Part shown: positions 1 to 64,000 of the stretch, in pieces
How the letters are laid out: each line of letters starts with the position of its first letter
How positions within the stretch are numbered: position 1 is the stretch's first letter
From: Lachnoclostridium sp. An118
GTDB taxonomy: Bacteria; Bacillota; Clostridia; Lachnospirales; Lachnospiraceae
DNA length: 64,000 nucleotides
Assembly (NCBI RefSeq): GCF_002160985.1
Contig: NZ_NFLQ01000007.1
Coordinates: forward strand, 1 to 64,000
Direction: 5' to 3'
The notes under the pieces: model-generated
The model's database searches: none
The model's input: the letters and a program-made list of their open reading frames with translations, nothing else
Told to the model about the DNA's origin: nothing
Translations under genes and position numbers: made by a program

Positions 1-1
1 G

Positions 2-49
2 GCGATAGACATTATACCAGAAAAGGGAGGTCAATGCTCTTTTTATTGA
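2..49 (+). CDS. possible 3' end of cas3 (partial, off the left edge)
   Basis: Reading frame 2 is open from the left edge and stops with TGA at 47-49, giving a 15-residue tail (AIDIIPEKGGQCSFY). In type I-C loci the gene just before cas5c is cas3, the helicase-nuclease that degrades the target, so this tail may be its C-terminus. Fifteen residues cannot prove homology. Frame 1 is also open, to 111. The assignment rests on gene order only. Confidence 0.22.
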   Translation, partial: AIDIIPEKGGQCSFY

Positions 50-98
50 AGATTTCCCTAAAAATCAAGGTTTCTATAGAATTTAGATACAAAAAAAC

Positions 99-119
99 AG
101 GTAGTATTTGACACTACCT
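99..119. promoter_or_regulatory. 7-bp inverted repeat upstream of cas5c
   Basis: AGGTAGT (99-105) and ACTACCT (113-119) form a perfect 7-bp stem with a 7-nt loop. It lies 22 bp before the cas5c start, in an AT-rich stretch. There is no T-run after it, so it is unlikely to be an intrinsic terminator. It could be an operator or a weak attenuator separating cas3 from the downstream cas genes. Confidence 0.35.
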
Positions 120-141
120 AAACTTTTGAGGAGGTGAAGAA

Positions 142-879
142 ATGGAAAAACAAAGAAATACCATAGAATTTGAAGTGTATGGGGATTATGCGCTTTTTTC
201 CGATCCCGTGACAAGGGTAGGAGGAGAGAAATCCAGCTATCATATACCGACATACGAAGCTCTGAAGGGGATCACAGAGAGCATCTACTGGAAACCAACG
301 ATCAAATGGATCGTGGATGCAGTTCGTGTGATGCGGCCAATCCAGACAGAGACAAAAGGTATGCGCCCTATCGGATACAACGGGGGAAATGAGCTTGCAT
401 ACTATACCTATCTAAAAGACGTATGCTATCAGGTGCGGGCACATTTTGAGTTTAATCTCAATCATCCGGAGCTTGAAAAGGACCGAAATGAGAACAAGCA
501 CCACAATATTGCCAAACGGATGGTGGCAAGAGGCGGCAGGAGAGATGTGTTTTTAGGGACCAGAGAATGTCAGGCGTTTGTTGAACCGTGTGTGTTCGGC
601 GAGGAGAAAAGCTATTACGATGACATGCCCGGAGAGGTGGCCTACGGCTTTATGTATCATGGTATCACCTATGCAGATGAAGCGGAACTTCCAGAGGAGA
701 AGGATAAGATGACCGTGAATTTCTGGCGTCCGGTCATGCAAAAAGGCGGAATCATCGAATTCCTGCGTCCGGAACAATGCCCGGAAAAACGTTTTGTAAA
801 AGAGATGAAGCGCACAGTATTCGGACAGGGAAATTTTACCGGACTTCAGGAATTTGAGGGAGAGGAGGTGACAGGTTGA
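142..879 (+). CDS. cas5c: CRISPR-associated protein Cas5c (type I-C, crRNA-processing)
   Basis: 245 residues, normal for Cas5c/Cas5d. In type I-C there is no Cas6; Cas5c cuts the pre-crRNA within the repeat and stays on the 5' handle as part of Cascade. The Bacillus halodurans enzyme uses a Tyr-Lys-His triad near residues 46, 116 and 117. Here Tyr49 (SIYWKP) and Lys119-His120 (ENKHHNIA) fall in matching places. The C-terminal half carries the family block DVFLGTRECQAFVEPC. The ATG is preceded by a strong GAGGAGG site. It opens a tightly packed cas operon and its stop overlaps the cas8c start by 3 bases. Confidence 0.96.
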   Translation: MEKQRNTIEFEVYGDYALFSDPVTRVGGEKSSYHIPTYEALKGITESIYWKPTIKWIVDAVRVMRPIQTETKGMRPIGYNGGNELAYYTYLKDVCYQVRAHFEFNLNHPELEKDRNENKHHNIAKRMVARGGRRDVFLGTRECQAFVEPCVFGEEKSYYDDMPGEVAYGFMYHGITYADEAELPEEKDKMTVNFWRPVMQKGGIIEFLRPEQCPEKRFVKEMKRTVFGQGNFTGLQEFEGEEVTG

Positions 880-2888
880 GCTGGGAAGAGGAACTGATCC
901 ATTTATATGATAAAAATTATTCTGAGATTGGGCAAATCCGGCCCAAGACATTCCAGAAAAACGGGAAGACAGAGACGACTTTTTATGTGCTCCTGCCTCC
1001 TTTTCACACTACGGTGACCGCCCAGATTGAGGTGACGATTAATGCAGAGGGAGAATTTCTGGAGGCGGTGAAGGTGGGGAGTGAGGACAAGCTGACGATC
1101 ATTCCGGTGACGGAGAAATCAGGCAGCAGGACTGCGGGAAAAGCGCCCCATCCTCTCTGTGACAACTTAAGATATCTGGCAGGTGATTATGGGGAATATG
1201 TGCAGGATAAAAAAGGGGACGTGGAAAGTTATCACGAATTGTACATGGAGGAGTTGGGAAAATGGCATCATTCCCCGTTTTCTCATGAAAAAGTGGATGC
1301 AATCTGGCTGTATCTGAAGAAAGGCACATTGATACGAGATTTACTACAGGAAAAAATCTTGCAGCAAAATGAAGAGGGATGGCTTTCCGATGAGGTTAAA
1401 ATCGAGGGTGTTGCCCAAAACATGGCATTCATTCGGTTTATCGTAAGAGGAAGAAACGGGATGGATCACGGATTTGACGAGTGTTGGAAAGATTCTACCC
1501 TTTGGGATTGCTTTATCCGGTACTACCGTTCTGTGGAGGGAAAGAAAGATATGGATTATCTGACAGGAGAAATGCAGACCGTCTCCTATCTTCACTCCAA
1601 AAAGATCCGAAACGAGGGGGACGGGGCAAAACTGATTTCCTCCAATGATGAGGCTAACTTTACATTCCGCGGACGCTTTGCGACGAAGGAGCAGGCGTTT
1701 GCCATCGGAAATGAGACGTCCCAGAAAATGCATAATGCGCTCAAGTGGATCATCCGCAGACAGGGCAGGAGTTTTGACTCACTGACTATGGTTACATGGG
1801 AGTCCGATATGAAGCAAATGCCTCCGTGGGACGCGGACACAGAGGCGGTTAGTTCGGCAGCAGACGCGGACACTGTGATAGATGAAGGAACGGCAGAGTT
1901 TGGAGAGCTGTTCCGGGATGACCCTATGGATGGATGGGAAGAAAAAGAGGATTCCCTGGCATATGACGGTAATTTTATGACTGCACAGCAGTTTTACCGT
2001 GCGTTGGAAGGGTACAGAAGCCGGGTGGAGAATACTTCGCATATGATCCTGATGGCACTGGATGCGGCGACAACGGGCCGTTTGTCCGTGGCAGAGTTTA
2101 AGACGATGGACACGGCAAGATATCTGGACAATATACAAAAATGGCATGAGCAGTGCGGATGGCTGCAATCTAAATACAAAGAGGGACATAGGAAGATTTA
2201 TTACGGTGTGCCAGGAGTGCGGGATATTGCAGAACTTCTATATGGCCTGGAGTCAAACGGCCGGATCATGATTGCTGATAAGAATGGGAAAAAGCTCTAT
2301 GCGGAGCTTGGCCGGCGGCTTTTGCCCTGCATTTGGGATAACAGAAATCTTCCCTATGATCTGGTCATGACGGCTGTGAACCGGGCATCGATGCCGCAGG
2401 CATATAAAGAGCGTTATAATTGGGAGCGGGTATTGACGCTGGCCTGTTCATTTGTGAAAAAAAACAGATATGAAAGAGAGAAGGAGGAATGGGATGTGGC
2501 ACTGAATAAGGAATGCAGAATCAGAGATTATCTGTACGGAAGACTTCTAGCGGTGGCAGACAGAGTCGAATACCGTACATTTGAGAAAGAAAAGGATACT
2601 TCGAGAGTGACAAATGCAAAGAGGTATATGAGTACCTTTTCCCAGAGGCCATTTGAGACATGGAAGATCATCGAAGAGAACCTTCAGCCATATTTTAATA
2701 AGCTTTCGATTGCGGAGAGAAGGTACTATGAAAACCTGATCGATAGTATCTGCCAGCTTTTTGACGTGGATGAGTTCCGAAAAAATGACAAGCTGGACGG
2801 GCTCTATCTGCTGGGATTCCACAGCCAGTCTTATGATCTGAAATATAATAGAAATAAAGAAAATGAGGGAGGAAATGATGATGAGTGA
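876..2888 (+). CDS. cas8c: CRISPR-associated protein Cas8c/Csd1 (type I-C large subunit)
   Basis: 670 residues. Cas8c is the large subunit of type I-C Cascade and recognises the PAM and helps open the target DNA. In type I-C an internal start within cas8c can also give the small Cas11-like subunit. The family is recognised from the N-terminal block and the conserved region around residues 300-360 (NALKWIIRRQG), plus the C-terminal MSTFSQRPFETWKIIEENLQPY-type block. Translation starts at TTG 876, overlapping the cas5c stop, with GAGGAGGTG (863-871) just upstream. The stop lies inside the start of cas7c, so translation is probably coupled. Confidence 0.96.
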   Translation: MSWEEELIHLYDKNYSEIGQIRPKTFQKNGKTETTFYVLLPPFHTTVTAQIEVTINAEGEFLEAVKVGSEDKLTIIPVTEKSGSRTAGKAPHPLCDNLRYLAGDYGEYVQDKKGDVESYHELYMEELGKWHHSPFSHEKVDAIWLYLKKGTLIRDLLQEKILQQNEEGWLSDEVKIEGVAQNMAFIRFIVRGRNGMDHGFDECWKDSTLWDCFIRYYRSVEGKKDMDYLTGEMQTVSYLHSKKIRNEGDGAKLISSNDEANFTFRGRFATKEQAFAIGNETSQKMHNALKWIIRRQGRSFDSLTMVTWESDMKQMPPWDADTEAVSSAADADTVIDEGTAEFGELFRDDPMDGWEEKEDSLAYDGNFMTAQQFYRALEGYRSRVENTSHMILMALDAATTGRLSVAEFKTMDTARYLDNIQKWHEQCGWLQSKYKEGHRKIYYGVPGVRDIAELLYGLESNGRIMIADKNGKKLYAELGRRLLPCIWDNRNLPYDLVMTAVNRASMPQAYKERYNWERVLTLACSFVKKNRYEREKEEWDVALNKECRIRDYLYGRLLAVADRVEYRTFEKEKDTSRVTNAKRYMSTFSQRPFETWKIIEENLQPYFNKLSIAERRYYENLIDSICQLFDVDEFRKNDKLDGLYLLGFHSQSYDLKYNRNKENEGGNDDE

Positions 2889-3735
2889 ATTAAAAGGAAA
2901 AATTGATTTTACATTATTTGTGAGTGTATCTAATGCCAATCCAAACGGTGATCCTCTGAATGGGAATCGTCCCAGGATCAATCTGGACGGATACGGGGAG
3001 ATTTCAGATGTATGTATCAAGAGAAAGATCAGGAACCGATTTCAGGATTTGGGGCTGAGAGTATTCGTACAGCCGGACGACAGGACAGATGACGGATTCC
3101 GCAGTTTAAAGGAACGCGCGGAAGGCTGTGAAGAACTGAACAAAGAAATCAGTAAGAAGAAAAAAGCAGACCGGGACCTCTGTGCCCGGATTGCATGTAA
3201 AGAATGGATTGATGTGAGAAGCTTTGGACAGGTATTTGCATTTAAAGGGGAAGATGTGTCCTTTGGCGTGCGCGGTCCTGTGTCCATCCATCAGGCGGTA
3301 AGTCTGTCTCCGGTGGACATCATCAGTATGCAGATTACCAAGAGTGTAAACAGTGAGGCGGGAAAAGAGAGCAAGGCGTCGGATACAATGGGAACCAAAC
3401 ACCGGATTGGGTATGCGGTTTATAAAATCATGGGAAGTGTCAATGTACAGCTTGCGGAAAAGACTGGATTTTCACAGGAAGATGCAGAGGTTCTGAAAGA
3501 AGCACTGAAAACATTATTTGAGAATGATGCTTCATCGGCGAGACCGGACGGAAGCATGGAAGTGCGCAGAATGTACTGGTGGCAGCACGGGGAAAAGATG
3601 CCGGCTGTCTCGAGCGGCAGGATACAGAGAAGTTTCAACATAAAGGAAGTGAGCAGACCGTCCAGGTTTGAAGACTATGATATTACGTGGGAGCTGGACG
3701 GGTGTGTGAAACCGGAGGTATTTGATTTTGTATGA
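2881..3735 (+). CDS. cas7c: CRISPR-associated protein Cas7c/Csd2 (type I-C backbone)
   Basis: About 284 residues from ATG 2881. Three ATGs occur in a row (2875, 2878, 2881). GAGGGAGG at 2865-2872 best fits the last two, and the family usually begins near MSELKGKIDF. Cas7c polymerises along the spacer part of the crRNA to form the Cascade backbone. The family signature is N-terminal: SNANPNGDPLNGNRPR, with the NPNGDP turn. The start overlaps the cas8c stop and the stop overlaps the cas4 start. Confidence 0.96.
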   Translation: MSELKGKIDFTLFVSVSNANPNGDPLNGNRPRINLDGYGEISDVCIKRKIRNRFQDLGLRVFVQPDDRTDDGFRSLKERAEGCEELNKEISKKKKADRDLCARIACKEWIDVRSFGQVFAFKGEDVSFGVRGPVSIHQAVSLSPVDIISMQITKSVNSEAGKESKASDTMGTKHRIGYAVYKIMGSVNVQLAEKTGFSQEDAEVLKEALKTLFENDASSARPDGSMEVRRMYWWQHGEKMPAVSSGRIQRSFNIKEVSRPSRFEDYDITWELDGCVKPEVFDFV

Positions 3736-4393
3736 TGAAGAGGAGTTCCTGCAGCTTTCGGGTATCCAGCACTTTGCTTTCTGCCGGAGGCAGTGGGCTC
3801 TTGCTTACATTGAACTTCAGTGGCAGGAGAATGTAAGGACTGTGGAAGGACGGCTTCTCCATGAAAATGCTCATGATGCAGGGATAAAAGAGAAACGCGG
3901 TGACCTGCTCATTGTCAGAGCTATGCCGATACATTCAAGAGAACTGGGAGTCAGCGGCGAGTGTGATGTTGTAGAGTTCCACAGATCAGAGAGTGGTATC
4001 CCGATTTCCGGGCATGAGGGAAAATATACGGTAGTCCCGGTGGAATATAAGCGTGGAAGACCGAAAGCAAATGATGTGGATGCGCTGCAGGTGGCAGCGC
4101 AGGCCCTCTGTCTAGAAGAGATGTTGTGTTGTGATATCCCTTACGGGGCAGTTTATTATGGAGAAACACGCCACCGCGAGAAGATAGAGTTTACGAAGGA
4201 GCTGCGGTGCAAAGTGCAGGATATGTTTGCAGAGATGCACAAGTATTACAGACAAGGATATACGCCGAAAGTAAAATGGAGCAAAAGCTGTAATGCCTGT
4301 TCTCTGAAAGATATCTGTCTGCCTGTGCTGAATAAGAGCCTTTCTGTAAAAGACTATATTGACAGTAAAATGAAAGAGGAGGGGACGGAATGA
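3722..4393 (+). CDS. cas4: CRISPR-associated exonuclease Cas4
   Basis: 223 residues. Cas4 trims pre-spacer ends next to the PAM and works with Cas1-Cas2 during spacer capture. RecB-like nuclease residues are visible: GECDVVEF with the acidic metal ligand, and VEYKRGRPK with the Glu-Lys pair. Four cysteines for an Fe-S cluster are split between the N-terminus (FCRRQW) and a C-terminal CNACSLKDIC. Translation probably starts at TTG 3722 inside the end of cas7c; TTG 3728 is possible. The stop overlaps the ATG of cas1. Confidence 0.94.
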   Translation: MILYDEEEFLQLSGIQHFAFCRRQWALAYIELQWQENVRTVEGRLLHENAHDAGIKEKRGDLLIVRAMPIHSRELGVSGECDVVEFHRSESGIPISGHEGKYTVVPVEYKRGRPKANDVDALQVAAQALCLEEMLCCDIPYGAVYYGETRHREKIEFTKELRCKVQDMFAEMHKYYRQGYTPKVKWSKSCNACSLKDICLPVLNKSLSVKDYIDSKMKEEGTE

Positions 4394-5421
4394 AGCGATT
4401 ATTAAATACCCTGTATGTGACAAGTGCAAACCGATACCTTTCTCTGGATGGGGAAAATGTAGTCGTGCTGGAAGACAGGGAAGAGATTGGACGGATTCCT
4501 CTGCATAATCTCCAGAGCATTGTGACCTTTGGATATACTGGAGCAAGTCCGGCTCTGATGGGGGAATGTGCCCGGAGAAATATCGACCTTACATTTATGT
4601 CCGGACACGGAAGATTTCTGGCGAGAGTGACAGGGGAAGTGAAAGGGAACGTTACCCTGAGGAAAGAGCAATATCGTGTCAGCGAGGACAGGGAGAAGAG
4701 TATCTGTATTGCACGAAATTTTGTTTTCGGGAAAGTATACAATGCAAGGTGGATTTTAGAGCGTGCAGCCCGTGACTATCCGATGCGGCTGGATGCAGAC
4801 AAACTGAAAGAAAAATCAGCATTTCTCTATAACAGCCTCAGGGATATCAGAAACTGTGGGGACGCATCAAAGCTTCTGGGATTAGAAGGGGAAGCGGCGT
4901 CTGTGTATTTTTCTGTATTTGATCAGCTCATCTTACAACAGAAGGAGGACTTTTCTTTTCGAGAGCGCAGCAGAAGACCTCCGCTTGATCCTGTTAATGC
5001 GATGCTTTCCTTTGCCTACAGTCTTCTGGCTGGTATGTGTGGCTCAGCGTTGGAGGCTGTTGGACTTGACCCGTATGTGGGATTTTATCATACGGACAGA
5101 CCCGGCAGGATATCGCTTGCGTTGGATGTGATGGAAGAGCTGCGCGGTGTCATGGCGGACCGGTTTGTTCTTACCCTGATCAATAAAAAAATCATGAAAA
5201 AGGAACATTTTATCCAAAAAGAAAACGGTGCGGTTCTGATGGACGACAGTGGCAGAAGGCATTTCCTGAGTGTATGGCAGGAGCGAAAACAGGATATGAT
5301 AAAACATCCATTCCTAAACGAAAAGATTGAATGGGGGATGGTGCCCCATGCGCAGGCCATGCTTCTGGCCAGGTATCTGCGGGGAGATTTGGATGAATAC
5401 CCTCCTTTTTTATGGAAGTAG
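4390..5421 (+). CDS. cas1: CRISPR integrase Cas1 (type I-C)
   Basis: 343 residues. Cas1 is the metal-dependent integrase that joins new spacers to the leader end of the array. The three metal ligands are in place: Glu in GLEGEAASVYF (about residue 166), and His and Asp in HTDRPGRISLALDVMEEL (about 233 and 246). The length matches the type I-C subfamily. The start overlaps the cas4 stop (ATGA). With cas4 and cas2 next to it the adaptation module is complete, so the array can in principle still grow. Confidence 0.97.
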   Translation: MKRLLNTLYVTSANRYLSLDGENVVVLEDREEIGRIPLHNLQSIVTFGYTGASPALMGECARRNIDLTFMSGHGRFLARVTGEVKGNVTLRKEQYRVSEDREKSICIARNFVFGKVYNARWILERAARDYPMRLDADKLKEKSAFLYNSLRDIRNCGDASKLLGLEGEAASVYFSVFDQLILQQKEDFSFRERSRRPPLDPVNAMLSFAYSLLAGMCGSALEAVGLDPYVGFYHTDRPGRISLALDVMEELRGVMADRFVLTLINKKIMKKEHFIQKENGAVLMDDSGRRHFLSVWQERKQDMIKHPFLNEKIEWGMVPHAQAMLLARYLRGDLDEYPPFLWK

Positions 5422-5430
5422 GTGATTAGA

Positions 5431-5721
5431 ATGCTTGTGCTTATCACATATGATGTGAACACGCAGACTGCTGCAGGCCGGAAACGCCTGCGGAAAGTGG
5501 CAAAGCAATGCGTAAATTATGGGCAGCGAGTGCAGAACTCCGTTTTTGAATGTCAGCTTGATGCGACAAAGTACCGGCAGGTAAAGGCAATCTTAGAGGA
5601 TATCATTGACAAAGAGGCAGACAGCCTGCGGTTTTATAATTTGGGTGATAAATACAAAAGCAAAGTAGAACACATAGGAATTAAACCGAGCTTTGATGTA
5701 ATGGAAACATTGATTTTCTAG
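5431..5721 (+). CDS. cas2: CRISPR-associated protein Cas2
   Basis: 96 residues from ATG 5431; an in-frame GTG at 5422 is possible but GGTG at 5421-5424 fits 5431 as its binding site. Cas2 forms the dimeric core of the Cas1-Cas2 integration complex. The beta-1 motif LVLITYDVN carries the conserved Asp, followed by RLRKVAKQCVNYGQRVQNSVFEC, which is typical of type I-C Cas2. It is the last cas gene; the array leader starts immediately after its stop. Confidence 0.96.
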   Translation: MLVLITYDVNTQTAAGRKRLRKVAKQCVNYGQRVQNSVFECQLDATKYRQVKAILEDIIDKEADSLRFYNLGDKYKSKVEHIGIKPSFDVMETLIF

Positions 5722-5890
5722 TGCGGATGTGGAGTGCACAGAAAATACCAGGGGATTCGCACCGAAAAGGAAGGACATAAATAGTGAAGTGACAAGAAAA
5801 TATCATTAAAAGGGAAAAACAGGGCCATTGTTTTGTGGATTATGAATAAAATATTTGCGTTTTTTCTTGAAAATTTTACGCAAATTTGCT
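5722..5890 (+). promoter_or_regulatory. CRISPR leader with an inverted repeat at the array border
   Basis: The 169 bp between cas2 and the first repeat has no gene and turns strongly AT-rich towards the array, as leaders do. It should hold the pre-crRNA promoter and the integration signals for Cas1-Cas2. An inverted repeat, ATTTGCGT (5853-5860) and ACGCAAAT (5878-5885) with a 17-nt loop, ends 5 bp before repeat 1. Its role is unknown; it could bind a protein that bends the leader. Confidence 0.75.
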
Positions 5891-8773
5891 GTCGACCTCC
5901 TTGTGAGGTCGTGAATTGAAAGTTGTCTGCTCCCCATATTGCACTGGATAGCCTCGTCGACCTCCTTGTGAGGTCGTGAATTGAAAGCGCTTTATGCGTG
6001 ATTGTTTGGGGCGGATAATACCGTCGACCTCCTTGTGAGGTCGTGAATTGAAAGAAAGACAGCATGAAGGTGGCTGAAATGTTCATCGGTCGACCTCCTT
6101 GTGAGGTCGTGAATTGAAAGGTAAGAAAGCCAGATGGCGGAGGTGGCGGAACTGTCGACCTCCTTGTGAGGTCGTGAATTGAAAGCTATCCGGCGTACTC
6201 GGGGAATGTACGTGTTAACGTCGACCTCCTTGTGAGGTCGTGAATTGAAAGAACGCAGTACGCGGCAGGACGACAGGATACAGGCGGTCGACCTCCTTGT
6301 GAGGTCGTGAATTGAAAGATGTAATCGAAACCAGATATGCCTGCCGGAATTCGTCGACCTCCTTGTGAGGTCGTGAATTGAAAGCAATCCACCGCAGAAC
6401 AATCCGCAACTGCATAGACGTCGACCTCCTTGTGAGGTCGTGAATTGAAAGGATGATGCGGTGGACTACATCAGGAATTGGATGCCGTCGACCTCCTTGT
6501 GAGGTCGTGAATTGAAAGAAACGGATATACCGATTTCGTAGACGTCCGGGAAGCGTCGACCTCCTTGTGAGGTCGTGAATTGAAAGATAATCTTCCAGCA
6601 CCACACGTTCAAGAAGTTCGACGTCGACCTCCTTGTGAGGTCGTGAATTGAAAGGTGAAAACTCTCATCAGCTTTTCCAGGACCCGGGTCGACCTCCTTG
6701 TGAGGTCGTGAATTGAAAGGACTTATCCGACAACGAAATGCACATTGGGTATAGTCGACCTCCTTGTGAGGTCGTGAATTGAAAGGATACGAACGACTAC
6801 GAGTTCGCTGACTGGGCAAGTCGACCTCCTTGTGAGGTCGTGAATTGAAAGACGCATGTTGCTGTAATTTCTATGTCGCTGGTAAGTCGACCTCCTTGTG
6901 AGGTCGTGAATTGAAAGGTCAAAACTCGCCGTTGTTTTGTAGTCGTTTCCGTCGACCTCCTTGTGAGGTCGTGAATTGAAAGATCACCAAGTTCTACAAG
7001 AGCGGTATCGGACAAGGGTCGACCTCCTTGTGAGGTCGTGAATTGAAAGACGAGAATACATTGGACATCGTAGTAGAACCGAGTCGACCTCCTTGTGAGG
7101 TCGTGAATTGAAAGGGCGTATCTCGTCCTGTGATAATGCCGGGGCTTGCGTCGACCTCCTTGTGAGGTCGTGAATTGAAAGTGAAATCAGGAAAAGCGAC
7201 AGGGACTACAAGATTGGTCGACCTCCTTGTGAGGTCGTGAATTGAAAGGACACTCCTACCAATAAGCTAAAATTTAACAATGTCGACCTCCTTGTGAGGT
7301 CGTGAATTGAAAGAATGCATCTGGAATCGCCCAAAGAGATGCGGCAGGTCGACCTCCTTGTGAGGTCGTGAATTGAAAGACGATTGACATCCACCGAGGC
7401 ACAGAGGGATATGTCGACCTCCTTGTGAGGTCGTGAATTGAAAGATCCCTGTGTGCAATTCCCTTCTTGAGGACACAGTCGACCTCCTTGTGAGGTCGTG
7501 AATTGAAAGATCGAAATCGGAAAGGCGATACATATTGACCTGGGTCGACCTCCTTGTGAGGTCGTGAATTGAAAGGCGAATATCATCAACGACAACTTCC
7601 CGGTTATCCGTCGACCTCCTTGTGAGGTCGTGAATTGAAAGATTTCTCGATATGGATTCCCCTGTAACCGGAAACGTGTCGACCTCCTTGTGAGGTCGTG
7701 AATTGAAAGATCAGTAACGCCACGGATGTGAGCATTTTCAACTCGTCGACCTCCTTGTGAGGTCGTGAATTGAAAGATCAGTGGAACAGCTATGATTACG
7801 TTTCACAGGACGTCGACCTCCTTGTGAGGTCGTGAATTGAAAGATTTTGAAAAGGAGAGATGAGACTATGAAATTAGTCGACCTCCTTGTGAGGTCGTGA
7901 ATTGAAAGAACATCCTGACCGGTAAAGGCGAGAAGGGGCAGTGGTCGACCTCCTTGTGAGGTCGTGAATTGAAAGGTCGTATATCTCCTTCATGTTGTCT
8001 ATGAACATCTCAGTCGACCTCCTTGTGAGGTCGTGAATTGAAAGGCATCTTGATAAAGTTATTAAAGTTAGGACAAATCGTCGACCTCCTTGTGAGGTCG
8101 TGAATTGAAAGATCACGTCACTCCCCGGAAAAGCAGTGGCGTGGGGTCGACCTCCTTGTGAGGTCGTGAATTGAAAGGTCCAAAAGAGGGTACAAGGATG
8201 CGGCTAATCAGTCGACCTCCTTGTGAGGTCGTGAATTGAAAGGTAATCCATTCAGCCAGGTCTCGGATAGTTGGTATGTCGACCTCCTTGTGAGGTCGTG
8301 AATTGAAAGTTCAAGGAGTGCGATGATCCGCAAAAGCTGCAGGGTCGACCTCCTTGTGAGGTCGTGAATTGAAAGAAAACGTACAGCAAATGTGCTATTA
8401 TCATGTCATAGTCGACCTCCTTGTGAGGTCGTGAATTGAAAGGTCAAAAGGTCAAAGTTCATTACTCCTCACTCTGTCGACCTCCTTGTGAGGTCGTGAA
8501 TTGAAAGACCTCAGATAACATTGACGACATTGTGATCTTCGTCGACCTCCTTGTGAGGTCGTGAATTGAAAGAAAACGTACAGCAAATGTGCTATTATCA
8601 TGTCATAGTCGACCTCCTTGTGAGGTCGTGAATTGAAAGTTGCCGGGGTGATGTTCTGGGGAACGATGGGGGAACGTCGACCTCCTTGTGAGGTCGTGAA
8701 TTGAAAGCATGCCATCCCCGCCACGTGCGGGTCATGTCGCTGTCGACCTCCTTGTGAGGTCGTGAATTGAAAG
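5891..8773 (+). CRISPR. type I-C CRISPR array, 44 repeats and 43 spacers
   Basis: I counted 44 copies of a 32-bp repeat, first at 5891-5922, last at 8742-8773, separated by 43 spacers of 33-37 bp. The repeat starts GTCGACCTC, has a 7-bp stem CGACCTC/GAGGTCG around the loop CTTGT, and ends GTGAATTGAAAG, which gives the usual 5' handle of type I-C crRNAs. Orientation is therefore plus, away from cas2. As far as I can read, all repeats are identical, including the distal one. The spacers at 8376-8410 and 8573-8607 are the same sequence. Open frames on the minus strand through the array are artefacts of the repeat. Confidence 0.99.
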
Positions 8774-8868
8774 GTGTGTAAGGAGAGATTATTATCCCTC
8801 TATCTTGCGACGCCGATGCTACACTTCCCAGCCTCTGCATATACTGATAACAAAAAGGAATTTTTGCA

Positions 8869-9456
8869 ATGCAATGTGAAGACGGATACAGAAAGAAGAA
8901 CTGTCAGTGTTCAAAGAACTGCCCGTGCTGCCGTCCGGGCCCTCCCGGCCCACAGGGCCCGGCGGGGCCGCAGGGAGAACCCGGCCCACAGGGACCGGCA
9001 GGGCCGCAGGGAGAACCCGGTCCTCAGGGGCCGGCAGGAGGGACGGATAATCTTCTGAGCGCCTTTGCCACGCCCCCGCAGCTGGGAACTCCGGGGATGC
9101 CGCTTGTTTTTGACAGGAACGGTGCCGTCCTGGGCGATGCGGTCGTCCACGGGCAGAACAGCCCGGATATCACCATCCGGCAGCCGGGCACCTACTATGT
9201 CTCCTTTCACGGGGCAGTCACCCCGGGACCGGGCGCTGCCTTCCCCCTGAGCGTGAGATTGTTCCTCACTTCCCAGGGAACAGAGGTGGCCGGGGCTTCA
9301 GCCGTTCACACCTTTACCGCCCCGGGGACCACGGCCGGGATGTCATTTTCCCAGATCTTGGATGTATCTTCGGCCCCTGCGGTGCTTCAGGTGAACAGCG
9401 AAGGAGGAGGCTTCATTTACGGTGAAGTCAATATATGTGTGATAAAGCTTTATTAA
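8869..9456 (+). CDS. collagen-like exosporium-type protein
   Basis: 195 residues. After a Cys-rich head (about residues 1-22) there is a Gly-X-Y tract of about 11 triplets (residues 23-56, [12 protein letters not shown] units), then a C-terminal domain of about 135 residues resembling the trimerising BclA-like jelly roll. Such proteins form hair-like nap on clostridial and bacillus spores or the cell surface. There is no signal peptide, as in exosporium proteins made in the mother cell. ATG 8869 follows AAAGGAA. The Gly-X-Y DNA is a GC-rich direct repeat and may vary in length between strains. It starts 95 bp after the last CRISPR repeat and marks the change to GC-rich DNA. Confidence 0.85.
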
Positions 9457-9478
9457 AAGCACAGAAAGGAATTTGCTT

Positions 9479-10165
9479 ATGATACACCTGTACTATACAG
9501 AAAAGGGCCAGGGCAAGCCCCTCATCCTCCTCCACGGAAACGGGGAGGACAGCAGCTATTTTGACCGCCAGATAGACTATTTCTCACAGACGCGGCGGGT
9601 CATTGCAGTGGATACCCGGGGGCATGGAAAATCTCCCCGGGGAACAGCGCCCTTTACCATCCGCCAGTTTGCCGAGGACCTGCGGGGATTTATGGAGGAG
9701 ATGGGAATCGATAAGGCGGACCTCCTGGGATTTTCAGACGGGGGAAACATCGCTCTCATCTTTGCCCTGCGGTATCCGGGAAAAGTGGACCGCCTCATCC
9801 TGAACGGAGCCAACCTGTGGTCAGGGGGAGTGAAGCTGTCGGTCCAGATACCCATTATCCTGGGGTACTATATAGCCAACTTTTTCGGACATTTCAGCGG
9901 GAAGGCCAGAGCCAACGCGGAGCTGCTGCGGCTTATGGTGAAGGACCCCGATATAAAAGCGGAGGAGCTTCGGAGCATCCAGAGTCCCACTCTTGTGATC
10001 GCGGGAGAGAGGGATATGATACGGGAGGAGCATACCAGACTGATCGCGGCGGAGATACCGGGGGCAGAGCTTCGCATCATCCCGGGAGACCACTTTATCG
10101 CGGCCGGGAATCCGGAGGGCTTCAACCGGGAGGTGGACCGGTTCCTGCGGGAGACATTTTCATAG
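9479..10165 (+). CDS. alpha/beta-fold hydrolase
   Basis: 228 residues from ATG 9479, placed by AGAAAGGAA just upstream; an in-frame TTG at 9473 is less likely. The catalytic triad is visible: Ser86 in the nucleophile elbow GFSDGGN, Asp179 in AGERDM and His205 in PGDHF. The HGNGED motif near residue 19 supplies the oxyanion hole. No signal peptide, so cytoplasmic. The substrate cannot be told from sequence; esters or acylated small molecules are usual for this group. It converges with the radical SAM gene that ends 17 bp later on the other strand. Confidence 0.88.
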   Translation: MIHLYYTEKGQGKPLILLHGNGEDSSYFDRQIDYFSQTRRVIAVDTRGHGKSPRGTAPFTIRQFAEDLRGFMEEMGIDKADLLGFSDGGNIALIFALRYPGKVDRLILNGANLWSGGVKLSVQIPIILGYYIANFFGHFSGKARANAELLRLMVKDPDIKAEELRSIQSPTLVIAGERDMIREEHTRLIAAEIPGAELRIIPGDHFIAAGNPEGFNREVDRFLRETFS

Positions 10166-10181
10166 GAGAGCTTGCCTGTTT

Positions 10182-11123
10182 TTACAGCCCCTCCAGGTCA
10201 AAGGGAGGGGTGTACTCTTCCCTGGCGCTGGACCGCTCCTGCATATAGCCTGCGTCCAGCCCCAGCTCCAGGGCCGCCTCCAGCACCTTCCCGTACTCGT
10301 AGGAGGTGAGGCGGCGGTTGATCTCCGGGTGTTCCGATGCCTTGAAAAAGGGTGTGTACTGGCTCAGGAGGCTTAGGAGAAAGCTGTCTTTCGGAAGATT
10401 TTTCGCCATCCAGCCAAGCAGGCGGGTGGACTCCTCCCTCTGGCCCGGGAGGACCATGTGCCGTATGAGAGTGCCCCGGACTAATAGCCCGTTTTTGTCA
10501 AAGACAGGCTTTCCGGTCTGCCGGATCATTTCCCCCACAGCCTTGGAGGCGTGCCGGAAGTAATCCGGCGCGCCGGAATATTTTTTTGCCCTGTGGGAAG
10601 AAAAATATTTGAGGTCCGGCAGATATACGTCCACATATCCCTCCAGCATCCGCAGCGTCTCCATCTTCTCGTAGCCGCCGCAGTTGTAGATGATTGGAAT
10701 GTGCAGCTTCGGGCGCACCCTGTCCAGGACCGGCAGGATGGAGGGAAGGAACTGGGTGGCGGTGATGAGGTCGATGTTTCCGGCACCTTTGTCCTGCAGC
10801 TCAAGAAAGATTTCTCCCAGCCGGTCCGGGGAGAGGACCTTCCCCACCTCCCCCTGGCTGATGGGATAGTTCTGGCAGTAGCAGCATTTCAGGGTGCAGC
10901 CGGAGAAGAAGACAGCGCCGCTTCCGCTTTCCCCGCTGATACAGGGCTCCTCCCAGAAGTGTAGGGCCGCGCGGGCGGCCCGGATTTCGGGGCCGCAGCC
11001 GCAGATGCCGGGATGGACATACCGGTCGGCATGACACATGCGGGGACAGAGGGTGCAGTCACGGTAAAGTTCACTGAGATCAGGGACGGAGGCCGCACCA
11101 GAGGAGGTCAGGGGACTACGCAT
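10182..11123 (-). CDS. radical SAM protein, PflX type (pyruvate formate-lyase activase-like)
   Basis: 313 residues. The radical SAM motif CTLKCCYC (Cys76, Cys80, Cys83) binds the 4Fe-4S cluster that cleaves S-adenosylmethionine. Extra cysteines near the N-terminus (CTLCPRMC, then CGC) are typical of the PflX group, which is annotated as a pyruvate formate-lyase activating enzyme but whose true target is not established. The ATG overlaps the end of the upstream thioesterase gene by 8 bp, so the two are probably co-transcribed. No pyruvate formate-lyase gene is in the window. Confidence 0.9.
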   Translation of the reverse strand: MRSPLTSSGAASVPDLSELYRDCTLCPRMCHADRYVHPGICGCGPEIRAARAALHFWEEPCISGESGSGAVFFSGCTLKCCYCQNYPISQGEVGKVLSPDRLGEIFLELQDKGAGNIDLITATQFLPSILPVLDRVRPKLHIPIIYNCGGYEKMETLRMLEGYVDVYLPDLKYFSSHRAKKYSGAPDYFRHASKAVGEMIRQTGKPVFDKNGLLVRGTLIRHMVLPGQREESTRLLGWMAKNLPKDSFLLSLLSQYTPFFKASEHPEINRRLTSYEYGKVLEAALELGLDAGYMQERSSAREEYTPPFDLEGL

Positions 11124-11865
11124 GGCCGCCGTCCTCCTCCCAGAAGGTGATGCTGGCCTGGACTGCCAGTGTCCCGTCCTCCTTCACGCCTGCCAGGAGA
11201 AAATCTTCCTCCCTCCTTGCGCGCCAGATGGAGATGCGCTCCTTTTCAAAGCACTGCCGCAGATAGTGTATCTCGAAGTCCGTGATCTGTTTCCCTGTCT
11301 GGAAATCCAGGTCAAAGGCGTTGAGGAAGAGAGGGATGTACTTCTGGTTGTTCATGTGGCGGCTCTTGTCCAGGTCCGTGTAGCGGACGGTGTGGGTATA
11401 GCAGAGCTCCATGCCCTCCGCGGCTTTGGGAAAGCGCTGGAAGGGTGGGAGGTCAAGGGGAGTGCCCTCGTCGGCGTGGGCGGGATAGCCGATGTCCTGT
11501 GAGGTGCAGATCTTCCCTGCCTTCAGGTCGCACAGACAGCTTTCCATCCGCCCTTTGGCCAGGAGCTCATTGCCATTGGAGACAGTGAAGGCCTGGTGGA
11601 AACGGACTGAGGGGCGGGGATTTTCCACCCAGGAAGCCAGCTTAAGGGGGGAGTCGTAGTCTGCCCTCCTCTCGATGTGGAGCCTGTATTTTGTGAAGAC
11701 CCAGCAGATGCCGTAGGTCTCAGGCAGGGTGTCGTTGCCTTTGCCAAGCGCATGCATGTAGGCGGTCACTGCGTCCTGGAAATATTCAAAATAGCCGTTT
11801 GCTCCTATAAGGCCGGTGTGGTCGGACTCACGGAACTGGGGAAAATATTCTTTTTCGTAGATCAT
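11116..11865 (-). CDS. acyl-ACP thioesterase
   Basis: 249 residues with two hot-dog domains (about 1-130 and 150-245), the layout of the FatA-like acyl-ACP thioesterase family. These release fatty acids from acyl carrier protein. The second domain has the conserved VRYTDLDKSRHMNNQKY block with the active-site Asp, Asn and His region. The ATG is preceded by AAAAAAGGAGGA on the minus strand. It leads a two-gene unit with the PflX-type gene and is transcribed away from the cysteine desulfurase-like gene. A short hairpin (GCGGAC/GTCCGC) sits in the 5' untranslated region. Confidence 0.9.
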   Translation of the reverse strand: MIYEKEYFPQFRESDHTGLIGANGYFEYFQDAVTAYMHALGKGNDTLPETYGICWVFTKYRLHIERRADYDSPLKLASWVENPRPSVRFHQAFTVSNGNELLAKGRMESCLCDLKAGKICTSQDIGYPAHADEGTPLDLPPFQRFPKAAEGMELCYTHTVRYTDLDKSRHMNNQKYIPLFLNAFDLDFQTGKQITDFEIHYLRQCFEKERISIWRARREEDFLLAGVKEDGTLAVQASITFWEEDGGHA

Positions 11866-11993
11866 GGAAGTGTCCTCCTTTTTTGAGCCGGCGGACCTTC
11901 TGTCCGCTTCTTTTTCAGCCCTTTATCCAGTCCTCTCTATTATAGCCCTTTGCGGGGCACAGAAAAAGCCATTTTTAAAGAGAAAGAACCATC

Positions 11994-12023
11994 TTGCGGT
12001 GAGGGAGAGGAAAGACATATAAT
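11994..12023 (+). promoter_or_regulatory. sigma-A promoter for the cysteine desulfurase-like gene
   Basis: TTGCGG (11994-11999) and TATAAT (12018-12023) are separated by 18 bp. The expected start of transcription is about 30 bp before the ATG at 12060. A minus-strand TATAAT at 11939-11944 could serve the divergent thioesterase gene. Confidence 0.65.
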
Positions 12024-12059
12024 GAGTACATAGCTCAAACGAAAAGGAGGCAGGGGAAC

Positions 12060-13235
12060 ATGGGAGAAGAAAAGGCCAAGATCTATTTTGACAATGGGAG
12101 CACTTCCTGGCCCAAGGCGCCGGGAGTGGCGGAGGCGGTGGGGCGCCTCCTCACAGAGGGAGCCTTCAATATCAACCGGGGAAACTATGAGGAAGCTTAC
12201 GAGGTGGAAGCGGCGGTGCTGGACACAAGGGAACAGCTGGCACGGCTGTTCCATGCTCCGGACTCCCGGAGAGTCATCTTCACACCGGGTATCACCCACT
12301 CCCTGAACTATTTTATCCGGGGCTTTTTAAAGCGGGGAGACCATGTGCTGGTCACCGGGATGGAGCACAACGCGGTCATGCGCCCTCTGCGGTGTATGGA
12401 GAAGGAGGGAGTTACCTGGGAGTGCATCCCGACGGACAGAGCGGGAAATGTGCGCTCCGCTGACGTGGAGGGGATGATCCGGAAGAACACAAGGGCGGTC
12501 ATTGTCCTCCATGCATCGAATGTATGCGGCACCATTGTCCCGGTGGAGGACATTGGGAGGATCTGCCGGGAGAGGGGTGTGTTCTTTGTGGTGGATACGG
12601 CCCAGAGCGCGGGAACCATCCCCCTGGATATGGAAGAGGCCTGCGTGGATTTCCTGGCTTTTACAGGTCACAAGGGGCTACTGGGTCCCCAGGGAGTGGG
12701 AGGATTTCTCATCTCCGACAGCCTGGATGAGCAGATGGAGCCCCTCATCGCAGGCGGCACGGGCAGCATCTCCGACAGTCTGGACATGCCCCGCACTCTG
12801 CCTGACAAGTATGAGAGCGGAACCATGAACCTGCCAGGCATCATCGGACTGCATGCTGCTCTGTCCTATTTAGAGAAGACAGGGGTGGAGGCGATCCGCA
12901 GGAGGAAGCTGGAGCTGACCGGCTATTTCCTGGAGGAGGTAAAGAAAATCCCCGGTGTCCGCATTGCGGGAAGACAGGGGACGGAAGGGAGAGTAGCTGT
13001 GGTGTCCCTGGATCTTGAGGGCAGGGACAATGCGGTGGCCGCCTTCCGGCTGGAGCAGGAGTACGGTATCATGACCCGGGTGGGCCTCCACTGCGCGCCC
13101 ATGGCTCACAGGACTCTGGGCACATTTCCTCAGGGGACGGTGCGGTTTGCCTTCAGCGCCTCCAACACGGAGGAAGAGATAGACCGCTGTATCCGCGCTC
13201 TTCGCGGCATGCTGATAGAAAAAAACTATATATAA
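12060..13235 (+). CDS. class-V aminotransferase / cysteine desulfurase family protein
   Basis: 391 residues. PLP-dependent enzyme of the NifS/CsdB superfamily: Lys205 in FTGHKGLLGPQG should hold the cofactor, Asp179 in VVDTAQSAG contacts the pyridine ring, and Cys345 in GLHCAP is the residue that would accept sulfur or selenium. It resembles the TIGR01977-type subfamily, which is often found near selenium-linked genes. Likely reaction: removal of S from cysteine or Se from selenocysteine. No IscU or SufU scaffold is adjacent, so Fe-S assembly is not its obvious role. The neighbouring double-cubane and DUF3343 genes point to a supply role for that locus (inference). Confidence 0.88.
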   Translation: MGEEKAKIYFDNGSTSWPKAPGVAEAVGRLLTEGAFNINRGNYEEAYEVEAAVLDTREQLARLFHAPDSRRVIFTPGITHSLNYFIRGFLKRGDHVLVTGMEHNAVMRPLRCMEKEGVTWECIPTDRAGNVRSADVEGMIRKNTRAVIVLHASNVCGTIVPVEDIGRICRERGVFFVVDTAQSAGTIPLDMEEACVDFLAFTGHKGLLGPQGVGGFLISDSLDEQMEPLIAGGTGSISDSLDMPRTLPDKYESGTMNLPGIIGLHAALSYLEKTGVEAIRRRKLELTGYFLEEVKKIPGVRIAGRQGTEGRVAVVSLDLEGRDNAVAAFRLEQEYGIMTRVGLHCAPMAHRTLGTFPQGTVRFAFSASNTEEEIDRCIRALRGMLIEKNYI

Positions 13236-13261
13236 AAAGATACATTATAAAAATCAATAGC

Positions 13262-13354
13262 AAACCTCGCTCTTGCGATTGTCCGGAAATTCTAAACGTG
13301 TTACGGTTATAAAAGGACAATTCTGAAAATATTCAGATACGCAAGAGGAGGTTT
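13262..13354 (+). promoter_or_regulatory. structured leader RNA pairing the ribosome binding site of the first double-cubane gene
   Basis: Three nested perfect stems make a compact three-way junction. P1 pairs 13262-13277 with 13340-13354 (15 bp with one bulged G at 13269) and its 3' strand contains the Shine-Dalgarno AGGAGG (13346-13351). P2 pairs ATTGTCC (13278-13284) with GGACAAT (13315-13321). P3 is TCTGAA-AATA-TTCAGA (13322-13337). Only two bases (13338-13339) are unpaired at the junction. A T-run (13352-13358) follows P1, so it might also terminate. A -10-like TATAAA at 13246-13251 would start the RNA near P1. It resembles no riboswitch class I can name. Ligand or protein partner unknown. 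Confidence 0.6.
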
Positions 13355-13358
13355 TTTT

Positions 13359-14633
13359 ATGGCAGATTACAGAAAAATGTGGGAAGAACTCGGTATGGAT
13401 GTTGAGACGCACGACCAGCTCTGCGAGGTGCTGCCCCAGGCCTTTGGGGACGTCTATCTCTCCCAGGAGAACAGGCCGGAGTCCATGGATTACTATAATT
13501 TTGTGGTGGCGGAGATCCATGGCGTGCGCCCGGCGGAGCTCATCGAGCACCAGAAAAAGGGTGGAAAGGTCTTTGGTACCTTCTGCGTGTATGTGCCGGA
13601 TGAGATCGTGTTTGCGGCGGATGCCATCGCCACGGGCCTGTGCGGCGGCTCCCAGTTCTGGGTGCCGGGAGGCGAGAAGGTCCTTCCCACCAACACCTGT
13701 CCCCTCATCAAGGCGTCTGTGGGCGCCAGGCTGGACCGGACCTGCCCCTTCTTCCGCATTGCGGATATGTACGTGGGCGAGACGACCTGCGACGGCAAGA
13801 AAAAAGCATGGGAGATCCTGGCAGAGGATGTACCGGTACATGTCATGGACCTGCCCCAGATGAAGAGAGAGAAGGATGTCTGTTCCTGGGCGGATGAGAT
13901 CCGTACCTTCAAAAAAGTGGTGGAGGACTTCACAGGAAATGAGATCACTGCGGAGAAACTGGCAGCCAGCATCCATATGATCAACAACAAGAGAAAGGCA
14001 CTGGAGAGACTCTACGCATTCAGAAAGAACGACAAACTGCCCATCAGCGGAAAGGACGTTCTCCTTATCTCCCAGATTGCCTTCTACGACGATCCCACGA
14101 GATTTACGGAGATGACAAACAAGCTCTGTGACGAGCTGGAGCAGAGAGTGGCAGACGGCGTCAGTGTCTTCCCGGAGGGAACAAAGAGGATCATGCTTAC
14201 CGGCACACCGCTGGCCATCCCCAACTGGAAGATCCACAACCTGGTGGAGACAAGCGGCGGCGCTGTAGTCTGTGAGGAGATGTGCACAGGAACCCGGTAC
14301 TTTGAGCGTCTGGTGGATGAGACAAAGACGACCGTGGACGAGCAGATCGATGCCCTGGCGGAGAGATATATGGGCATCAACTGCGCATGCTTTACACCGA
14401 ACCACGGCAGGATCGACGATATCATCCGTCTGGCCAGGGAGTACAAGGTGGACGGCGTCATTGACGTGAACCTGAAGTTCTGCAGCCTCTACGATGTGGA
14501 GGGTTACACGGTGGAGAGAGAGCTCCAGAAGGCAGGTATCCCTGTCCTTGGCATAGAGACAGACTATGTGGACAGTGACGCACAGCAGCTCCGCACAAGG
14601 ATCAGCGCTTTTATTGAGATGCTGGGGGCATAG
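13359..14633 (+). CDS. double-cubane-cluster protein (2-hydroxyacyl-CoA dehydratase subunit family), copy A
   Basis: 424 residues, larger than copy B by about 40, mostly at the N-terminus. The family shares the HgdB/BcrC fold. The double-cubane member from Carboxydothermus holds an [8Fe-9S] cluster and reduces small molecules at very low potential with ATP. Candidate ligands are the repeated cysteines: FGTFCVY, TNTCPLIKASVG, RTCPFF, ETTCDGKKK, CEEMC, NCACFTPN and KFCSLYDVEGY. TTCDGKKK and the SLYDVEGY block are shared with copy B. The 5' leader pairs its AGGAGG. It begins an operon with DUF3343, the activator and copy B. Physiological substrate unknown; the real dehydratase subunits normally come as HgdA/HgdB pairs with acyl-CoA genes, absent here. 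Confidence 0.85.
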   Translation: MADYRKMWEELGMDVETHDQLCEVLPQAFGDVYLSQENRPESMDYYNFVVAEIHGVRPAELIEHQKKGGKVFGTFCVYVPDEIVFAADAIATGLCGGSQFWVPGGEKVLPTNTCPLIKASVGARLDRTCPFFRIADMYVGETTCDGKKKAWEILAEDVPVHVMDLPQMKREKDVCSWADEIRTFKKVVEDFTGNEITAEKLAASIHMINNKRKALERLYAFRKNDKLPISGKDVLLISQIAFYDDPTRFTEMTNKLCDELEQRVADGVSVFPEGTKRIMLTGTPLAIPNWKIHNLVETSGGAVVCEEMCTGTRYFERLVDETKTTVDEQIDALAERYMGINCACFTPNHGRIDDIIRLAREYKVDGVIDVNLKFCSLYDVEGYTVERELQKAGIPVLGIETDYVDSDAQQLRTRISAFIEMLGA

Positions 14634-14636
14634 GAT

Positions 14637-14897
14637 ATGAAAGAGGTACAGCACTATGTGCTTTTTCCCAACCATGACAATGGGATGAGGCTCTATAAGA
14701 AGCTGAAAGAAGAGGGGGTAGGCGCGGTCATTGCGCCTACCCCCAGAAGCGCCAGCAAATGCTGTGGGATTTCCCTCCTTGTGAGGGAGGAGGACCTGGA
14801 CAGGGTCCGCCGGTGCGTGGAGGAGGACCGGATTGAGATCCTGGATATCGCGGCGGTGGAGAGGGATGTGGACCCGGGCAGGGACCGGTACTGCTGA
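14637..14897 (+). CDS. DUF3343 putative Se/S carrier protein
   Basis: 86 residues, one small ferredoxin-like domain. The motif SASKCCGISLL, with a Cys-Cys-Gly, is the hallmark of this family (Pfam name: putative Se/S carrier protein-like), and comparative genomics has linked it to selenium-dependent molybdenum hydroxylases. It starts 4 bp after copy A stops and precedes the activator, so it is made with the double-cubane proteins. A reasonable guess is that it receives sulfane sulfur or selenium from the desulfurase or a rhodanese and hands it on. That step is inference; no biochemistry is known to me. Confidence 0.8.
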   Translation: MKEVQHYVLFPNHDNGMRLYKKLKEEGVGAVIAPTPRSASKCCGISLLVREEDLDRVRRCVEEDRIEILDIAAVERDVDPGRDRYC

Positions 14898-14941
14898 CCG
14901 GCCGGCACTGCGCGAAAAAAGACGGAAAGGATAACAGAAGC

Positions 14942-15718
14942 ATGGATTACATAGGCATTGATATAGGCTCCACAGCTGCCAAGGTGGTGGCAAGGGGAGA
15001 CCATGAGATGGCTTTCACACTCCCAACAGGGTGGAGCAGCAAGGAGACGGCCCGGGTCATCCGGGAACGGCTTGGCCGGGAAGGCGTTGACGTATCGGGA
15101 GAGACGACGAAAGTGGTGGCTACAGGCTACGGGCGCATCGCAGTGGAGTACGCCGACTACGTCATCACGGAGATCACCTGCCACGCAAGAGGAGGCCGGG
15201 AGATGGGAAGCGGTGACTGTGCGGTCATAGACGTGGGAGGACAGGATACCAAGGTCATCCTGCTGAAAGGAGGAATGGTACAGGACTTCCTCATGAACGA
15301 CAAGTGCTCTGCAGGAACGGGAAAGTTCCTGGAGATCATGGCAAACCGGCTCGGGGTGGACCTTCAGGAGCTCTTTGACATGGCGGAGGGCGGTGAGACC
15401 CTGTCTATCAGCTCCCTGTGTACCGTGTTTGCGGAGTCCGAGGTCATCAACTATATCGGAGAGGGCCGGAAGCGGGAGGACATCGCCGCCGGAGTGGTGG
15501 ATTCTGTGGCGGCCAAGGTGGCTCAGCTGGCCATGAGAAAGGATCTGCCCGACCAGATCATCCTGACAGGCGGGCTCTCGGACAGCCGGTACTTCACAAA
15601 AATCCTGTCCGAAAAGATAGGAAAGACCGTGTCCCCCACAGAAAAGGGAAGATACGCAGGAGCCCTGGGAGCGGCCCTGCTGGCTGAAGAGAAGACAAAG
15701 AGACGGAAGGAGAAATAA
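14942..15718 (+). CDS. ATP-dependent activator / double-cubane-cluster protein reductase (BadF/BcrA type)
   Basis: 258 residues of the ASKHA ATPase fold. The phosphate-1 motif is GIDIGSTAAKVV near the N-terminus and the phosphate-2 motif is VIDVGGQDTKVI at about residue 94. Cys122 (NDKCSAGTGKF) and Cys160 (SSLCTVFAESEV) match the two cysteines that hold one 4Fe-4S cluster between two subunits in HgdC-type archerases. It couples ATP hydrolysis to injection of low-potential electrons. It lies between DUF3343 and copy B and ends 1 bp before copy B starts, so its partner is probably one or both double-cubane proteins. Confidence 0.92.
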   Translation: MDYIGIDIGSTAAKVVARGDHEMAFTLPTGWSSKETARVIRERLGREGVDVSGETTKVVATGYGRIAVEYADYVITEITCHARGGREMGSGDCAVIDVGGQDTKVILLKGGMVQDFLMNDKCSAGTGKFLEIMANRLGVDLQELFDMAEGGETLSISSLCTVFAESEVINYIGEGRKREDIAAGVVDSVAAKVAQLAMRKDLPDQIILTGGLSDSRYFTKILSEKIGKTVSPTEKGRYAGALGAALLAEEKTKRRKEK

Positions 15719-15719
15719 A

Positions 15720-16871
15720 ATGGAACTGATCAGGGATTTGCCAGAGGTATTTGAAGAATTTGCAGAGCAGAGGAAGAATTCCTTCCTCGGGGTGAAAAAG
15801 CTGAAGGAGCAGGGCGTGCCCATCGTGGGGGCTTACTGCACCTACTTCCCCCAGGAGATCGCCATGGCCATGGGAGCAGCCACAGTGGGACTTTGCTCCA
15901 CATCTGACGAGACTATACCGGACGCGGAGAGGGACCTGCCCAAGAATCTCTGTCCTCTTATCAAGTCCAGCTATGGATTTGCCAAGACAGAGAAATGTCC
16001 CTTCTTCTATTTCTCTGACGTGGTGGTGGGAGAGACTACCTGTGACGGGAAAAAGAAGATGTATGAGTATATGTCCAGATTTAAGGACGTGTTTATCATG
16101 GAGCTCCCCAACACCCAGAGGCCGGAGGCACTGCAGCTGTGGAAGGGAGAGATCATCCGTTTTAAAGAGTATCTGGAGGAAAAGTTCGATGTGACCATCA
16201 CGGAGGAGGACATCCGGGAGGCTATCCGGGTCAACAATGCGGGCAGAAGGTCCCTGAAGCAGCTCTACGAAGTCATGCTGAACGATCCGGTGCCCATCAC
16301 AGGACATGACCTATTCAAGGTCCTGTACGGGAGCACCTTCAAATTTGACAGAAAGGCCATCCCGGAAGAGGTGGACGCTCTTGTGGAGAAGATCAAAAAG
16401 GAGTATGCGGAAGGAAAGATGCTGGAGAAAAAGCCCCGCATCCTGATTACCGGCTGTCCCGTGGGTGGAGCCACAGAAAAGGTCATCGACGCGGTGGAGA
16501 ACAACGGAGGCGTGGTGGTCACCTTTGAGAACTGCAGCGGAGCCAAATCCATCGACAAGCTGGTGGACGAGGAGGAGCCGGATGTATACGAGGCTCTGGC
16601 GAGGAGGTATCTGAATATCGGATGCTCCGTCATGACACCCAACCCCAACAGGCTGGAGCTACTGGGCCGCCTCATTGACGAGTACAAGGTGGACGGCGTG
16701 GTGGAGATGACCCTCCAGGCCTGCCACACCTACAATGTAGAGTCCTTTGATATCCGCAGGTTTGTCAACGAGGAGAAGGGCATTCCCTACATCAACGTGG
16801 AGACCGACTATTCCCAGGCGGATATCGGGCAGCTGAACACCCGCATCGCCGCCTTCATAGAGATGCTGTGA
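15720..16871 (+). CDS. double-cubane-cluster protein, copy B
   Basis: 383 residues, closest in layout to the characterised double-cubane-cluster protein. Conserved cysteines: GAYCTYFPQE, KNLCPLIKSSYG, KCPFF, ETTCDGKKK, FENCSGAKS, NIGCSVMTPN and QACHTYNVES. It shares ETTCDGKKK, the C-terminal EYKVDGV block and the ETDY segment with copy A but is clearly diverged elsewhere. The two copies may form a heterodimer, or two homodimers served by one activator. It is the last gene of the four-gene operon; its stop is 4 bp before the inverted repeats that precede the rhodanese gene. Confidence 0.87.
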   Translation: MELIRDLPEVFEEFAEQRKNSFLGVKKLKEQGVPIVGAYCTYFPQEIAMAMGAATVGLCSTSDETIPDAERDLPKNLCPLIKSSYGFAKTEKCPFFYFSDVVVGETTCDGKKKMYEYMSRFKDVFIMELPNTQRPEALQLWKGEIIRFKEYLEEKFDVTITEEDIREAIRVNNAGRRSLKQLYEVMLNDPVPITGHDLFKVLYGSTFKFDRKAIPEEVDALVEKIKKEYAEGKMLEKKPRILITGCPVGGATEKVIDAVENNGGVVVTFENCSGAKSIDKLVDEEEPDVYEALARRYLNIGCSVMTPNPNRLELLGRLIDEYKVDGVVEMTLQACHTYNVESFDIRRFVNEEKGIPYINVETDYSQADIGQLNTRIAAFIEML

Positions 16872-16875
16872 TGCA

Positions 16876-16899
16876 TATAGACAGCGTCTATAAATAGAC
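16876..16899. promoter_or_regulatory. TATAGAC-type operator upstream of rhodanese lipoprotein 1
   Basis: TATAGAC (16876-16882), GTCTATA (16886-16892) and ATAGAC (16894-16899) form two overlapping perfect inverted repeats. The block ends 20 bp before the -35 box of the next promoter, the place expected for an activator. A related block lies at a like distance before the second rhodanese gene (25250-25291). Confidence 0.5.
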
Positions 16900-16919
16900 C
16901 TATATATACTTCTTATCGA

Positions 16920-16949
16920 TTGGACGGGCCCTGGACGAATGGATATAAT
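16920..16949 (+). promoter_or_regulatory. sigma-A promoter for rhodanese lipoprotein 1
   Basis: TTGGAC (16920-16925) and TATAAT (16944-16949), spacer 18 bp. The AGGAGG at 16975-16980 then sets the ATG at 16991. The promoter is internal to the locus and separates the double-cubane operon from the rhodanese gene. Confidence 0.65.
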
Positions 16950-16990
16950 AAGGGAGGACATACTACAGTCATAAGGAGGTATATTGTATT

Positions 16991-18100
16991 ATGAAGAAGA
17001 GAGTGTTAGCGGCACTTTTATGTATGGCCATGACAACAGCTATGCTGGCAGGATGCGGCCAGGAGTCGTCCACGGAGGAGGACACTGCTCAGGAGTCCTC
17101 AGACGAGACAACCGACGAGGCGGCAGAGGATGTGGAGGCAGAGCCGGTGGAGACAAGGACCGTGTATGTGACACCCCAGTGGGTGCAGAGTGCGCTGAAC
17201 GGTGACCAGGAGGGATACGAAGATATCCTGATCGCGGAGGTAGGCTACGGCGACGTGGCGGACTGCGTGTCCTACAATGAGGGACATGTCCCGGGCGCCA
17301 TCTATGTAGATAACTGTGAGGTGGAAGACGCCACAGGAAGCGAGGAGGGTGCATACAACCTGCTGGCAGCGGACGAAGTAGTTTCAAATATGCTGGACCA
17401 TGGTATCACAAAGGATACAAAGGTGGTCCTCTACGGAGCGGACGTCAGCGGTACGGCCAGACAGGCATTTGCCTATCTGTGGGCAGGCGTTGAGGATGTA
17501 AAGATCATCAACGGCGGCATTGACGCATGGACAGAGGCAGGATATGATACAGAGACAGATGTAAACGAAGGTGAGGCGGCAGATGACTTCGGCGTAGAAG
17601 CTCCCGCACATCCGGAGTACCGTCTGGACATTGCGGACGCAAAGGCGAAGCTGGAGAGTGGCGATGAGAACTTTAAGCTGGTCAGCATCCGCAGCGAGGA
17701 AGAGTGGCTTGGAGAGACAAGCGGATACAACTACATTGACAGAGCAGGCGAGCCGGAGGGCGCCGTTTGGGGCAAGGGCTCAGACTCCTCTACAGATGTG
17801 GACCAGTTCCTCAACGATGACGGGACAGTGAAGGACCTGGCAGGCTTTGAGGAGGTGTGGGCAGACTGTGACTTCACACTGGACAACGAGCTTTCCTTCT
17901 ACTGCGGCACAGGCTGGAGAGCAAGTGTTCCCTTCCTTGTCCTTTACGAGAATGGCTACGACAGCATTTCCGTATATGACGGTGGATGGTATGAGTGGCA
18001 GATGCATGACGATTATCCGGTACAGGTAGGCGACCCTGCCAGTGATGACTGTGAGCACACGACAGTAGGCGAGCTGCCGACAGATAAAGCTGCTGAGTAA
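16991..18100 (+). CDS. exported rhodanese (sulfurtransferase) lipoprotein 1
   Basis: 369 residues. Signal peptide of type II with lipobox LAGC, so Cys22 should be lipidated and the protein held outside the membrane. An acidic linker (about 23-55) leads to two rhodanese domains. The first (about 60-190) has LYGADVSGTARQ where the loop cysteine should be and is probably inactive. The second (about 205-350) has Cys305 in the loop CGTGWRAS. This tandem layout matches thiosulfate sulfurtransferases such as YnjE. It would pass sulfane sulfur outside the cell. It has its own promoter and is followed by a strong terminator, so it is transcribed more than the genes after it. Confidence 0.88.
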   Translation: MKKRVLAALLCMAMTTAMLAGCGQESSTEEDTAQESSDETTDEAAEDVEAEPVETRTVYVTPQWVQSALNGDQEGYEDILIAEVGYGDVADCVSYNEGHVPGAIYVDNCEVEDATGSEEGAYNLLAADEVVSNMLDHGITKDTKVVLYGADVSGTARQAFAYLWAGVEDVKIINGGIDAWTEAGYDTETDVNEGEAADDFGVEAPAHPEYRLDIADAKAKLESGDENFKLVSIRSEEEWLGETSGYNYIDRAGEPEGAVWGKGSDSSTDVDQFLNDDGTVKDLAGFEEVWADCDFTLDNELSFYCGTGWRASVPFLVLYENGYDSISVYDGGWYEWQMHDDYPVQVGDPASDDCEHTTVGELPTDKAAE

Positions 18101-18142
18101 AAAGCTGCCGAATCATAATCTGCCGAATGATGAGCAGGATGT

Positions 18143-18180
18143 AAAAAGCGCTGCCGTTTAACCTGACGGCAGCGCTTTTT
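18143..18180 (+). terminator. terminator after rhodanese lipoprotein 1
   Basis: A perfect 15-bp stem: AAAAAGCGCTGCCGT (18143-18157) pairs with 18166-18180, loop 8 nt, ending in TTTTT. The A-run on the left makes it work on both strands. No promoter is obvious between it and the next gene at 18219, so read-through may supply the downstream genes. Confidence 0.9.
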
Positions 18181-18218
18181 CTCTCGGAAAAACATCGTGA
18201 CAAAAGCTGGAGGAGACA

Positions 18219-18653
18219 ATGAAAAAGATAGCATATATCCTGGCGCTGGCCCTGGAGATCGCGGCCTTTGCCGGCGCCTGGATCATACATTATTTTGCGA
18301 GACGAAAGCTGGGGATGGTCAGATACCTGAACTACAAAAACATGTCCTGGGAGAGGGATTACCCTGTGGATGCGCTGAAGGCGGCGTGCGTGGCAGCGGC
18401 TGTGGTACTGACTGTCCTTGTGCTTCTTCTTTTCGTGAAAAAGAGGAAGGAGGCATCCAGGCTGACAGCTGCCATGAACGTATGCATGGTAATGCTGACA
18501 GCGCTGTACGCGGGATATACCCTGGGGTGCTCTGCGGAGGTTATGTCAGATTACTATTTTATCAGTATTCTCTTTCTCCTGGCAGCAGCGGTCCAGCTCC
18601 TCAAGACCGGGATTGCTGTGCTGATGTCCGGGAGAAAGAATGAGGGAACGTAA
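18219..18653 (+). CDS. small integral membrane protein of unknown function
   Basis: 144 residues that I do not recognise. Hydrophobic segments are visible at about 5-25, 52-72, 85-103 and 112-132, so probably four membrane spans, with a hydrophilic loop at about 28-48 rich in Lys, Tyr and Trp. ATG 18219 follows GGAGGAG. The end overlaps the start of the TVP38-family gene by 14 bp, so the two are coupled and it may be a partner of that transporter-like protein. Confidence 0.7.
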   Translation: MKKIAYILALALEIAAFAGAWIIHYFARRKLGMVRYLNYKNMSWERDYPVDALKAACVAAAVVLTVLVLLLFVKKRKEASRLTAAMNVCMVMLTALYAGYTLGCSAEVMSDYYFISILFLLAAAVQLLKTGIAVLMSGRKNEGT

Positions 18654-19338
18654 AGTGAAGAACAAAAAGCTCTGGATCTTTGCCGGCCTCATACTGCTGG
18701 TCCTGATCCTCGATCATGTGTTCAGATGGTCCGACTATCTGGGGGATACGGACAACCTGGCTTTTCTGAAAAATATGATACGGGATAATCTGGCAGGGGC
18801 CATTGCCATCTACATGGCGGTGACAGTTATAGGGAGTGTCGTCCTGGCCCTCCCTGGTGTCACCTTTGCCATACTGGCGGGACTCTTGTTCGGACCGGTG
18901 CTGGGCACGGTGCTGTGCGCCGTGGCCGCCACAGCCGGGGCGGTGCTGGCATTCCTGGCAGGGAGATTTTTCCTGCGGGACAGCATAAGGCCGGCGGCCA
19001 TGAAGAACAGATACCTGAAAAAGTGGCTCTTTGACGAGTCCGGGAAGAACCAGATATTTGTCCTCATGGTCACCAGGCTTGTGCCAGTCTTCCCCTACAA
19101 TCTCCAGAATTTTGCCTACGGCGTGACGGACATTGGCTTTGGCACCTACACGGTGGGATCCTTTGTGTTCATGATCCCCGGGACGGCCATGTACACGGTC
19201 GGCACGGCGGGGCTTGCGGATGCAGAAAACAGGATGCTGTACATAGGGGTTGCCCTGGCCATAGCGGTGGTGGTTGTTTTTGCCGGGATCATTTTAAAGA
19301 AAAAGTATATACAGGAGGAGCCGGATGAATCAGAATAA
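18640..19338 (+). CDS. TVP38/TMEM64 (DedA-like) membrane protein 1
   Basis: 232 residues with about six membrane segments. The family core is seen at about 75-175: VVLALPGVTFAILAGLLFGP, then FLAGRF, and FVLMVTRLVPVFPYNLQNFAYG, the last matching the conserved helix-loop motif of the SNARE-associated/VTT domain. Members move lipids or small molecules by a mechanism still debated. In E. coli two such proteins, YdjX and YdjZ, share an operon with a peroxidase-like protein and the rhodanese YnjE. Here too two copies flank an Fe-S protein and precede an AhpD-like gene. Confidence 0.9.
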   Translation: MRERKVKNKKLWIFAGLILLVLILDHVFRWSDYLGDTDNLAFLKNMIRDNLAGAIAIYMAVTVIGSVVLALPGVTFAILAGLLFGPVLGTVLCAVAATAGAVLAFLAGRFFLRDSIRPAAMKNRYLKKWLFDESGKNQIFVLMVTRLVPVFPYNLQNFAYGVTDIGFGTYTVGSFVFMIPGTAMYTVGTAGLADAENRMLYIGVALAIAVVVVFAGIILKKKYIQEEPDESE

Positions 19339-20314
19339 GAAGACAGCGGATCCATCTGCCTGCGTGCATTGCCATCTGTGTCAGAAAAGCTGCGTCTTTC
19401 TTGGAAAATACGGGATTGATATCGGTGACACGGAAAGGCTGCGGGAGCTGGCCATGCACTGCTTTCTCTGCGGAAAATGTACCCGGGTCTGCCCCAGGGG
19501 GATTGACGGCCGGGACGCGATCCTTGAGATGCGCCGGCAGGCGGCAGAGGAGAATAAGGGCAGGCCAAAGGAGAAGGGCTATGGCATGCTGCTCTGGGAA
19601 AAGAGGGACTACTGCTTTCGGAATTACAAAAACGCGGAGGGAAAAAGCGTGCTCTTTCCCGGCTGCAACTTCCCCTCCTTCTACCCGGAGACCACCAGGT
19701 ACCTGGCCAGGCTGCTGCGTGAGAGAGCCGGCATGGGCACGGTCTTCGACTGCTGTGGGAAGCCGGTGGCCGAGCTGGGCATGCAGGCCGGGGAAGCGCG
19801 TATCCTGGCGGGAATAGATAAGCGTCTGGAGCAGGCAGGCGTGGAGGAGGTGGTCATGCTCTGCCCCAACTGCTACCATTTTCTTAAGGGGCGTCTGCGG
19901 GCCAAGGTGACGGATATCTACAGCAAGCTGCAGGAGCTGGGGCTGGGACAGAGGGTCCCCGGACATCTCAAGGTCTTTCCCCCCTGCCCGGACCGGAGGG
20001 ACAAAGAGCTCCTGGGGAAGATACGCCCCTTCCTGGAGGAAGAACCCTTGGTGGAGGAGGATGTGCAGTGCTGCGGCCTCGGGGGATGCGCCAGTGTGAG
20101 AGAACCCCGTCTCGCGGCGGAACTGACAGAGCCTCTGGACAGAGAGGAGGCCGTCTGCACCTACTGTGCCTCCTGCAGCGGCGCGTTCACGAGAAAGGGA
20201 TACAGGGCAGAGCATCTGCTCCTGAAGATACTGGGAAGGGAGGAGACGCCGGACACAAAGCGGTCCCTTCTCAACAGAGCAAGGTCAGCATATTGGAGGG
20301 AGAAAAAGAGATGA
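19325..20314 (+). CDS. (Fe-S)-binding oxidoreductase subunit, HdrD/GlpC-like
   Basis: 329 residues. The N-terminus has two 4Fe-4S ferredoxin motifs (CVHCHLCQKSC and CFLCGKCTRVC). The rest has CCG-type cysteine motifs: CCGKP, CPNCYHF, CCGLGGC and CTYCASCSG, as in the subunits of heterodisulfide reductase and glycerol-3-phosphate dehydrogenase that handle disulfides or quinones. It is cytoplasmic, with no membrane span, and overlaps its neighbours at both ends (14 bp before, 4 bp after). It most likely moves electrons for the membrane proteins on either side or for the radical SAM step. Partner unknown. Confidence 0.88.
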   Translation: MNQNKKTADPSACVHCHLCQKSCVFLGKYGIDIGDTERLRELAMHCFLCGKCTRVCPRGIDGRDAILEMRRQAAEENKGRPKEKGYGMLLWEKRDYCFRNYKNAEGKSVLFPGCNFPSFYPETTRYLARLLRERAGMGTVFDCCGKPVAELGMQAGEARILAGIDKRLEQAGVEEVVMLCPNCYHFLKGRLRAKVTDIYSKLQELGLGQRVPGHLKVFPPCPDRRDKELLGKIRPFLEEEPLVEEDVQCCGLGGCASVREPRLAAELTEPLDREEAVCTYCASCSGAFTRKGYRAEHLLLKILGREETPDTKRSLLNRARSAYWREKKR

Positions 20315-21018
20315 AACAGAAAAACTGGATAAAAAAGGTGATCATCCTTGTGGTCATCCTTGCGGGTGTGGCGGTCTACTTTCTTGTGCCGCCTGTGAAG
20401 AGCAGTATGAACCGGGTGTTTGGCATGTTCGCCAGCGGCGATTTTGACGTGGTCAGAGACTTCGTGGCATCCTACGGGGGCTGGGCGGCTCTGGTGTCCT
20501 TTATGCTCATGATCTTTCAGTCTGTGGCGGCTCCGCTGCCTGCCTTCCTGCTGACCCTGGCCAACGCCAATCTGTTTGGCTGGTGGCAGGGCGCCATCCT
20601 CTCCTGGAGCAGCGCTATGGCTGGGGCAGCGGTGTGCTTCTTCATTGCCAGGATCCTGGGCCGTGATGTGGCGGAGAGGCTGACCAGCAAGGCAGGGATT
20701 GTCCAGATAGACACATTTTTTGAGAAGTACGGGAGGAACACCATCCTGATCTGCCGCCTTCTTCCCTTTGTGTCGTTCGACATCGTGAGCTATGCGGCGG
20801 GACTTACATCCATGTCCTTTAAATCCTTTTTTATCGCCACTGGAATCGGACAGCTGCCAGCTACCCTTGTGTACTCCTACGTGGGAGGTATGCTGACGGG
20901 AGGCGCCCAGCTCCTGATGACGGGACTTTTGATCCTGTTTGCACTGTCGGCGCTGGTCGTGATGTTGCGAAAGATATATATGGACAGACAGAAAAGACAA
21001 AAAGGAGGAAATGAGTAA
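20311..21018 (+). CDS. TVP38/TMEM64 (DedA-like) membrane protein 2
   Basis: 235 residues from ATG 20311, chosen because GGAGGG at 20295-20300 precedes it; an upstream in-frame extension runs through the previous gene and is rejected. It has about five or six membrane segments with the VTT-domain motif ILICRLLPFVSFDIVSYAAG and an N-terminal span near residues 8-25. It differs from copy 1 over most of its length. It overlaps the Fe-S gene at the start and the AhpD-like gene at the stop, so all are translated together. Confidence 0.9.
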   Translation: MKQKNWIKKVIILVVILAGVAVYFLVPPVKSSMNRVFGMFASGDFDVVRDFVASYGGWAALVSFMLMIFQSVAAPLPAFLLTLANANLFGWWQGAILSWSSAMAGAAVCFFIARILGRDVAERLTSKAGIVQIDTFFEKYGRNTILICRLLPFVSFDIVSYAAGLTSMSFKSFFIATGIGQLPATLVYSYVGGMLTGGAQLLMTGLLILFALSALVVMLRKIYMDRQKRQKGGNE

Positions 21019-21350
21019 TGGAAACCTATTACAACCCGGAGGATCTTGCGAAATTTGGCACTATTGGAGAGGAGGCCCCCCAGCTGGCGGAGAAATTCTT
21101 TGACTACTACGGCGCTGTGTTTGCGGAGGGAGCCCTGACAGCCAGGGAGAAATCCCTTATCGCCCTGGCGGTGGCCCATGCGGTGCAGTGTCCCTACTGC
21201 ATCGACTCCTACACCAACGATTGCCTGAATAAGGGAGTCAGCGAGGAGCAGATGACAGAGGCCGTCCACGTGGCGGCGGCGATCCGCGGCGGAGCCACGC
21301 TGGTACACGGCGTGCAGATGAAAAATATCGTGAAGAAGCTGGAGTTATAA
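21018..21350 (+). CDS. AhpD/carboxymuconolactone decarboxylase-like peroxidase-type protein
   Basis: 110 residues, all one CMD domain. The redox-active pair is in CPYCIDSYTND, with the conserved His in VHVAAAIRGGATLVHG. This subgroup is the one placed next to ArsS genes and called arsenosugar-associated peroxidase-like; E. coli YnjA is similar. It may reduce a peroxide or a disulfide, or act as a thiol relay to the radical SAM enzyme. The ATG overlaps the stop of the TVP38 gene (TAATG) and the ArsS-family gene starts 4 bp after its stop. Confidence 0.88.
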   Translation: METYYNPEDLAKFGTIGEEAPQLAEKFFDYYGAVFAEGALTAREKSLIALAVAHAVQCPYCIDSYTNDCLNKGVSEEQMTEAVHVAAAIRGGATLVHGVQMKNIVKKLEL

Positions 21351-21354
21351 GAGT

Positions 21355-22341
21355 ATGAGTCAGGCGCTGGAAGATTTAAGAGAACTGAAGAGCATCCCGG
21401 ATTTTGAGGACAGAGTTGCCGGGGAGGAGTATAAGTACACGACAGATAAGCTGGAGGTCGTGCAGATCAATGTGGGAAAAGTGTGTAACCTGGCCTGCAG
21501 GCACTGCCATGTGGAGGCGGGCCCTGCAAGGACAGAAGTCATGGACCGGAAGGCGATGGAGGCCTGTCTTGCAGTGTGCAGGGAACAGAAGGTGGCGACC
21601 ATCGATATCACCGGGGGAGCGCCGGAGATGAACCCGGATTTCGAGTGGCTTGTGGAGGAAGCCTGCAAAATATGCGGGCACGTCATCGTCCGCACTAACC
21701 TGGTCATCCTGCAGGAGGAAAAGTACAGGCATCTGCCGGAGTTTTACGCGGACCACAGGGTGGAGGTAGTCTGCTCCCTTCCCTACTACAGGGCCAAGGA
21801 GATGAACCGGGTCAGGGGAGAGGGTACCTTTGAGATGGCTATTGAGGTGATACGCAGGCTCAATGAGCTGGGCTACGGCAAAGAGAAGGACCTGGTACTG
21901 AACATGGTGTACAATCCTGCCGGGGCCTTTTTCCCGCCGGTGCAGGAGGCCATGGAAAAGGAGTACAAGGCAAAGCTGTGGAAGGACTACGGCATAGTGT
22001 TCAACCATCTTTTCACTATCACCAACAATCCCATGGGGCGCTTTGAGGCCTTTTTAAAGAGGAGCGGCAACCTGGAGAGCTATATGAAGAAGCTCTCAGA
22101 TGCGTTCAACGATGCCACGCTGGCCGGCCTCATGTGCCGGTTCCAGATTTCCGTGGGCTACGACGGCCAGGTCTACGACTGTGACTTTAACCAGGCGGCG
22201 GACTTGCCGGTAGCGACAGGGGAGACCATCTTTGACATGGTGGGAAAGCCCTATAAGAAAAGGAAAATCTGCATGGCAAACCACTGCTACGGCTGCACAG
22301 CCGGGCAGGGCTCCAGCTGTGGCGGGGCCACAGAGCAGTAA
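21355..22341 (+). CDS. arsS: ArsS-family radical SAM protein
   Basis: 328 residues. The radical SAM cluster motif is CNLACRHC (Cys44, Cys48, Cys51), followed by HVEAGPARTE, a signature of ArsS. The C-terminal cysteine domain keeps YDCDFNQ and ends with Cys306, Cys311, Cys314 and Cys322 in CYGCTAGQGSSCGG. Some members have selenocysteine; here all are Cys. In characterised systems ArsS attaches a 5'-deoxyadenosyl group to dimethylarsenite made by ArsM. No ArsM is in this window, so the acceptor here may be another sulfur, selenium or metalloid species. Flanked by the AhpD-like and C_GCAxxG_C_C genes. Confidence 0.9.
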   Translation: MSQALEDLRELKSIPDFEDRVAGEEYKYTTDKLEVVQINVGKVCNLACRHCHVEAGPARTEVMDRKAMEACLAVCREQKVATIDITGGAPEMNPDFEWLVEEACKICGHVIVRTNLVILQEEKYRHLPEFYADHRVEVVCSLPYYRAKEMNRVRGEGTFEMAIEVIRRLNELGYGKEKDLVLNMVYNPAGAFFPPVQEAMEKEYKAKLWKDYGIVFNHLFTITNNPMGRFEAFLKRSGNLESYMKKLSDAFNDATLAGLMCRFQISVGYDGQVYDCDFNQAADLPVATGETIFDMVGKPYKKRKICMANHCYGCTAGQGSSCGGATEQ

Positions 22342-22350
22342 GGAGGAAAA

Positions 22351-22779
22351 ATGACAAAAGAGGAGATCAAAAATCTTTTTATGCAGGGCATCGACTGCTC
22401 CCAGGTGGTGACAGGAGCCTTTGCGGAAAAAATGGGCATGACGCAGGAGCAGGCAAGGAAGGTGTCCTCCTGCTTCGGGGGAGGCATGATGTGCGGGGAG
22501 ACCTGCGGGGCGGTGACCGGTGCCCTCATGGTCATCGGCATGGTGTACGGCCACAGCCGGGAGGGAGACCAGTCCCAGAAGGAAATCATGGCGGCGAAGA
22601 CAGGGGAATTTAAAAAGCTCTTTGGAGAGAAATATTCCTCCTGCATCTGCCGGGAGCTTCTGGGACACGATATATCAAAGCCGGGAGAGATGGAGAAGGT
22701 CCTGGAAAAAGGACTCATGTTTGACTTCTGTCCCCGGGTGGTAGAGGACACGATAGACATACTGGAGAAGATTTTATAG
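22351..22779 (+). CDS. C_GCAxxG_C_C family redox protein
   Basis: 142 residues. Members have regularly spaced cysteines and the CGAVTGA core: here GIDCSQVV (Cys16), SSCFGGGMMCGETCGAVTGA (about 47-64), SSCICRELLG (about 99-103) and FCP near the C-terminus. They probably bind a metal or Fe-S cluster, but no reaction is proven. It starts 9 bp after the ArsS-family stop with AGGAGG ahead of the ATG, so it is part of the same message. A role as electron or sulfur carrier for the locus is a guess. Confidence 0.87.
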   Translation: MTKEEIKNLFMQGIDCSQVVTGAFAEKMGMTQEQARKVSSCFGGGMMCGETCGAVTGALMVIGMVYGHSREGDQSQKEIMAAKTGEFKKLFGEKYSSCICRELLGHDISKPGEMEKVLEKGLMFDFCPRVVEDTIDILEKIL

Positions 22780-22781
22780 AC

Positions 22782-24113
22782 ATGAAAAGGGCAGTGATCA
22801 TACTTACAAGAGTTCCCCGGCCGGGGCAGACAAAAACGCGGATGATGCCCCACCTGACAGGGGAACAGTGCGCCCGGCTCCACACCTGTTTCTTAAAGGA
22901 TATAGCCGGACAGTGCCGGGACTGTGAGGCGGACATCTTTGTCAGCTACACCCCCGGGGAGGGGAGAGAAGAGCTGGAACAGGTCCTGGGCCCGGCGGAG
23001 GGCTGGTTCCCCCAGGAGGGGGACAGCCTGGGAGAGCGGATGTACAGAGCCATAGCACAGGCCTTGGGCCGGGGCTGTGGCTCCTGCCTTCTCATAGGGA
23101 CAGATGTGCCGGAGCTTAAAAGAGAAAGCCTGGAGAAGGCGTTTGAGGTCCTGGAGGAGAAGGATGCGGTCTTTGGCAGGACGGTGGACGGTGGATACTA
23201 TCTGGTGGGCATGAAGCGCCCCCTTCGGGAGGCATTTTCCCTGGACTCCTACGGACATGCAAACGTGCTGGAGGAGACCCTGGAAGAGATGAGGAGGGCC
23301 GGCCTTGCGGTGGGCTTTACAGATACTCTGGAGGACATGGACACGCCGGCAGACCTGCGGGGGTACAGGCGGCGGATGACAGAGGATCATGCCCTGAAGA
23401 AAAGCTTTACAGGGAGATATCTGGCAAGGAACAGCCGGATTTCCGTCATCGTCCCCATCTACAACGAGATCCGCACCATCGAGCAGCTGCAGAGACAGCT
23501 GCGGCCTCTCCTTGGCCGGTGCGAGATACTCCTCGTGGACGGAGGGAGCACGGACGGCACCCTGGAGAAGATAGACCCAGCGTTCCGGGTCATCCGCTCC
23601 CCCAAGGGGCGGGCCTTTCAGATGAACGAGGGGGCCAGGCGAAGCAGCGGGGATATCCTCTTTTTTCTCCACTGCGACAGCCAGCTGCCGGACCGCCCGC
23701 TGGAGAGGATACGGAGAGTCATGCGGGATCACCGCGCGGGGTGCTTTGGCATAGCCTTCCACTCAAAAAACTTTTTCATGTTCACCTGCCGGGTGATATC
23801 CAACCACCGGGTAAAGGACAGGAAGGTCATGTTCGGAGACCAGGGCATTTTTGTGGACAGAGACCTCTTCTTTGAGGCCGGCATGTTCCCGGAAATCCCC
23901 ATTATGGAGGATTACCAGTTTTCTCTCACACTGAAGGAGATGGGGATAAAGCTGGGCATGGCGGACAGGCGCATCTACACCTCAGACAGGAGATTCCCGA
24001 AGGGAACCATCCCCAAGCTTAAGCTCATGTGGAAGATGAACCGTCTGAGAAAACTGTATCGGGACGGGATGGACACAGAGGACCTTGCCCGGATGTACCG
24101 GGATGTGAGGTAG
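22782..24113 (+). CDS. fused CofC-like/DUF2064 and GT2 glycosyltransferase
   Basis: 443 residues holding two enzymes that are usually separate in ArsS loci (TIGR04282 and TIGR04283 types). The N-terminal half (about 1-205) is a CofC-like nucleotidyltransferase fold with TRVPRPGQTKTRM and LIGTDVPELKRESLEKA. The C-terminal half (about 220-440) is a GT-A glycosyltransferase: ISVIVPIYNE, ILLVDGGSTDGT, and a DxD-type site in FLHCDSQLPD. The two would activate and transfer a sugar unit. It begins 2 bp after the previous stop. The fusion itself shows that the two steps act on one pathway. Confidence 0.88.
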   Translation: MKRAVIILTRVPRPGQTKTRMMPHLTGEQCARLHTCFLKDIAGQCRDCEADIFVSYTPGEGREELEQVLGPAEGWFPQEGDSLGERMYRAIAQALGRGCGSCLLIGTDVPELKRESLEKAFEVLEEKDAVFGRTVDGGYYLVGMKRPLREAFSLDSYGHANVLEETLEEMRRAGLAVGFTDTLEDMDTPADLRGYRRRMTEDHALKKSFTGRYLARNSRISVIVPIYNEIRTIEQLQRQLRPLLGRCEILLVDGGSTDGTLEKIDPAFRVIRSPKGRAFQMNEGARRSSGDILFFLHCDSQLPDRPLERIRRVMRDHRAGCFGIAFHSKNFFMFTCRVISNHRVKDRKVMFGDQGIFVDRDLFFEAGMFPEIPIMEDYQFSLTLKEMGIKLGMADRRIYTSDRRFPKGTIPKLKLMWKMNRLRKLYRDGMDTEDLARMYRDVR

Positions 24114-24160
24114 GGGTCTGGAGCCCCCCAAAAGGATCAAAGGACAAAGGAGGAGAAGGC

Positions 24161-25234
24161 ATGAGAGCGGACAGACAAAAAAATATGCCAGGGACAGTGG
24201 ATCTGGACCGGACAAAGGGGCTGCAGGCCTATGTGGAGTCGGAGGACTACCGGAGAGCTCTTGGCCTGCCCGCAGCCAGAGAGGAGGAGTATCGTCTCCT
24301 GGCCCAGGGGGAGTACAACAGGAACTATCTGTTTACTCATCCGGTGACGGGGAAAAGGCTGGTGCTCCGGCTTAACTTTGGCAGTCAGATGCATCTGGAG
24401 CATCAGATCGAGTATGAGTACGAGGCTCTAAGGCTGCTGGAGGGCTCCGGCAGGACGCCTCGTCCCCTCTATGTGGACGGCAGCAGGGATGTCCTGCCAT
24501 ACGGGGTCATGGTCATGGAGTATCTGCCGGGGCATGCCCTGGACTATGAGGCAGAGCTCTTCAGGGCGGCAGACTGCCTGGCGGACATCCACAGCGTTCC
24601 GGTGCCATCGGGCCATCATCTGATCCGTCCGGAAAATCCGGTGCGGGCCATTCTGGAGGAGTGTGAGGAGATGGTCCGCACCTATATGGACAGCCCGCTG
24701 GGGGAGCCGGCTAAAAAGAAGAAGATACGGGAGCTCCTCGACCTGGTGTGGCGGGAGGCGGACAGCTTAAGTCCCGCGGAGTATCTCTGCTGCATCAACA
24801 CGGAGCTGAACTCTACAAACTTCCTCATGAACAGCGGGGATGAAAGCGGAGATGAGGGCGGGGACGGGACAGACTATCTCATTGACTGGGAGAAGCCGCT
24901 TTTCGGGGAGCCGGCCCAGGACCTGGGACACTTCCTGGCTCCTACCACCACCTTCTGGAAGACCAATGTGATCCTGGATGAGGGGGAAATGCAGGCCTTC
25001 ACAGAGAGGTACAAGGAGGCGGTGAAGGGCAGATTCAGAACGGACGGGCTGTGGGAGAGGGTGAGCGTCTACATGACGGTCACCTGCCTGAGGGGGATCA
25101 CCTGGTGCGCCATGGCCTGGGTGGAATACCAGCAGCCGGAGCGTGAGCTGGTGAACGAGTCCACCTGGCGGAAGCTGGAGGCATACCTGGACGACAGTTT
25201 TCTTGAGATGATCAGAAGGTTTATCGAGAGATGA
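24161..25234 (+). CDS. aminoglycoside/choline kinase-like phosphotransferase
   Basis: 357 residues from ATG 24161, which follows AAAGGAGGAGAAGG; the in-frame extension to 24029 lies inside the upstream gene and is rejected. Kinase fold of the APH/choline kinase group. The catalytic loop reads CINTELNSTNFLMN, with Asn in place of the usual His and Glu in place of Asp, and the metal-binding motif is LIDWEKPLFG. The GxxN loop near the N-terminus (GEYNRNYLF) is normal. The Glu substitution may lower or change activity. Such kinases accompany glycosyltransferases in ArsS-type loci and probably phosphorylate a sugar or nucleoside. Confidence 0.83.
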   Translation: MRADRQKNMPGTVDLDRTKGLQAYVESEDYRRALGLPAAREEEYRLLAQGEYNRNYLFTHPVTGKRLVLRLNFGSQMHLEHQIEYEYEALRLLEGSGRTPRPLYVDGSRDVLPYGVMVMEYLPGHALDYEAELFRAADCLADIHSVPVPSGHHLIRPENPVRAILEECEEMVRTYMDSPLGEPAKKKKIRELLDLVWREADSLSPAEYLCCINTELNSTNFLMNSGDESGDEGGDGTDYLIDWEKPLFGEPAQDLGHFLAPTTTFWKTNVILDEGEMQAFTERYKEAVKGRFRTDGLWERVSVYMTVTCLRGITWCAMAWVEYQQPERELVNESTWRKLEAYLDDSFLEMIRRFIER

Positions 25235-25249
25235 GAGTCAGAAAACGTT

Positions 25250-25291
25250 TATAGAAGGTATCTATATGGAATATTGTATAAATCTATAGAC
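25250..25291. promoter_or_regulatory. TATAGAC-type operator upstream of rhodanese lipoprotein 2
   Basis: TATAGA (25250-25255) and TCTATA (25261-25266) make an inverted repeat. TCTATAGAC (25283-25291) follows and ends 16 bp before the -35 box. The half-sites and the distance match the block at 16876-16899 before the first rhodanese gene. Confidence 0.48.
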
Positions 25292-25307
25292 AATTCTGAC
25301 AATTCAC

Positions 25308-25336
25308 TTGAACGGCCAAAAAATACCTTTTATAAT
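25308..25336 (+). promoter_or_regulatory. sigma-A promoter for rhodanese lipoprotein 2
   Basis: TTGAAC (25308-25313) and TATAAT (25331-25336) with a 17-bp spacer, a near-consensus promoter. The ribosome binding site AAGGAGG at 25355-25361 precedes ATG 25372. Confidence 0.8.
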
Positions 25337-25371
25337 TGATATACATGATAAGACAAGGAGGATAAGGTATC

Positions 25372-26238
25372 ATGAAAAAAAGAATAGCAGCAGTCCTGAT
25401 GGCAGCAGCTATGGCAGCGACTATGGTTACAGCCTGCGGCTCCGGCGAGACAGAGGAGACAGGCACAGAGACAACGGAGAGCACAGACTCCGGCTCAGAC
25501 AGTGAGAGCACAGACGGCGACTATCAGTTTGTTTCTCCCGCGGATGCGGTGAAGGCGGCTCAGGCAGGCGGCACCCACGTGCTGGATGTCCGTGAGTGGT
25601 CCAACTATGTGAGCGGAAGAGTGGTAAACTCTGAGTGGTGCCCCATCTTCCCGCTGGAGGATGACTCTCTCGTTGAGACAATGACCACCTATGCGGAAGA
25701 GAACTTCGGCGATGACGAGGACATCTATATCATCTGCAACAGCGGGCAGAAGGGCGCTCAGAAAGCCACAGGCGTTCTTGAGGATGCGGGGATCGACGCT
25801 TCCCGCATCTACACAGTAGAGGGCGGAGCAAAGGCCCTCGCCGAGGAGGACGGAGCTCTCACCACAAACCGCACAGAGGAGAGTATTGACTGGCAGTATG
25901 TATCAGGCGCTGAGGCTGTGGAAGCTGTGGGAAATGAGGATATCCAGATCCTGGACGTGAGGGATGATGACACATATGCACAGGGACATCTGGAGGGCTC
26001 CCTGCAGTGCGATCTGAAGGATGTGGAGAGTGCGGATGCACAGACAGCCCTCTATGAGCTGGCCACCTCAGAGATGGATGCAGAGAAGCCGGTTTACCTT
26101 CTGTGCTACAGCGGAAACAACTGTGCCAAGACAGGTATCTCTGTGCTGAAGGACGCAGGATTTGACGTGTCGGGCCTGTACATTATCGAAAACGGAGCAA
26201 AGGATGCTGACGTGGCAGCAGCCTTTGTGACAGACTGA
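25372..26238 (+). CDS. exported tandem rhodanese lipoprotein 2
   Basis: 288 residues. Type II signal peptide with lipobox VTAC (Cys22), then an acidic Thr/Ser linker to about residue 50. Two rhodanese domains follow, and unlike lipoprotein 1 both keep the loop cysteine: Cys122 in CNSGQKG and Cys245 in CYSGNNC, with a second Cys at 251 that could form a disulfide. Both also have the LDVR entry motif. It would transfer sulfane sulfur on the outer face of the membrane. It has its own promoter and terminator and closes the locus. It is not a recent duplicate of lipoprotein 1. Confidence 0.9.
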   Translation: MKKRIAAVLMAAAMAATMVTACGSGETEETGTETTESTDSGSDSESTDGDYQFVSPADAVKAAQAGGTHVLDVREWSNYVSGRVVNSEWCPIFPLEDDSLVETMTTYAEENFGDDEDIYIICNSGQKGAQKATGVLEDAGIDASRIYTVEGGAKALAEEDGALTTNRTEESIDWQYVSGAEAVEAVGNEDIQILDVRDDDTYAQGHLEGSLQCDLKDVESADAQTALYELATSEMDAEKPVYLLCYSGNNCAKTGISVLKDAGFDVSGLYIIENGAKDADVAAAFVTD

Positions 26239-26260
26239 TCCTAACAGTTGCCATGAAAGA

Positions 26261-26295
26261 GAGGGGCTGCCTTGAGGCGGCCCCTCAGTCTTTTT
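26261..26295 (+). terminator. terminator after rhodanese lipoprotein 2
   Basis: GAGGGGCTGCC (26261-26271) pairs with GGCGGCCCCTC (26276-26286) with one G-T pair and a TTGA loop, followed by a T-run to 26295. It ends the 12-26 kb locus just before the convergent AraC gene. Confidence 0.9.
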
Positions 26296-26315
26296 GACAG
26301 TCTATAGAATTTCTG

Positions 26316-27155
26316 CTATCGCCCCTTCCGCACCGCCGACGGTGTCGTGCCGTAGAGCTCTTTGAAGGTGCGGTTGAAGAGCTTCTGATTGGTAAATCCA
26401 TTTTTTTCCATAATATGGGAGATGGACTCCTCTGTATTGACCAGGTCCTGATAGATGTGGGTGACGCGGACCTCGTTCAGATACTGGAGGAAGGACATCC
26501 CTATATTTTTTTTGAAAAAACGGCAGAAGGCCTCCTTCCCAAGTCCAGTCCGGTCTGCGATGTCCCGGAGCGTGACAGGCTCCTGGTAATGTTCTTCCAC
26601 ATAGGAGATGATATCCCGCAGACGGTTGGCCGTGAGACGGTCGCCTTTTTTGTCCGGTGGCAGCACGCTGGTGGAAAAGTCCCGTATGAGGCGGGCCAGC
26701 ACCTGCAGGGTAAGTCCCTCCGCTTCCAGATAGAAAGCAGTGGCATCCTGGATGTAGAGCCGGGTCATATTTTCAAGGAGCTGGCAGATCTCCAGGTAGG
26801 CAGAAAAATTTTCGTTGCTTATCAGGTCCGGCCTGCACAGGATGTGGTGGTCCTCAATGTCCGGCATGCAGTCCTGAAAGTGCTTTCTTGCTATATGGAT
26901 GCACAGGAACATGGAGGTCTGGTCGTAGCAGAAGGTGCTGTGCACCTCCATGGACTCTATGGCCATGAGCTGCTTTTTGGGGAGAGAGAATTTTGTTCCC
27001 TCCACGGTGATGTCCGACAGGCCGTTCAGCGGGTACAGGATCTCCAGCTCCTCGTGCCAGTGGAGAGGCCGGTAGCCGCCGGGGGTTGTGTAGAAAGCCA
27101 CGTTTATCCCTGAATTACCTATATTCTGAAATGTCTCATAATAGGGCTGCGCCAT
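26316..27155 (-). CDS. AraC-family transcription regulator
   Basis: 279 residues from the ATG at 27155, placed by AGGAGG 9 bases upstream on the minus strand; a longer reading frame with an odd hydrophobic start is rejected. The N-terminal cupin-type domain (HWHEELEILYPL) should sense a ligand. The C-terminal two helix-turn-helices (about 180-275) have TLRDIADRTGLGKEAFCRFFKK and end with the family motif FNRTFKELYGTTP. It faces the terminator of the rhodanese gene and is divergent from the small peptide gene at 27329. Its targets are unknown; either neighbour is possible. Confidence 0.9.
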   Translation of the reverse strand: MAQPYYETFQNIGNSGINVAFYTTPGGYRPLHWHEELEILYPLNGLSDITVEGTKFSLPKKQLMAIESMEVHSTFCYDQTSMFLCIHIARKHFQDCMPDIEDHHILCRPDLISNENFSAYLEICQLLENMTRLYIQDATAFYLEAEGLTLQVLARLIRDFSTSVLPPDKKGDRLTANRLRDIISYVEEHYQEPVTLRDIADRTGLGKEAFCRFFKKNIGMSFLQYLNEVRVTHIYQDLVNTEESISHIMEKNGFTNQKLFNRTFKELYGTTPSAVRKGR

Positions 27156-27328
27156 CTGTATCATCCTCCTTTTTCTGTTGCAGAATAGAATAGCAGAAAA
27201 AACAGAATAAATCAATATTGACTTAAAATATGTCAAAAAGATATCTGTTTCTTACCGGAAAAGAGCAGTATGATAATACACGTAAAGAGGAAACAACATC
27301 AATAACAGTTGAAAGGAGTGTATGACTT

Positions 27329-27499
27329 ATGAAAACAACTGCATTGAATGGAAATATGGTAATAACAGATAATGGAGGTATGACAATCATGGAGAGAATT
27401 AAGAGATATTTTGCAGAGAACGCAGCAACAATCACAGGAGGCTTCCTTATGATGAACGGAGGCAACTTAAACGTGGCATACAGAATGCTGGGAAGATAA
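27329..27499 (+). CDS. 56-residue peptide of unknown function
   Basis: ATG 27329 follows AAAGGAG (27312-27318) and the frame runs to TAA at 27497-27499, directly before a strong terminator, so this short gene looks like a full transcription unit. The product has a positively charged amphipathic stretch (MERIKRYFAENAA) and a Gly-rich tail (TITGGFLMMNGGNLN, then a basic end). It has three Gly-Gly pairs. I recognise no family. It could be a signal or antimicrobial peptide, or the substrate of a processing enzyme elsewhere, but no export or modification genes adjoin. A second short frame starts at 27322 and is less likely. Confidence 0.55.
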   Translation: MKTTALNGNMVITDNGGMTIMERIKRYFAENAATITGGFLMMNGGNLNVAYRMLGR

Positions 27500-27528
27500 T
27501 TTATAAATCACTTTACTTTCGTGGCAGG

Positions 27529-27579
27529 AGACAGCGGATGAGGTTCCGGATATACGGGACGGCATCCGCTGTCTTTTTT
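27529..27579 (+). terminator. terminator after the 56-residue peptide gene
   Basis: AGACAGCGGATG (27529-27540) pairs perfectly with CATCCGCTGTCT (27563-27574), followed by T27574-27579. The 22-nt loop is long. It also lies at the 3' end of the convergent glgB and may serve both. Confidence 0.85.
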
Positions 27580-27599
27580 GGAAATGGCCTGTGCTATAA

Positions 27600-29387
27600 T
27601 CACTTCACTGTAAAATACAGGGCCGAATAGGGGGACATATCAATCTGAAAGAGCTGATGCTCCCCTTTGATCTTTGCTCTTTTTTCTCTGGAAGCGCCGC
27701 CGTACATTTCCAGATTACTGGAAAACACAGGGATCAGCGCCTCTGCGCCTGGGACCTTCAGCACAAAATCATCCATCTTTTTGTCGGAGAAGTTGAAGAC
27801 GGCCACAAGGCGCTCTTTGCGGCTGCGGCGCTCAAAGGCATAGATACATTTCTCCTCCTGGTGACAGTCCAGCCACTGGAAGCCGCCTTCCTCATAGTCC
27901 TGCTCCCAGAGTGGGGAATGTTCCAGGTAAAAGTGGTTCAGATCCGCCATGAAGTGAAAGAAGCCGTCGTGGGCCGGATAGGAGAGGAGGCACCAGTCCT
28001 GCTCCCGTTTTTCATCCCACTCCCGGAGCTGTCCGATTTCATTTCCCATGAAATTCAGTTTTTTCCCGGGATGGGCGTACATGTACATATAGAAAGCCCG
28101 CGCCTGGGGGAACTTTCCATCGTAATCCCCGTACATTTTCTGCATGATGGTGGCTTTTCCGTGGACTACCTCATCGTGAGAGAGAGGCAGGAGATACTGC
28201 TCCTGGTAATAATAGGCCATGGAGAACGTGAGCTTGTGGTATTCTGCTGTGCGGTAAGCTGGGGCTGTGCGGAAATAGTTCAGTGTATCGTTCATCCAGC
28301 CCATGTCCCACTTGTAGTCAAAGCCAAGGCCGCCCTCTTCGGCGGGCCGTGTGATATCCGGGAAGGAGGTGGAGTCCTCCGCCGCCAGAATGACATCGGG
28401 GTATCTTTTTTTCAGCCCCTGGTTCATATTTCGCAGGAAGTCCACCGCATTTCCATTGACGCCCCGGGCCGGATCTCCCTGCCAGTAGATGGCCCGGCTG
28501 ATGGCATCCATGCGCAGGCCGTCTATATGGAACTCAGAAAGCCAGTAGTCTGCCGCGGACTGGAGAAAACTTCGCACCTCGCCCCGGGAGTGCATGAAAT
28601 TGCAGCTTCCCCACTCGCTGTATCCCACGGCAGAGTGAGGGTACTCATAGAGGGCCGTGCCGTCATAGTGTGCAAGCGCATAGTCGTCCACCGCGAAATG
28701 GATCGGGACAAAATCCAGGATCACGCCGATACCGCTGCGGTGGCAGGCGTTGATAAAGGATTTGAACTGATCCATGGTGCCATACCTGGAGGTGGGGGAA
28801 AAAAAGCCGGTTCCCTGGTAGCCCCAGGAGTCGTCGCTGGGATACTCGGCCAGAGGCATGATCTCCAGATAGTTGTACCCGGCTTCCTTAAGATGGGGGA
28901 TCAGCAGGTCTGCCAGCTCATCGTAGGTGTACCAGGCGTCCGGTTCATCGGAAGGTTTCCGGAAAGAGCCGAAGTGGATTTCGTAGATGTTCAGCGGCTT
29001 GTCCCGGCAGTCGGAACGCTTTTTCATCCAGGCCTGGTCCTGGAAATGAAAGCTGCCCCTGCTGCGTATGATGGAGGCGGTGGCAGGGCGCAGCTCCATG
29101 CCGTACCCGTAAGGATCGCAGTGGTCTATGCAGCGGCCGTCCCCGCCGTAGATCCGGTACTTGTACATCATACCCGGGAGGGCGTCCTTTACATGGACTT
29201 CCCAGAAATTTCCGTCGTGGACTTTCTCCATGGGGAGTTCCTGCCAGCCGTTAAATTCCCCGATGAGACTGACTCTGGAAGCGGAAGGGGCAAAGGTGCG
29301 GAACGTGGTTCCGTCATCCTGCATATGGGCGCCCAGGTATTCGTACGCATCAAAAATTTTCCCTGTATAAAATCCGTAAAAATCCAT
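27600..29387 (-). CDS. glgB: 1,4-alpha-glucan branching enzyme
   Basis: 595 residues from the ATG at 29387, set by GGAGGT (29393-29398) on the minus strand; a longer frame upstream crosses the divergent TetR start and is rejected. GH13 enzyme that makes the alpha-1,6 branches of glycogen. A CBM48 domain (about 15-105) precedes the barrel. Catalytic residues are visible: the nucleophile Asp in GLRMDAISRAIYW, the acid Glu in LAAEDST and the stabilising Asp in LPLSHDEVVHG. Shorter than proteobacterial GlgB because the extra N-domain is missing, which is common in clostridia. It stands alone; no other glycogen genes adjoin. Confidence 0.93.
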   Translation of the reverse strand: MDFYGFYTGKIFDAYEYLGAHMQDDGTTFRTFAPSASRVSLIGEFNGWQELPMEKVHDGNFWEVHVKDALPGMMYKYRIYGGDGRCIDHCDPYGYGMELRPATASIIRSRGSFHFQDQAWMKKRSDCRDKPLNIYEIHFGSFRKPSDEPDAWYTYDELADLLIPHLKEAGYNYLEIMPLAEYPSDDSWGYQGTGFFSPTSRYGTMDQFKSFINACHRSGIGVILDFVPIHFAVDDYALAHYDGTALYEYPHSAVGYSEWGSCNFMHSRGEVRSFLQSAADYWLSEFHIDGLRMDAISRAIYWQGDPARGVNGNAVDFLRNMNQGLKKRYPDVILAAEDSTSFPDITRPAEEGGLGFDYKWDMGWMNDTLNYFRTAPAYRTAEYHKLTFSMAYYYQEQYLLPLSHDEVVHGKATIMQKMYGDYDGKFPQARAFYMYMYAHPGKKLNFMGNEIGQLREWDEKREQDWCLLSYPAHDGFFHFMADLNHFYLEHSPLWEQDYEEGGFQWLDCHQEEKCIYAFERRSRKERLVAVFNFSDKKMDDFVLKVPGAEALIPVFSSNLEMYGGASREKRAKIKGEHQLFQIDMSPYSALYFTVK

Positions 29388-29413
29388 AACTGACCTCCGT
29401 AAATAATAGACAC

Positions 29414-29495
29414 GAGTTGTTTTATATCTTATAATTATCACAGCGCAGCCAGGGAGTCCACCGACGATATTCGCGATCCGTCGGAAAAACAACTC
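29414..29495. promoter_or_regulatory. nested inverted repeats between glgB and the TetR gene
   Basis: GAGTTGTTTT (29414-29423) and AAAACAACTC (29486-29495) are perfect 10-bp arms. Inside, CCGACG (29461-29466) and CGTCGG (29479-29484) form a second palindrome. A minus-strand TATAAT-like box lies near 29428-29436. This is the expected place for a TetR operator controlling both divergent genes. Confidence 0.45.
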
Positions 29496-29541
29496 TTTGG
29501 CGAAATGGTTGCTTAAAAGGGAAAATCCGGGAGGGCGGAAG

Positions 29542-30075
29542 ATGGATTTAAGAACGGAAAAAACAGAGAAAGCGATCCGCAACGCATTTATGGAGCTGCG
29601 GGCACAGAAACCATTGGAAAAGATTACAGTGAAAGAGTTGTGCGCTCTGGCCTGTATCAACAAGTCCACGTTTTACGCCCACTACAGCGATATCTATGCG
29701 CTCTCGGAGACACTGGAGCAGGAGACGGTGCTCTCCATTGTAAACAGCATCCCGGATCTTAAGGGACATTCCGCGGAAAATCCGGATGTGTTCACACGGG
29801 CCCTCTGTCTTGCCTTCCTGTCCAATATCTCCCTCATCAAGGTACTGTTTGCGGGAAAGGAGCAGAACCACCTGGGAGTGCAGATGGAGAGGGAGCTTAA
29901 AAAGGTGATCTACCGGAAATATCCGGAGTACCAGAAAGATCCGGAAAAAGATATTCTTCTTTCCTACTGCATCCAGGGGGCGTATCACGCCTACTTAAAC
30001 AATATGTCCGTGGATACACAGACATTTGTCCAGGTGGTAGAGCGGATCGTGAAGTGTCTGAAGCCGCTGTTCTGA
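29542..30075 (+). CDS. TetR-family transcription regulator
   Basis: 177 residues from ATG 29542, after GGGAGGGCGG; an in-frame start at 29497 is possible but has no good binding site. The N-terminal helix-turn-helix is clear (KITVKELCALACINKSTFYAHY). The C-terminal domain matches the TetR_C group common in Firmicutes and would bind an unknown ligand. It is divergent from glgB across an intergenic region with two palindromes, so it may control itself and possibly glgB. Confidence 0.9.
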   Translation: MDLRTEKTEKAIRNAFMELRAQKPLEKITVKELCALACINKSTFYAHYSDIYALSETLEQETVLSIVNSIPDLKGHSAENPDVFTRALCLAFLSNISLIKVLFAGKEQNHLGVQMERELKKVIYRKYPEYQKDPEKDILLSYCIQGAYHAYLNNMSVDTQTFVQVVERIVKCLKPLF

Positions 30076-30099
30076 CAGATATTTTTTAGGGAACTGATA

Positions 30100-31209
30100 T
30101 TAAGAGGAAATTTCCTCAGAGCGACAGGGCTGGTCCGCCAGGGACGAAATATTTCTTGTGCCGGACAGCCGTTCATAGAACAGATCCCGGTGCCGGACAG
30201 CGCGGATTCCTGTGTATGCAAGGAAGAAGAACCAGACTGTGTAACACAGAAAGGCCGGCAGAGGCGGAAGCAGGGAGAAGATCCGGGGCAGTGCAAAGAG
30301 AAAGAGGAGCAGACTGCCGCACCGCAGCGGGTACTGGTACCAGTGGGGCCTGCCGCCTGTTGCTGTGGCGCCGATGCGGATGCGCAGGATCCATTTTCCT
30401 GCGGTGCGCCCGCCTGTAAGCGCGGGAACAAAGGAGTAGTATAAAAAGGCAGGAATAAGCCAGAGGCTGCCTGGCATCTGGCGGCCGCCGGGAAGGGCAG
30501 CCCGAAGCGCTGCATCTGCCAGAAAGATAAGGAACAGATCGAAACAAAGAGCCAGTACGCGCCGGGGCAGGGACACCTCCATTCCCCGGCGTATGCTGGC
30601 TTTATCCATGTTTTCGCGGGATGGCAGAAGCCGCATGAAGGCCGGGGCGCACAGGTACCCGGCAATACCGCCGAGGGTATTGATCAGCAGGTCATCCACA
30701 TCGAAAAGCCGGTATCCCCTGGGATAGAGAAAGTACAGCCCTGTGAGCTGGGTCAGCTCAAAGAACAGAGACAGAAGGAAGGAGAAAAGAAAGGTCCTTC
30801 TGAAACCGCACCGGAAATAATACCGCAGATAGATGCCAAAAGGGATGATCATAATGAAATTGAAAAACACCTGGAAAAACGCCATGTTTTTGATGAGGGT
30901 TATCCAGGTGGAGACATCCCGGAGGCGGAAATCAGACTCCTGGAAAATGTCCCGGATAAACATAAAAGGGACAGACTGTATCCTGGGACCTGTCATGCGG
31001 GCCACTTCATCGATGGAAGGCAAGGGCAGGATGACAAGAAAGTAGACACACAGCAGGTACAGGATAAAAGAGTACACGATCAGAATACGGAAGCTCAGGA
31101 CAGAGCCGTATTTCCGGTAGTTGTAAATGATATAGGGGAAGGTAAATAAAAAGGCGATAAAGGGGAATGCGATTACCGCCGTCAGTATGGTCTGTACGTA
31201 GGAGCTCAT
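30100..31209 (-). CDS. VanZ-family protein fused to an RDD domain
   Basis: 369 residues, all membrane-bound. The N-terminal half (about 1-195) is VanZ-like: several spans with the block FGIYLRYYFRCGFRRT and the acidic ELTQLTGLYFLYPRGYRLFDVDDLLIN region, the VanZ hallmark. The C-terminal half (about 205-350) is an RDD domain (RRVLALCFDLFLIF, then GGRTAGKWILRIRI). VanZ gives low teicoplanin resistance in enterococci, but most VanZ-like proteins have no known role. The gene converges with the TetR gene and is divergent from the GntR gene. Confidence 0.87.
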   Translation of the reverse strand: MSSYVQTILTAVIAFPFIAFLFTFPYIIYNYRKYGSVLSFRILIVYSFILYLLCVYFLVILPLPSIDEVARMTGPRIQSVPFMFIRDIFQESDFRLRDVSTWITLIKNMAFFQVFFNFIMIIPFGIYLRYYFRCGFRRTFLFSFLLSLFFELTQLTGLYFLYPRGYRLFDVDDLLINTLGGIAGYLCAPAFMRLLPSRENMDKASIRRGMEVSLPRRVLALCFDLFLIFLADAALRAALPGGRQMPGSLWLIPAFLYYSFVPALTGGRTAGKWILRIRIGATATGGRPHWYQYPLRCGSLLLFLFALPRIFSLLPPLPAFLCYTVWFFFLAYTGIRAVRHRDLFYERLSGTRNISSLADQPCRSEEISS

Positions 31210-31322
31210 AAAGCAGCCCTCCTTAAAATGGATTTCCTTTATGAGCCGTATTGTAGCACAGATTGTCGAAAAATCTGTGAAAATGACAGAAATGTAAGGT
31301 AAATGTAATGTGAGAGCAGGAC

Positions 31323-31375
31323 TTGTAAAAAAGTATTATCTGTATTATGATATGTAATACAGATAATACTTTTTT
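31323..31375 (+). promoter_or_regulatory. GntR promoter covered by a 21-bp perfect palindrome
   Basis: TTGTAA (31323-31328) and TATGAT (31346-31351) with a 17-bp spacer form the promoter. A perfect inverted repeat overlaps it: arms 31327-31347 and 31355-31375, 21 bp each, around the 7-nt centre TGATATG; inner half-sites read GTATTATCTG. Such a site is expected for autoregulation by a GntR dimer. The A-run and T-run ends also make it look like a terminator, so a double role is possible. Confidence 0.65.
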
Positions 31376-31422
31376 GCTGCAATGTCCAAGCAGAGATATC
31401 CCAGGGAGAGGAGGCGGATTTT

Positions 31423-31812
31423 ATGATCATTTCTCTTGATATGAGCAGTGATACGCCCATATACGTACAGCTCAGAAACCAGATTGTCAAAGGTATAGGA
31501 AGAGGCGAACTGCGGGCAGGGGAGACGCTGCCTTCGGTCCGGCAGATGGCCAGGGACGCAGGGATCAATACCATGACTGTGAACAAGACGTACCAGATAC
31601 TGAAGACAGAAGGATTTATAGAGATTGACAGGAGAAAAGGAGCCACGGTTCTGCCTGCGGGGCAGGCGGAGGGACTCTTCCGGGAGAAGCTGGAGTCCGA
31701 ACTGGAGCTTTTGTCAGCGGAGGCCTGTCTTAAAGGAATGAAAAAAGACGAATTTATGCGGATCTGCGAGGAGATGTTTACAAGCATGCATCCTGCGGAA
31801 AGTGAGGGGTAA
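31423..31812 (+). CDS. GntR-family (YtrA-type) transcription regulator
   Basis: 129 residues, the short YtrA subgroup. The winged helix-turn-helix (about 10-75) reads PIYVQLRNQIVKGIGRGEL, then LPSVRQMARDAGINTMTVNKTY. The short C-terminal dimer region (about 80-120) has no ligand domain. YtrA-type genes usually control ABC transporters or membrane proteins next door. Here the next gene, 3 bp after the stop, is a membrane protein. The palindrome over its promoter suggests it represses itself. Confidence 0.93.
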   Translation: MIISLDMSSDTPIYVQLRNQIVKGIGRGELRAGETLPSVRQMARDAGINTMTVNKTYQILKTEGFIEIDRRKGATVLPAGQAEGLFREKLESELELLSAEACLKGMKKDEFMRICEEMFTSMHPAESEG

Positions 31813-31815
31813 GCG

Positions 31816-33249
31816 ATGAATATTGCCATGTTTTTTATTTTCCTTATATCAAATCTGATCATTGTTCCTCTGTGCCGCTATTCCTACGGAAAAATGTGGG
31901 AGTACAGAGAGGGTATGGTTCTGGGAGTCCATATTCCGGCTACCTGCATCCATCACCCGGAAGTGGAAGAACTCTGTGAAAAATACCGGAGGAACTGGAC
32001 GTTATTTCACCGGATCAATCTTGCGGTGGGGACCCTTTCCTGTTTCCTGTGTTTTGTGGATTACATCGTATTTATCATTGTATGGTCTCTGTGGCTGCTG
32101 GAATATGCGTGCGGCCTGGAGTATCTGATCATCGTCCCACACAGAAGGATGTACCGGCTGAAAGTAAAGAAAGGCTGGGTGGATGAGAGAAGTAAAAAGA
32201 TTGTCCGCATTGACACAGCCGTCTCTGCTGCCTCGGAGAAGATGGCCCTGGACTGGAAATGGCATCTTCCCGTTCTGGCGCTGACAGCGGCTACGGTTTT
32301 CCTCGTCGTGGAAGGGGAGCGAAGGTTCCATGTCTCCTGGGCCGAGGCATGGCCCATCTGGCTGCTTTACGGCACCGGCGTAGGACTCTGCCTCCTTTTT
32401 CTTGGCATGCATCTTGCGGTGGTGCGGCGGCCCAACCGGGTGTACAGCAATCACACAGAGATCAACCTGGTCGCCAACCGTCTGATGAAACGGTCTTGGA
32501 CAGAGGGATTTGTGTACGCGTCCTGGTTGAACGGAGCATCCTGGATCTGGATGGCTTTCTGGTATTTCCGCTGTGGTCCGGATCTGCCTGGGGCCGTCTA
32601 CGGGATCTATACAGCCCTTCTCATTCTGGAGGCAGCGGCCCTGCTTTTCCCGCTTGCAAGGTCTGTGAGGAAACGGCGGGAGGTGCTGGAGGCGGACACC
32701 TCCGCCTGCTACATTGACGACGACGAGTACTGGAAGAAGGGCTGGTACAACAATCCAGGCGACCGGCATCTCCTCGTCCAGGGCAGGTTCAACAGCATGA
32801 ACATGTCCATGAACTACGGGCGGCCGGCGGCGAAAGTAATAACGGCGGTCCTTGCGGCGGTGGTGGTGGGCATTGTCATCTGGACGGCCGTGCTGCTGGC
32901 AGATTTTATCAATGTGGAAGTCCTGTTTACACAGGAGGAAAATACCTTTACTTTTGAGGCGGCAGGGTACGACTGCTCTTTTGATAAAGAAGAGATCCGC
33001 TCCGTCACCCTTCTGGAAGATATGCCGGATGAGAACTTTACAAGGACAAACGGCGGCAGCACGGAAGAGTACAATGTGGGGCATTTCCGGGGAAAGGAGA
33101 CAGGGAAATGTATGATGTTCCTGTATAGAGGATATACCCCTGTTCTTGAGATCCGGCTGGACGACATGACTGTGTTTGCCAACAGCCAGCAGGAGGAAAC
33201 CACTCTTGAGTGGTATGAAAAGCTGGCAGAAGGAGCGGCGGAAGAATAG
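31816..33249 (+). CDS. large membrane protein with DUF5808-type motif
   Basis: 477 residues. Spans are seen at about 2-22, 73-105, 155-172, 182-205, 240-295 and 345-365. After the fifth there is the motif DDDEYWKKGWYNNPGD, as in DUF5808/DUF1648-like proteins found behind GntR regulators. The C-terminal part (about 370-470) is soluble and beta-rich, perhaps a bacterial PH-like domain outside the membrane. Function is unknown; regulation with the GntR gene suggests a response to cell-envelope stress. Followed by a long hairpin at 33267-33315. Confidence 0.7.
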   Translation: MNIAMFFIFLISNLIIVPLCRYSYGKMWEYREGMVLGVHIPATCIHHPEVEELCEKYRRNWTLFHRINLAVGTLSCFLCFVDYIVFIIVWSLWLLEYACGLEYLIIVPHRRMYRLKVKKGWVDERSKKIVRIDTAVSAASEKMALDWKWHLPVLALTAATVFLVVEGERRFHVSWAEAWPIWLLYGTGVGLCLLFLGMHLAVVRRPNRVYSNHTEINLVANRLMKRSWTEGFVYASWLNGASWIWMAFWYFRCGPDLPGAVYGIYTALLILEAAALLFPLARSVRKRREVLEADTSACYIDDDEYWKKGWYNNPGDRHLLVQGRFNSMNMSMNYGRPAAKVITAVLAAVVVGIVIWTAVLLADFINVEVLFTQEENTFTFEAAGYDCSFDKEEIRSVTLLEDMPDENFTRTNGGSTEEYNVGHFRGKETGKCMMFLYRGYTPVLEIRLDDMTVFANSQQEETTLEWYEKLAEGAAEE

Positions 33250-33266
33250 AAGAAAATACCGGAAAA

Positions 33267-33315
33267 CAGGGAAGAGCAGGCAGTTCCACGATCCGTGGAC
33301 TCCCGCTCTTCCCTG
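33267..33315 (+). other. branched hairpin between the DUF5808 and XRE genes
   Basis: CAGGGAAGAGC (33267-33277) pairs with GCTCTTCCCTG (33305-33315). A second stem TCCACG/CGTGGA sits in the loop. No T-run follows, so it is not a usual intrinsic terminator. It may protect the 3' end of the message or act as an attenuator. Confidence 0.5.
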
Positions 33316-33381
33316 CGTATATTGCCAGATTTTCCCCGGCGGGGTATGATAAGAACGAAAACAGCGAAGGGAGAGGACGGC

Positions 33382-34542
33382 ATGGATCACGAAAAGACAG
33401 GAAGATACATTGCAGCCTGCAGAAAAAAGAAGAAGATGACACAGAAAGACCTGGCGGACAGGCTGGGTGTGACAAACAAAGCTGTCTCCAAGTGGGAGAC
33501 AGGCCAGGGGATGCCGGATATCAGCGTTCTGCTGGAGCTTGCCCGCGTACTGGACGTGCCGGTGGAGGCGATCCTGGAGGGCGGCCCGGCAGAAACGGAA
33601 ACTGTACAGCCGGCTCTGCAGGAGTACACAACGCCCTCCGGCGTCATGGAACACCCGGAGAAAAAGGAGCGGTCCCGGTATATGCTGGAAGGAGTCGGGG
33701 GTATCCTGCTTGTGCTGGGTATCCTGTGTCTGGCTGTGCAGATCTGGTACATCCTTAACAGAGACGGGTATCAGATCGAGTATATGGCCAGGTGGATGTT
33801 CTTTGCCGTAAACGGGGCGGCCCTTTTGTTTCTGATGGCAGGCGGCCTCTGTATGAAAAAGCTGCGCCCCTTTTTCTTAAAACCGGCGGTGGTGCTGGGA
33901 GCTGTGCTCCTCTTCGCAGGCAATGGGGCAGCCGGCCTTCTGACCGATGATGGACAAAGAGAGATCCTCAGCTTTTCTCCCGGCTTTCCTTCAGACTGCA
34001 TGGTTTTAAAAATACAGGAGGATAATGGCTCTGCCAGGCTTTACAGGCAGGCCGCGGGACCTTTTGTCCGCCAGGCGGAAACTTTTCCCTTTACCGTTGC
34101 CGGGGAAGTAAAGACCCAGTGGCTGGAAAAAGACGTGTGCGCTGTGACGTATGAGTCGGAAGAGGACGGAGGAGTACACCAGTATGTTGCCACTTACGGA
34201 GACCGCAGCGACGGGACTGCCTATTACTATGTGTCCAATGCCATCGCAGGCACATGGGTGGGGGAAGGCGGCTACATGCTGGATGTGCGCAACGGACAGA
34301 TGGAACTGGAGACGCCCCGGGGAGTGGAAATCTACGAATATGATGCATACATGCAGTATGGAACCCTTTCCCTGGTTTTCCCCAAAAACGGCCCTGAGTG
34401 GACCCTTGTGCTGAATGCGGACTGCATCCTGGAGGGCGGGGAGAACACGGTGGAGGATGGCGGCACACTGACTCTGTGCAGGGTCAGCATGAAGAAGACC
34501 ACCCCTGTCGTGCTGGAGCGGATCATGGATGGAGATATATAG
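33382..34542 (+). CDS. membrane-anchored XRE-family regulator
   Basis: 386 residues from ATG 33382, after GAAGGGAGAGG. The N-terminal helix-turn-helix (about 8-65) is standard: RKKKKMTQKDLADRLGVTNKAVSKWETGQGMPD split over two helices. Three spans follow (about 105-130, 142-162 and 170-190), then an outer domain of about 190 residues rich in beta strands. A DNA-binding head tied to the membrane with an external sensor suggests direct signal transfer across the membrane. The gene is followed by an exported propeller protein, perhaps its target or its ligand source. Confidence 0.78.
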   Translation: MDHEKTGRYIAACRKKKKMTQKDLADRLGVTNKAVSKWETGQGMPDISVLLELARVLDVPVEAILEGGPAETETVQPALQEYTTPSGVMEHPEKKERSRYMLEGVGGILLVLGILCLAVQIWYILNRDGYQIEYMARWMFFAVNGAALLFLMAGGLCMKKLRPFFLKPAVVLGAVLLFAGNGAAGLLTDDGQREILSFSPGFPSDCMVLKIQEDNGSARLYRQAAGPFVRQAETFPFTVAGEVKTQWLEKDVCAVTYESEEDGGVHQYVATYGDRSDGTAYYYVSNAIAGTWVGEGGYMLDVRNGQMELETPRGVEIYEYDAYMQYGTLSLVFPKNGPEWTLVLNADCILEGGENTVEDGGTLTLCRVSMKKTTPVVLERIMDGDI

Positions 34543-34584
34543 GCGAGGCTATGGACAGACGATAACAGAAAGGGGAGAACAGAC

Positions 34585-36021
34585 ATGAAAAAGAGGGTCA
34601 TCATTGCAATGGCCGCGGCCATCCTTGTGATGGCAGCGCTGGCGGCATTTATATTCAGCAGGTGGACGGTTAAGGAGAACACGCTGGAACAGGCGGGGCT
34701 TGCCGCCATTCTGGATAAGGTAAAAGAAACGGAAGAGTTTCCAGAGCATGGTGATATCGCCTATCTGGGAGCTTCCATTACAGAAAAAGGAGAGGTGACA
34801 GACTTTACGCTGACGGTGACAGGCTTCGATGACCAGGATCAGTATATCTCCCATGTGGGTTATACCTACGACAGCGGGACGCAGGAGCTTTCCTGCAGGG
34901 AGTACCAGGAAACAGCCCTTCCCACATACTACGATCCCAATGCGGATTTCACATACATAGATGAGCAGATCCGCAGGATCCCCTTTGAAGCACAGATCCG
35001 CCTTCTTGATTTCGACCGTTTCCAGGTGGAATTTCAGCCGGACATCCAGCTTGAAGCGGGGACACCGGTCCTGGATGGAAGCGGCGGGCAGGATTTCCCG
35101 GTGCTGACATGGGAAGAGTACCAGCAGGGGCAGGGCGGTGTCAGCGACGGCTCCTCTGCCCTGGTCATCTCCCTTACGGATGGAACCGGGGCCACTGGCA
35201 AAAGGTTGGAATATTACTGTGAGGCGGCAGATACGTCCGCCCTGTCCGGACACCCGGAGACCGTGGTGCAGATGGATTATCGGATCAATAACGGGGACCT
35301 CCTTCTGACCGGTGATGCGGGAGAAAGCTGGGTCTCCACAGGACTTTCCAGCCAGCAGGTAAGCGAGACCACGGACACCTACCAGAGGGGCGGCAGCCTT
35401 TTTGAGGACAGTTACTTTGCAGATGGAAACGGCGCCTACGCTGTGTTTTACGGGGAGATGCCCACTCTTCGCCTGTCCCGGGACAAAGGGGCCACCTGGC
35501 AGGACATTCCGTTTACAGACTATATGCCAAGACTCTGCACAAGAAGGATCGTCCGTTTCCTGGACAGTGAAAACGGGTACGCTGGTCTTGGCACAGACTG
35601 GACCATGGGGAGTGGCGGGGCTACTTACGTGTACTGGACCCATGACGGGGGAGAGACGTGGACATCTTCCACAGAGCTGTACGAGGAGGCAATGATGCTG
35701 GACGGACTGGCTTTTTCGGACACATCACATGGCGTGGCCAGCCTCCAGACAGTGAACGGCGACGAACAGTATCCGGCTCTCAGAGTGACCACCGATGGAG
35801 GCGCTTCCTTTACAGAGCTGGTCCTCCCCTGGGAGAGCCTTCCTTCCAGTGTATCCTTTCTGGACAAAGTGGACTCTCTGACAGCAGAGGGCGGCGTGTT
35901 TACACTGACCCTGGGGCAGGGGACGGCCGGCAATACAAAGGCCGTCTTTACAAGCACAGATCTGACCCAGGGGTGGACCTTTAAGGATAGTTTCCAGGGA
36001 ACCATCCACACGGAAGGGTAG
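34585..36021 (+). CDS. membrane-anchored Asp-box (sialidase-like) beta-propeller protein
   Basis: 478 residues. An N-terminal anchor or signal (about 4-26) without lipobox is followed by an outer domain. From about residue 225 there are Asp-box repeats: SRDKGATWQ, THDGGETWTS and TTDGGASF, the S-x-D-x-G-x-T-W turns of BNR propellers. Catalytic Arg triad and Tyr of true sialidases are not evident, so I do not call it an enzyme. It probably binds a surface or glycan ligand. Its last codons (Glu-Gly-stop) lie inside the terminator hairpin. Confidence 0.72.
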   Translation: MKKRVIIAMAAAILVMAALAAFIFSRWTVKENTLEQAGLAAILDKVKETEEFPEHGDIAYLGASITEKGEVTDFTLTVTGFDDQDQYISHVGYTYDSGTQELSCREYQETALPTYYDPNADFTYIDEQIRRIPFEAQIRLLDFDRFQVEFQPDIQLEAGTPVLDGSGGQDFPVLTWEEYQQGQGGVSDGSSALVISLTDGTGATGKRLEYYCEAADTSALSGHPETVVQMDYRINNGDLLLTGDAGESWVSTGLSSQQVSETTDTYQRGGSLFEDSYFADGNGAYAVFYGEMPTLRLSRDKGATWQDIPFTDYMPRLCTRRIVRFLDSENGYAGLGTDWTMGSGGATYVYWTHDGGETWTSSTELYEEAMMLDGLAFSDTSHGVASLQTVNGDEQYPALRVTTDGGASFTELVLPWESLPSSVSFLDKVDSLTAEGGVFTLTLGQGTAGNTKAVFTSTDLTQGWTFKDSFQGTIHTEG

Positions 36022-36040
36022 CAATACCCTTCTTTTTTTT
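36013..36040 (+). terminator. terminator overlapping the end of the propeller gene
   Basis: GAAGGGTA (36013-36020), loop GCAA, TACCCTTC (36025-36032) and eight T (36033-36040). The stop codon TAG at 36019-36021 is inside the left arm and loop. Confidence 0.93.
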
Positions 36041-36045
36041 CGCAC

Positions 36046-36078
36046 CCTTATAAATTCCTTAGGTTTCTCTTTTATACT
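36046..36078 (+). promoter_or_regulatory. candidate OmpR-type direct repeat and -10 box for the ABC operon
   Basis: CCTTA occurs at 36046-36050 and 36057-36061, an 11-bp period, and TATACT (36073-36078) is a fair -10 box. OmpR-type regulators bind such direct repeats over a weak -35 region. The linked response regulator at 38409 is the obvious candidate. Confidence 0.38.
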
Positions 36079-36140
36079 CTCAGATACAGGGCGGGATGCC
36101 TCTGGCGCCGCCGGTATACTATATAAAGGAGAGAAAAAGA

Positions 36141-36860
36141 ATGAAATCTATTGTTTTAAAAACGAAAGCATTGACAAAGACATTCCGGGGAAACGACGAA
36201 AAGGCACTGGACCGGGTGTCCCTGCGCATTCCAGAAGGATGCGTCTACGGGCTGCTGGGGCCAAACGGGGCCGGAAAGTCCACCCTGCTGAAGATCATCA
36301 CAGGAATGGTGCAGCCTGATGAAGGACAGGTGCTCTTTAAGGGGCAGCCGTGGAGCAGACAGGCGCTGGCAAAGACAGGAGTTCTCATAGAAACCCCTCC
36401 TCTCTACGGGAACTTAAGCGCCAGGGAAAATCTTCTGGTACGCACCACTGCCCTTGGGCTTCCCGAAAGCCGGATCAGCCAGGTGCTTGAGACTGTGGAG
36501 CTGACAGACACGGGAAAGAAGAAAGCCGGGAAATTTTCTCTGGGAATGAAACAGCGTCTTGGCATTGCGGCTGCCCTTTTGTCAGAACCGGAGCTCCTTA
36601 TACTGGATGAGCCCACCAACGGACTGGATCCCTTCGGCATACAGAAGCTCCGTGCCATGCTGCGGGAGTTTGCATCTGGCGGCATGACAGTGCTGGTCTC
36701 CAGCCATATCCTGGGTGAGGTGGAGCAGATGGCAGATCATATCGGGATCCTGTCGGGAGGCGTCCTGGGCTACCAGGGCGGGATGCCGCAGAAGGGACAT
36801 CTGGAGGAACTCTTCACAAAAGTGGTGGAGAAAAACAGGAAAGGAGAGTGGCAGGCATGA
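36141..36860 (+). CDS. lantibiotic-immunity-type ABC transporter, ATP-binding protein
   Basis: 239 residues from ATG 36141 (AAGGAGAG upstream). Walker A is GPNGAGKST, the signature FSLGMKQRLG, Walker B LLILDEPTNGLDP, and the switch His is in SSHILGE. It is closest in kind to the EpiF/SpaF/CprA group, which powers removal of lantibiotics or other cationic peptides from the membrane. The next two genes are the permeases, then a two-component system. No lanthipeptide synthesis genes are near, so this is a resistance locus, not producer immunity. Confidence 0.9.
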   Translation: MKSIVLKTKALTKTFRGNDEKALDRVSLRIPEGCVYGLLGPNGAGKSTLLKIITGMVQPDEGQVLFKGQPWSRQALAKTGVLIETPPLYGNLSARENLLVRTTALGLPESRISQVLETVELTDTGKKKAGKFSLGMKQRLGIAAALLSEPELLILDEPTNGLDPFGIQKLRAMLREFASGGMTVLVSSHILGEVEQMADHIGILSGGVLGYQGGMPQKGHLEELFTKVVEKNRKGEWQA

Positions 36861-37645
36861 GTCAGGAAAAGACGTGTATGGGAAGATTGCTGCGGGCGGA
36901 AAAGATGAAGTACCGCCGCAGCGGAACGGACATGCTGTGGTATCTGCTGCCTGTCCTTACGCTGGCAGTGGCTTTTGTGCTGAGCACGACTTACGGCACG
37001 GTCAGCGCCTACAACTGGTGGTATGTGGGTATGTATCCGGCCATGACAGGGCTGCTGTGCTGTCTGGCGGCAGGAAAAGACGGAAAAATGGAGGACAGGG
37101 CCATCCTGTCCCTGCCTGTGCCCCTGGCGCGCCTCTGGGACGCCAAGGTGCTGACCTGTATCCTGTGGATGGTAAAAGCCAACATCCTGCTGGCGCTGGC
37201 TGTCTGGATCACGGGAAATCTTATTTTTCCACATCTGGGGATGTCCCAGACGCTGCAGGTATCCCTGCCCCAGGCCGGAGCTGCTGTCCTTGTCATGGTT
37301 GTGGCCGGAAGCTGGCAGGTGCCGCTTTGCCTGTCCCTCTGGCGGCGCCTGGGTATGCTGCCGGCTCTGCTGATCCAGATGGGTCTTACACTTACAGGCA
37401 TTCTGGCCGCTGTGACGCCCTTCTGGATGGTGGATCCCTATGCCATCCTTCCTAGGATGATGTGTGTGGTCATCGGGGTGCTGCCCAACAATATGCCGGC
37501 CAGGCCGGGCAATCCTACTTTCTCTGCGGAGCTGCTGGATCCGGCCAGCCTGGCTCCGGGGCTGGCGATCAGCCTGGCGCTGCTTGTGCTTCTGTGGTGC
37601 CTGTCCAGGCGGTGGTATGAAAGAAAGGGGGCTGCGAGAGTATGA
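36857..37645 (+). CDS. lantibiotic-immunity ABC permease, MutE/EpiE type
   Basis: About 262 residues from ATG 36857, which overlaps the ATPase stop (ATGA); an in-frame GTG at 36848 is less likely. Six membrane segments are seen. The N-terminal block LLRAEKMKYRRSGTDMLWYL is typical of MutE/EpiE-family permeases, where the substrate peptide is thought to be taken from the outer leaflet. It pairs with the following MutG/EpiG-type permease. Confidence 0.88.
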   Translation: MSQEKTCMGRLLRAEKMKYRRSGTDMLWYLLPVLTLAVAFVLSTTYGTVSAYNWWYVGMYPAMTGLLCCLAAGKDGKMEDRAILSLPVPLARLWDAKVLTCILWMVKANILLALAVWITGNLIFPHLGMSQTLQVSLPQAGAAVLVMVVAGSWQVPLCLSLWRRLGMLPALLIQMGLTLTGILAAVTPFWMVDPYAILPRMMCVVIGVLPNNMPARPGNPTFSAELLDPASLAPGLAISLALLVLLWCLSRRWYERKGAARV

Positions 37646-38385
37646 AAGGATTTGCAAGACTTCTGGCGGCGGAGATGAGAAAGTATGCCCATACGCCTGT
37701 TCTGAAGATCCATCTCGTTCTCCCTCTTGTGGGGATGGCAGTGTTTCTTCTATACTACAGCTTCTCTGGCTGGAGCAGTGCCGGAAAGGTGCAGGCTTAC
37801 CTGGAGGTGGTGGCATGTATCTGGCCTTTTCTCACAGGACTTGTCTGCGGGATGGCAGCGGAAATGGAGGCGGAGGCGGGATATCAGATCCTCCTTCTCC
37901 TGCCGCCGGGCAGATGCAGGGGGATGGCGGCCAAGTGGCTGGGCCTTCTGATCATGGGGCTGGGAGCTGTCCTCCTGGCCATACTGGGATTTGGCGCCCT
38001 GTATCGCCTTCTCCCGGGCGGCGATGTGTTCTCTCTGGATCTGTATGTGCGGGAAGCCCTGGTGATCTGGCTTGGGCAGATGCCGGTGTATCTGATCCAT
38101 CTTTTTCTTGCCCTCCGGCTGGGGAAGGCTGCATCCATAAGCGCCGGCGCGGGCGGGATGATCCTTGCCTGCCTTATGCTCACCGGCATGGGAGAGGGGA
38201 TCTGGATGTACCTTCCCTGGGCTTTCAGTGGCAGGTGGTGTGATTATGTGTTAGTATATCACATGGGTGTCATGGCCCCCGGGGCAGTGGCGGAGCAGGC
38301 TTTCTGGCCCTTTTGTGTATGCGGGGGATTGTCCCTTCTGATCTTCGGGGCAGTACTTTTCTGGTACAGGAAAAAAGATTTTTAA
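37642..38385 (+). CDS. lantibiotic-immunity ABC permease, MutG/EpiG type
   Basis: 247 residues, six membrane segments. The N-terminus FARLLAAEMRKYAHTPVLKI resembles the start of the other permease and is the family marker. It begins inside the stop of the MutE-type gene, so the two subunits are made in equal amounts. Together with the ATPase they form a CprABC-like exporter. Confidence 0.87.
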   Translation: MKGFARLLAAEMRKYAHTPVLKIHLVLPLVGMAVFLLYYSFSGWSSAGKVQAYLEVVACIWPFLTGLVCGMAAEMEAEAGYQILLLLPPGRCRGMAAKWLGLLIMGLGAVLLAILGFGALYRLLPGGDVFSLDLYVREALVIWLGQMPVYLIHLFLALRLGKAASISAGAGGMILACLMLTGMGEGIWMYLPWAFSGRWCDYVLVYHMGVMAPGAVAEQAFWPFCVCGGLSLLIFGAVLFWYRKKDF

Positions 38386-38408
38386 GACTTTCGGGAGTGA
38401 AAAATAAA

Positions 38409-39074
38409 ATGACAGGAAATATATTGGCGGTAGATGACGAGGAAGGGATCCTGCGGATCATAAAGAGAGCGCTGGAAAAGGACGGCTGCCAGGTGGATAC
38501 AGTCAGCGATCCCCTCCTGCTTAAGAACTGGTTTCTGGGAAAATATGATCTGATCCTTCTGGATGTGATGATGCCGGGGGTGGACGGTTTTTCCCTCTGC
38601 AGGCGGATCCGCGGGGAGGTGGACTGTCCCATTCTCTTTCTCACGGCCCGGACCGGGGAGGAAGATATCATGACAGGTCTGGGACTGGGAGGGGACGATT
38701 ATATCAGAAAGCCTTTTGGTATCGGGGAACTGCGGTCCAGGGTGCAGGCCCACATCCGCCGGGAGAGGCGCAGGAAGACCCATGCGGTCCTGGCAGGTGA
38801 GATGCGTTTCTATCTGGGAGAGAAACGGGCGGTATACAGGGAGACGGAGCTGCCTTTTACAAAGAGTGAATATGAAATCTGCGAGTATCTGGCCCTTCAC
38901 CGGGGTCAGGTATTCTCCAGGGAACAGATCTATGAACACGTCTTTGGTTATGACGGTGAGAGCGACAGCTCCGCCATTACGGAGCATATAAAAAACATCC
39001 GGGCAAAATGCCGGGCGGCCGGCTGCGAGCCTGTGGAGACAGTGTGGGGGACAGGGTACAGATGGAAAAGCTGA
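38409..39074 (+). CDS. OmpR-family response regulator (CprR/NisR-like)
   Basis: 221 residues from ATG 38409. The receiver domain (about 1-115) has the acidic pocket DDEE and the phosphorylation Asp in LILLDVMMPG; the C-terminal winged helix (about 130-220) ends GTGYRWKS. It lies 23 bp after the permease gene and overlaps the kinase by 13 bp. In C. difficile the same order (ABC genes with CprR and CprK) controls peptide resistance. It likely activates the promoter before 36141. Confidence 0.92.
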   Translation: MTGNILAVDDEEGILRIIKRALEKDGCQVDTVSDPLLLKNWFLGKYDLILLDVMMPGVDGFSLCRRIRGEVDCPILFLTARTGEEDIMTGLGLGGDDYIRKPFGIGELRSRVQAHIRRERRRKTHAVLAGEMRFYLGEKRAVYRETELPFTKSEYEICEYLALHRGQVFSREQIYEHVFGYDGESDSSAITEHIKNIRAKCRAAGCEPVETVWGTGYRWKS

Positions 39075-40534
39075 GGAAACTGACAAAGCGGAAAAATCCG
39101 GGACAAAAAAGATTGCATGCTATTTTTTCCGGGTTCCTTCTTCTGTACGCTCTGCTGGCGGTAGGGACAGGCGTCATCATCTTTTTTTCCTACTTTGTCC
39201 TGGTGAGCCTGGGCATGATCCGGATCCCTTCCTATGAACAGACCCGGATCATGCAGGCTGCGGATGCCATCCGGACAGGGGGACAGGTGGAAGAGAAGCT
39301 GCTTCCGGATACATGTGTCTACGGGGTGTACGGGGAGGATGGCACCTGGCTGTACGGAAATATCCCGGCGGAGCAGCGAAAAGAAGTGTGGAGGCAGGCA
39401 GGTACACAGGAGACGACCAGTCTGTATGGAAGTTTCTGGCAGAGAATTGAAAAGGAAAACGGCAGTACAGCCATGATCCGGTACCAGGTGATGGCAAAGT
39501 TTGTCTCCCCTGCCCTGCGGGAGATTTTCCCCAATGCGGAGCTTGTGTTTCTGGGGGATTTCGTGCTGATCATAGTTATATTGACGGTCTGTATGCCCCG
39601 CCGCTTTGGAAGATATGTGGACCGGCGGCTTAAGGTCCTGTCGGAGACTGCCGCCAGAGTGGAGAGGGAGGATCTGGCCTTTGAGAGGGAACATTCTGAC
39701 ATAAAGGAGATAGACGAAGTCCTGGCTTCCCTCCATAAGATGAAGGAAGCCCTCCAGAAGTCCCTCAGGGAGCAGTGGAAACTGGAACAGAAAAAGGAAC
39801 AGCAGGTCCGGGCCTTGGCTCACGACATCCGGACGCCTCTTACCATTATACGGGGAAATGCAGAACTTCTTGCCGAGACGGAGGATCTCCGCGAGATCCG
39901 TGAATGGGACGGAGAAATCCTGGATAATATAAAAGATATAGAGGAATATCTTGTGATCCTCCAGGAGACCATGAAAGGAGAGATAAGCCTGGAGGATGGC
40001 TGCGGACAGGCATATTTTCCGGCCCGCCCCTGGCTGGAGGAGATAAAGGAAAAGGCCGCGGCTCTGGGGAGGGCAGGAAAAGCAGAAATTCTCTGTCGCC
40101 TGGAACTGCCGGAGGCGTCTTCCGGTACCGGGGCGGGAGAGGCGTCTTCCTGCTTTCTGGCAGGAAACCGGACCAATGTAAGCCGTGCAGTTCTGAACGT
40201 CATTTCCAACGGGGTGGACTATACGCCTGCAGATGGGAAGGTGGAGATCCATGCCTCCATTGTCCGGCCGGGGGATGACGGCAGGGAGTGGCTTCGCATC
40301 ACGGTGACAGACCAGGGGCCGGGATTTTCCGGGGAGGATCTGAAAAGGGGAACAGAGCGGTTCTACCAGGGGGATGGCAGCCGGGGGCACCGTCATTACG
40401 GCATGGGACTTTACATTGCCCGGACTTTCACAGAGGAGGCAGGCGGAAGGCTGACGCTCTCCAATGCAGAGACAGGAGGGGCGCAGGTGCGGATCGATCT
40501 GCCCCTTTATCAGGGAGCTTTCTTAAAAGATTGA
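39062..40534 (+). CDS. sensor histidine kinase (CprK/NisK-like)
   Basis: 490 residues from ATG 39062, inside the end of the regulator gene. Two spans (about 19-42 and 165-185) enclose an outer domain of about 125 residues, the likely peptide sensor. The HisKA box is ALAHDIRTPLTIIRGNAELL, with the phospho-acceptor His. The ATPase domain has the N-box NVISNGVDYTPADG, DQGPGFSG and HYGMGLYIA. It should phosphorylate the neighbouring response regulator when it meets antimicrobial peptides. Confidence 0.93.
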   Translation: MEKLRKLTKRKNPGQKRLHAIFSGFLLLYALLAVGTGVIIFFSYFVLVSLGMIRIPSYEQTRIMQAADAIRTGGQVEEKLLPDTCVYGVYGEDGTWLYGNIPAEQRKEVWRQAGTQETTSLYGSFWQRIEKENGSTAMIRYQVMAKFVSPALREIFPNAELVFLGDFVLIIVILTVCMPRRFGRYVDRRLKVLSETAARVEREDLAFEREHSDIKEIDEVLASLHKMKEALQKSLREQWKLEQKKEQQVRALAHDIRTPLTIIRGNAELLAETEDLREIREWDGEILDNIKDIEEYLVILQETMKGEISLEDGCGQAYFPARPWLEEIKEKAAALGRAGKAEILCRLELPEASSGTGAGEASSCFLAGNRTNVSRAVLNVISNGVDYTPADGKVEIHASIVRPGDDGREWLRITVTDQGPGFSGEDLKRGTERFYQGDGSRGHRHYGMGLYIARTFTEEAGGRLTLSNAETGGAQVRIDLPLYQGAFLKD

Positions 40535-40550
40535 AAAGAATGTGACCAGG

Positions 40551-40581
40551 TTACAGAAAAAAATCCGCAATGGTGTATAAT
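40551..40581 (+). promoter_or_regulatory. thioredoxin promoter
   Basis: TTACAG (40551-40556) and TATAAT (40576-40581), spacer 19 bp. The start region shares a 17-base stretch (GTATAATAAAGACAGAA) with the promoter at 56386-56414. Confidence 0.55.
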
Positions 40582-40665
40582 AAAGACAGAAAACGAAAAA
40601 AGCAATCCCAAAAAGATCCTCCGGCAGACCGGACGGAATCAGTGGAAAGAAAGGAAGGAATAAAT

Positions 40666-40977
40666 ATGGCAGCATTACATTTCACAAAGGACAATTTTGA
40701 AAAAGAGGTATTACAGTCAGATGTACCGGTACTGGTGGATTTCTGGGCTACCTGGTGCGGACCGTGCCAGATGGTTCTGCCCATCATCGAGGAACTCTCC
40801 GAGGAGCTTACCGGCGTGAAGATCGGGAAAGTCAATGTGGATGAGGAGATGGAGCTGGCAAAGCAGTACAGGGTAATGTCTATTCCCACACTCATCGTGT
40901 TCAAGGACGGAAAGAAAGTAAACATGGCAGTCGGCGCCCAGGGCAAGGAAGAGATCAAAGCTCTGCTTGGCCTGTAG
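40666..40977 (+). CDS. trxA: thioredoxin
   Basis: 103 residues from ATG 40666 (AAGGAAGG upstream); the longer frame to 40570 is rejected. The redox motif is WCGPC, with the conserved Asp in VDFWATW and the cis-Pro in SIPTLIVF. It reduces cytoplasmic disulfides. It is a single-gene unit with a promoter and terminator. No thioredoxin reductase is in the window. Confidence 0.95.
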   Translation: MAALHFTKDNFEKEVLQSDVPVLVDFWATWCGPCQMVLPIIEELSEELTGVKIGKVNVDEEMELAKQYRVMSIPTLIVFKDGKKVNMAVGAQGKEEIKALLGL

Positions 40978-41013
40978 ATATAAAAAACCTCTCACAGATT
41001 ATGTTAAAGAAAG

Positions 41014-41040
41014 GCAGGGATATTTTGTCCCTGCTTTTTT
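41014..41040 (+). terminator. terminator after thioredoxin
   Basis: GCAGGGA (41014-41020), loop TATTTTG, TCCCTGC (41028-41034), then six T (41035-41040). Confidence 0.93.
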
Positions 41041-41121
41041 GCGCAGAAATCTGTCCGGCCTGGTACCGGGAATGGTTTATGGAAAAAAACAATAAGTACA
41101 AAGAAATATAAAAAATTCCGA

Positions 41122-41151
41122 TTGGCTTTTCGAAGACATAGAGAGTAAGAT
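41122..41151 (+). promoter_or_regulatory. promoter for the YdjY-domain lipoprotein
   Basis: TTGGCT (41122-41127) and TAAGAT (41146-41151) with an 18-bp spacer. An AAAGGAGGAG site precedes ATG 41197. Confidence 0.5.
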
Positions 41152-41196
41152 AAAACGGAATAAAAAGCTATGTCTGAACAAAGGAGGAGAGTTTTT

Positions 41197-42339
41197 ATGA
41201 AAAAGACAGCATTATTCCTTGCACTGCTTCTGACCATGGGAATGGCAGGATGCGGCGCACAGGAAGAGGAGACCGGCAGCGACAGCGCCGGGGAGACAGC
41301 CCAGGAGACACAGGAGGAAACAGAGGCCCTTACAGTGGATGCTGAGTCGAAAACCATCACAGTGCAGGCTACAGCAACGGGAAATACTGAGTCTTCCATC
41401 CACCTGCTTGTGAATGACTCCGGAAGCAACGCCGAGAGCGCTTTCTTTACCACAGAGGCATCTACAATGGACTTCTATGATGCGATCGTGGAGCTGGGCG
41501 GCATTCCGGGAAATAATATACCAGTAGATGCCGAGAGCGGGACAATCCTTGGAAGCGGCCTGGATGTGTCCATCCAGGTAGACGGGACAGACTACGACAC
41601 ATATGACCTGATCACAGCCTCTGAGGAGAGGGAGATGGACATGCGTTTTGGCGGCAATGTGGCCCTCAACCAGGAGTATGCTACAGGGTGTCTGCTCTGT
41701 ATGGAGAGCTGCTCAGTAGGTATCGCCAGCGATGCGGCTTACCAGTATAATGAGCCCATCGAGTTCACACCTTCAGATAATATGCCGGAGGAAGGAACGG
41801 AGGTAACTTTTACGATCACAGTGGATGACACAGCCATGGTAGTGAACGAGGAGGCAAAGGCTATTTCCATGAATATTCTGTCCACAGGATATGACGAGTC
41901 TACGATCCATGCCATCGTAAACGAGGAAGGATCCAACGCGGACAAGACTTTATTTACTACCACAGCAGCCACAAAGGATTTCTATGATGCGCTGAAACAG
42001 CTTGGAGCACAGGATGGAAACAATATTGCACTGGATGATCCGGATGGCATTATAGAAGGAACGGATCTGGATGTAAATGTAGAAATCGGTACAGAGACCT
42101 GCTCTTTTGCAGATCTGTTTACAGCCTCCGAGGAGAGAGAGATGGCTATGCGCTTCGGCGGCAACCTGGAGGTGAACCAGGAGTACGCTACAGGCTGCAT
42201 TATGTGTCTGGAGAGCTGCCCGGCCGGTATCACAAGCAATGCAGCTTACCAGTACCAGGAGGAGATCACATTCGGACCTTCTGACAAAATGCCTGCCAAG
42301 GGAACGCATATCATCGCCACATTTACGGTTGCAGAATAA
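41197..42339 (+). CDS. lipoprotein with two YdjY-type domains
   Basis: 380 residues from ATG 41197. Lipobox MAGC (Cys19) sends it to the outer face of the membrane. After an acidic linker come two copies of one domain (about 45-215 and 220-380). Each has ASEEREM, FGGN, NQEYATGC and a cysteine knot: GCLLCMESCSVGI in the first and GCIMCLESCPAGIT in the second. These CxxCxxxC motifs suggest Fe-S or other metal binding. In E. coli ydjY lies between two TVP38-family genes in the operon that ends with rhodanese YnjE. Here the TVP38 pair is 20 kb away, but the shared families suggest one process. Overlaps the next gene by one base. Confidence 0.8.
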   Translation: MKKTALFLALLLTMGMAGCGAQEEETGSDSAGETAQETQEETEALTVDAESKTITVQATATGNTESSIHLLVNDSGSNAESAFFTTEASTMDFYDAIVELGGIPGNNIPVDAESGTILGSGLDVSIQVDGTDYDTYDLITASEEREMDMRFGGNVALNQEYATGCLLCMESCSVGIASDAAYQYNEPIEFTPSDNMPEEGTEVTFTITVDDTAMVVNEEAKAISMNILSTGYDESTIHAIVNEEGSNADKTLFTTTAATKDFYDALKQLGAQDGNNIALDDPDGIIEGTDLDVNVEIGTETCSFADLFTASEEREMAMRFGGNLEVNQEYATGCIMCLESCPAGITSNAAYQYQEEITFGPSDKMPAKGTHIIATFTVAE

Positions 42340-42767
42340 TGGCACGGATCATTGGAGCTGTCTATAACGGACTGATCTGGGCCGGTGTGATTACGCTGCT
42401 CTGTGTCAATTCCGTTGTAATATGTATGCGGATCAATATGGGGACGCTGTTTCTTATATCATTTGTGGGAACAGCTGCCCTGCTGTGGATCATTTCATTT
42501 CTTAAAAAATGGAAGATCGGCGCTCTTTTCAGCATTCTCAACCTGGCAGTCTGCGGGCTGGCCATTACTGCGGCCTTTCGGCTGATCTACAACAAGGATC
42601 TTCTGACAAGGCCGGCTTTTATCCTGCAGCTTGCCCTTCACAGACAGGCACCTCCGCAGGAGCTGGTCAATGGAGTGATCCTGGCAGTGCTGGCAGGGGG
42701 ATATCTGGTGGTACTGGCAGCAGACCTTGTGAAAAAAAGAAAAAGGACCAGTAAAAAAGACAGATAA
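42339..42767 (+). CDS. small membrane protein of unknown function
   Basis: 142 residues; I do not recognise the family. Four spans are likely (about 10-28, 33-52, 60-80 and 110-128), with a basic C-terminus (KKRKRTSKKDR) on the inside. The ATG shares its first base with the stop of the YdjY-type gene (TAATGG), so it is translated with it and is probably its membrane partner. A terminator follows at 42783. Confidence 0.65.
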   Translation: MARIIGAVYNGLIWAGVITLLCVNSVVICMRINMGTLFLISFVGTAALLWIISFLKKWKIGALFSILNLAVCGLAITAAFRLIYNKDLLTRPAFILQLALHRQAPPQELVNGVILAVLAGGYLVVLAADLVKKRKRTSKKDR

Positions 42768-42782
42768 AAACAACAGTAAAAA

Positions 42783-42846
42783 GCTGTTCTGCCAAAAGAG
42801 GATGAAAGATCCTCCCCGGCAGAGCGGCTTTTCTTTACATGTTTTC
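42783..42846 (+). terminator. two-stem terminator before the panE-like gene
   Basis: GCTGTTCTGCC (42783-42793) pairs with GGCAGAGCGGC (42828-42838) with two G-T pairs; inside is GAGGAT/ATCCTC. A T-rich tail follows to 42846. Confidence 0.75.
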
Positions 42847-42918
42847 CTGTCCGTGGTATCCTGTTTTACAGGAATGATCCTGAAGGAATTTTACAGACAG
42901 CGCAGGAGGAATGCAGGG

Positions 42919-43830
42919 ATGATAGAGAAAACAGCGATCATAGGAATGGGGGCGCTGGGCCTTCTCTACGCGGATCAGATCGCATCCGCAAAAGGACCGG
43001 AGAGTGTCTCCTTTGTCATGGACCGGGAGAGATACGAAAAATATGAGGGCACCGTGTTTGTCTGCAACGGGCAGGAGAAGACGTTTCGGATGGAGTGCTG
43101 CCAGGATGTTTCACCGGCAGATCTTGTCATTGTGGCAGTCAAGTACAATGGACTTGCAGGCGCTCTGGACACCATGAAAAACTGTGTGGGAAAGGACACG
43201 GTGATCCTCTCTGTGATGAACGGCATCAGCAGCGAGAAGATCATTGGAGAAAGGTACGGACATGACCACCTCATCGACACAGTGGCGCAGGGCATGGATG
43301 CCATGAAGTTCGGAAATAAGCTGACCTATACAAAGAAGGGTGAACTGCGCATCGGGGCGGAGGACGCCTGCCAGCAGGAAAATCTGGCTCGTGTGGCATC
43401 TTATTTTGATGAGATACAGATGCCATATACGCTGGAGGAGGATATCCTGCACCGTCTGTGGGGAAAATTCATGCTGAACGTGGGCGTGAACCAGACCTGT
43501 ATGGCCTATGAGACCAACTATGGGGGCGCTCTTAGAGAGGGAAGCGAGGCAAATGAGACCATGCTGGCTGCCATGAGAGAGGTGATCGCCCTTGCAAACG
43601 CGGAGGGGATCCATCTGACTGAGACAGACCTTGACGAGTACATAGCCATTCTTCGCACGCTCTCTCCGGAGGGAATGCCCTCCATGCGCCAGGACGGTGT
43701 CTCCAGGCGTCCCTCGGAGGTGGAGATGTTTGCAGGGACTGTGATCCCCATGGCTGCCAGGCACGGGATACCTGTACCTGCCAATACATTTTTATATGAG
43801 AAGATCAAAAAAATAGAAGCGTCCTATTGA
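42919..43830 (+). CDS. panE: 2-dehydropantoate 2-reductase family protein
   Basis: 303 residues from ATG 42919, set by GGAGGA at 42905-42910; a frame extending to 42802 runs through the terminator and is rejected. The Rossmann motif GMGALGLLYA binds NADPH, and the conserved Lys-Asn of the family is in VAVKYNG and KFMLNVGVNQTC. The usual reaction is reduction of ketopantoate to pantoate for coenzyme A synthesis. No panB or panC is near, and clostridia often carry several paralogues, so the substrate is not certain. Confidence 0.82.
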   Translation: MIEKTAIIGMGALGLLYADQIASAKGPESVSFVMDRERYEKYEGTVFVCNGQEKTFRMECCQDVSPADLVIVAVKYNGLAGALDTMKNCVGKDTVILSVMNGISSEKIIGERYGHDHLIDTVAQGMDAMKFGNKLTYTKKGELRIGAEDACQQENLARVASYFDEIQMPYTLEEDILHRLWGKFMLNVGVNQTCMAYETNYGGALREGSEANETMLAAMREVIALANAEGIHLTETDLDEYIAILRTLSPEGMPSMRQDGVSRRPSEVEMFAGTVIPMAARHGIPVPANTFLYEKIKKIEASY

Positions 43831-43860
43831 GGGAAAAGCTATATGTACAGGGGGTCTGAC

Positions 43861-44661
43861 ATGACAAGAGAAGAGGTAAAGATCGGATTTATTGGATTTG
43901 GAAATATGGGCCAGGCCATTGCGGACGGGTTTTTGTATACCCATACATTGAAGCCGTCCCAGATGTGTGCCTGCGCGGTGAACTATGAAAAATTGAAAAA
44001 GAACACAGAAAAACGAGGCATGAAAGCCTGCCGGGACAGCCAAGAGGTGGTGGAGCAGGCGGATATCGTGGTGCTGGCGGTGAAGCCCTGGATGGCCGGG
44101 GCTGTGCTGGAGCCCGTGAAGGGCCTTCTTGCGGGGAAAATCCTCTGGTCCGTGGCGGCAGGCGTCATGTTCGACGACTTTGAGGAGATGCTGGGGCCAG
44201 GCAACCACCACATCACGGCCATCCCAAGCACCCCGGCGGCAGTGGGGGAGGGGATTTACACCTGCGAGAAGAAGCATTCCCTCACAGAGGGGGAGCATGC
44301 GTTTTTCCTCTCCCTTCTGTCTGACATCGGCATGGCTGTAGAAGTGGAGACAGGGAAGGTCAATATCGCCAACACCATAAGCGGATGCGGCCCTGCCTTT
44401 GCCAGCATGTTTATCGAAGCGCTGGGAGATGCAGGAGTTATGTACGGGCTTACCAGGCCCCAGGCCTATGAGCTGGCTGCAGGCATGATCGCAGGGACCG
44501 GGAAACTGATGCTCCATCAGGGCAAACATCCGGGTCAGATGAAGGACGATGTGTGCTCCCCGGGCGGCACCACTATCCGGGGTGTGGTAGCTCTTGAGAA
44601 GGCGGGCTTCCGCACAGCGATCATCCAGGCTGTGGAGGCCGCTATGAAGACTTATGAATAG
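43861..44661 (+). CDS. proC: pyrroline-5-carboxylate reductase
   Basis: 266 residues from ATG 43861 (AGGGGG upstream); ATG 43843 in frame is also possible. The NAD(P)H motif is GFIGFGNMGQAIADG, and the C-terminal signature reads DDVCSPGGTTIRGVVALEKAGFR, split around the conserved SPGGTT. It makes L-proline from pyrroline-5-carboxylate. It follows the panE-like gene by 30 bp and could be co-transcribed. No proA/proB adjoin. Confidence 0.93.
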   Translation: MTREEVKIGFIGFGNMGQAIADGFLYTHTLKPSQMCACAVNYEKLKKNTEKRGMKACRDSQEVVEQADIVVLAVKPWMAGAVLEPVKGLLAGKILWSVAAGVMFDDFEEMLGPGNHHITAIPSTPAAVGEGIYTCEKKHSLTEGEHAFFLSLLSDIGMAVEVETGKVNIANTISGCGPAFASMFIEALGDAGVMYGLTRPQAYELAAGMIAGTGKLMLHQGKHPGQMKDDVCSPGGTTIRGVVALEKAGFRTAIIQAVEAAMKTYE

Positions 44662-44698
44662 AAGAGGATAGGAAGATTTCCCGGAAGCAAAATGCCTG

Positions 44699-45385
44699 TT
44701 ATGGCTGCGTATCTGCCAGTTTTCGGAGCGCTTTTTTGTCGAGAAGAGTGACGCATCCCCTTGAGAGAGCCACATAGCCCTCCTGAGAGAAATATTTCAG
44801 CATCCGGGTCACCACCTCGCGGGCGCTCCCCATCAGTTTCGCGATCTGCTCATGGGTGAGGGGGAGCCTGTCCGTGCCAAGGGAGGCGGACTCATCCAGG
44901 AGGAAGATGGCAAGGCGTCTGTCAAAGCTCATGAAGAGGATCTGCTGCATGGCCCACATGACGTCCGAGAAGCGCTCGGCTGCTGCCCTGTTGGCAAAGG
45001 CTTCCACGTAGATGTTGTCGTGCATCAGCAGGGAGATGACAGAGGAGCTGACCTGGAGCACCTGGCTGTCCTCCACTGCGTCAATATACACGTCAAAAGT
45101 GATGGAGGAGAGAACGCAGGAGGCGGACAGGATGCACAGCTCGCCGGGATAGATCCGGTAAAGCGTGATCTCCCGGCCGTCCTCGGACATGATGTAGACC
45201 CGGAGAGAGCCGCTCTTTACAAGGAGCAGCCCCAGGCATTTGTAGTCGGCCCGGTGGATGGATGATTCTTTTTTATAGGAGACAGCTGCCGTATTCTGCA
45301 GGAGCAGATTTTTCTCTGCAGAAGAAAGATGGGGGAAAAACGAGAGGGCACTTTCAAGGAATGCCTGGTCCGTCTGATTTGACAT
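44699..45385 (-). CDS. Crp/Fnr-family transcription regulator
   Basis: 228 residues from the ATG at 45385, after AGGAGGT on the minus strand. The N-terminal cyclic-nucleotide-type beta barrel (about 20-140) has LVKSGSLRVYIMSEDGREITLY and YPGELCILSASCVLSS with two cysteines; the C-terminal helix-turn-helix reads LTHEQIAKLMGSAREVVTRML. There is no N-terminal Fnr cysteine cluster, so oxygen sensing through Fe-S is unlikely. Its target is unknown. Its end converges on proC and its start is divergent from the nucleotidyltransferase gene. Confidence 0.92.
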   Translation of the reverse strand: MSNQTDQAFLESALSFFPHLSSAEKNLLLQNTAAVSYKKESSIHRADYKCLGLLLVKSGSLRVYIMSEDGREITLYRIYPGELCILSASCVLSSITFDVYIDAVEDSQVLQVSSSVISLLMHDNIYVEAFANRAAAERFSDVMWAMQQILFMSFDRRLAIFLLDESASLGTDRLPLTHEQIAKLMGSAREVVTRMLKYFSQEGYVALSRGCVTLLDKKALRKLADTQP

Positions 45386-45501
45386 ATCAATGATACCTCC
45401 TGTGATCAATGCTGGTATCATTTTAGTACATCTGCAGAGAAAGAACAAGTTTACAGTTACTGACTTTGTGTTTGCATTATATTTTACGAAAGAGGTTTGT
45501 T

Positions 45502-46074
45502 ATGGTTGAAAAAGGAGTTGTAAACGCGAGATTCCAGATCCCGCATCTGAAGCATATTGAGTATATCCTGGCCGCGAAGATGCGCTGCCAGAAACTGTAT
45601 ATCGGGATCACCAACCCGGACCCCTCCTGTGTCCGGGAGTCGGTCAACGACGAGATACGCTCCACGCCGGCGGCCAATCCGCTGACCTATCTGGAGCGCT
45701 ATGAGATGATACAGGGAGCCATGGAGGAGTTCAACGTGCCCCTGACTGCCTACGAGATCGTCCCGTTTCCCATCCACCGCCCCGAGTACATCACCCAGTA
45801 CACGCCCTCCGACGGAGTCTACTATCTGGGCATCTGCGACGGCTGGGACGAGGAAAAGCTGAAGATCCTGAAGGGGCTCGACCTGAAGACGGAAGTGCTG
45901 TGGCGCCGCAGCAAAGAAGAGTGCGGTGTCACGGGAACCTGGATCCGCAGCTGCATTGCCACGGGCCAGGAGTGGGAACATCTGGTCCCCAAGTATGTGT
46001 ACCAGTACATAACAGAACACGGCATCGAAGAGAGGATCCGCCGGTTGTATAATTTGGGACGTAATACTTTTTAA
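45502..46074 (+). CDS. nicotinate/nicotinamide-nucleotide adenylyltransferase-like protein
   Basis: 190 residues from ATG 45502 (AGAGG upstream). Nucleotidyltransferase fold: the HxGH-type motif appears as NARFQIPHLKHIEYI and the C-terminal ISTGT-type motif as VTGTWIRS. The order and length fit the NadM-like NMN adenylyltransferase group, which makes NAD from NMN or NaMN with ATP. A neighbouring NAD gene is lacking, so the substrate is inferred. The last eight codons form the left arm of its own terminator. Confidence 0.8.
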   Translation: MVEKGVVNARFQIPHLKHIEYILAAKMRCQKLYIGITNPDPSCVRESVNDEIRSTPAANPLTYLERYEMIQGAMEEFNVPLTAYEIVPFPIHRPEYITQYTPSDGVYYLGICDGWDEEKLKILKGLDLKTEVLWRRSKEECGVTGTWIRSCIATGQEWEHLVPKYVYQYITEHGIEERIRRLYNLGRNTF

Positions 46075-46104
46075 AAGTATTACGTCCCAAATTGCGTTTT
46101 TTTA
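46051..46104 (+). terminator. 43-nt palindromic terminator inside the 3' end of the gene
   Basis: Two perfect 21-bp arms (46051-46071 and 46073-46093) meet at the centre with one base between, and seven T follow (46098-46104). The stop codon TAA (46072-46074) is at the hairpin tip, so the ribosome must run over the left arm. Confidence 0.92.
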
Positions 46105-46168
46105 TTAGTCTGCAAAATGAATTTTTATGGAAAATTATTAAAAAAGGATAAATATTTATCTTTGTATG

Positions 46169-46216
46169 TTGACTTTATATAGGCATATCTCTAAAATATC
46201 CGTTAGACAACTAACG
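46169..46216 (+). promoter_or_regulatory. MarR promoter and operator
   Basis: TTGACT (46169-46174) and TAAAAT (46192-46197), spacer 17 bp. Immediately downstream is the palindrome CGTTAG-ACAA-CTAACG (46201-46216), placed at the expected transcription start. That is the usual location and form of a MarR-type autorepressor site controlling the ABC exporter operon. Confidence 0.7.
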
Positions 46217-46235
46217 AAAAGTGAGGTGTTGATAT

Positions 46236-46727
46236 TTGGATGGCAGAAACATGCCTCTTCAGATGCTTATGATGAGGAGTGCGCATTTGCTGAAATACCA
46301 GACGATTTCTCTTCTGGAACGATTTGACATGAACATGGGCCAGGCGGCGATCCTGTTTATCCTGAGCCGGTACGGCAATCTGACCCAGCGTCAGCTCTCG
46401 GGACGGGCCGGCATCACGCCGCCCTCTATGAATGTGGCCCTCCGGAAGATGGAGGAGAAGGGGCTGGTCAAAAAGGAACCTGATCCGAACGACCAGAGAA
46501 AGACCCGTATCCATCTGACGGACACAGGAAGGAGCCGCATAGAAGACCTGAAGCAGCTCTTCCGCAAGACCGAGGAGATCATGCTCCAGGACTTCCGGGA
46601 GGAGGAGAAGCTTCTCCTCCGTCGGTTCCTCATGCAGATCGAGGAGAACGTCATGGAGTCAAAAGAATTGAAGGATATGGACTTGAGTGAGGTCCTGCGC
46701 CGGTTACATCCGGAAAAGAATTTTTAG
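46236..46727 (+). CDS. MarR-family transcription regulator
   Basis: 163 residues from TTG 46236, placed by GAGGTG (46222-46227); the next ATG (46251) is too far from the site. The winged helix-turn-helix is clear: LTQRQLSGRAGITPPSMNVALRKMEEKGLV, followed by the wing DPNDQRKTRIHLTDTGR. MarR plus two ABC half-exporters is a common Firmicute drug-efflux operon; the regulator leaves DNA when it binds a drug. The gene ends 30 bp before the first exporter. Confidence 0.92.
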   Translation: MDGRNMPLQMLMMRSAHLLKYQTISLLERFDMNMGQAAILFILSRYGNLTQRQLSGRAGITPPSMNVALRKMEEKGLVKKEPDPNDQRKTRIHLTDTGRSRIEDLKQLFRKTEEIMLQDFREEEKLLLRRFLMQIEENVMESKELKDMDLSEVLRRLHPEKNF

Positions 46728-46757
46728 CCCAGAGCAGAAAAGGAGTGACAAATATTT

Positions 46758-49082
46758 ATGGGAAAGCTAATAAAATTTCTGAAGCCCCACGCAGGCGCCG
46801 TGCTGGCTATCCTGTGTGTGCTGATCGTGCAGGCCTGGTGTGACCTGTCCCTTCCGACCTACACGTCGGATATCGTAAATGTGGGAATCCAGCAGGGAGG
46901 CGTGGATGAGAGCGTGCCGGAGCAGATCGCCTCGGATGAGTTTGAGCGTCTGCTTCTTTTTATTCCCTCTGACGACCAGGAGACCGTGAGAGAGGCCTAC
47001 CAGGAGGCAGATGGGAAGGACTATGACTATAGCGGCACAGTCCTTGAACTTAAAGAAAGTATAAAAGACAGCACAGAGGAGCTGGAAGACCTGTCAGATA
47101 TCATGGGAAAACCCATGCTGCTGGCTTCCGGATTCGAGAGCGGCAGCGACGCCTCCAGGGCCATGGAGGAGACCATGCGCCAGCAGATGGAAGCCCAGAT
47201 GCAGCAGGCGCAGCAGCAGATGGCGCCTCAGGCCACCCGGGACCAGGCCGGCGGCGCGGATGCCGGGACAATGCCCGATGCCATGGCCGGTGCGGATCTG
47301 TCGGATATGACCATATTTGATATGCTGGGAATGATGGACGACAGCGCAAGGGACCAGGTGATCGCCCAGATGGATGAGGGCATGGACAGCATGCCCGACA
47401 CCATGGTGGAGCAGGCGGCCACTCTGTACATCCAGTCTGCCTATGAAGAGCTGGGCATGGATATGGATGCCATGCAGACGAATTATATCCTTGTCACAGG
47501 AGGAAAAATGCTGGCGCTGGCAGCCCTCGGTATGCTGGCCAGCATCACGGTAGGCCTTATGGCATCCCGCGTGGCGGCCAGTGTGGGCCGGGAAGCCAGA
47601 GGAAAAGTATTCCAGAAAGTGGTGGGATTTTCCAATGGGGAATTCGATAAATTTTCCACAGCCTCCCTCATTACCAGGAGCACAAACGATATCCAGCAGA
47701 TCCAGATGCTGACAGTTATGATCCTCAGGATGGTGCTGTACGCCCCCATCATGGCAGTGGGAGGAATCTGGAAAGTGCTGCATACAAATGTGTCCATGAC
47801 CTGGATCATTGCCCTTGGAGTGGCGCTGATCCTCATGGTAGTGATCGTGCTCTTCCTTGTCGTTATGCCGAAATTCAAGATCGTTCAGAAAATGGTGGAC
47901 CGTCTGAACCTTGTGTCCAGAGAGATCCTGACAGGCCTGCAGGTTATCCGGGCTTTCGGCACCGAGAAATACGAGGAGGAACGGTTTGACAAGGCCAACA
48001 AGGACCTGACCAGGCTGAACTTGTTTGTCAACCGGGCCATGACCTTTATGATGCCTGTCATGATGCTTGTGATGAACGGTATCTCCGTGCTGATCGTCTG
48101 GACAGGTGCCCACAGCGTCAATGATGGTGCCATGCAGGTTGGAGACATGATGGCCTTTATCCAGTACACGATGCAGATCATCATGGCCTTCCTTATGATC
48201 TGTATGATCTCTGTCATGCTGCCAAGAGCGGCTGTCTCTGCAGAGCGTGTAGATGAAGTGCTGCGCAGCTCCACAGCGATCAATGACCCGGAACAGCCGG
48301 AGAAGCTGGAAGACTGCAGAGGCGAGATCTGCTTTGATCACGTTTCCTTCCGGTACCCGGGAGCAGAGGAGGATGTGCTCCAGGATCTGAACTTTACCGC
48401 AAAGCCGGGTCAGACCACAGCGATCATAGGAAGCACAGGAAGCGGAAAATCCACCCTGGTGAACCTGATCCCCAGGTTCTATGACGTGACGGAGGGCAAG
48501 ATCACCCTGGACGGCCATGACATCCGCAGTCTTACCCAGCATGACCTCCGGGCCCAGCTCGGCTACGTGCCCCAGAAGGGTGTGCTGTTCTCCGGCGATA
48601 TAGCCTCCAACATCCTCTACGGCAATCCGGAAGGATCCAGGGAGGAAATGGAAGAGGCGGCTCAGATCGCCCAGGCTACAGAATTTATTGACAATAAGAA
48701 AAAGAGATATGAAAGTCCCATCTCCCAGGGCGGATCCAATGTGTCCGGCGGACAGAAGCAGAGGCTTTCCATTGCGAGAGCCATCGCAAAACATCCCAGA
48801 GTCTTCATTTTTGACGACAGCTTTTCTGCGCTGGATTACAAGACTGACGCGGCTGTCCGGGCGGCCCTTGCCAGGAAGACAAAAGAGGCGGCGGTCATCA
48901 TCGTGGCCCAGAGGATCAGCACGATCCTCCATGCGGAGCAGATCATTGTCCTGGATGACGGAAAGATCGCGGGCATAGGAACACACAGGGAGCTTCTGAA
49001 AAACTGTGAGGCGTACTACCAGATCACGTCCTCCCAGCTTTCGGAGGAAGAACTGGAACGAGACATGAAGGAGGCGGTCTGA
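46758..49082 (+). CDS. heterodimeric ABC exporter, subunit with degenerate site
   Basis: 774 residues, about 170 more than a normal half-exporter because of a large outer insert between spans 1 and 2 (about residues 35-245), rich in Met, Gln, Asp and Glu. The ATPase domain has Walker A GSTGSGKST and signature VSGGQKQR. Walker B ends FIFDDSFSALD, with Asp where the catalytic Glu should be, and the switch His is Gln (VIIVAQRIST). This is the degenerate-site subunit seen in LmrC/TM287-type exporters. It exports drugs or lipids with the next protein. Confidence 0.92.
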   Translation: MGKLIKFLKPHAGAVLAILCVLIVQAWCDLSLPTYTSDIVNVGIQQGGVDESVPEQIASDEFERLLLFIPSDDQETVREAYQEADGKDYDYSGTVLELKESIKDSTEELEDLSDIMGKPMLLASGFESGSDASRAMEETMRQQMEAQMQQAQQQMAPQATRDQAGGADAGTMPDAMAGADLSDMTIFDMLGMMDDSARDQVIAQMDEGMDSMPDTMVEQAATLYIQSAYEELGMDMDAMQTNYILVTGGKMLALAALGMLASITVGLMASRVAASVGREARGKVFQKVVGFSNGEFDKFSTASLITRSTNDIQQIQMLTVMILRMVLYAPIMAVGGIWKVLHTNVSMTWIIALGVALILMVVIVLFLVVMPKFKIVQKMVDRLNLVSREILTGLQVIRAFGTEKYEEERFDKANKDLTRLNLFVNRAMTFMMPVMMLVMNGISVLIVWTGAHSVNDGAMQVGDMMAFIQYTMQIIMAFLMICMISVMLPRAAVSAERVDEVLRSSTAINDPEQPEKLEDCRGEICFDHVSFRYPGAEEDVLQDLNFTAKPGQTTAIIGSTGSGKSTLVNLIPRFYDVTEGKITLDGHDIRSLTQHDLRAQLGYVPQKGVLFSGDIASNILYGNPEGSREEMEEAAQIAQATEFIDNKKKRYESPISQGGSNVSGGQKQRLSIARAIAKHPRVFIFDDSFSALDYKTDAAVRAALARKTKEAAVIIVAQRISTILHAEQIIVLDDGKIAGIGTHRELLKNCEAYYQITSSQLSEEELERDMKEAV

Positions 49083-49083
49083 T

Positions 49084-50925
49084 ATGGCAGAGACAAGACA
49101 GACAAAAAGACACGGACATATGGGCGGCGGAAGACACATGATGCCGGGAGAGAAGGCAAAAGACTTTAAAGGCACTATGAAGAAGCTGATGGCGTATATG
49201 GGAAGCTATAAGATCGCGATCCTCTTTGTCATGCTCTTTGCGGTGGGAGGAACAGCCTTCAACATTATCGGACCAAAGATACTGGGAAATGCCACTACAG
49301 AGATCTTCAACGGCCTTGTGAGCCGCGTGTCCGGCGGAGACGGCATTGATTTTGGAAAGGTGGGACGGATCCTTTTAAGCGCGCTGTCTCTCTATGTAGT
49401 CAGCGCAGCGCTCTCCTTCATACAGGGGTACATTATGACAGGGATCTCCCAGAAAATGACGTACCGGCTGCGGAAAGAAATTTCTGAGAAGATAAACCGC
49501 ATGCCTGTGAAATATTTTGACACAATGACCCACGGCGAGATCCTCTCCCGCATCACCAACGATGTGGACACACTGGGGCAGAGCCTGAACCAGAGCGCCA
49601 CCCAGGTGATCACCTCAGTGACCACCATCATAGGCGTCCTTGTGATGATGCTCAGCATCAGCCCTCTGATGACGGTCATTGCCCTTTTGATCCTTCCCCT
49701 GTCCATGTGCCTGATCTCTGTGATCGTGAAGCATTCACAGCGGTACTTCAAAGATCAGCAGGAGTATCTGGGCCATATCAACGGCCAGGTGGAGGAAGTG
49801 TACAGCGGACACAATATTGTCAAGGCATTTAATAAAGAAGAGGACATTATCAAGACATTCAATGATACAAATGCAGTCCTCTACCAGTCAGCCTGGAAAT
49901 CCCAGTTTTTCTCCGGCATGATGATGCCCATCATGCAGTTCGTGGGCAACCTGGGGTATGTGGCAGTGTCCATCCTGGGCGGATATCTGGTGATCAGAAA
50001 TGCTATCCAGGTAGGAGATATCCAGTCCTTTATCCAGTATGTGCGCCAGTTTACACAGCCCATCCAGCAGGTGGCTCAGGTGGCCAACATGCTCCAGTCC
50101 ACAGCGGCGGCCTCCGAGAGGGTCTTTGAGTTCCTGGATGAAGAGGAAGAAGAGCAGACCGTGGCGGATCCAGTGACCACAGACAATCTGGAGGGGCGGG
50201 TGGAATTTGAGCATGTACACTTTGGCTACAACCCGGATCACATTATCATCAATGACTTCAACGCAAAGGTAGAGCCGGGACAGAAGATCGCCATCGTGGG
50301 ACCCACTGGTGCCGGGAAGACAACTATGGTGAAGCTGCTTATGCGCTTCTATGATGTGAACAGCGGATCCATCAAGATAGACGGACACGACCTCCGGGAG
50401 TTCAACCGGGCGGATCTTCGCAGTATGTTTGGCATGGTGCTCCAGGATACCTGGCTTTTCAACGGCTCCATCGAGGAGAATATCCGTTACGGCAAACTGG
50501 ACGCTACCCACGAGGAGGTGGTGGAGGCGGCGAAAGCAGCCTATGTGCACCGTTTTGTGCAGACACTTCCGGGAGGTTATGACATGGTGCTCAACGAGGA
50601 GGCGAGCAATGTGTCCCAGGGACAGAAGCAGCTCCTCACCATTGCCAGAGCCATCCTGGCTGATCCGAAGATCCTCATCCTGGATGAGGCCACGAGTTCG
50701 GTGGATACCAGGACAGAAGTGCGGATCCAGAAAGCCATGGACAATCTCATGCAGGGAAGGACCAGCTTTATCATAGCTCACAGACTGTCTACGATCCGGG
50801 ACGCTGACCTGATCCTTGTTATGAAAGACGGGGATATCATTGAGCAGGGAAGTCATGAAGAACTCCTTGCCAAGAACGGTTTCTATGCGGAACTGTACAA
50901 TTCACAGTTTGAAAAAAGTGCCTAA
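49084..50925 (+). CDS. heterodimeric ABC exporter, subunit with catalytic site
   Basis: 613 residues. Six spans, then the ATPase domain: Walker A GPTGAGKTT, Walker B ILILDEATSSVD with the catalytic Glu, and switch His in FIIAHRLST. Its signature is VSQGQKQLL, with Gln for Gly, which pairs with the degenerate Walker B of the partner. So the two proteins complement each other as one consensus and one degenerate site. It starts 1 bp after the partner gene stops. Confidence 0.94.
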   Translation: MAETRQTKRHGHMGGGRHMMPGEKAKDFKGTMKKLMAYMGSYKIAILFVMLFAVGGTAFNIIGPKILGNATTEIFNGLVSRVSGGDGIDFGKVGRILLSALSLYVVSAALSFIQGYIMTGISQKMTYRLRKEISEKINRMPVKYFDTMTHGEILSRITNDVDTLGQSLNQSATQVITSVTTIIGVLVMMLSISPLMTVIALLILPLSMCLISVIVKHSQRYFKDQQEYLGHINGQVEEVYSGHNIVKAFNKEEDIIKTFNDTNAVLYQSAWKSQFFSGMMMPIMQFVGNLGYVAVSILGGYLVIRNAIQVGDIQSFIQYVRQFTQPIQQVAQVANMLQSTAAASERVFEFLDEEEEEQTVADPVTTDNLEGRVEFEHVHFGYNPDHIIINDFNAKVEPGQKIAIVGPTGAGKTTMVKLLMRFYDVNSGSIKIDGHDLREFNRADLRSMFGMVLQDTWLFNGSIEENIRYGKLDATHEEVVEAAKAAYVHRFVQTLPGGYDMVLNEEASNVSQGQKQLLTIARAILADPKILILDEATSSVDTRTEVRIQKAMDNLMQGRTSFIIAHRLSTIRDADLILVMKDGDIIEQGSHEELLAKNGFYAELYNSQFEKSA

Positions 50926-51046
50926 TCGACACAAAATGACGCATTTCGCGAAACCTACTTGTGCGACATAAAGCCTTATGTTAATATTTCTTATGTCGAC
51001 AGCACATCTAAACGCATCTGCAGATGTCACATCTGGAAAAGAACTG

Positions 51047-51104
51047 AAAAAAGGACACAGCCGGCGCTGCCATATCCTGGCAGAAGCCGGCTGTGTCCTT
51101 TTTT
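51047..51104. terminator. bidirectional terminator between the ABC operon and lrgB
   Basis: A 19-bp perfect arm (51047-51065) pairs with 51086-51104, with an inner CTGCCA/TGGCAG stem. A-run and T-run ends make it work for both converging genes. Confidence 0.92.
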
Positions 51105-51121
51105 AATATCAAAGAAGATCC

Positions 51122-51799
51122 TCATATAAAAAGTGAGAAAATGACGGTGATGATGCCGCAGATTCCGATGGCAAGTCCGCTCATGGCTCCTTCCGTCTCC
51201 CCTATCTCCAGAGCCTTTGATGTACCCACTGCGTGGCTGCAGGCCCCGATGGCAAGCCCTGCTTCCAGGGGATCCTTCACCCGGAAGAGACGGACAAAGA
51301 AGGGTGCCAGTATGCTTCCCAGTGTGCCGGTGATGAGAACGGCCACCACTGTAACAGGGACCACGCCGGAGAACCGCTCTGTGATGCTGACGGCAATGGG
51401 GGTGGTAACTGACTTGGACAGCAGTGACAGCGTGATCTTCTCGTCCAGGTGGAAGAGTGTGCACATCAGGTAAATGCTTCCCATGGAAGCCAGGGAGCCG
51501 CAGGTGCAGCCTACCAGGATAGGGAGCCAGTGCTTCTTCAGCAGCCTGATCCTTGTGTAAATGGACACAGCCAGGCAGGCTGTGGCCGGCGCCAGAAACA
51601 TGTTGATGATCTGCCCGCCCTCATTGTAGGCCTCATAGGGTATGTCAAAGAGAAGGAGAACACCGATGATCAGCACAATGGCTACAAGCAGCGGGCTGCA
51701 GGCAGTCAGCTTTGTCTTCTTCTGCAATTTTTCTCCGGCCCAGAAGGCCAGGATGCTTAAGGAAATGCCAAAAAACGGGGAGGAAAATATTTCTTTCAT
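51122..51799 (-). CDS. lrgB: LrgB/CidB-family membrane protein
   Basis: 225 residues, about eight hydrophobic segments. Family markers are the core AGLAIGACSHAVGTSKALEIGETEGAMSG (about 175-205), with conserved His and Glu residues. LrgB with LrgA affects murein hydrolase activity and cell lysis in staphylococci; in other species the pair takes up pyruvate. It overlaps lrgA by 4 bp. No LytSR two-component system is nearby to show control by pyruvate. Confidence 0.9.
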   Translation of the reverse strand: MKEIFSSPFFGISLSILAFWAGEKLQKKTKLTACSPLLVAIVLIIGVLLLFDIPYEAYNEGGQIINMFLAPATACLAVSIYTRIRLLKKHWLPILVGCTCGSLASMGSIYLMCTLFHLDEKITLSLLSKSVTTPIAVSITERFSGVVPVTVVAVLITGTLGSILAPFFVRLFRVKDPLEAGLAIGACSHAVGTSKALEIGETEGAMSGLAIGICGIITVIFSLFI

Positions 51800-52158
51800 G
51801 ATCCTTTCCTCCTGTTCATCAGCCGCATGGTCAGCCGGATGCTCCAGGCTGTCACAGCGAACGTGATAAAGGTGGACGCCACGCAGATGACAAGGATGGG
51901 CAGCAGGCTGCTCTTTAACAGATCCAGATAGTTGATGATACTGACTCCGGCAGGCACAAAGAAAAAGGCCATGTTGGACAGGAGAAAATCTGATTTTTCC
52001 TGTATATGCTCAATCTTTAAGATACCAAAGAGCAGACAGACAAAAAGGAGGATCATTCCGATGATGCTGGCAGGAAAAGAAAAAGGAAGAGCCGCCTCAA
52101 TGACCAGGCCCAGCCAGCAGATCAGAAAAATGATCCCCACCTGTTTGATGATTTTCAT
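51796..52158 (-). CDS. lrgA: LrgA/CidA-family holin-like membrane protein
   Basis: 120 residues from the ATG at 52158, with AGAAGGGA upstream on the minus strand; a longer frame to 52221 has no site. Four spans. The marker LPFSFPASIIGMILLF and the motif VPAGVSIINYLDLL are typical for LrgA/CidA, related to phage holins. It is the first gene of the lrgAB pair and is divergent from sbcD. Confidence 0.9.
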   Translation of the reverse strand: MKIIKQVGIIFLICWLGLVIEAALPFSFPASIIGMILLFVCLLFGILKIEHIQEKSDFLLSNMAFFFVPAGVSIINYLDLLKSSLLPILVICVASTFITFAVTAWSIRLTMRLMNRRKGS

Positions 52159-52268
52159 AGAATCCCTTCTTTCGTAGTTGATCAGTTTTTTCATTATACA
52201 GGAAAGCTGCGCAGGCCGCAAGGGCGGAGAAAAAGAGATATTTTGTGGCAGATATTTTTGCGGATCTT

Positions 52269-52298
52269 TTGGGCATGACGGGCAGAATATGGTACAAT
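52269..52298 (+). promoter_or_regulatory. sbcDC promoter
   Basis: TTGGGC (52269-52274) and TACAAT (52293-52298) with an 18-bp spacer. AGGAAGGAGG precedes the ATG at 52355. Confidence 0.6.
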
Positions 52299-52354
52299 AA
52301 CCACATCGCAGCCCTTACAGATGGCCGCCAAGACAGGAAGGAGGAACGTACAGT

Positions 52355-53515
52355 ATGCGTTTTTTTCATATATCCGATCTTCATATCGGGAAACACCTGC
52401 ATTATTATGATCTGAAAGAAGACCAGAGATACATCCTCTCACGGATCGCTGACGCGGCGGAAGAACAGAGGCCGGATGCCATTGTCATTGCCGGGGACAT
52501 CTATGACCGGTCTGTTCCCTCCGCTGAGGCAGTCTCCCTCTTTGACTGGTTCCTCACCAGACTGGCGGACATCCGGCCAGCCATCCCGGTGCTGGCCATT
52601 GCCGGGAACCATGACTCGGCGGAGCGCCTGGACTATGCCAGTGCCATCCTTGGAAGGCAGCACATCCACGTGGCCGGCATGCCCCCTGCCAGGGAGGAAG
52701 AACGGATGAAAAAGGTGACGCTGCAGGATGCCTACGGAGAAGTGTGCTTCTACCTTCTCCCCTTCGTAAAGCCCGGTTATGTGCGCCCTGCCTTTCCCCA
52801 GGGCCAGGCGCCGGAAGACTACGACGGGGCGGTCCGGGGACTTGTGGAGAGGGAGCAGATCGACACTTCGGTGAGAAATGTCATTGTCACCCACCAGTTC
52901 TATACAGCGGCAGGGGTTCCTCCTCTGGCTGCCGGGTCGGAGAGTGTCCGTGTGGGAGGATTGGACAATGTGGATATCTCGGCTCTGGCGGACTTTGACT
53001 ACTGCGCCCTGGGGCATATCCACAGAAGGCAGCAGGTGGGGGAAGGGCCTGCCTGGTACTGCGGGACGCCTCTGAAATACTCTGTGTCTGAGAGTAGAGA
53101 TCAGAAGACGCTGACCATAGTGGAGCTGAAAGAGAAGGGCACGCCCCCTGTGCGCACAGAGATCCCACTCGAGCCCCTGCATGAGGTGCGGGAGATTAAG
53201 GGGACGCTTGAGGAGGTCCTTGCCGGCGCCGGGGAGGAGATCCGTCAGGACTATGTGAGCGTCACGCTGACAGATGAGAAGGCTCTCTATGAGCCGGCAG
53301 ACCAGCTGGAGTGCATTTTTCCAAGGCTGCTCCAGGTGCGGATGGAAAGTCTCCGGGCCCGGCTGAATGGGGAGGAGGGGACACAGGAGCCGGATTTAGA
53401 CCTTGCGGATCCTCTGGAAGTGTTTGGACAGTTCTTTGAGGAGATGCAGGGCCGCCCTATGGACAGGGAGGAAGAATCGATCATGAGAGAGATGTTTAAG
53501 GAGGGGATAGAATGA
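52355..53515 (+). CDS. sbcD: exonuclease subunit SbcD
   Basis: 386 residues. Calcineurin-type nuclease: DLHIGKHL, GDIYDR, GNHDSAERL and GHIHRRQ carry the metal-binding Asp, His and Asn residues in order. With SbcC it forms the Mre11-Rad50-like complex that cuts DNA hairpins and cleans double-strand ends. This matters here because long palindromes are substrates, and the window has several. The stop overlaps the sbcC start by 4 bp. Confidence 0.96.
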   Translation: MRFFHISDLHIGKHLHYYDLKEDQRYILSRIADAAEEQRPDAIVIAGDIYDRSVPSAEAVSLFDWFLTRLADIRPAIPVLAIAGNHDSAERLDYASAILGRQHIHVAGMPPAREEERMKKVTLQDAYGEVCFYLLPFVKPGYVRPAFPQGQAPEDYDGAVRGLVEREQIDTSVRNVIVTHQFYTAAGVPPLAAGSESVRVGGLDNVDISALADFDYCALGHIHRRQQVGEGPAWYCGTPLKYSVSESRDQKTLTIVELKEKGTPPVRTEIPLEPLHEVREIKGTLEEVLAGAGEEIRQDYVSVTLTDEKALYEPADQLECIFPRLLQVRMESLRARLNGEEGTQEPDLDLADPLEVFGQFFEEMQGRPMDREEESIMREMFKEGIE

Positions 53516-56379
53516 TTCCACAGCGGCTGGTTATGTCGGCTTTCGGCTCCTATGCGGGGAGAGAAGAGATTGACTTTTCACAGGCAGGGCCAGGTATCTT
53601 TCTTGTGACCGGGGACACGGGAGCCGGGAAGACCACCATTTTTGATGCCATCACCTACGCGCTCTACGACCAGACAAGCGGAGGGCGAAGGGATGGACGG
53701 ATGATGCGCAGCCAGTATGCGGCGGAGGACACCCCCACTTTTGTGGAATTTTCCTTTCAGTACAAGGGGCAGGACTATAGGATCATGCGGAGTCCGGAAT
53801 ACGAGAGGGCAAGCAAAAGAAGGGGGAAAGATGGAGAGAGAAAACGGACTCTGGAGCGGTCAGCGGTCACCCTTTTTCTGCCTGACGGCACGGAATATCC
53901 GGGGAAAAAGGCGGAGACCAACCGGAAGATCGTGGAGATCATCGGCCTGGACGCGGGACAGTTCACCCAGACGGTTATGATCGCCCAGGGAGAGTTCCTG
54001 AAACTTCTGTCTGCCCGCTCCGATGAGAGGAAGGAGATCTTCTCCAGGATCTTTCAGACAGATCTTTACGCCCGGATGCAGCAAAGGCTCCGTGAGGAGG
54101 CCGGCGATCTCGGGGGACAGATGAAGGATATGGAGAGGCAGGAGGATCAGGAGATGGCCCGCCTCTTCTGCCCGGAAGAAGAGAGCCTGCTTGGCAGGCT
54201 GGAGAGCGCGGCCCTGCCGGAGGAGAGACTGGAGGCGGTCCGGCTGATCCTGCAATACGGGAAATCCCGGGAGGAGGCTGCCAAGAGGCAGATCGGGGAA
54301 CTTGACAAGGAGCTGGAGAAGGTGAACCGGGACCTGGCGGTGGCTCAGGAGCTGAACAGACGGTTTGACTATCTGGAGGAAGCAAGAAAAGGGCGCGCCG
54401 CTCTTTTGGAAAATGCCTCTGCCGTGGAGGAGCGGCAGCGTCGGCTGGAGCGCAGCCGGGAGGCCCGCCTGGTCTGCGAGACTTTCAAAAAGCGGGAAGA
54501 GGCAGGCCGGCAGAAAGCACTGCTGGAAAAAGAGATCCGGGAGACGGCGGAGAAGATCCGCCAGGCAGGCCAGCAGAAAAAAGAGCTGGTAAAGAGCCGG
54601 GAGACAGCCCTTTTGGAAGAGCAGCGCTGCCGGAAGGAGTACCAGGTCCTGACCGGGCAGATCACTCAGGTGACAGACCAGGCGGCCCGGCTTGCCGGAA
54701 GCCGCGCTGCACTCCAGAAGTGGGAGAGCCAGGAAGAAGCGGCAAAAGACAGAAAGAAGAGTCTGGAGGAGCTGAGGAAAAGGCTGCCGCTCCTTCGGGA
54801 GGAGGAGACAAAAAGGGATATCTGCGCACAGGCTTTTGAGAAGAGCAGGAGGGACTACCAGCAGGCTGCCGACGCCTACCTGGCCTGCAACGACGCGTTC
54901 CTTCAGGCCCAGGCAGGTATTCTGGCAAAGGACCTGCGGGAGGGAGTTGCCTGCCCTGTGTGCGGATCTTTCAACCATCCTGCCCCCGCTCCTCTGCCGG
55001 ACCGTGCACCGGATCAGGCGGAGGTGAAGGCGGCCAGGAAGCGAAGGGACGAGGCGGAAAAGGAGAAAGACAGAAGACAGCAGCAGCTTCTGGAGGCGGG
55101 ACAGCACTGCGCCGCCTGCCTGCAGGGGCTCCTCACAGAAGGGAAAAATGTGGTGGGGGAGGCGTTTTCATTTGAGGGAGAGGGGCCGGAGCCCATCCTG
55201 GACAGAGAAGAAACCATAAGAGAGAGGGAGCTGCAGGAATGCCGGAGGAAAAAGGAGGAGGCCAGGGAGCAGGTCAGACAGTGGGAGGAGCTGGAAAAGA
55301 AGAGGCAGTCCCTCACGGAAGAGCAGGCCGCCTGCTACGCCCGGCAGGAGGAGCAGCAAAAGAAAGCGGCCCTTGCCGGTGACAGGCTGCGCCTGTTGGA
55401 ACAGGCGGTCAGCCAGGCGGAAGGAGAAAAGAAAGCCCGGCAGGCACAGAAGGAACAGGCGGAAGCACAGGAGGAAGCGCTTGCCCTGGAGGCGCAGAAG
55501 GCTCTGGCAGTCTCTTCTTTTGAGACGGAAGACCAGTGCCGGGGCAGTCTTCTTGCGGAGGAAGAAAAGGAAGAGCTGGAGAAAAGTCAGGAGGCGTACC
55601 GGCAGAAATGCATAGAGGCCGATGCCCGGGTCAAGACCCTGGAAGAACAGCTGGAGGGGAAACGGCCTGTGGAGACCCAGGGACTGACAGAGCAAAAAGC
55701 TGGCCTGGATGAGAGAAGGCAGGCCGCAGAGCAGGAGCAGAGAAGATGGTACAGCAAAAATGAGAACAACAAGGATGTGCGGGAGCATCTGAAAAAAATC
55801 TACGAAAAGAACAGAAAGCTCAAAGAGCGCTGCGCAAGGCTGCGCCTCCTGGACCAGACCGCAGGGGGCTCCCTCCCCGGACGGCCCAAGATCGATTTCG
55901 AATCGTATGTACAGCGCCGCTATTTCCAGCAGATCATTACCTTTGCCAACCGGAGGCTGGAAGCCATGACAGGCGGGAACTTTATCCTGCGGTGCCGCTC
56001 CATGGAGCAGCTTGGCAACCGTGGCAGCGTGGGGCTGGATCTGGACGTGTACAGTCTGGACACAGGGAAGATCCGGGATGTGCGCACCCTCTCCGGAGGG
56101 GAGTCGTTTATGGCCGCGCTGGCCATGGCGCTTGGCATGGCGGACGTCATATCACGCAGCGCCGGGGGCATCCAGATGAAGGCCATGTTCGTGGACGAGG
56201 GCTTTGGCTCTCTGGATGATTATTCCAGGGAGCAGGCTATAGGAGTGCTCAGTGAGCTGGCAGGCTCAGACCGGATGATCGGCATCATCTCCCACGTGAC
56301 AGAGCTGAAAGAGAGCATTGACAGGCAGCTTGTAGTCACCAAGACAAAAAAGGGCAGTCATGTGCGCTGGAAGCACTAA
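53512..56379 (+). CDS. sbcC: exonuclease subunit SbcC
   Basis: 955 residues. SMC-like ATPase: Walker A GDTGAGKTTIFDAITYALYD near residue 36, long coiled coils rich in Glu, Arg and Gln on either side of the zinc-hook CPVC (about residue 481), then the C-terminal signature RTLSGGESFMAALAMALG and Walker B AMFVDEGFGSLDD. It bridges DNA ends and drives SbcD. It is somewhat shorter than the E. coli protein (1048) but typical for clostridia. Confidence 0.97.
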   Translation: MIPQRLVMSAFGSYAGREEIDFSQAGPGIFLVTGDTGAGKTTIFDAITYALYDQTSGGRRDGRMMRSQYAAEDTPTFVEFSFQYKGQDYRIMRSPEYERASKRRGKDGERKRTLERSAVTLFLPDGTEYPGKKAETNRKIVEIIGLDAGQFTQTVMIAQGEFLKLLSARSDERKEIFSRIFQTDLYARMQQRLREEAGDLGGQMKDMERQEDQEMARLFCPEEESLLGRLESAALPEERLEAVRLILQYGKSREEAAKRQIGELDKELEKVNRDLAVAQELNRRFDYLEEARKGRAALLENASAVEERQRRLERSREARLVCETFKKREEAGRQKALLEKEIRETAEKIRQAGQQKKELVKSRETALLEEQRCRKEYQVLTGQITQVTDQAARLAGSRAALQKWESQEEAAKDRKKSLEELRKRLPLLREEETKRDICAQAFEKSRRDYQQAADAYLACNDAFLQAQAGILAKDLREGVACPVCGSFNHPAPAPLPDRAPDQAEVKAARKRRDEAEKEKDRRQQQLLEAGQHCAACLQGLLTEGKNVVGEAFSFEGEGPEPILDREETIRERELQECRRKKEEAREQVRQWEELEKKRQSLTEEQAACYARQEEQQKKAALAGDRLRLLEQAVSQAEGEKKARQAQKEQAEAQEEALALEAQKALAVSSFETEDQCRGSLLAEEEKEELEKSQEAYRQKCIEADARVKTLEEQLEGKRPVETQGLTEQKAGLDERRQAAEQEQRRWYSKNENNKDVREHLKKIYEKNRKLKERCARLRLLDQTAGGSLPGRPKIDFESYVQRRYFQQIITFANRRLEAMTGGNFILRCRSMEQLGNRGSVGLDLDVYSLDTGKIRDVRTLSGGESFMAALAMALGMADVISRSAGGIQMKAMFVDEGFGSLDDYSREQAIGVLSELAGSDRMIGIISHVTELKESIDRQLVVTKTKKGSHVRWKH

Positions 56380-56385
56380 AATCTT

Positions 56386-56414
56386 TTGCTTATCCTCTCC
56401 GTGTGAAGTATAAT
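56386..56414 (+). promoter_or_regulatory. promoter for the cytidylate-kinase-like gene
   Basis: TTGCTT (56386-56391) and TATAAT (56409-56414), spacer 17 bp, then AAAGGAG before ATG 56448. The sequence from the -10 on matches the thioredoxin promoter over 17 bases. Confidence 0.6.
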
Positions 56415-56447
56415 AAAGACAGAAGATAAAGAAAGGAGCTGATCCAT

Positions 56448-57071
56448 ATGACAGACCATACCATCATAACCATCGGACGTCAGTTTGGGAGCGGCGGCCA
56501 TGAGATTGGGAACAAGCTGGCCCAGAGGCTGGATATCCCCCTCTACGACAAAAATCTGATCCATATGGCGGCCCAGGAGCTCGGTATCAGCAATGAGGCT
56601 GCGGAGAATATCAACGAGACGGCTCTTGGCAGGTTCCTGTCCTCCTATGTGGTGAGCCTGGGGGATTACACGACCTTTATGAGCGGAGAAAACGTGGAGC
56701 CCCTGAGCGAGCAGATGTACCGGGTGCAGACAGAGCTTGTGAAGAAGCTGGCCGCCCGGGGCTCCTGCGTCATCGTGGGCAGGTGCGCGGACTATGTACT
56801 GGGAGACTACAGCAGCTGTATCCATGTGTTCATCCACGCCTTCAAGGAGGACCGGATACGCAGGATATCCAGGATTTACAAGCTGAACGAGAAGCAGGCA
56901 TGGGACAAGATCAAACGGACCGACAGGGAGAGGAGGCTCTACTATGAGACCCATGCGCAGAGACCCTGGGGCAGCATCGAGTCCCACCAGATCCTCTTTA
57001 ACGCCAGCCTCATGGGCGTGGACGGGATCGTGGACGCGCTGGAGGCCATGTACCGCACAAGGCAGAAATAA
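56448..57071 (+). CDS. cytidylate-kinase-like P-loop protein
   Basis: 207 residues. The P-loop is GRQFGSGGHEIG, and the later RRLYYETHAQRPWG block marks the Cmk-like (AAA_26) family common in gut clostridia. True Cmk is about 220 residues with a GPxGxGK P-loop, so this is a relative with an unproved substrate. It is followed 22 bp later by the ArsC/Spx-like gene and may be co-transcribed with it. Confidence 0.87.
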   Translation: MTDHTIITIGRQFGSGGHEIGNKLAQRLDIPLYDKNLIHMAAQELGISNEAAENINETALGRFLSSYVVSLGDYTTFMSGENVEPLSEQMYRVQTELVKKLAARGSCVIVGRCADYVLGDYSSCIHVFIHAFKEDRIRRISRIYKLNEKQAWDKIKRTDRERRLYYETHAQRPWGSIESHQILFNASLMGVDGIVDALEAMYRTRQK

Positions 57072-57093
57072 GACAAAAAGGAGATAGACACAC

Positions 57094-57435
57094 ATGCTTT
57101 TTATTGAATATCCAAAATGCAGCACATGCAGACGGGCCAAAAAACACCTGGAGGACGCAGGGATCGCGTTCCAGGACCGGCACATTGTGGAGGACAATCC
57201 CACGGAGGAGGAACTGACAGAGTGGATCCGGATGAGCGGCCTGCCGGCGAAGAGATTTTTTAACACAAGCGGCATGAAATACAGGGAGCTGGGACTGAAG
57301 GACAGGCTCCCGGACATGAGCGAGGAGGAGCAGATACGCCTCCTGGCAGGCGACGGCATGCTGGTCAAGAGGCCCCTCCTCATAGACGGGGAACGGGTCC
57401 TTGTGGGATTTAAGGAAAAAGAGTGGACGTTTTAG
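57094..57435 (+). CDS. ArsC/Spx-family protein
   Basis: 113 residues with a thioredoxin-like fold. The redox pair is in YPKCSTCRRAKKHL, and KRPLLIDGERVLVGF is the conserved C-terminal block. The family includes glutaredoxin-dependent arsenate reductases and the regulator Spx. The CxxC pair is like Spx and MgsR; the length is shorter than Spx (131). With no ars genes next to it, I call it family only. It ends 12 bp before the response regulator. Confidence 0.87.
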   Translation: MLFIEYPKCSTCRRAKKHLEDAGIAFQDRHIVEDNPTEEELTEWIRMSGLPAKRFFNTSGMKYRELGLKDRLPDMSEEEQIRLLAGDGMLVKRPLLIDGERVLVGFKEKEWTF

Positions 57436-57447
57436 GAGAGGATATCC

Positions 57448-58137
57448 GTGAAGAGTATACTGCTTGTTGAGGATGATGAGAGCCTGAACCAGGGCATCAC
57501 ACTGAAACTGAAAAAAGAAGGATACCGCGTTTCTTCTGCCTTCTCGCTGGAGGAGGCAGAAGAACTTTTTGACTCTGCCGCCTGGGACCTCCTCATCTGC
57601 GACGTGGGCCTGCCGGACGGCAGCGGGCTGGATTTCTGCAGGAGAGTGCGCCGGGTCAGCGATGTGTACATCCTGTTCCTGACAGCCCTGGACTCAGAGA
57701 TCGACATGGTGACGGCCTACGACCTGGGGGCGGACGACTACATGACCAAGCCCTTCAGCCTTATGGTGCTTGTCTCCAAAGTCCACGCTTTCATGCGGAG
57801 GACCAGGGAGGCTCCCGCCTCCCGCATCGTCTCCGGCGATATCCTCCTCTCCCTGCGGGAGATGAAGGCCTTCCGGCAGAGGCCGGAGGGGGGAGCGGAG
57901 CCGGTCCCCCTGAGCAAAAAAGAACTGCAGCTCCTCCTGCTCCTGATGGAGAATGCCTGCCAGATCCTCACAAAGGAGCAGATACTGGAGCGGGTGTGGG
58001 GCGTGGAGGGACAGTTTGTGGACGACAACACAGTACCTGTCAACATCAGCCGCCTCAAGGGAAAGCTCGGGGGCAGCTATATTCAGAATGTAAGGGGGAT
58101 TGGCTATATATGGACAGAAGAAAGCTTCAGAGAGTAG
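57448..58137 (+). CDS. OmpR-family response regulator
   Basis: 229 residues, starting at GTG 57448 with AGGAGAGG upstream. The receiver has VEDDES and the phosphorylation Asp in LLICDVGLPDGSG; the winged helix (about 130-227) ends RGIGYIWTE. It overlaps the kinase by 28 bp and is likely to control the ABC transporter that follows. The direct repeats at 59253-59272 are a good candidate for its site. Confidence 0.93.
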   Translation: MKSILLVEDDESLNQGITLKLKKEGYRVSSAFSLEEAEELFDSAAWDLLICDVGLPDGSGLDFCRRVRRVSDVYILFLTALDSEIDMVTAYDLGADDYMTKPFSLMVLVSKVHAFMRRTREAPASRIVSGDILLSLREMKAFRQRPEGGAEPVPLSKKELQLLLLLMENACQILTKEQILERVWGVEGQFVDDNTVPVNISRLKGKLGGSYIQNVRGIGYIWTEESFRE

Positions 58138-59270
58138 CCCTGCCTGCGGGGCTGCTCTTTCTTGTACTGCTGGCGCTGGGAGGACTCCTCCATACAGCCG
58201 GGGAGGCCGTGAAGGAGGAGGAGCAGCAGAAGCTGGGGGCTCTTGTGAGGGAGCACCCGGAGTATGAGGACCGCTATGCCCGGATCATGGGCGGGGATGC
58301 CCCGGGCGATGCCTCCGGCCTGGGAGCGCAGATCCTGGAAAAGTACGGCTATGACACCCTGGACGGCGGGGCCTACAGGGCGGTCCGCCGGTATTTTTTC
58401 CTTGCCGGATGCCTTCTTGCGGCGGGGATGGCGGTCTCTGCCCTGTTGGCGCTGCTGGCCCTCCGGGCCCAGAGAAGGGCGGAGGAGGACAGAGAGAGGC
58501 TGGAGGAGAAGCTGAGGGAGCTGCGGCTTCGGGAAGAGGGCACAAAAGAGCGCCTTATCCGGGAGGAACAGGAGACAAAGTCCCTGGTGACGGACATTTC
58601 CCACCAGCTCAAGACCCCCGTCGCGGCCCTGCGGATGAGCCTGGAGCTAAGGGAGACCACAGAGCTGACCGAGGAGGAGAAGAGAGAGTGCTCCGGCAGA
58701 GAGCTGCAGGAGGTGGCAAAGCTGGAAGAGCTCCTGAACAGCTTTACCCAGCTCTCCAGGCTGGAGGCGGATATGATACGGATCCGCCCGCGGATGGAGG
58801 AGCTGCGGCAGACTCTCGCCGGGGCGGTGGGAGCTGTCTATATGAAGGCGTTCCGCCGGGGCATAGAGCTGTCCCTGGAGGAGTTCAGGGACCGAAGGCT
58901 CCCGCATGACCCCAGGTGGACGAGGGAGGCCTTTGTCAATATCCTGGACAATGCGGTGAAGTACTCCCCGGAGAACACCTCTGTCACAGTGCGGGTTTCC
59001 TGGCTGGCCTCGGCTGTGATGATCGAATTTGAAGACCAGGGCATAGGCGTGCCCCAGGAGGAGGCCCACCGGATCTTCCAGAGATTTTACAGAGGAAACG
59101 CCCGGCAGGTTCAGGAGGGGGAGGGGGCCGGCGTGGGACTCTACCTGGCCCGCCGTATCCTGGAGGCCCAGGGAGGCACCGTCTGTGTAAAGCGGGGAAG
59201 GAGAGGGGGCAGCAATTTTATCGTGACCCTTCCTTACAATTCTGTTATGGAGCCTGTAAGCGTCCTGTAA
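58110..59270 (+). CDS. sensor histidine kinase
   Basis: 386 residues from ATG 58110. A short N-terminal span (about 8-28) and a second near 95-118 enclose a small outer domain of about 65 residues. HisKA reads LVTDISHQLKTPVAALRMSL with the phospho-acceptor His; the ATPase domain has NILDNAVKYSP, DQGIGVP and GAGVGLYLARRI. The small sensor domain suggests it reads the state of the ABC transporter or a bulky ligand. Its stop is within the direct repeats of the next promoter. Confidence 0.93.
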   Translation: MDRRKLQRVALPAGLLFLVLLALGGLLHTAGEAVKEEEQQKLGALVREHPEYEDRYARIMGGDAPGDASGLGAQILEKYGYDTLDGGAYRAVRRYFFLAGCLLAAGMAVSALLALLALRAQRRAEEDRERLEEKLRELRLREEGTKERLIREEQETKSLVTDISHQLKTPVAALRMSLELRETTELTEEEKRECSGRELQEVAKLEELLNSFTQLSRLEADMIRIRPRMEELRQTLAGAVGAVYMKAFRRGIELSLEEFRDRRLPHDPRWTREAFVNILDNAVKYSPENTSVTVRVSWLASAVMIEFEDQGIGVPQEEAHRIFQRFYRGNARQVQEGEGAGVGLYLARRILEAQGGTVCVKRGRRGGSNFIVTLPYNSVMEPVSVL

Positions 59271-59287
59271 GCCGGGCATACTATACT
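59253..59287 (+). promoter_or_regulatory. OmpR-type direct repeat and -10 box before the ABC transporter
   Basis: CCTGTAAGC occurs twice, at 59253-59261 and 59264-59272, an 11-bp period, followed by TATACT (59282-59287). The second repeat lies where the -35 box would be, the usual layout for an activating OmpR-type regulator. The neighbouring regulator (57448) is the natural candidate. Confidence 0.6.
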
Positions 59288-59321
59288 GGTACCAGAGTCG
59301 AAAAAAGGAGGCTGAACAGAT

Positions 59322-59993
59322 ATGAAACCAATATTAGAGACCATCGACCTGGTAAAGTATTACGGGTCCGTCAGCAGCGTGGTCAAAGCCATCGATCACA
59401 CGGACCTTGCGATCCGGCGGGGCGAGTTTACCGCCATCGTGGGCAGGAGCGGTTCCGGGAAGAGCACCCTGCTCCATATGCTGGGAGGACTGGACCGGCC
59501 GGACAGCGGGAAAGTCCTCATAGAGGGAAAAGACATATTTAAACTGAAGGAAGAGCGGCTGGCCGTGTTCCGCAGGAGGAAAATAGGGTTTGTCTTCCAG
59601 AGCTACAATCTGGTCCCGTCCCTGAATGTGTGGGAGAACATCGTCCTCCCCATCGGTCTGGACGGCCGGCGGGTGGACCGGGAGTTTGTCATGGGCATCA
59701 TCCGGCGGATCGGCATGGAGGACAAGCTCCACGCCCTGCCCTCCACCCTGTCTGGAGGACAGCAGCAGCGGGCGGCCATCGCCAGGGCTCTGGCGGCGCG
59801 GCCGGCGATCATTTTAGCGGATGAGCCTACAGGCAATCTGGACTCCAAAAACGAGCTGGACGTGATCAGCCTTTTAAAGAGCTGCGTCAGCGAGTACGGG
59901 CAGACCCTTGTGATGATCACCCACGATGAGACCATCGCCCAGATGGCGGACCGGATGATCCTCATCGAGGATGGCAAGGTGGTGAGCGCATGA
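59322..59993 (+). CDS. ABC transporter ATP-binding protein (MacB/BceA type)
   Basis: 223 residues. Walker A GRSGSGKST, signature LSGGQQQRAAIARAL, Walker B IILADEPTGNLDSKN and switch His in MITHDE. The LADEPTGNLD form is typical of the MacB/LolD/BceA group, where ATP use drives a mechanical change in an FtsX-type partner. It overlaps the partner gene by 4 bp and is preceded by the direct repeats at 59253. Confidence 0.94.
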   Translation: MKPILETIDLVKYYGSVSSVVKAIDHTDLAIRRGEFTAIVGRSGSGKSTLLHMLGGLDRPDSGKVLIEGKDIFKLKEERLAVFRRRKIGFVFQSYNLVPSLNVWENIVLPIGLDGRRVDREFVMGIIRRIGMEDKLHALPSTLSGGQQQRAAIARALAARPAIILADEPTGNLDSKNELDVISLLKSCVSEYGQTLVMITHDETIAQMADRMILIEDGKVVSA

Positions 59994-62482
59994 AGACAGT
60001 GACAAAGACAGCCCTTGCCAATCTGAAGCTGAATCGGGGGAGAAACCTTATCAGCGGTTTTGCTATTTTACTGACAACTCTTCTTATTTTTTTTACGATC
60101 ACCATAGGGATGGCTGCCGGATCTGTGGAGCTGGCTGCCGTCAATGTCTACTATCCCACCTACCACGCCATGTTCCGGGGCGTGACGGAGGAGAATGTAC
60201 AGAGGCTGGAAAGCCAGAATGAGATCGAGGCCATGGGACTGAGGGAGGATTTTGCCTACGGCGTGGACGATGACGCAGACATTGGGTTTTATGCCATGGA
60301 CGAGGAGGGGATTCGTCTCAGCAAGATCGAGCTGGAGGAGGGACATTTCCCCAGGGAGGGGAAGGAGATTGCCCTCTCCAGGGGGCTCCTTGCGGAGTAC
60401 GGCCTGGAGGCCGGCATCGGAGACCAGGTGACTTTGCCCTTTCAGCTGGTGGAGGATGGAGGTCTGGGGTGGCAGCAGGAGGACACCTTCCGGATCACCG
60501 GTTTCCTTGAGACGGACACAGACCCGGAGAACAAAGCCTACGGCGTCATCTGCTCCCTGGACTATATGCGCGCCTCCGTCCCTGCGGAAGACAGGGCGTA
60601 CCGTGTCCTGCTCCGGCTGAAGGACACCCAAGAGAAGGGGGATGGGATCGAGACTGTGGACGCCCTGGAGGAGAAGGCCTGCGAGATGGGAGAGGACTTT
60701 GGCGTTGACCGGGACAATGTAGTTGTCAACACCACCTATCTTCTTGCCAACTATACGGACCCGGGCCTTTACACCGGAATCGGGGCCATCATCCTGGTGG
60801 TGGTCGCAGCCGGCGTCCTCTGTATCTACAGCATCTACTATGTGTCCATGGTGCCCAAGATACAGGAGTACGGGCGGCTCAGGGCCATGGGAGCCACCAG
60901 GAGGCAGGTGCGGCAGGTCGTGTTCCGGGAAGGACTGGCAGTGGCCTTTGCAGCCCTTCCCGCCGGTCTTCTTCTTGGCAGTATCCTGGCCAGGCCGGTG
61001 CTGTTCACTATCTATAAAATGGCGGACAATGTCGAGACCGCCTACACGGAGCCGGGCATGCACCAGCTCTGCGTCGAGCTGCTGGAAAAGGGACAGGTCC
61101 CCATCCTTCGCTGGTGGATCTACCTGCTGACCATCCTGGCGGTCCTTGCCACCGTCTGGCTGTCCCTCGTAAAGCCCATGCGCCTGGCAGCCAGGGTTTC
61201 CCCTGTGGAGGCCATGCGCTATCAGGGCGGCAGCAGCCGGAAAAAGGACAGGAGGGGATATGAGAGCCTGAATATCTCCAGACTCACAAGGACCAACCTG
61301 GGGAGAAACAAGAGGCGGACCGTTCTCACAGTCCTTACCCTGGGCTCCATCGGCATTCTTTTTATGGCTGTGGCTACAGTCCTCTCCTGCGCATCGCCGA
61401 AGGAGATCGCCAGGCAGGAGTTTGAGGGGGATTACCAGATCTACGTGGACAGCTGGGAGGGGGACAAGATGAACCCGGACCGGGCCTGGGCCAGCCTCAT
61501 GAAGGATAATCCCCTCTCCTCCGCCTTTGCAGAGGAGGTGCGCTCTGTCCCGGGCGTGGAGGAGGTGAAGGTCCGCTCATGGCTGACAGGCAGTCTCCCG
61601 GAGCTGGACCCGGAGGAGCAGGCCACGACGGCCAACGTGGAGGGCTACGAGGATTCTTATAAGGAGGCTGTCCTGTCAGGCATCACAGAGGGGACGGCGG
61701 ACTGGGAGGAGCTGAAAAGGGGTGAGAAGATCATCATGAACCAGCGCCTGCAGCACTGGTTTCCGGAGCTGACGGCGGGAAGCCAGGTGAAGCTCCTCCT
61801 TGAGACAGAGCAGGGACCGGTGGAGAGGACCTTTGAGATCGCGGCGGTGGGAGCATATCCATCGGGGATCTGCGGAGGTAACTTCCTTCTGCCTGCAGAG
61901 TCTCTTGCCCGGTTCACTTCGGCCAACCTGAGCCAGACTTTGGTCATCACGGTGGACAAAGAACAGAAAGAAGAGGCTTTCCAGGCGTTGGATGCTATGG
62001 CACAGATCAGCCCCTACCTGGCCACAGACACCTACGACACCCATCTTCAGACATGGGAGAGCGGCATGGGCATCATCGCCCTCCTCGGATATGCCTTCCT
62101 CATCGTCCTGGGAGCTATCGGTATCATGAACCTTGTGAACACCATGATCAACAGCATCTACACAAGGAAGAAGGAGCTGGGCATGATGCAGGCCATCGGT
62201 CTGTCAGAAAGGCAGCTCCTGGGCATGATGCAGATGGAGGGCCTGTTCTACACGGCGGGGACCCTGGCGGTGGCGCTGGGTATCGGCAGCCTGGCGGGCT
62301 ACGGCGTTTTCCGGTACATGAAGGCGGAAAATATCATGAATGTGACCAGCTACCATTACCCGGCTCTTCCGGCTGTGCTCCTGGCTCTGGTCGTGGCGCT
62401 CACCCAGGTGCTCCTTACCTGTGCTGTCTCCCGCAGCTTCCGGAAGATGAGCCTGATCGACCGCATACGGTACTCAGAATAA
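59990..62482 (+). CDS. FtsX-domain ABC permease
   Basis: 830 residues with two FtsX domains. Span 1 is at about 20-42, then an outer domain (about 50-255), spans at about 260-285, 310-335 and 372-395, then a second repeat with a span near 445-465, an outer domain (about 475-690) and three last spans at about 695-720, 745-770 and 785-810. This duplicated layout is that of transporters working with LolD/MacB-type ATPases in antimicrobial-peptide or lipid handling. It is the only permease of its operon. Confidence 0.9.
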   Translation: MKTVTKTALANLKLNRGRNLISGFAILLTTLLIFFTITIGMAAGSVELAAVNVYYPTYHAMFRGVTEENVQRLESQNEIEAMGLREDFAYGVDDDADIGFYAMDEEGIRLSKIELEEGHFPREGKEIALSRGLLAEYGLEAGIGDQVTLPFQLVEDGGLGWQQEDTFRITGFLETDTDPENKAYGVICSLDYMRASVPAEDRAYRVLLRLKDTQEKGDGIETVDALEEKACEMGEDFGVDRDNVVVNTTYLLANYTDPGLYTGIGAIILVVVAAGVLCIYSIYYVSMVPKIQEYGRLRAMGATRRQVRQVVFREGLAVAFAALPAGLLLGSILARPVLFTIYKMADNVETAYTEPGMHQLCVELLEKGQVPILRWWIYLLTILAVLATVWLSLVKPMRLAARVSPVEAMRYQGGSSRKKDRRGYESLNISRLTRTNLGRNKRRTVLTVLTLGSIGILFMAVATVLSCASPKEIARQEFEGDYQIYVDSWEGDKMNPDRAWASLMKDNPLSSAFAEEVRSVPGVEEVKVRSWLTGSLPELDPEEQATTANVEGYEDSYKEAVLSGITEGTADWEELKRGEKIIMNQRLQHWFPELTAGSQVKLLLETEQGPVERTFEIAAVGAYPSGICGGNFLLPAESLARFTSANLSQTLVITVDKEQKEEAFQALDAMAQISPYLATDTYDTHLQTWESGMGIIALLGYAFLIVLGAIGIMNLVNTMINSIYTRKKELGMMQAIGLSERQLLGMMQMEGLFYTAGTLAVALGIGSLAGYGVFRYMKAENIMNVTSYHYPALPAVLLALVVALTQVLLTCAVSRSFRKMSLIDRIRYSE

Positions 62483-62605
62483 AAGAAGAGAGAAGACGGA
62501 GCCTTGGGGCTGTGGCTGGACTTTGCGGGCCCCTTCTGCTAAAATGGACTGCATATGCAGGAGTCGAGAGGATCCTGCGGGCCTATTGCGAGGAGGATGG
62601 TAGTT

Positions 62606-64000
62606 ATGTATGAAGTGATGAGTGCTGACGAGGCGATCCGCCTGATCCGGGACGGGGACTGTATATGCGTCAATTCGTTTGTGGGGATAGAGAACCCGGT
62701 AGAGCTCCACGAGGCGCTGTACAGAAGATACCAGAGGATGCAGTCCCCCAGCCATCTGACGATGATATCCAGCGCAGGCTTTGGCGTCTGGGACGAAAAC
62801 AGGAACGCGGAGGGGTACATACGGGAGGGCGCGGTGGACCGCCTGATCTGCGGACATTTCGGAGCTATGTTAAGCACAAAGAAGCTGGTGCTTGAGGACC
62901 GCTTTGAGGCATATAACCTGCCCCTTGGATGTATCTCCCACGCCATCCGCGCGCAGGCAGGGGGACTGCCGGGGGCGCTCTCCAAGGTGGGACTCGACAT
63001 TTTTGTAGACCCGAGAAAGGAAGGACCTGGTATCAACCGGCTCTCGATCGACGACTCTCTTGTGAAATACGTGGAGGTGGACGGGGAGGAGTTCCTCTAC
63101 TACAAGCTGCCGAAGATCACGGTGGCTCTCATAAAGGGCACTGCCGCGGACAGGAAGGGAAATATTTCCTTTGACGATATGTTCATGTCCGGCGACGCCC
63201 TGTCCATCTGTCAGGCGGTGAAGGCAAACCACGGCAGGGTGATCGTCCAGGTGGACCGGCTGGTGGACACACCCTCAAGGCCGAGGAATGCCATTATCCC
63301 GGGCTGCCTGGTTGACGCCATCGTGGTAGTAGAGCCGGAGGAGAGGAACGAGGCTTACACTGCGCTGACAGGAAGCTTTGAGATCCCCTATGCGCAGTGG
63401 AGCGCGTGGAATGAGAAGATAGACACAGTATCCGCAAAGACGCGGGGCAACAGCGCAGCCGGCAATATCATCGGCAGAAGGGCGGCCAAGGAGCTGCGGG
63501 TGGACGATATCGTCAATATCGGGATCGGGATCCCGGAGATGGTGTCCAGACACGCCCGAAAAAACGGCATGCTGGATATGGTGACTCTTACCGTTGAGTC
63601 CGGAGGCATCGGAGGCTTTCCTGTCTCGGGGGAGGCGTTCGGAGCCATGATAGGGGCGGCCTCCGTGTACGACATGGCAAACCAGTTCGATCTGTACGAC
63701 AACGGAGGGCTGGACATATGCTTTATGGGAGCCCTGGAGGTGGACCGCCAGGGGAATGTCAATGCCCACCGTGGACCGGGCGCCTTTGCGGGAATCGGCG
63801 GATTTGCCAACATCACAGCCAAAACGCCCACGGTAGTGTTCTGCCTGACCTTTGATACCAAAGGGCTGGAGGTCTCTCAGAAAAAGGGGACCGTGACCAT
63901 TGAACGAGAGGGGACTGTCCCCAAATTCGTAGAAAGGGTAAAAAGCGTCAGCTTTTCGGCAGCACGGGCTATTGCAAACGGACAGAAGGTCCTGTACGTG
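62606..64000 (+). CDS. CoA-transferase, propionate CoA-transferase type (partial)
   Basis: 465 codons from ATG 62606 (AGGAGG at 62591-62596) to the window edge with no stop. Fused alpha/beta CoA-transferase of the YdiF/Pct kind: the catalytic Glu is expected in TLTVESGGIGGFPVSG, following the GIGIPEMV turn. It moves coenzyme A between acetate and short acyl groups. Full-length members have about 520 residues, so roughly 55 are missing to the right. The gene starts 123 bp after the ABC permease with no clear terminator between. Confidence 0.92.
   Translation, partial: MYEVMSADEAIRLIRDGDCICVNSFVGIENPVELHEALYRRYQRMQSPSHLTMISSAGFGVWDENRNAEGYIREGAVDRLICGHFGAMLSTKKLVLEDRFEAYNLPLGCISHAIRAQAGGLPGALSKVGLDIFVDPRKEGPGINRLSIDDSLVKYVEVDGEEFLYYKLPKITVALIKGTAADRKGNISFDDMFMSGDALSICQAVKANHGRVIVQVDRLVDTPSRPRNAIIPGCLVDAIVVVEPEERNEAYTALTGSFEIPYAQWSAWNEKIDTVSAKTRGNSAAGNIIGRRAAKELRVDDIVNIGIGIPEMVSRHARKNGMLDMVTLTVESGGIGGFPVSGEAFGAMIGAASVYDMANQFDLYDNGGLDICFMGALEVDRQGNVNAHRGPGAFAGIGGFANITAKTPTVVFCLTFDTKGLEVSQKKGTVTIEREGTVPKFVERVKSVSFSAARAIANGQKVLYV

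Follow-up and report, generated by a model that had tools for sequence, protein, structure and literature searches.

Two neighbouring, separately conserved gene sets in Lachnoclostridium sp. An118: a variant ArsS pathway next to a selenium-linked module

Related systems and layout of the locus

The arsenosugar biosynthesis set of NCBIfam contains the radical SAM enzyme ArsS, an AhpD-like partner and two glycosyltransferase-like domains. In the description of oxo-arsenosugar biosynthesis given in PMC12159101, arsenic is adenosylated by a radical SAM enzyme. A different, selenium-linked module is listed for Slackia in Table 1 of PMC5322559: It includes a Sec lyase, DUF3343, an activase, a 2-hydroxyglutaryl-CoA dehydratase subunit and YedF. 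A dicubane cluster protein is provisionally tied to selenium in PMC10418091. Finally, the ydjXYZ-ynjABCDE region of Escherichia coli groups YdjX, YdjZ, YdjY, YnjE and the AhpD-like YnjA, with no annotated ArsS or glycosyltransferase. PMC3688515 lists ydjXYZ-ynjABCD as an FNR-regulated operon and ynjE as directly activated by FNR. PMC10127716 links COG0398-type DedA proteins to aerobic metabolism, which counts against an anaerobic role.

The window is the whole stretch of 64,000 nt analysed here. All the genes named in the preliminary description for positions 12060-26238 are present, all of them on the + strand, and their family calls are backed by profile scores above curated cut-offs and by Pfam. 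We call positions 12060-16871 half 1 and positions 16991-26238 half 2. Two gene starts have been corrected, to 20311 for TVP38b and to 24161 for the kinase. An additional gene, absent from the earlier list, codes for a 144 amino acid membrane protein, MEM144 (18219-18653, + strand). It matches no family above cut-off, and homologues are found in two other ArsS loci (L038 and L040).

In half 1, a 123 bp gap between CsdL and DCC1 is followed by gaps of 3, 44 and 1 bp. The two halves are separated by 119 bp (DCC2-RHO1), and another 118 bp lie between RHO1 and MEM144. From MEM144 through COFC_GT2, neighbouring genes overlap or are at most 9 bp apart; the COFC_GT2-KIN and KIN-RHO2 gaps are 47 and 137 bp. 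A promoter-like site precedes RHO1 (16921..16949, + strand, TGGACG-17-TATAAT) and probably marks the start of a separate transcription unit. It is also kept in Eubacterium sp. ER2, as judged by eye from the sequences. A search for a terminator-like site between the halves gave none. Another promoter-like site lies ahead of RHO2 (25308-25336), and a terminator-like stem is found downstream of this gene (26261-26286).

The desulfurase and double-cubane genes

The first gene of half 1, CsdL (12060..13235), codes for a cysteine desulfurase or selenocysteine-lyase-like protein of the TIGR01977 family (443.8 bits, cut-off 377); against the SclA model it reaches 387.6 bits, below the cut-off of 525. 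It is followed by the double-cubane-cluster protein DCC1 (13359..14633; NF040772, 513.4 bits), the putative Se/S carrier DUF3343 (14637..14897; PF11823, Se_S_carrier, 70.1 bits), an ATP-dependent activator of the acyl-CoA dehydratase activase family (14942..15718; TIGR00241, 227.4 bits) and a second double-cubane-cluster protein, DCC2 (15720..16871; NF040772, 544.1 bits). CsdL orthologues (590-618 bits) lie upstream of DCC1 in four other genomes, while Sec-operon paralogues score 313-318 bits. DCC2 is often found apart from the other four genes.

The TIGR01977, DUF3343, activase and DCC genes of the Sec lyase/DCC/DUF3343 module are clustered here, and the host has a SelD gene which carries a TGA (G000:C56:4949-5869). 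The same contig of this genome, C56, groups YedF, SelD, SelB, a TIGR01977 paralogue and YedE. The families and their clustering are those of the Slackia module, but YedF and a second DUF3343 are absent from half 1. Half 1 is a selenium-linked module which has already been published, not a new one. It would join a Sec-lyase-like desulfurase and the DUF3343 carrier to an adjoining ATP-activated double-cubane reductase, and may act as a selenium/sulfur-linked redox module.

The ArsS genes and their membrane and sulfur partners

Half 2 contains an AhpD-like CxxC protein (21018..21350; TIGR04169, 204.7 bits, cut-off 120) and ArsS itself (21355..22341; TIGR04167, 446.8 bits, cut-off 300), a radical SAM enzyme in its Cys form (GSSC). 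Residues C44, C48, C51, C311, C314 and C322 are invariant in the window protein and six relatives, except for one relative with Sec at 322. Downstream we find a C_GCAxxG_C_C redox protein (22351..22779; PF09719, 107.3 bits; C_GCAxxG_C_C profile, 67.8 bits, above its curated cut-off) and COFC_GT2 (22782..24113), in which a DUF2064/TIGR04282 nucleotidyltransferase-like domain (193.1 bits) is fused to a TIGR04283 family-2 glycosyltransferase (228.1 bits). A solved relative is 3cgx, a putative nucleotide-diphospho-sugar transferase (E 6e-29). Upstream of these there is an Fe-S protein with a 4Fe-4S dicluster region and CCG (19325..20314; PF02754 40.9, Fer4_9 27.1 and Fer4_10 26.1 bits). The last gene before RHO2 is KIN, an APH-fold small-molecule kinase (24161..25234; PF01636, 68.4 bits). 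Its structure model has a pLDDT of 77.1, and the top fold matches are APH(9)-Ia, homoserine kinase and choline/ethanolamine kinases.

The abundance of these partners has been tallied as best hits in 32 anaerobe-type ArsS loci, which were chosen by hand, exclude the window and come in part from one genus. AHPD is found in 26 of them, GT2 in 23, TVP38b in 20 and COFC in 16, where a fused COFC-GT2 is counted once and a few low GT2 scores correspond to other glycosyltransferases. FES and CGCAXXG appear in 12 loci each, TVP38a in 11, YdjY in 8 and KIN in 4. Since the kinase is present in so few loci, we consider it an accessory gene and not part of the core.

Some of the remaining genes resemble E. 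coli ydjXYZ-ynjE. RHO1 (16991..18100) is an exported rhodanese with two rhodanese stretches, homologous to YnjE (36.4% over 319 amino acids). The TVP38/VTT protein a (18640..19338; PF09335) is YdjX-like (34.6% over 228 amino acids), and the TVP38/VTT protein b (20311..21018; VTT domain) is a YdjZ homologue (54.6% over 229 amino acids). RHO2 (25372..26238) is a second exported rhodanese, with two rhodanese stretches in Pfam. The lipoprotein/export calls for RHO1 and RHO2 come from N-termini read by eye. The YdjY partner that the TVP38 pair lacks in half 2 lies 15 kb downstream, in a separate operon: an exported protein with two YdjY domains (41170..42339, + strand; NF040466, 181.7 bits; 39.7% over 156 amino acids to E. 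coli YdjY). It is followed by a small membrane protein (42339..42767, + strand; E 5.5e-18), the only ORF in the window matched by the profile of a YdjY-adjacent family from loci L038, L039, L047, L048 and L060. A YdjX/YdjZ-like VTT pair, YdjY and a YnjE-type rhodanese are therefore all present in the window. Alignment with the E. coli counterparts failed for RHO2 and for the AhpD-like protein (E 0.024 against YnjA); only RHO1 aligns well with YnjE.

ArsS, the AhpD-like partner and both glycosyltransferase-like domains (TIGR04169, TIGR04282 and TIGR04283 for the partners) are above the curated cut-offs, as in the NCBIfam arsenosugar set. Half 2 differs from this set in its fused transferase domains, in that searches found ArsM neither in the locus nor in the genome, and in the presence of the VTT pair, the Fe-S/CCG protein, the C_GCAxxG protein and the exported rhodaneses. 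We class half 2 as a variant ArsS pathway with added membrane and sulfur-handling partners.

Possible substrates and the relation between the halves

We observe the gene content, its conservation, homology to YdjXYZ-YnjE and a genome with no recognisable ArsM. The reading we prefer, with a probability of about 0.46, is that of two neighbouring but separate systems, in which half 2 is an externally fed, anaerobic organometalloid nucleoside/sugar pathway that works together with a membrane sulfur module of the YdjXYZ-YnjE type. ArsM was not found in this genome with NF008823 at E 1e-30, nor at 1e-20 with a divergent-ArsM profile (the 9-row alignment A3), so arsenic would most likely come from outside. 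ArsM is missing at 1e-30 from five of the seven ArsS genomes in the family sample, this one and four more, so the arsenic source is an assumption. Of 86 loci scanned across the wider family, 20 have an ArsM-like gene no more than 10 kb from ArsS; 19 of these matches reach 216 bits or more, while that in L058 consists of fragments not exceeding 81 bits. In the 200-genome sample ArsS is present in two of the four ArsM genomes (p 0.006); when only the 28 genomes whose SelD is of the Sec type are considered, the overlap does not exceed chance (p 0.25).

The proposed pathway would begin with a trivalent methylated metalloid, most likely arsenic, which the AhpD-like protein, together with the C_GCAxxG and Fe-S proteins, would maintain in the reduced state. 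ArsS, judging from its family, would transfer the SAM-derived 5'-deoxyadenosyl radical to it, giving a 5'-deoxy-5'-metalloid adenosine. A housekeeping nucleosidase may then remove the adenine, and the APH-fold kinase may phosphorylate the sugar, which the DUF2064 domain would activate and the fused family-2 glycosyltransferase would join to an acceptor. The YdjX/YdjZ-type VTT pair could carry the product or a lipid form across the membrane; outside, the exported YnjE-type rhodaneses and the YdjY protein would handle sulfane sulfur.

Selenium is a possible substrate of ArsS. The anaerobe-clade enzyme might adenosylate selenide or methylselenol to a seleno-nucleoside or selenosugar, with reduced selenium supplied by half 1 and the Sec operon, which we consider unlikely. 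SelD is present in all seven ArsS genomes of the family sample, against 67 of its 200 genomes (p 4e-4), and the 28 of these 200 with a TGA in SelD include all seven (p 5e-7). The phylum sample gives 12 of 12 against 260 of 398 (p 0.006); both samples are from Bacillota and include this genome. In 8 of 84 loci, ArsS carries Sec at position 322. Physical linkage is seen in three lineages, although this count is post hoc: SelB-YedE-TIGR01977-YedF right before TVP38b-...-ArsS (L044), YedE before TVP38b (L038) and half 1 here. A 2005 work by Ledgham, cited in PMC3836016, also counts for selenium: to judge from its title, it reports that DedA is probably linked to selenite resistance. Nevertheless, ArsM is equally biased, with Sec-type SelD in all four ArsM genomes (p 3e-4), so the association with SelD may be a feature of Sec-using genomes rather than a pointer to the substrate of ArsS. 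Outside both samples, a SelD match is lacking in 19 of the 50 ArsS genomes. Adding four missed ArsM-like neighbours weakens the SelD/ArsM anticorrelation among 65 ArsS genomes from p 0.006 to 0.03; tested on the tree, the anticorrelation has no significance (median p 0.25).

A more specific proposal, and a still less probable one, is that an ArsS clade of Sec-using anaerobes switched element, turning reduced selenium into a seleno-nucleoside or selenosugar with the YdjXYZ-YnjE membrane S/Se module as carrier system. If true, this would widen the known biological uses of selenium and hint that E. coli ydjXYZ-ynjE serves this element too.

Half 2 might also work on sulfur, with the rhodaneses, YdjY and the VTT proteins moving sulfane sulfur and ArsS and the glycosyltransferase forming a thio-sugar. 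The two exported rhodaneses, the annotation of YnjE as a molybdopterin synthase sulfurtransferase and the occurrence of the same membrane set in E. coli, in a region that has no ArsS, point this way. We find it slightly harder to accept than the element switch: ArsS is clearly a TIGR04167 member, its AhpD-like and transferase partners are common to loci carrying ArsM-like genes, and RHO1-like and RHO2-like proteins are found in only 8 and 5 of the 32 anaerobe-type loci.

The preliminary description proposed sulfur, selenium or metalloid chemistry in one pathway built from both halves. The chemistry agrees with the families of each half, and the genes of half 2 do hang together as a block, but the joining of the halves is not supported. 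At locus level the halves fail to co-occur, which is the outcome that the preliminary description itself named as refuting it. DCC genes lie beside ArsS in only 1 of 96 other ArsS loci (84 distinct plus 12, many of which end early at contig ends): L040, from the near relative Eubacterium sp. ER2. In four other genomes CsdL-DCC1-DUF3343-activator stands free in the same order, away from ArsS. The DCC genes are more than 1.2 Mb from ArsS in G191, a single contig, even assuming a circle, and about 91 kb away in G005. Among 15 ArsS genomes tested, 14 have DCC genes and all have SelD; in the exception, G165, a search at 1e-40 matched no DCC gene. This tie of both halves to the selenium trait at genome level is weaker than a shared pathway. 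A double-cubane reductase supplying the reduced species from which ArsS and the glycosyltransferase build a product is very improbable given these counts and the promoter-like site between the halves, even though the halves are adjacent on one strand and DCC genes are so widespread in ArsS genomes. A loose tie is possible, since the adjacency persists in ER2. These 14 kb of a gut-type anaerobe carry two separately conserved gene sets side by side, not a single new joint pathway.

If the variant works as proposed, strict-anaerobe Lachnospiraceae would need no methyltransferase of their own to make organometalloid sugars, since they would start from arsenic that other organisms have methylated, and this would bear on dietary arsenic handling by gut communities. 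It also places E. coli ydjXYZ-ynjE beside a pathway of defined chemistry, so that its role becomes testable.

Gene content and division of the region

The genes listed in the preliminary description are all present between 12060 and 26238, on one strand, and NCBIfam and Pfam uphold their family assignments. Two start sites have been corrected, and a small membrane gene absent from that list has been added at 18219-18653. Contig C55, of which the window covers the first 64 kb, belongs to a 3.47-Mb draft genome. Among named relatives, the closest is Eubacterium sp. ER2, listed by NCBI in the Eubacteriaceae, with an ArsS identity of 89%. No Rfam family matched the window at gathering thresholds, and no in-frame TGA was found in the window genes. 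Type I-C CRISPR-cas genes (Cas5c, Cas8c, Cas1c) are found at 142-5421, and an ABC transporter ATPase over the TIGR03740 (lantibiotic protection) cut-off at 36096-36860. A radical SAM protein (10182-11123, minus strand) lies upstream of the block and an AraC-type regulator (26316-27236, minus strand) faces its end; each of the two may be unrelated to it.

The first half of the block (12060-16871) codes for a desulfurase (CsdL, TIGR01977), two double-cubane-cluster proteins (DCC1 and DCC2), a DUF3343 protein and an activator, the second half (16991-26238) for ArsS, a radical SAM enzyme (TIGR04167), and its neighbors. The preliminary description placed both in a single pathway. Metalloid or chalcogen chemistry stands, with real genes behind it, but the joint pathway is rejected, as the two halves rarely lie together. 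We collected 86 ArsS loci (6 + 80), of which 84 are distinct, as two records had each been counted twice; 12 added later gave 96. Genes for DCC1, DCC2, DUF3343 and activator lie beside ArsS only in ER2, one of the 96, a count which is a guide, as many of these loci end at contig ends. DCC genes are present somewhere in 14 of the 15 ArsS genomes tested. Their distance from ArsS is more than 1.2 Mb in the single contig of genome G191, even if circular, and about 91 kb in G005. In stretches around DCC genes, CsdL, DCC1, DUF3343 and activator form a free-standing set in four genomes (G124, G057, G038, G201) and are only partly together in two (G202, G191). A sigma-70-like site is found upstream of the rhodanese gene RHO1 (16921-16949), also kept in ER2, and a strong terminator-like stem downstream of the rhodanese gene RHO2. 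From the rare co-occurrence, the distances, the free-standing sets and these two signals, we conclude that 12060-26238 contains two systems side by side.

The first half belongs to a type of module that is known but uncharacterised: PMC5322559 ties the same gene families to selenium via genome context, and in PMC10418091 a dicubane cluster protein appears in methyl-selenium clusters. Contig C56 of the same genome contains YedF-SelD(TGA)-SelA-SelB-LysR-TIGR01977-YedE (SelA and LysR named by eye). The desulfurase of the first half is thus a second paralogue, which goes with the DCC set.

The ArsS half and its relatives

The second half contains the four families that NCBIfam names as arsenosugar biosynthesis: ArsS, its partner TIGR04169, and TIGR04282 and TIGR04283 as domains. 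In a quick, midpoint-rooted tree of 65 ArsS proteins, the window protein falls within a group of 21 rows (SH-aLRT 99), with Lachnospiraceae, Synergistota, Coriobacteriia and Tissierellia records. Best-hit counting in 32 hand-picked anaerobe-type loci gave AHPD in 26, GT2 in 23, TVP38b in 20, COFC in 16, FES and CGCAXXG in 12 each, TVP38a in 11, RHO1-like and YdjY in 8 each, RHO2-like in 5 and the kinase in 4. In the 84-locus set, TVP38, Fe-S, rhodanese, kinase and C_GCAxxG matches are confined to loci of anaerobic groups, anaerobic as judged by record title. Among the open-access papers listed, none connects ArsS to VTT, rhodanese or double-cubane proteins.

Rhodanese domains are also found in very long proteins near ArsS in other loci (L034:14593-17115, L035:10521-13349, L043:12258-17174), one with choline/glucan-binding-type repeats, which hints that they may be held in the cell wall.

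TVP38a is homologous to E. coli YdjX (34.6% identity), TVP38b to YdjZ (54.6% over 229 aa) and RHO1 to YnjE (36.4% over 319 aa). In E. coli the ydjXYZ and ynjE genes share one region; in PMC3688515 ydjXYZ-ynjABCD is counted among the FNR-regulated operons, with ynjE directly activated by FNR. YdjY is absent from the ArsS half itself. A two-domain YdjY protein and a small membrane partner are coded at 41170-42767, 15 kb from the block and on the same strand, behind a gene at 40666-40977 that by eye looks thioredoxin-like. Judging by sequence, they are the predicted partners of the TVP38 pair; the YdjXYZ-YnjE set is therefore present, split over two places. From the methods and text of PMC10127716 we read YdjX and YdjZ as COG0398-type DedA proteins, for which phospholipid scrambling is a possibility there. 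The tie of this family to aerobic metabolism in the same text does not fit the anaerobic setting found here.

Arsenic or selenium

Our main reading is that of two neighboring, separately conserved systems, the second being an anaerobic variant of the ArsS pathway in which arsenic is the more likely element. We give it a probability of roughly 0.46. Two profiles found no arsenite methyltransferase (ArsM) in the genome itself. Among 200 genomes of the family, ArsS is over its cut-off in 7, SelD is found in 67, and four have an ArsM match at 1e-50, of which one is below its cut-off.

Selenium as the substrate of this pathway in the anaerobe clade is a less likely but serious alternative. SelD is found in all seven ArsS genomes of the family, each with TGA, and in all 12 in a sample of 398 phylum genomes (260 overall), an association that by itself would point to selenium. 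Selenium genes are physically linked to the ArsS block in loci L044 and L038. Nevertheless, all four ArsM genomes of the family sample have the same SelD bias, and 19 of the 50 ArsS genomes of other groups lack a SelD match. In the clusters, selenocysteine (Sec) is found at ArsS position 322 alone, in 8 of 84 loci, where it may explain the bias. Still less probable is a switch to selenium of the ArsS clade in Sec-using anaerobes, with the YdjXYZ-YnjE module as carrier.

As for arsenic, two genomes of the 200-member family sample carry both ArsS and ArsM (p 0.006). This weighs little, since within the 28 genomes with Sec-type SelD the overlap is no more than chance (p 0.25), a result that has slightly reduced our confidence in the main reading and slightly increased it in both selenium readings. 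An anticorrelation of SelD and ArsM in 65 ArsS genomes (p 0.006) has been dropped as support, a tree-based paired test giving a median p of 0.25; it becomes p 0.03 once four ArsM-like neighbors missed by the profile (L051, L052, L059, L084) are added.

Some other cases should be mentioned. In L044 (700-11446), SelB-YedE-TIGR01977-YedF runs straight into TVP38b-TVP38a-FES-AhpD-ArsS(Sec)-C_GCAxxG, with an ArsR/CobW-like fusion and a SaoE-like efflux protein further downstream. CsdL-like matches in L090 and L153 (139-141 bits) are too weak to count as selenium linkage. ArsM genes with in-frame TGA, possibly selenoprotein forms by their sequence, are found in five SelD-bearing genomes (G124, also with TAG, G202, G207, G117, G155). 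G238 has such a gene without a SelD match.

A possible pathway

Gene content, order, conservation and homologies are the observed basis for the ArsS half. The thiol and Fe-S proteins would carry out a reduction, followed by base removal and phosphorylation by the APH-fold kinase. The model of this kinase (pLDDT 77.1) matches APH(9)-Ia, homoserine kinase and choline kinase. Matches to methylthioribose kinase rank below these, and that function is therefore not assigned to it. Nucleotidyl activation and transfer would fall to the fused CofC-like/GT2 protein, passage to the VTT pair, and the rhodaneses and YdjY would handle sulfane sulfur outside. Together with its in-trans YdjY partner, the ArsS half would be a novel form of the ArsS pathway.
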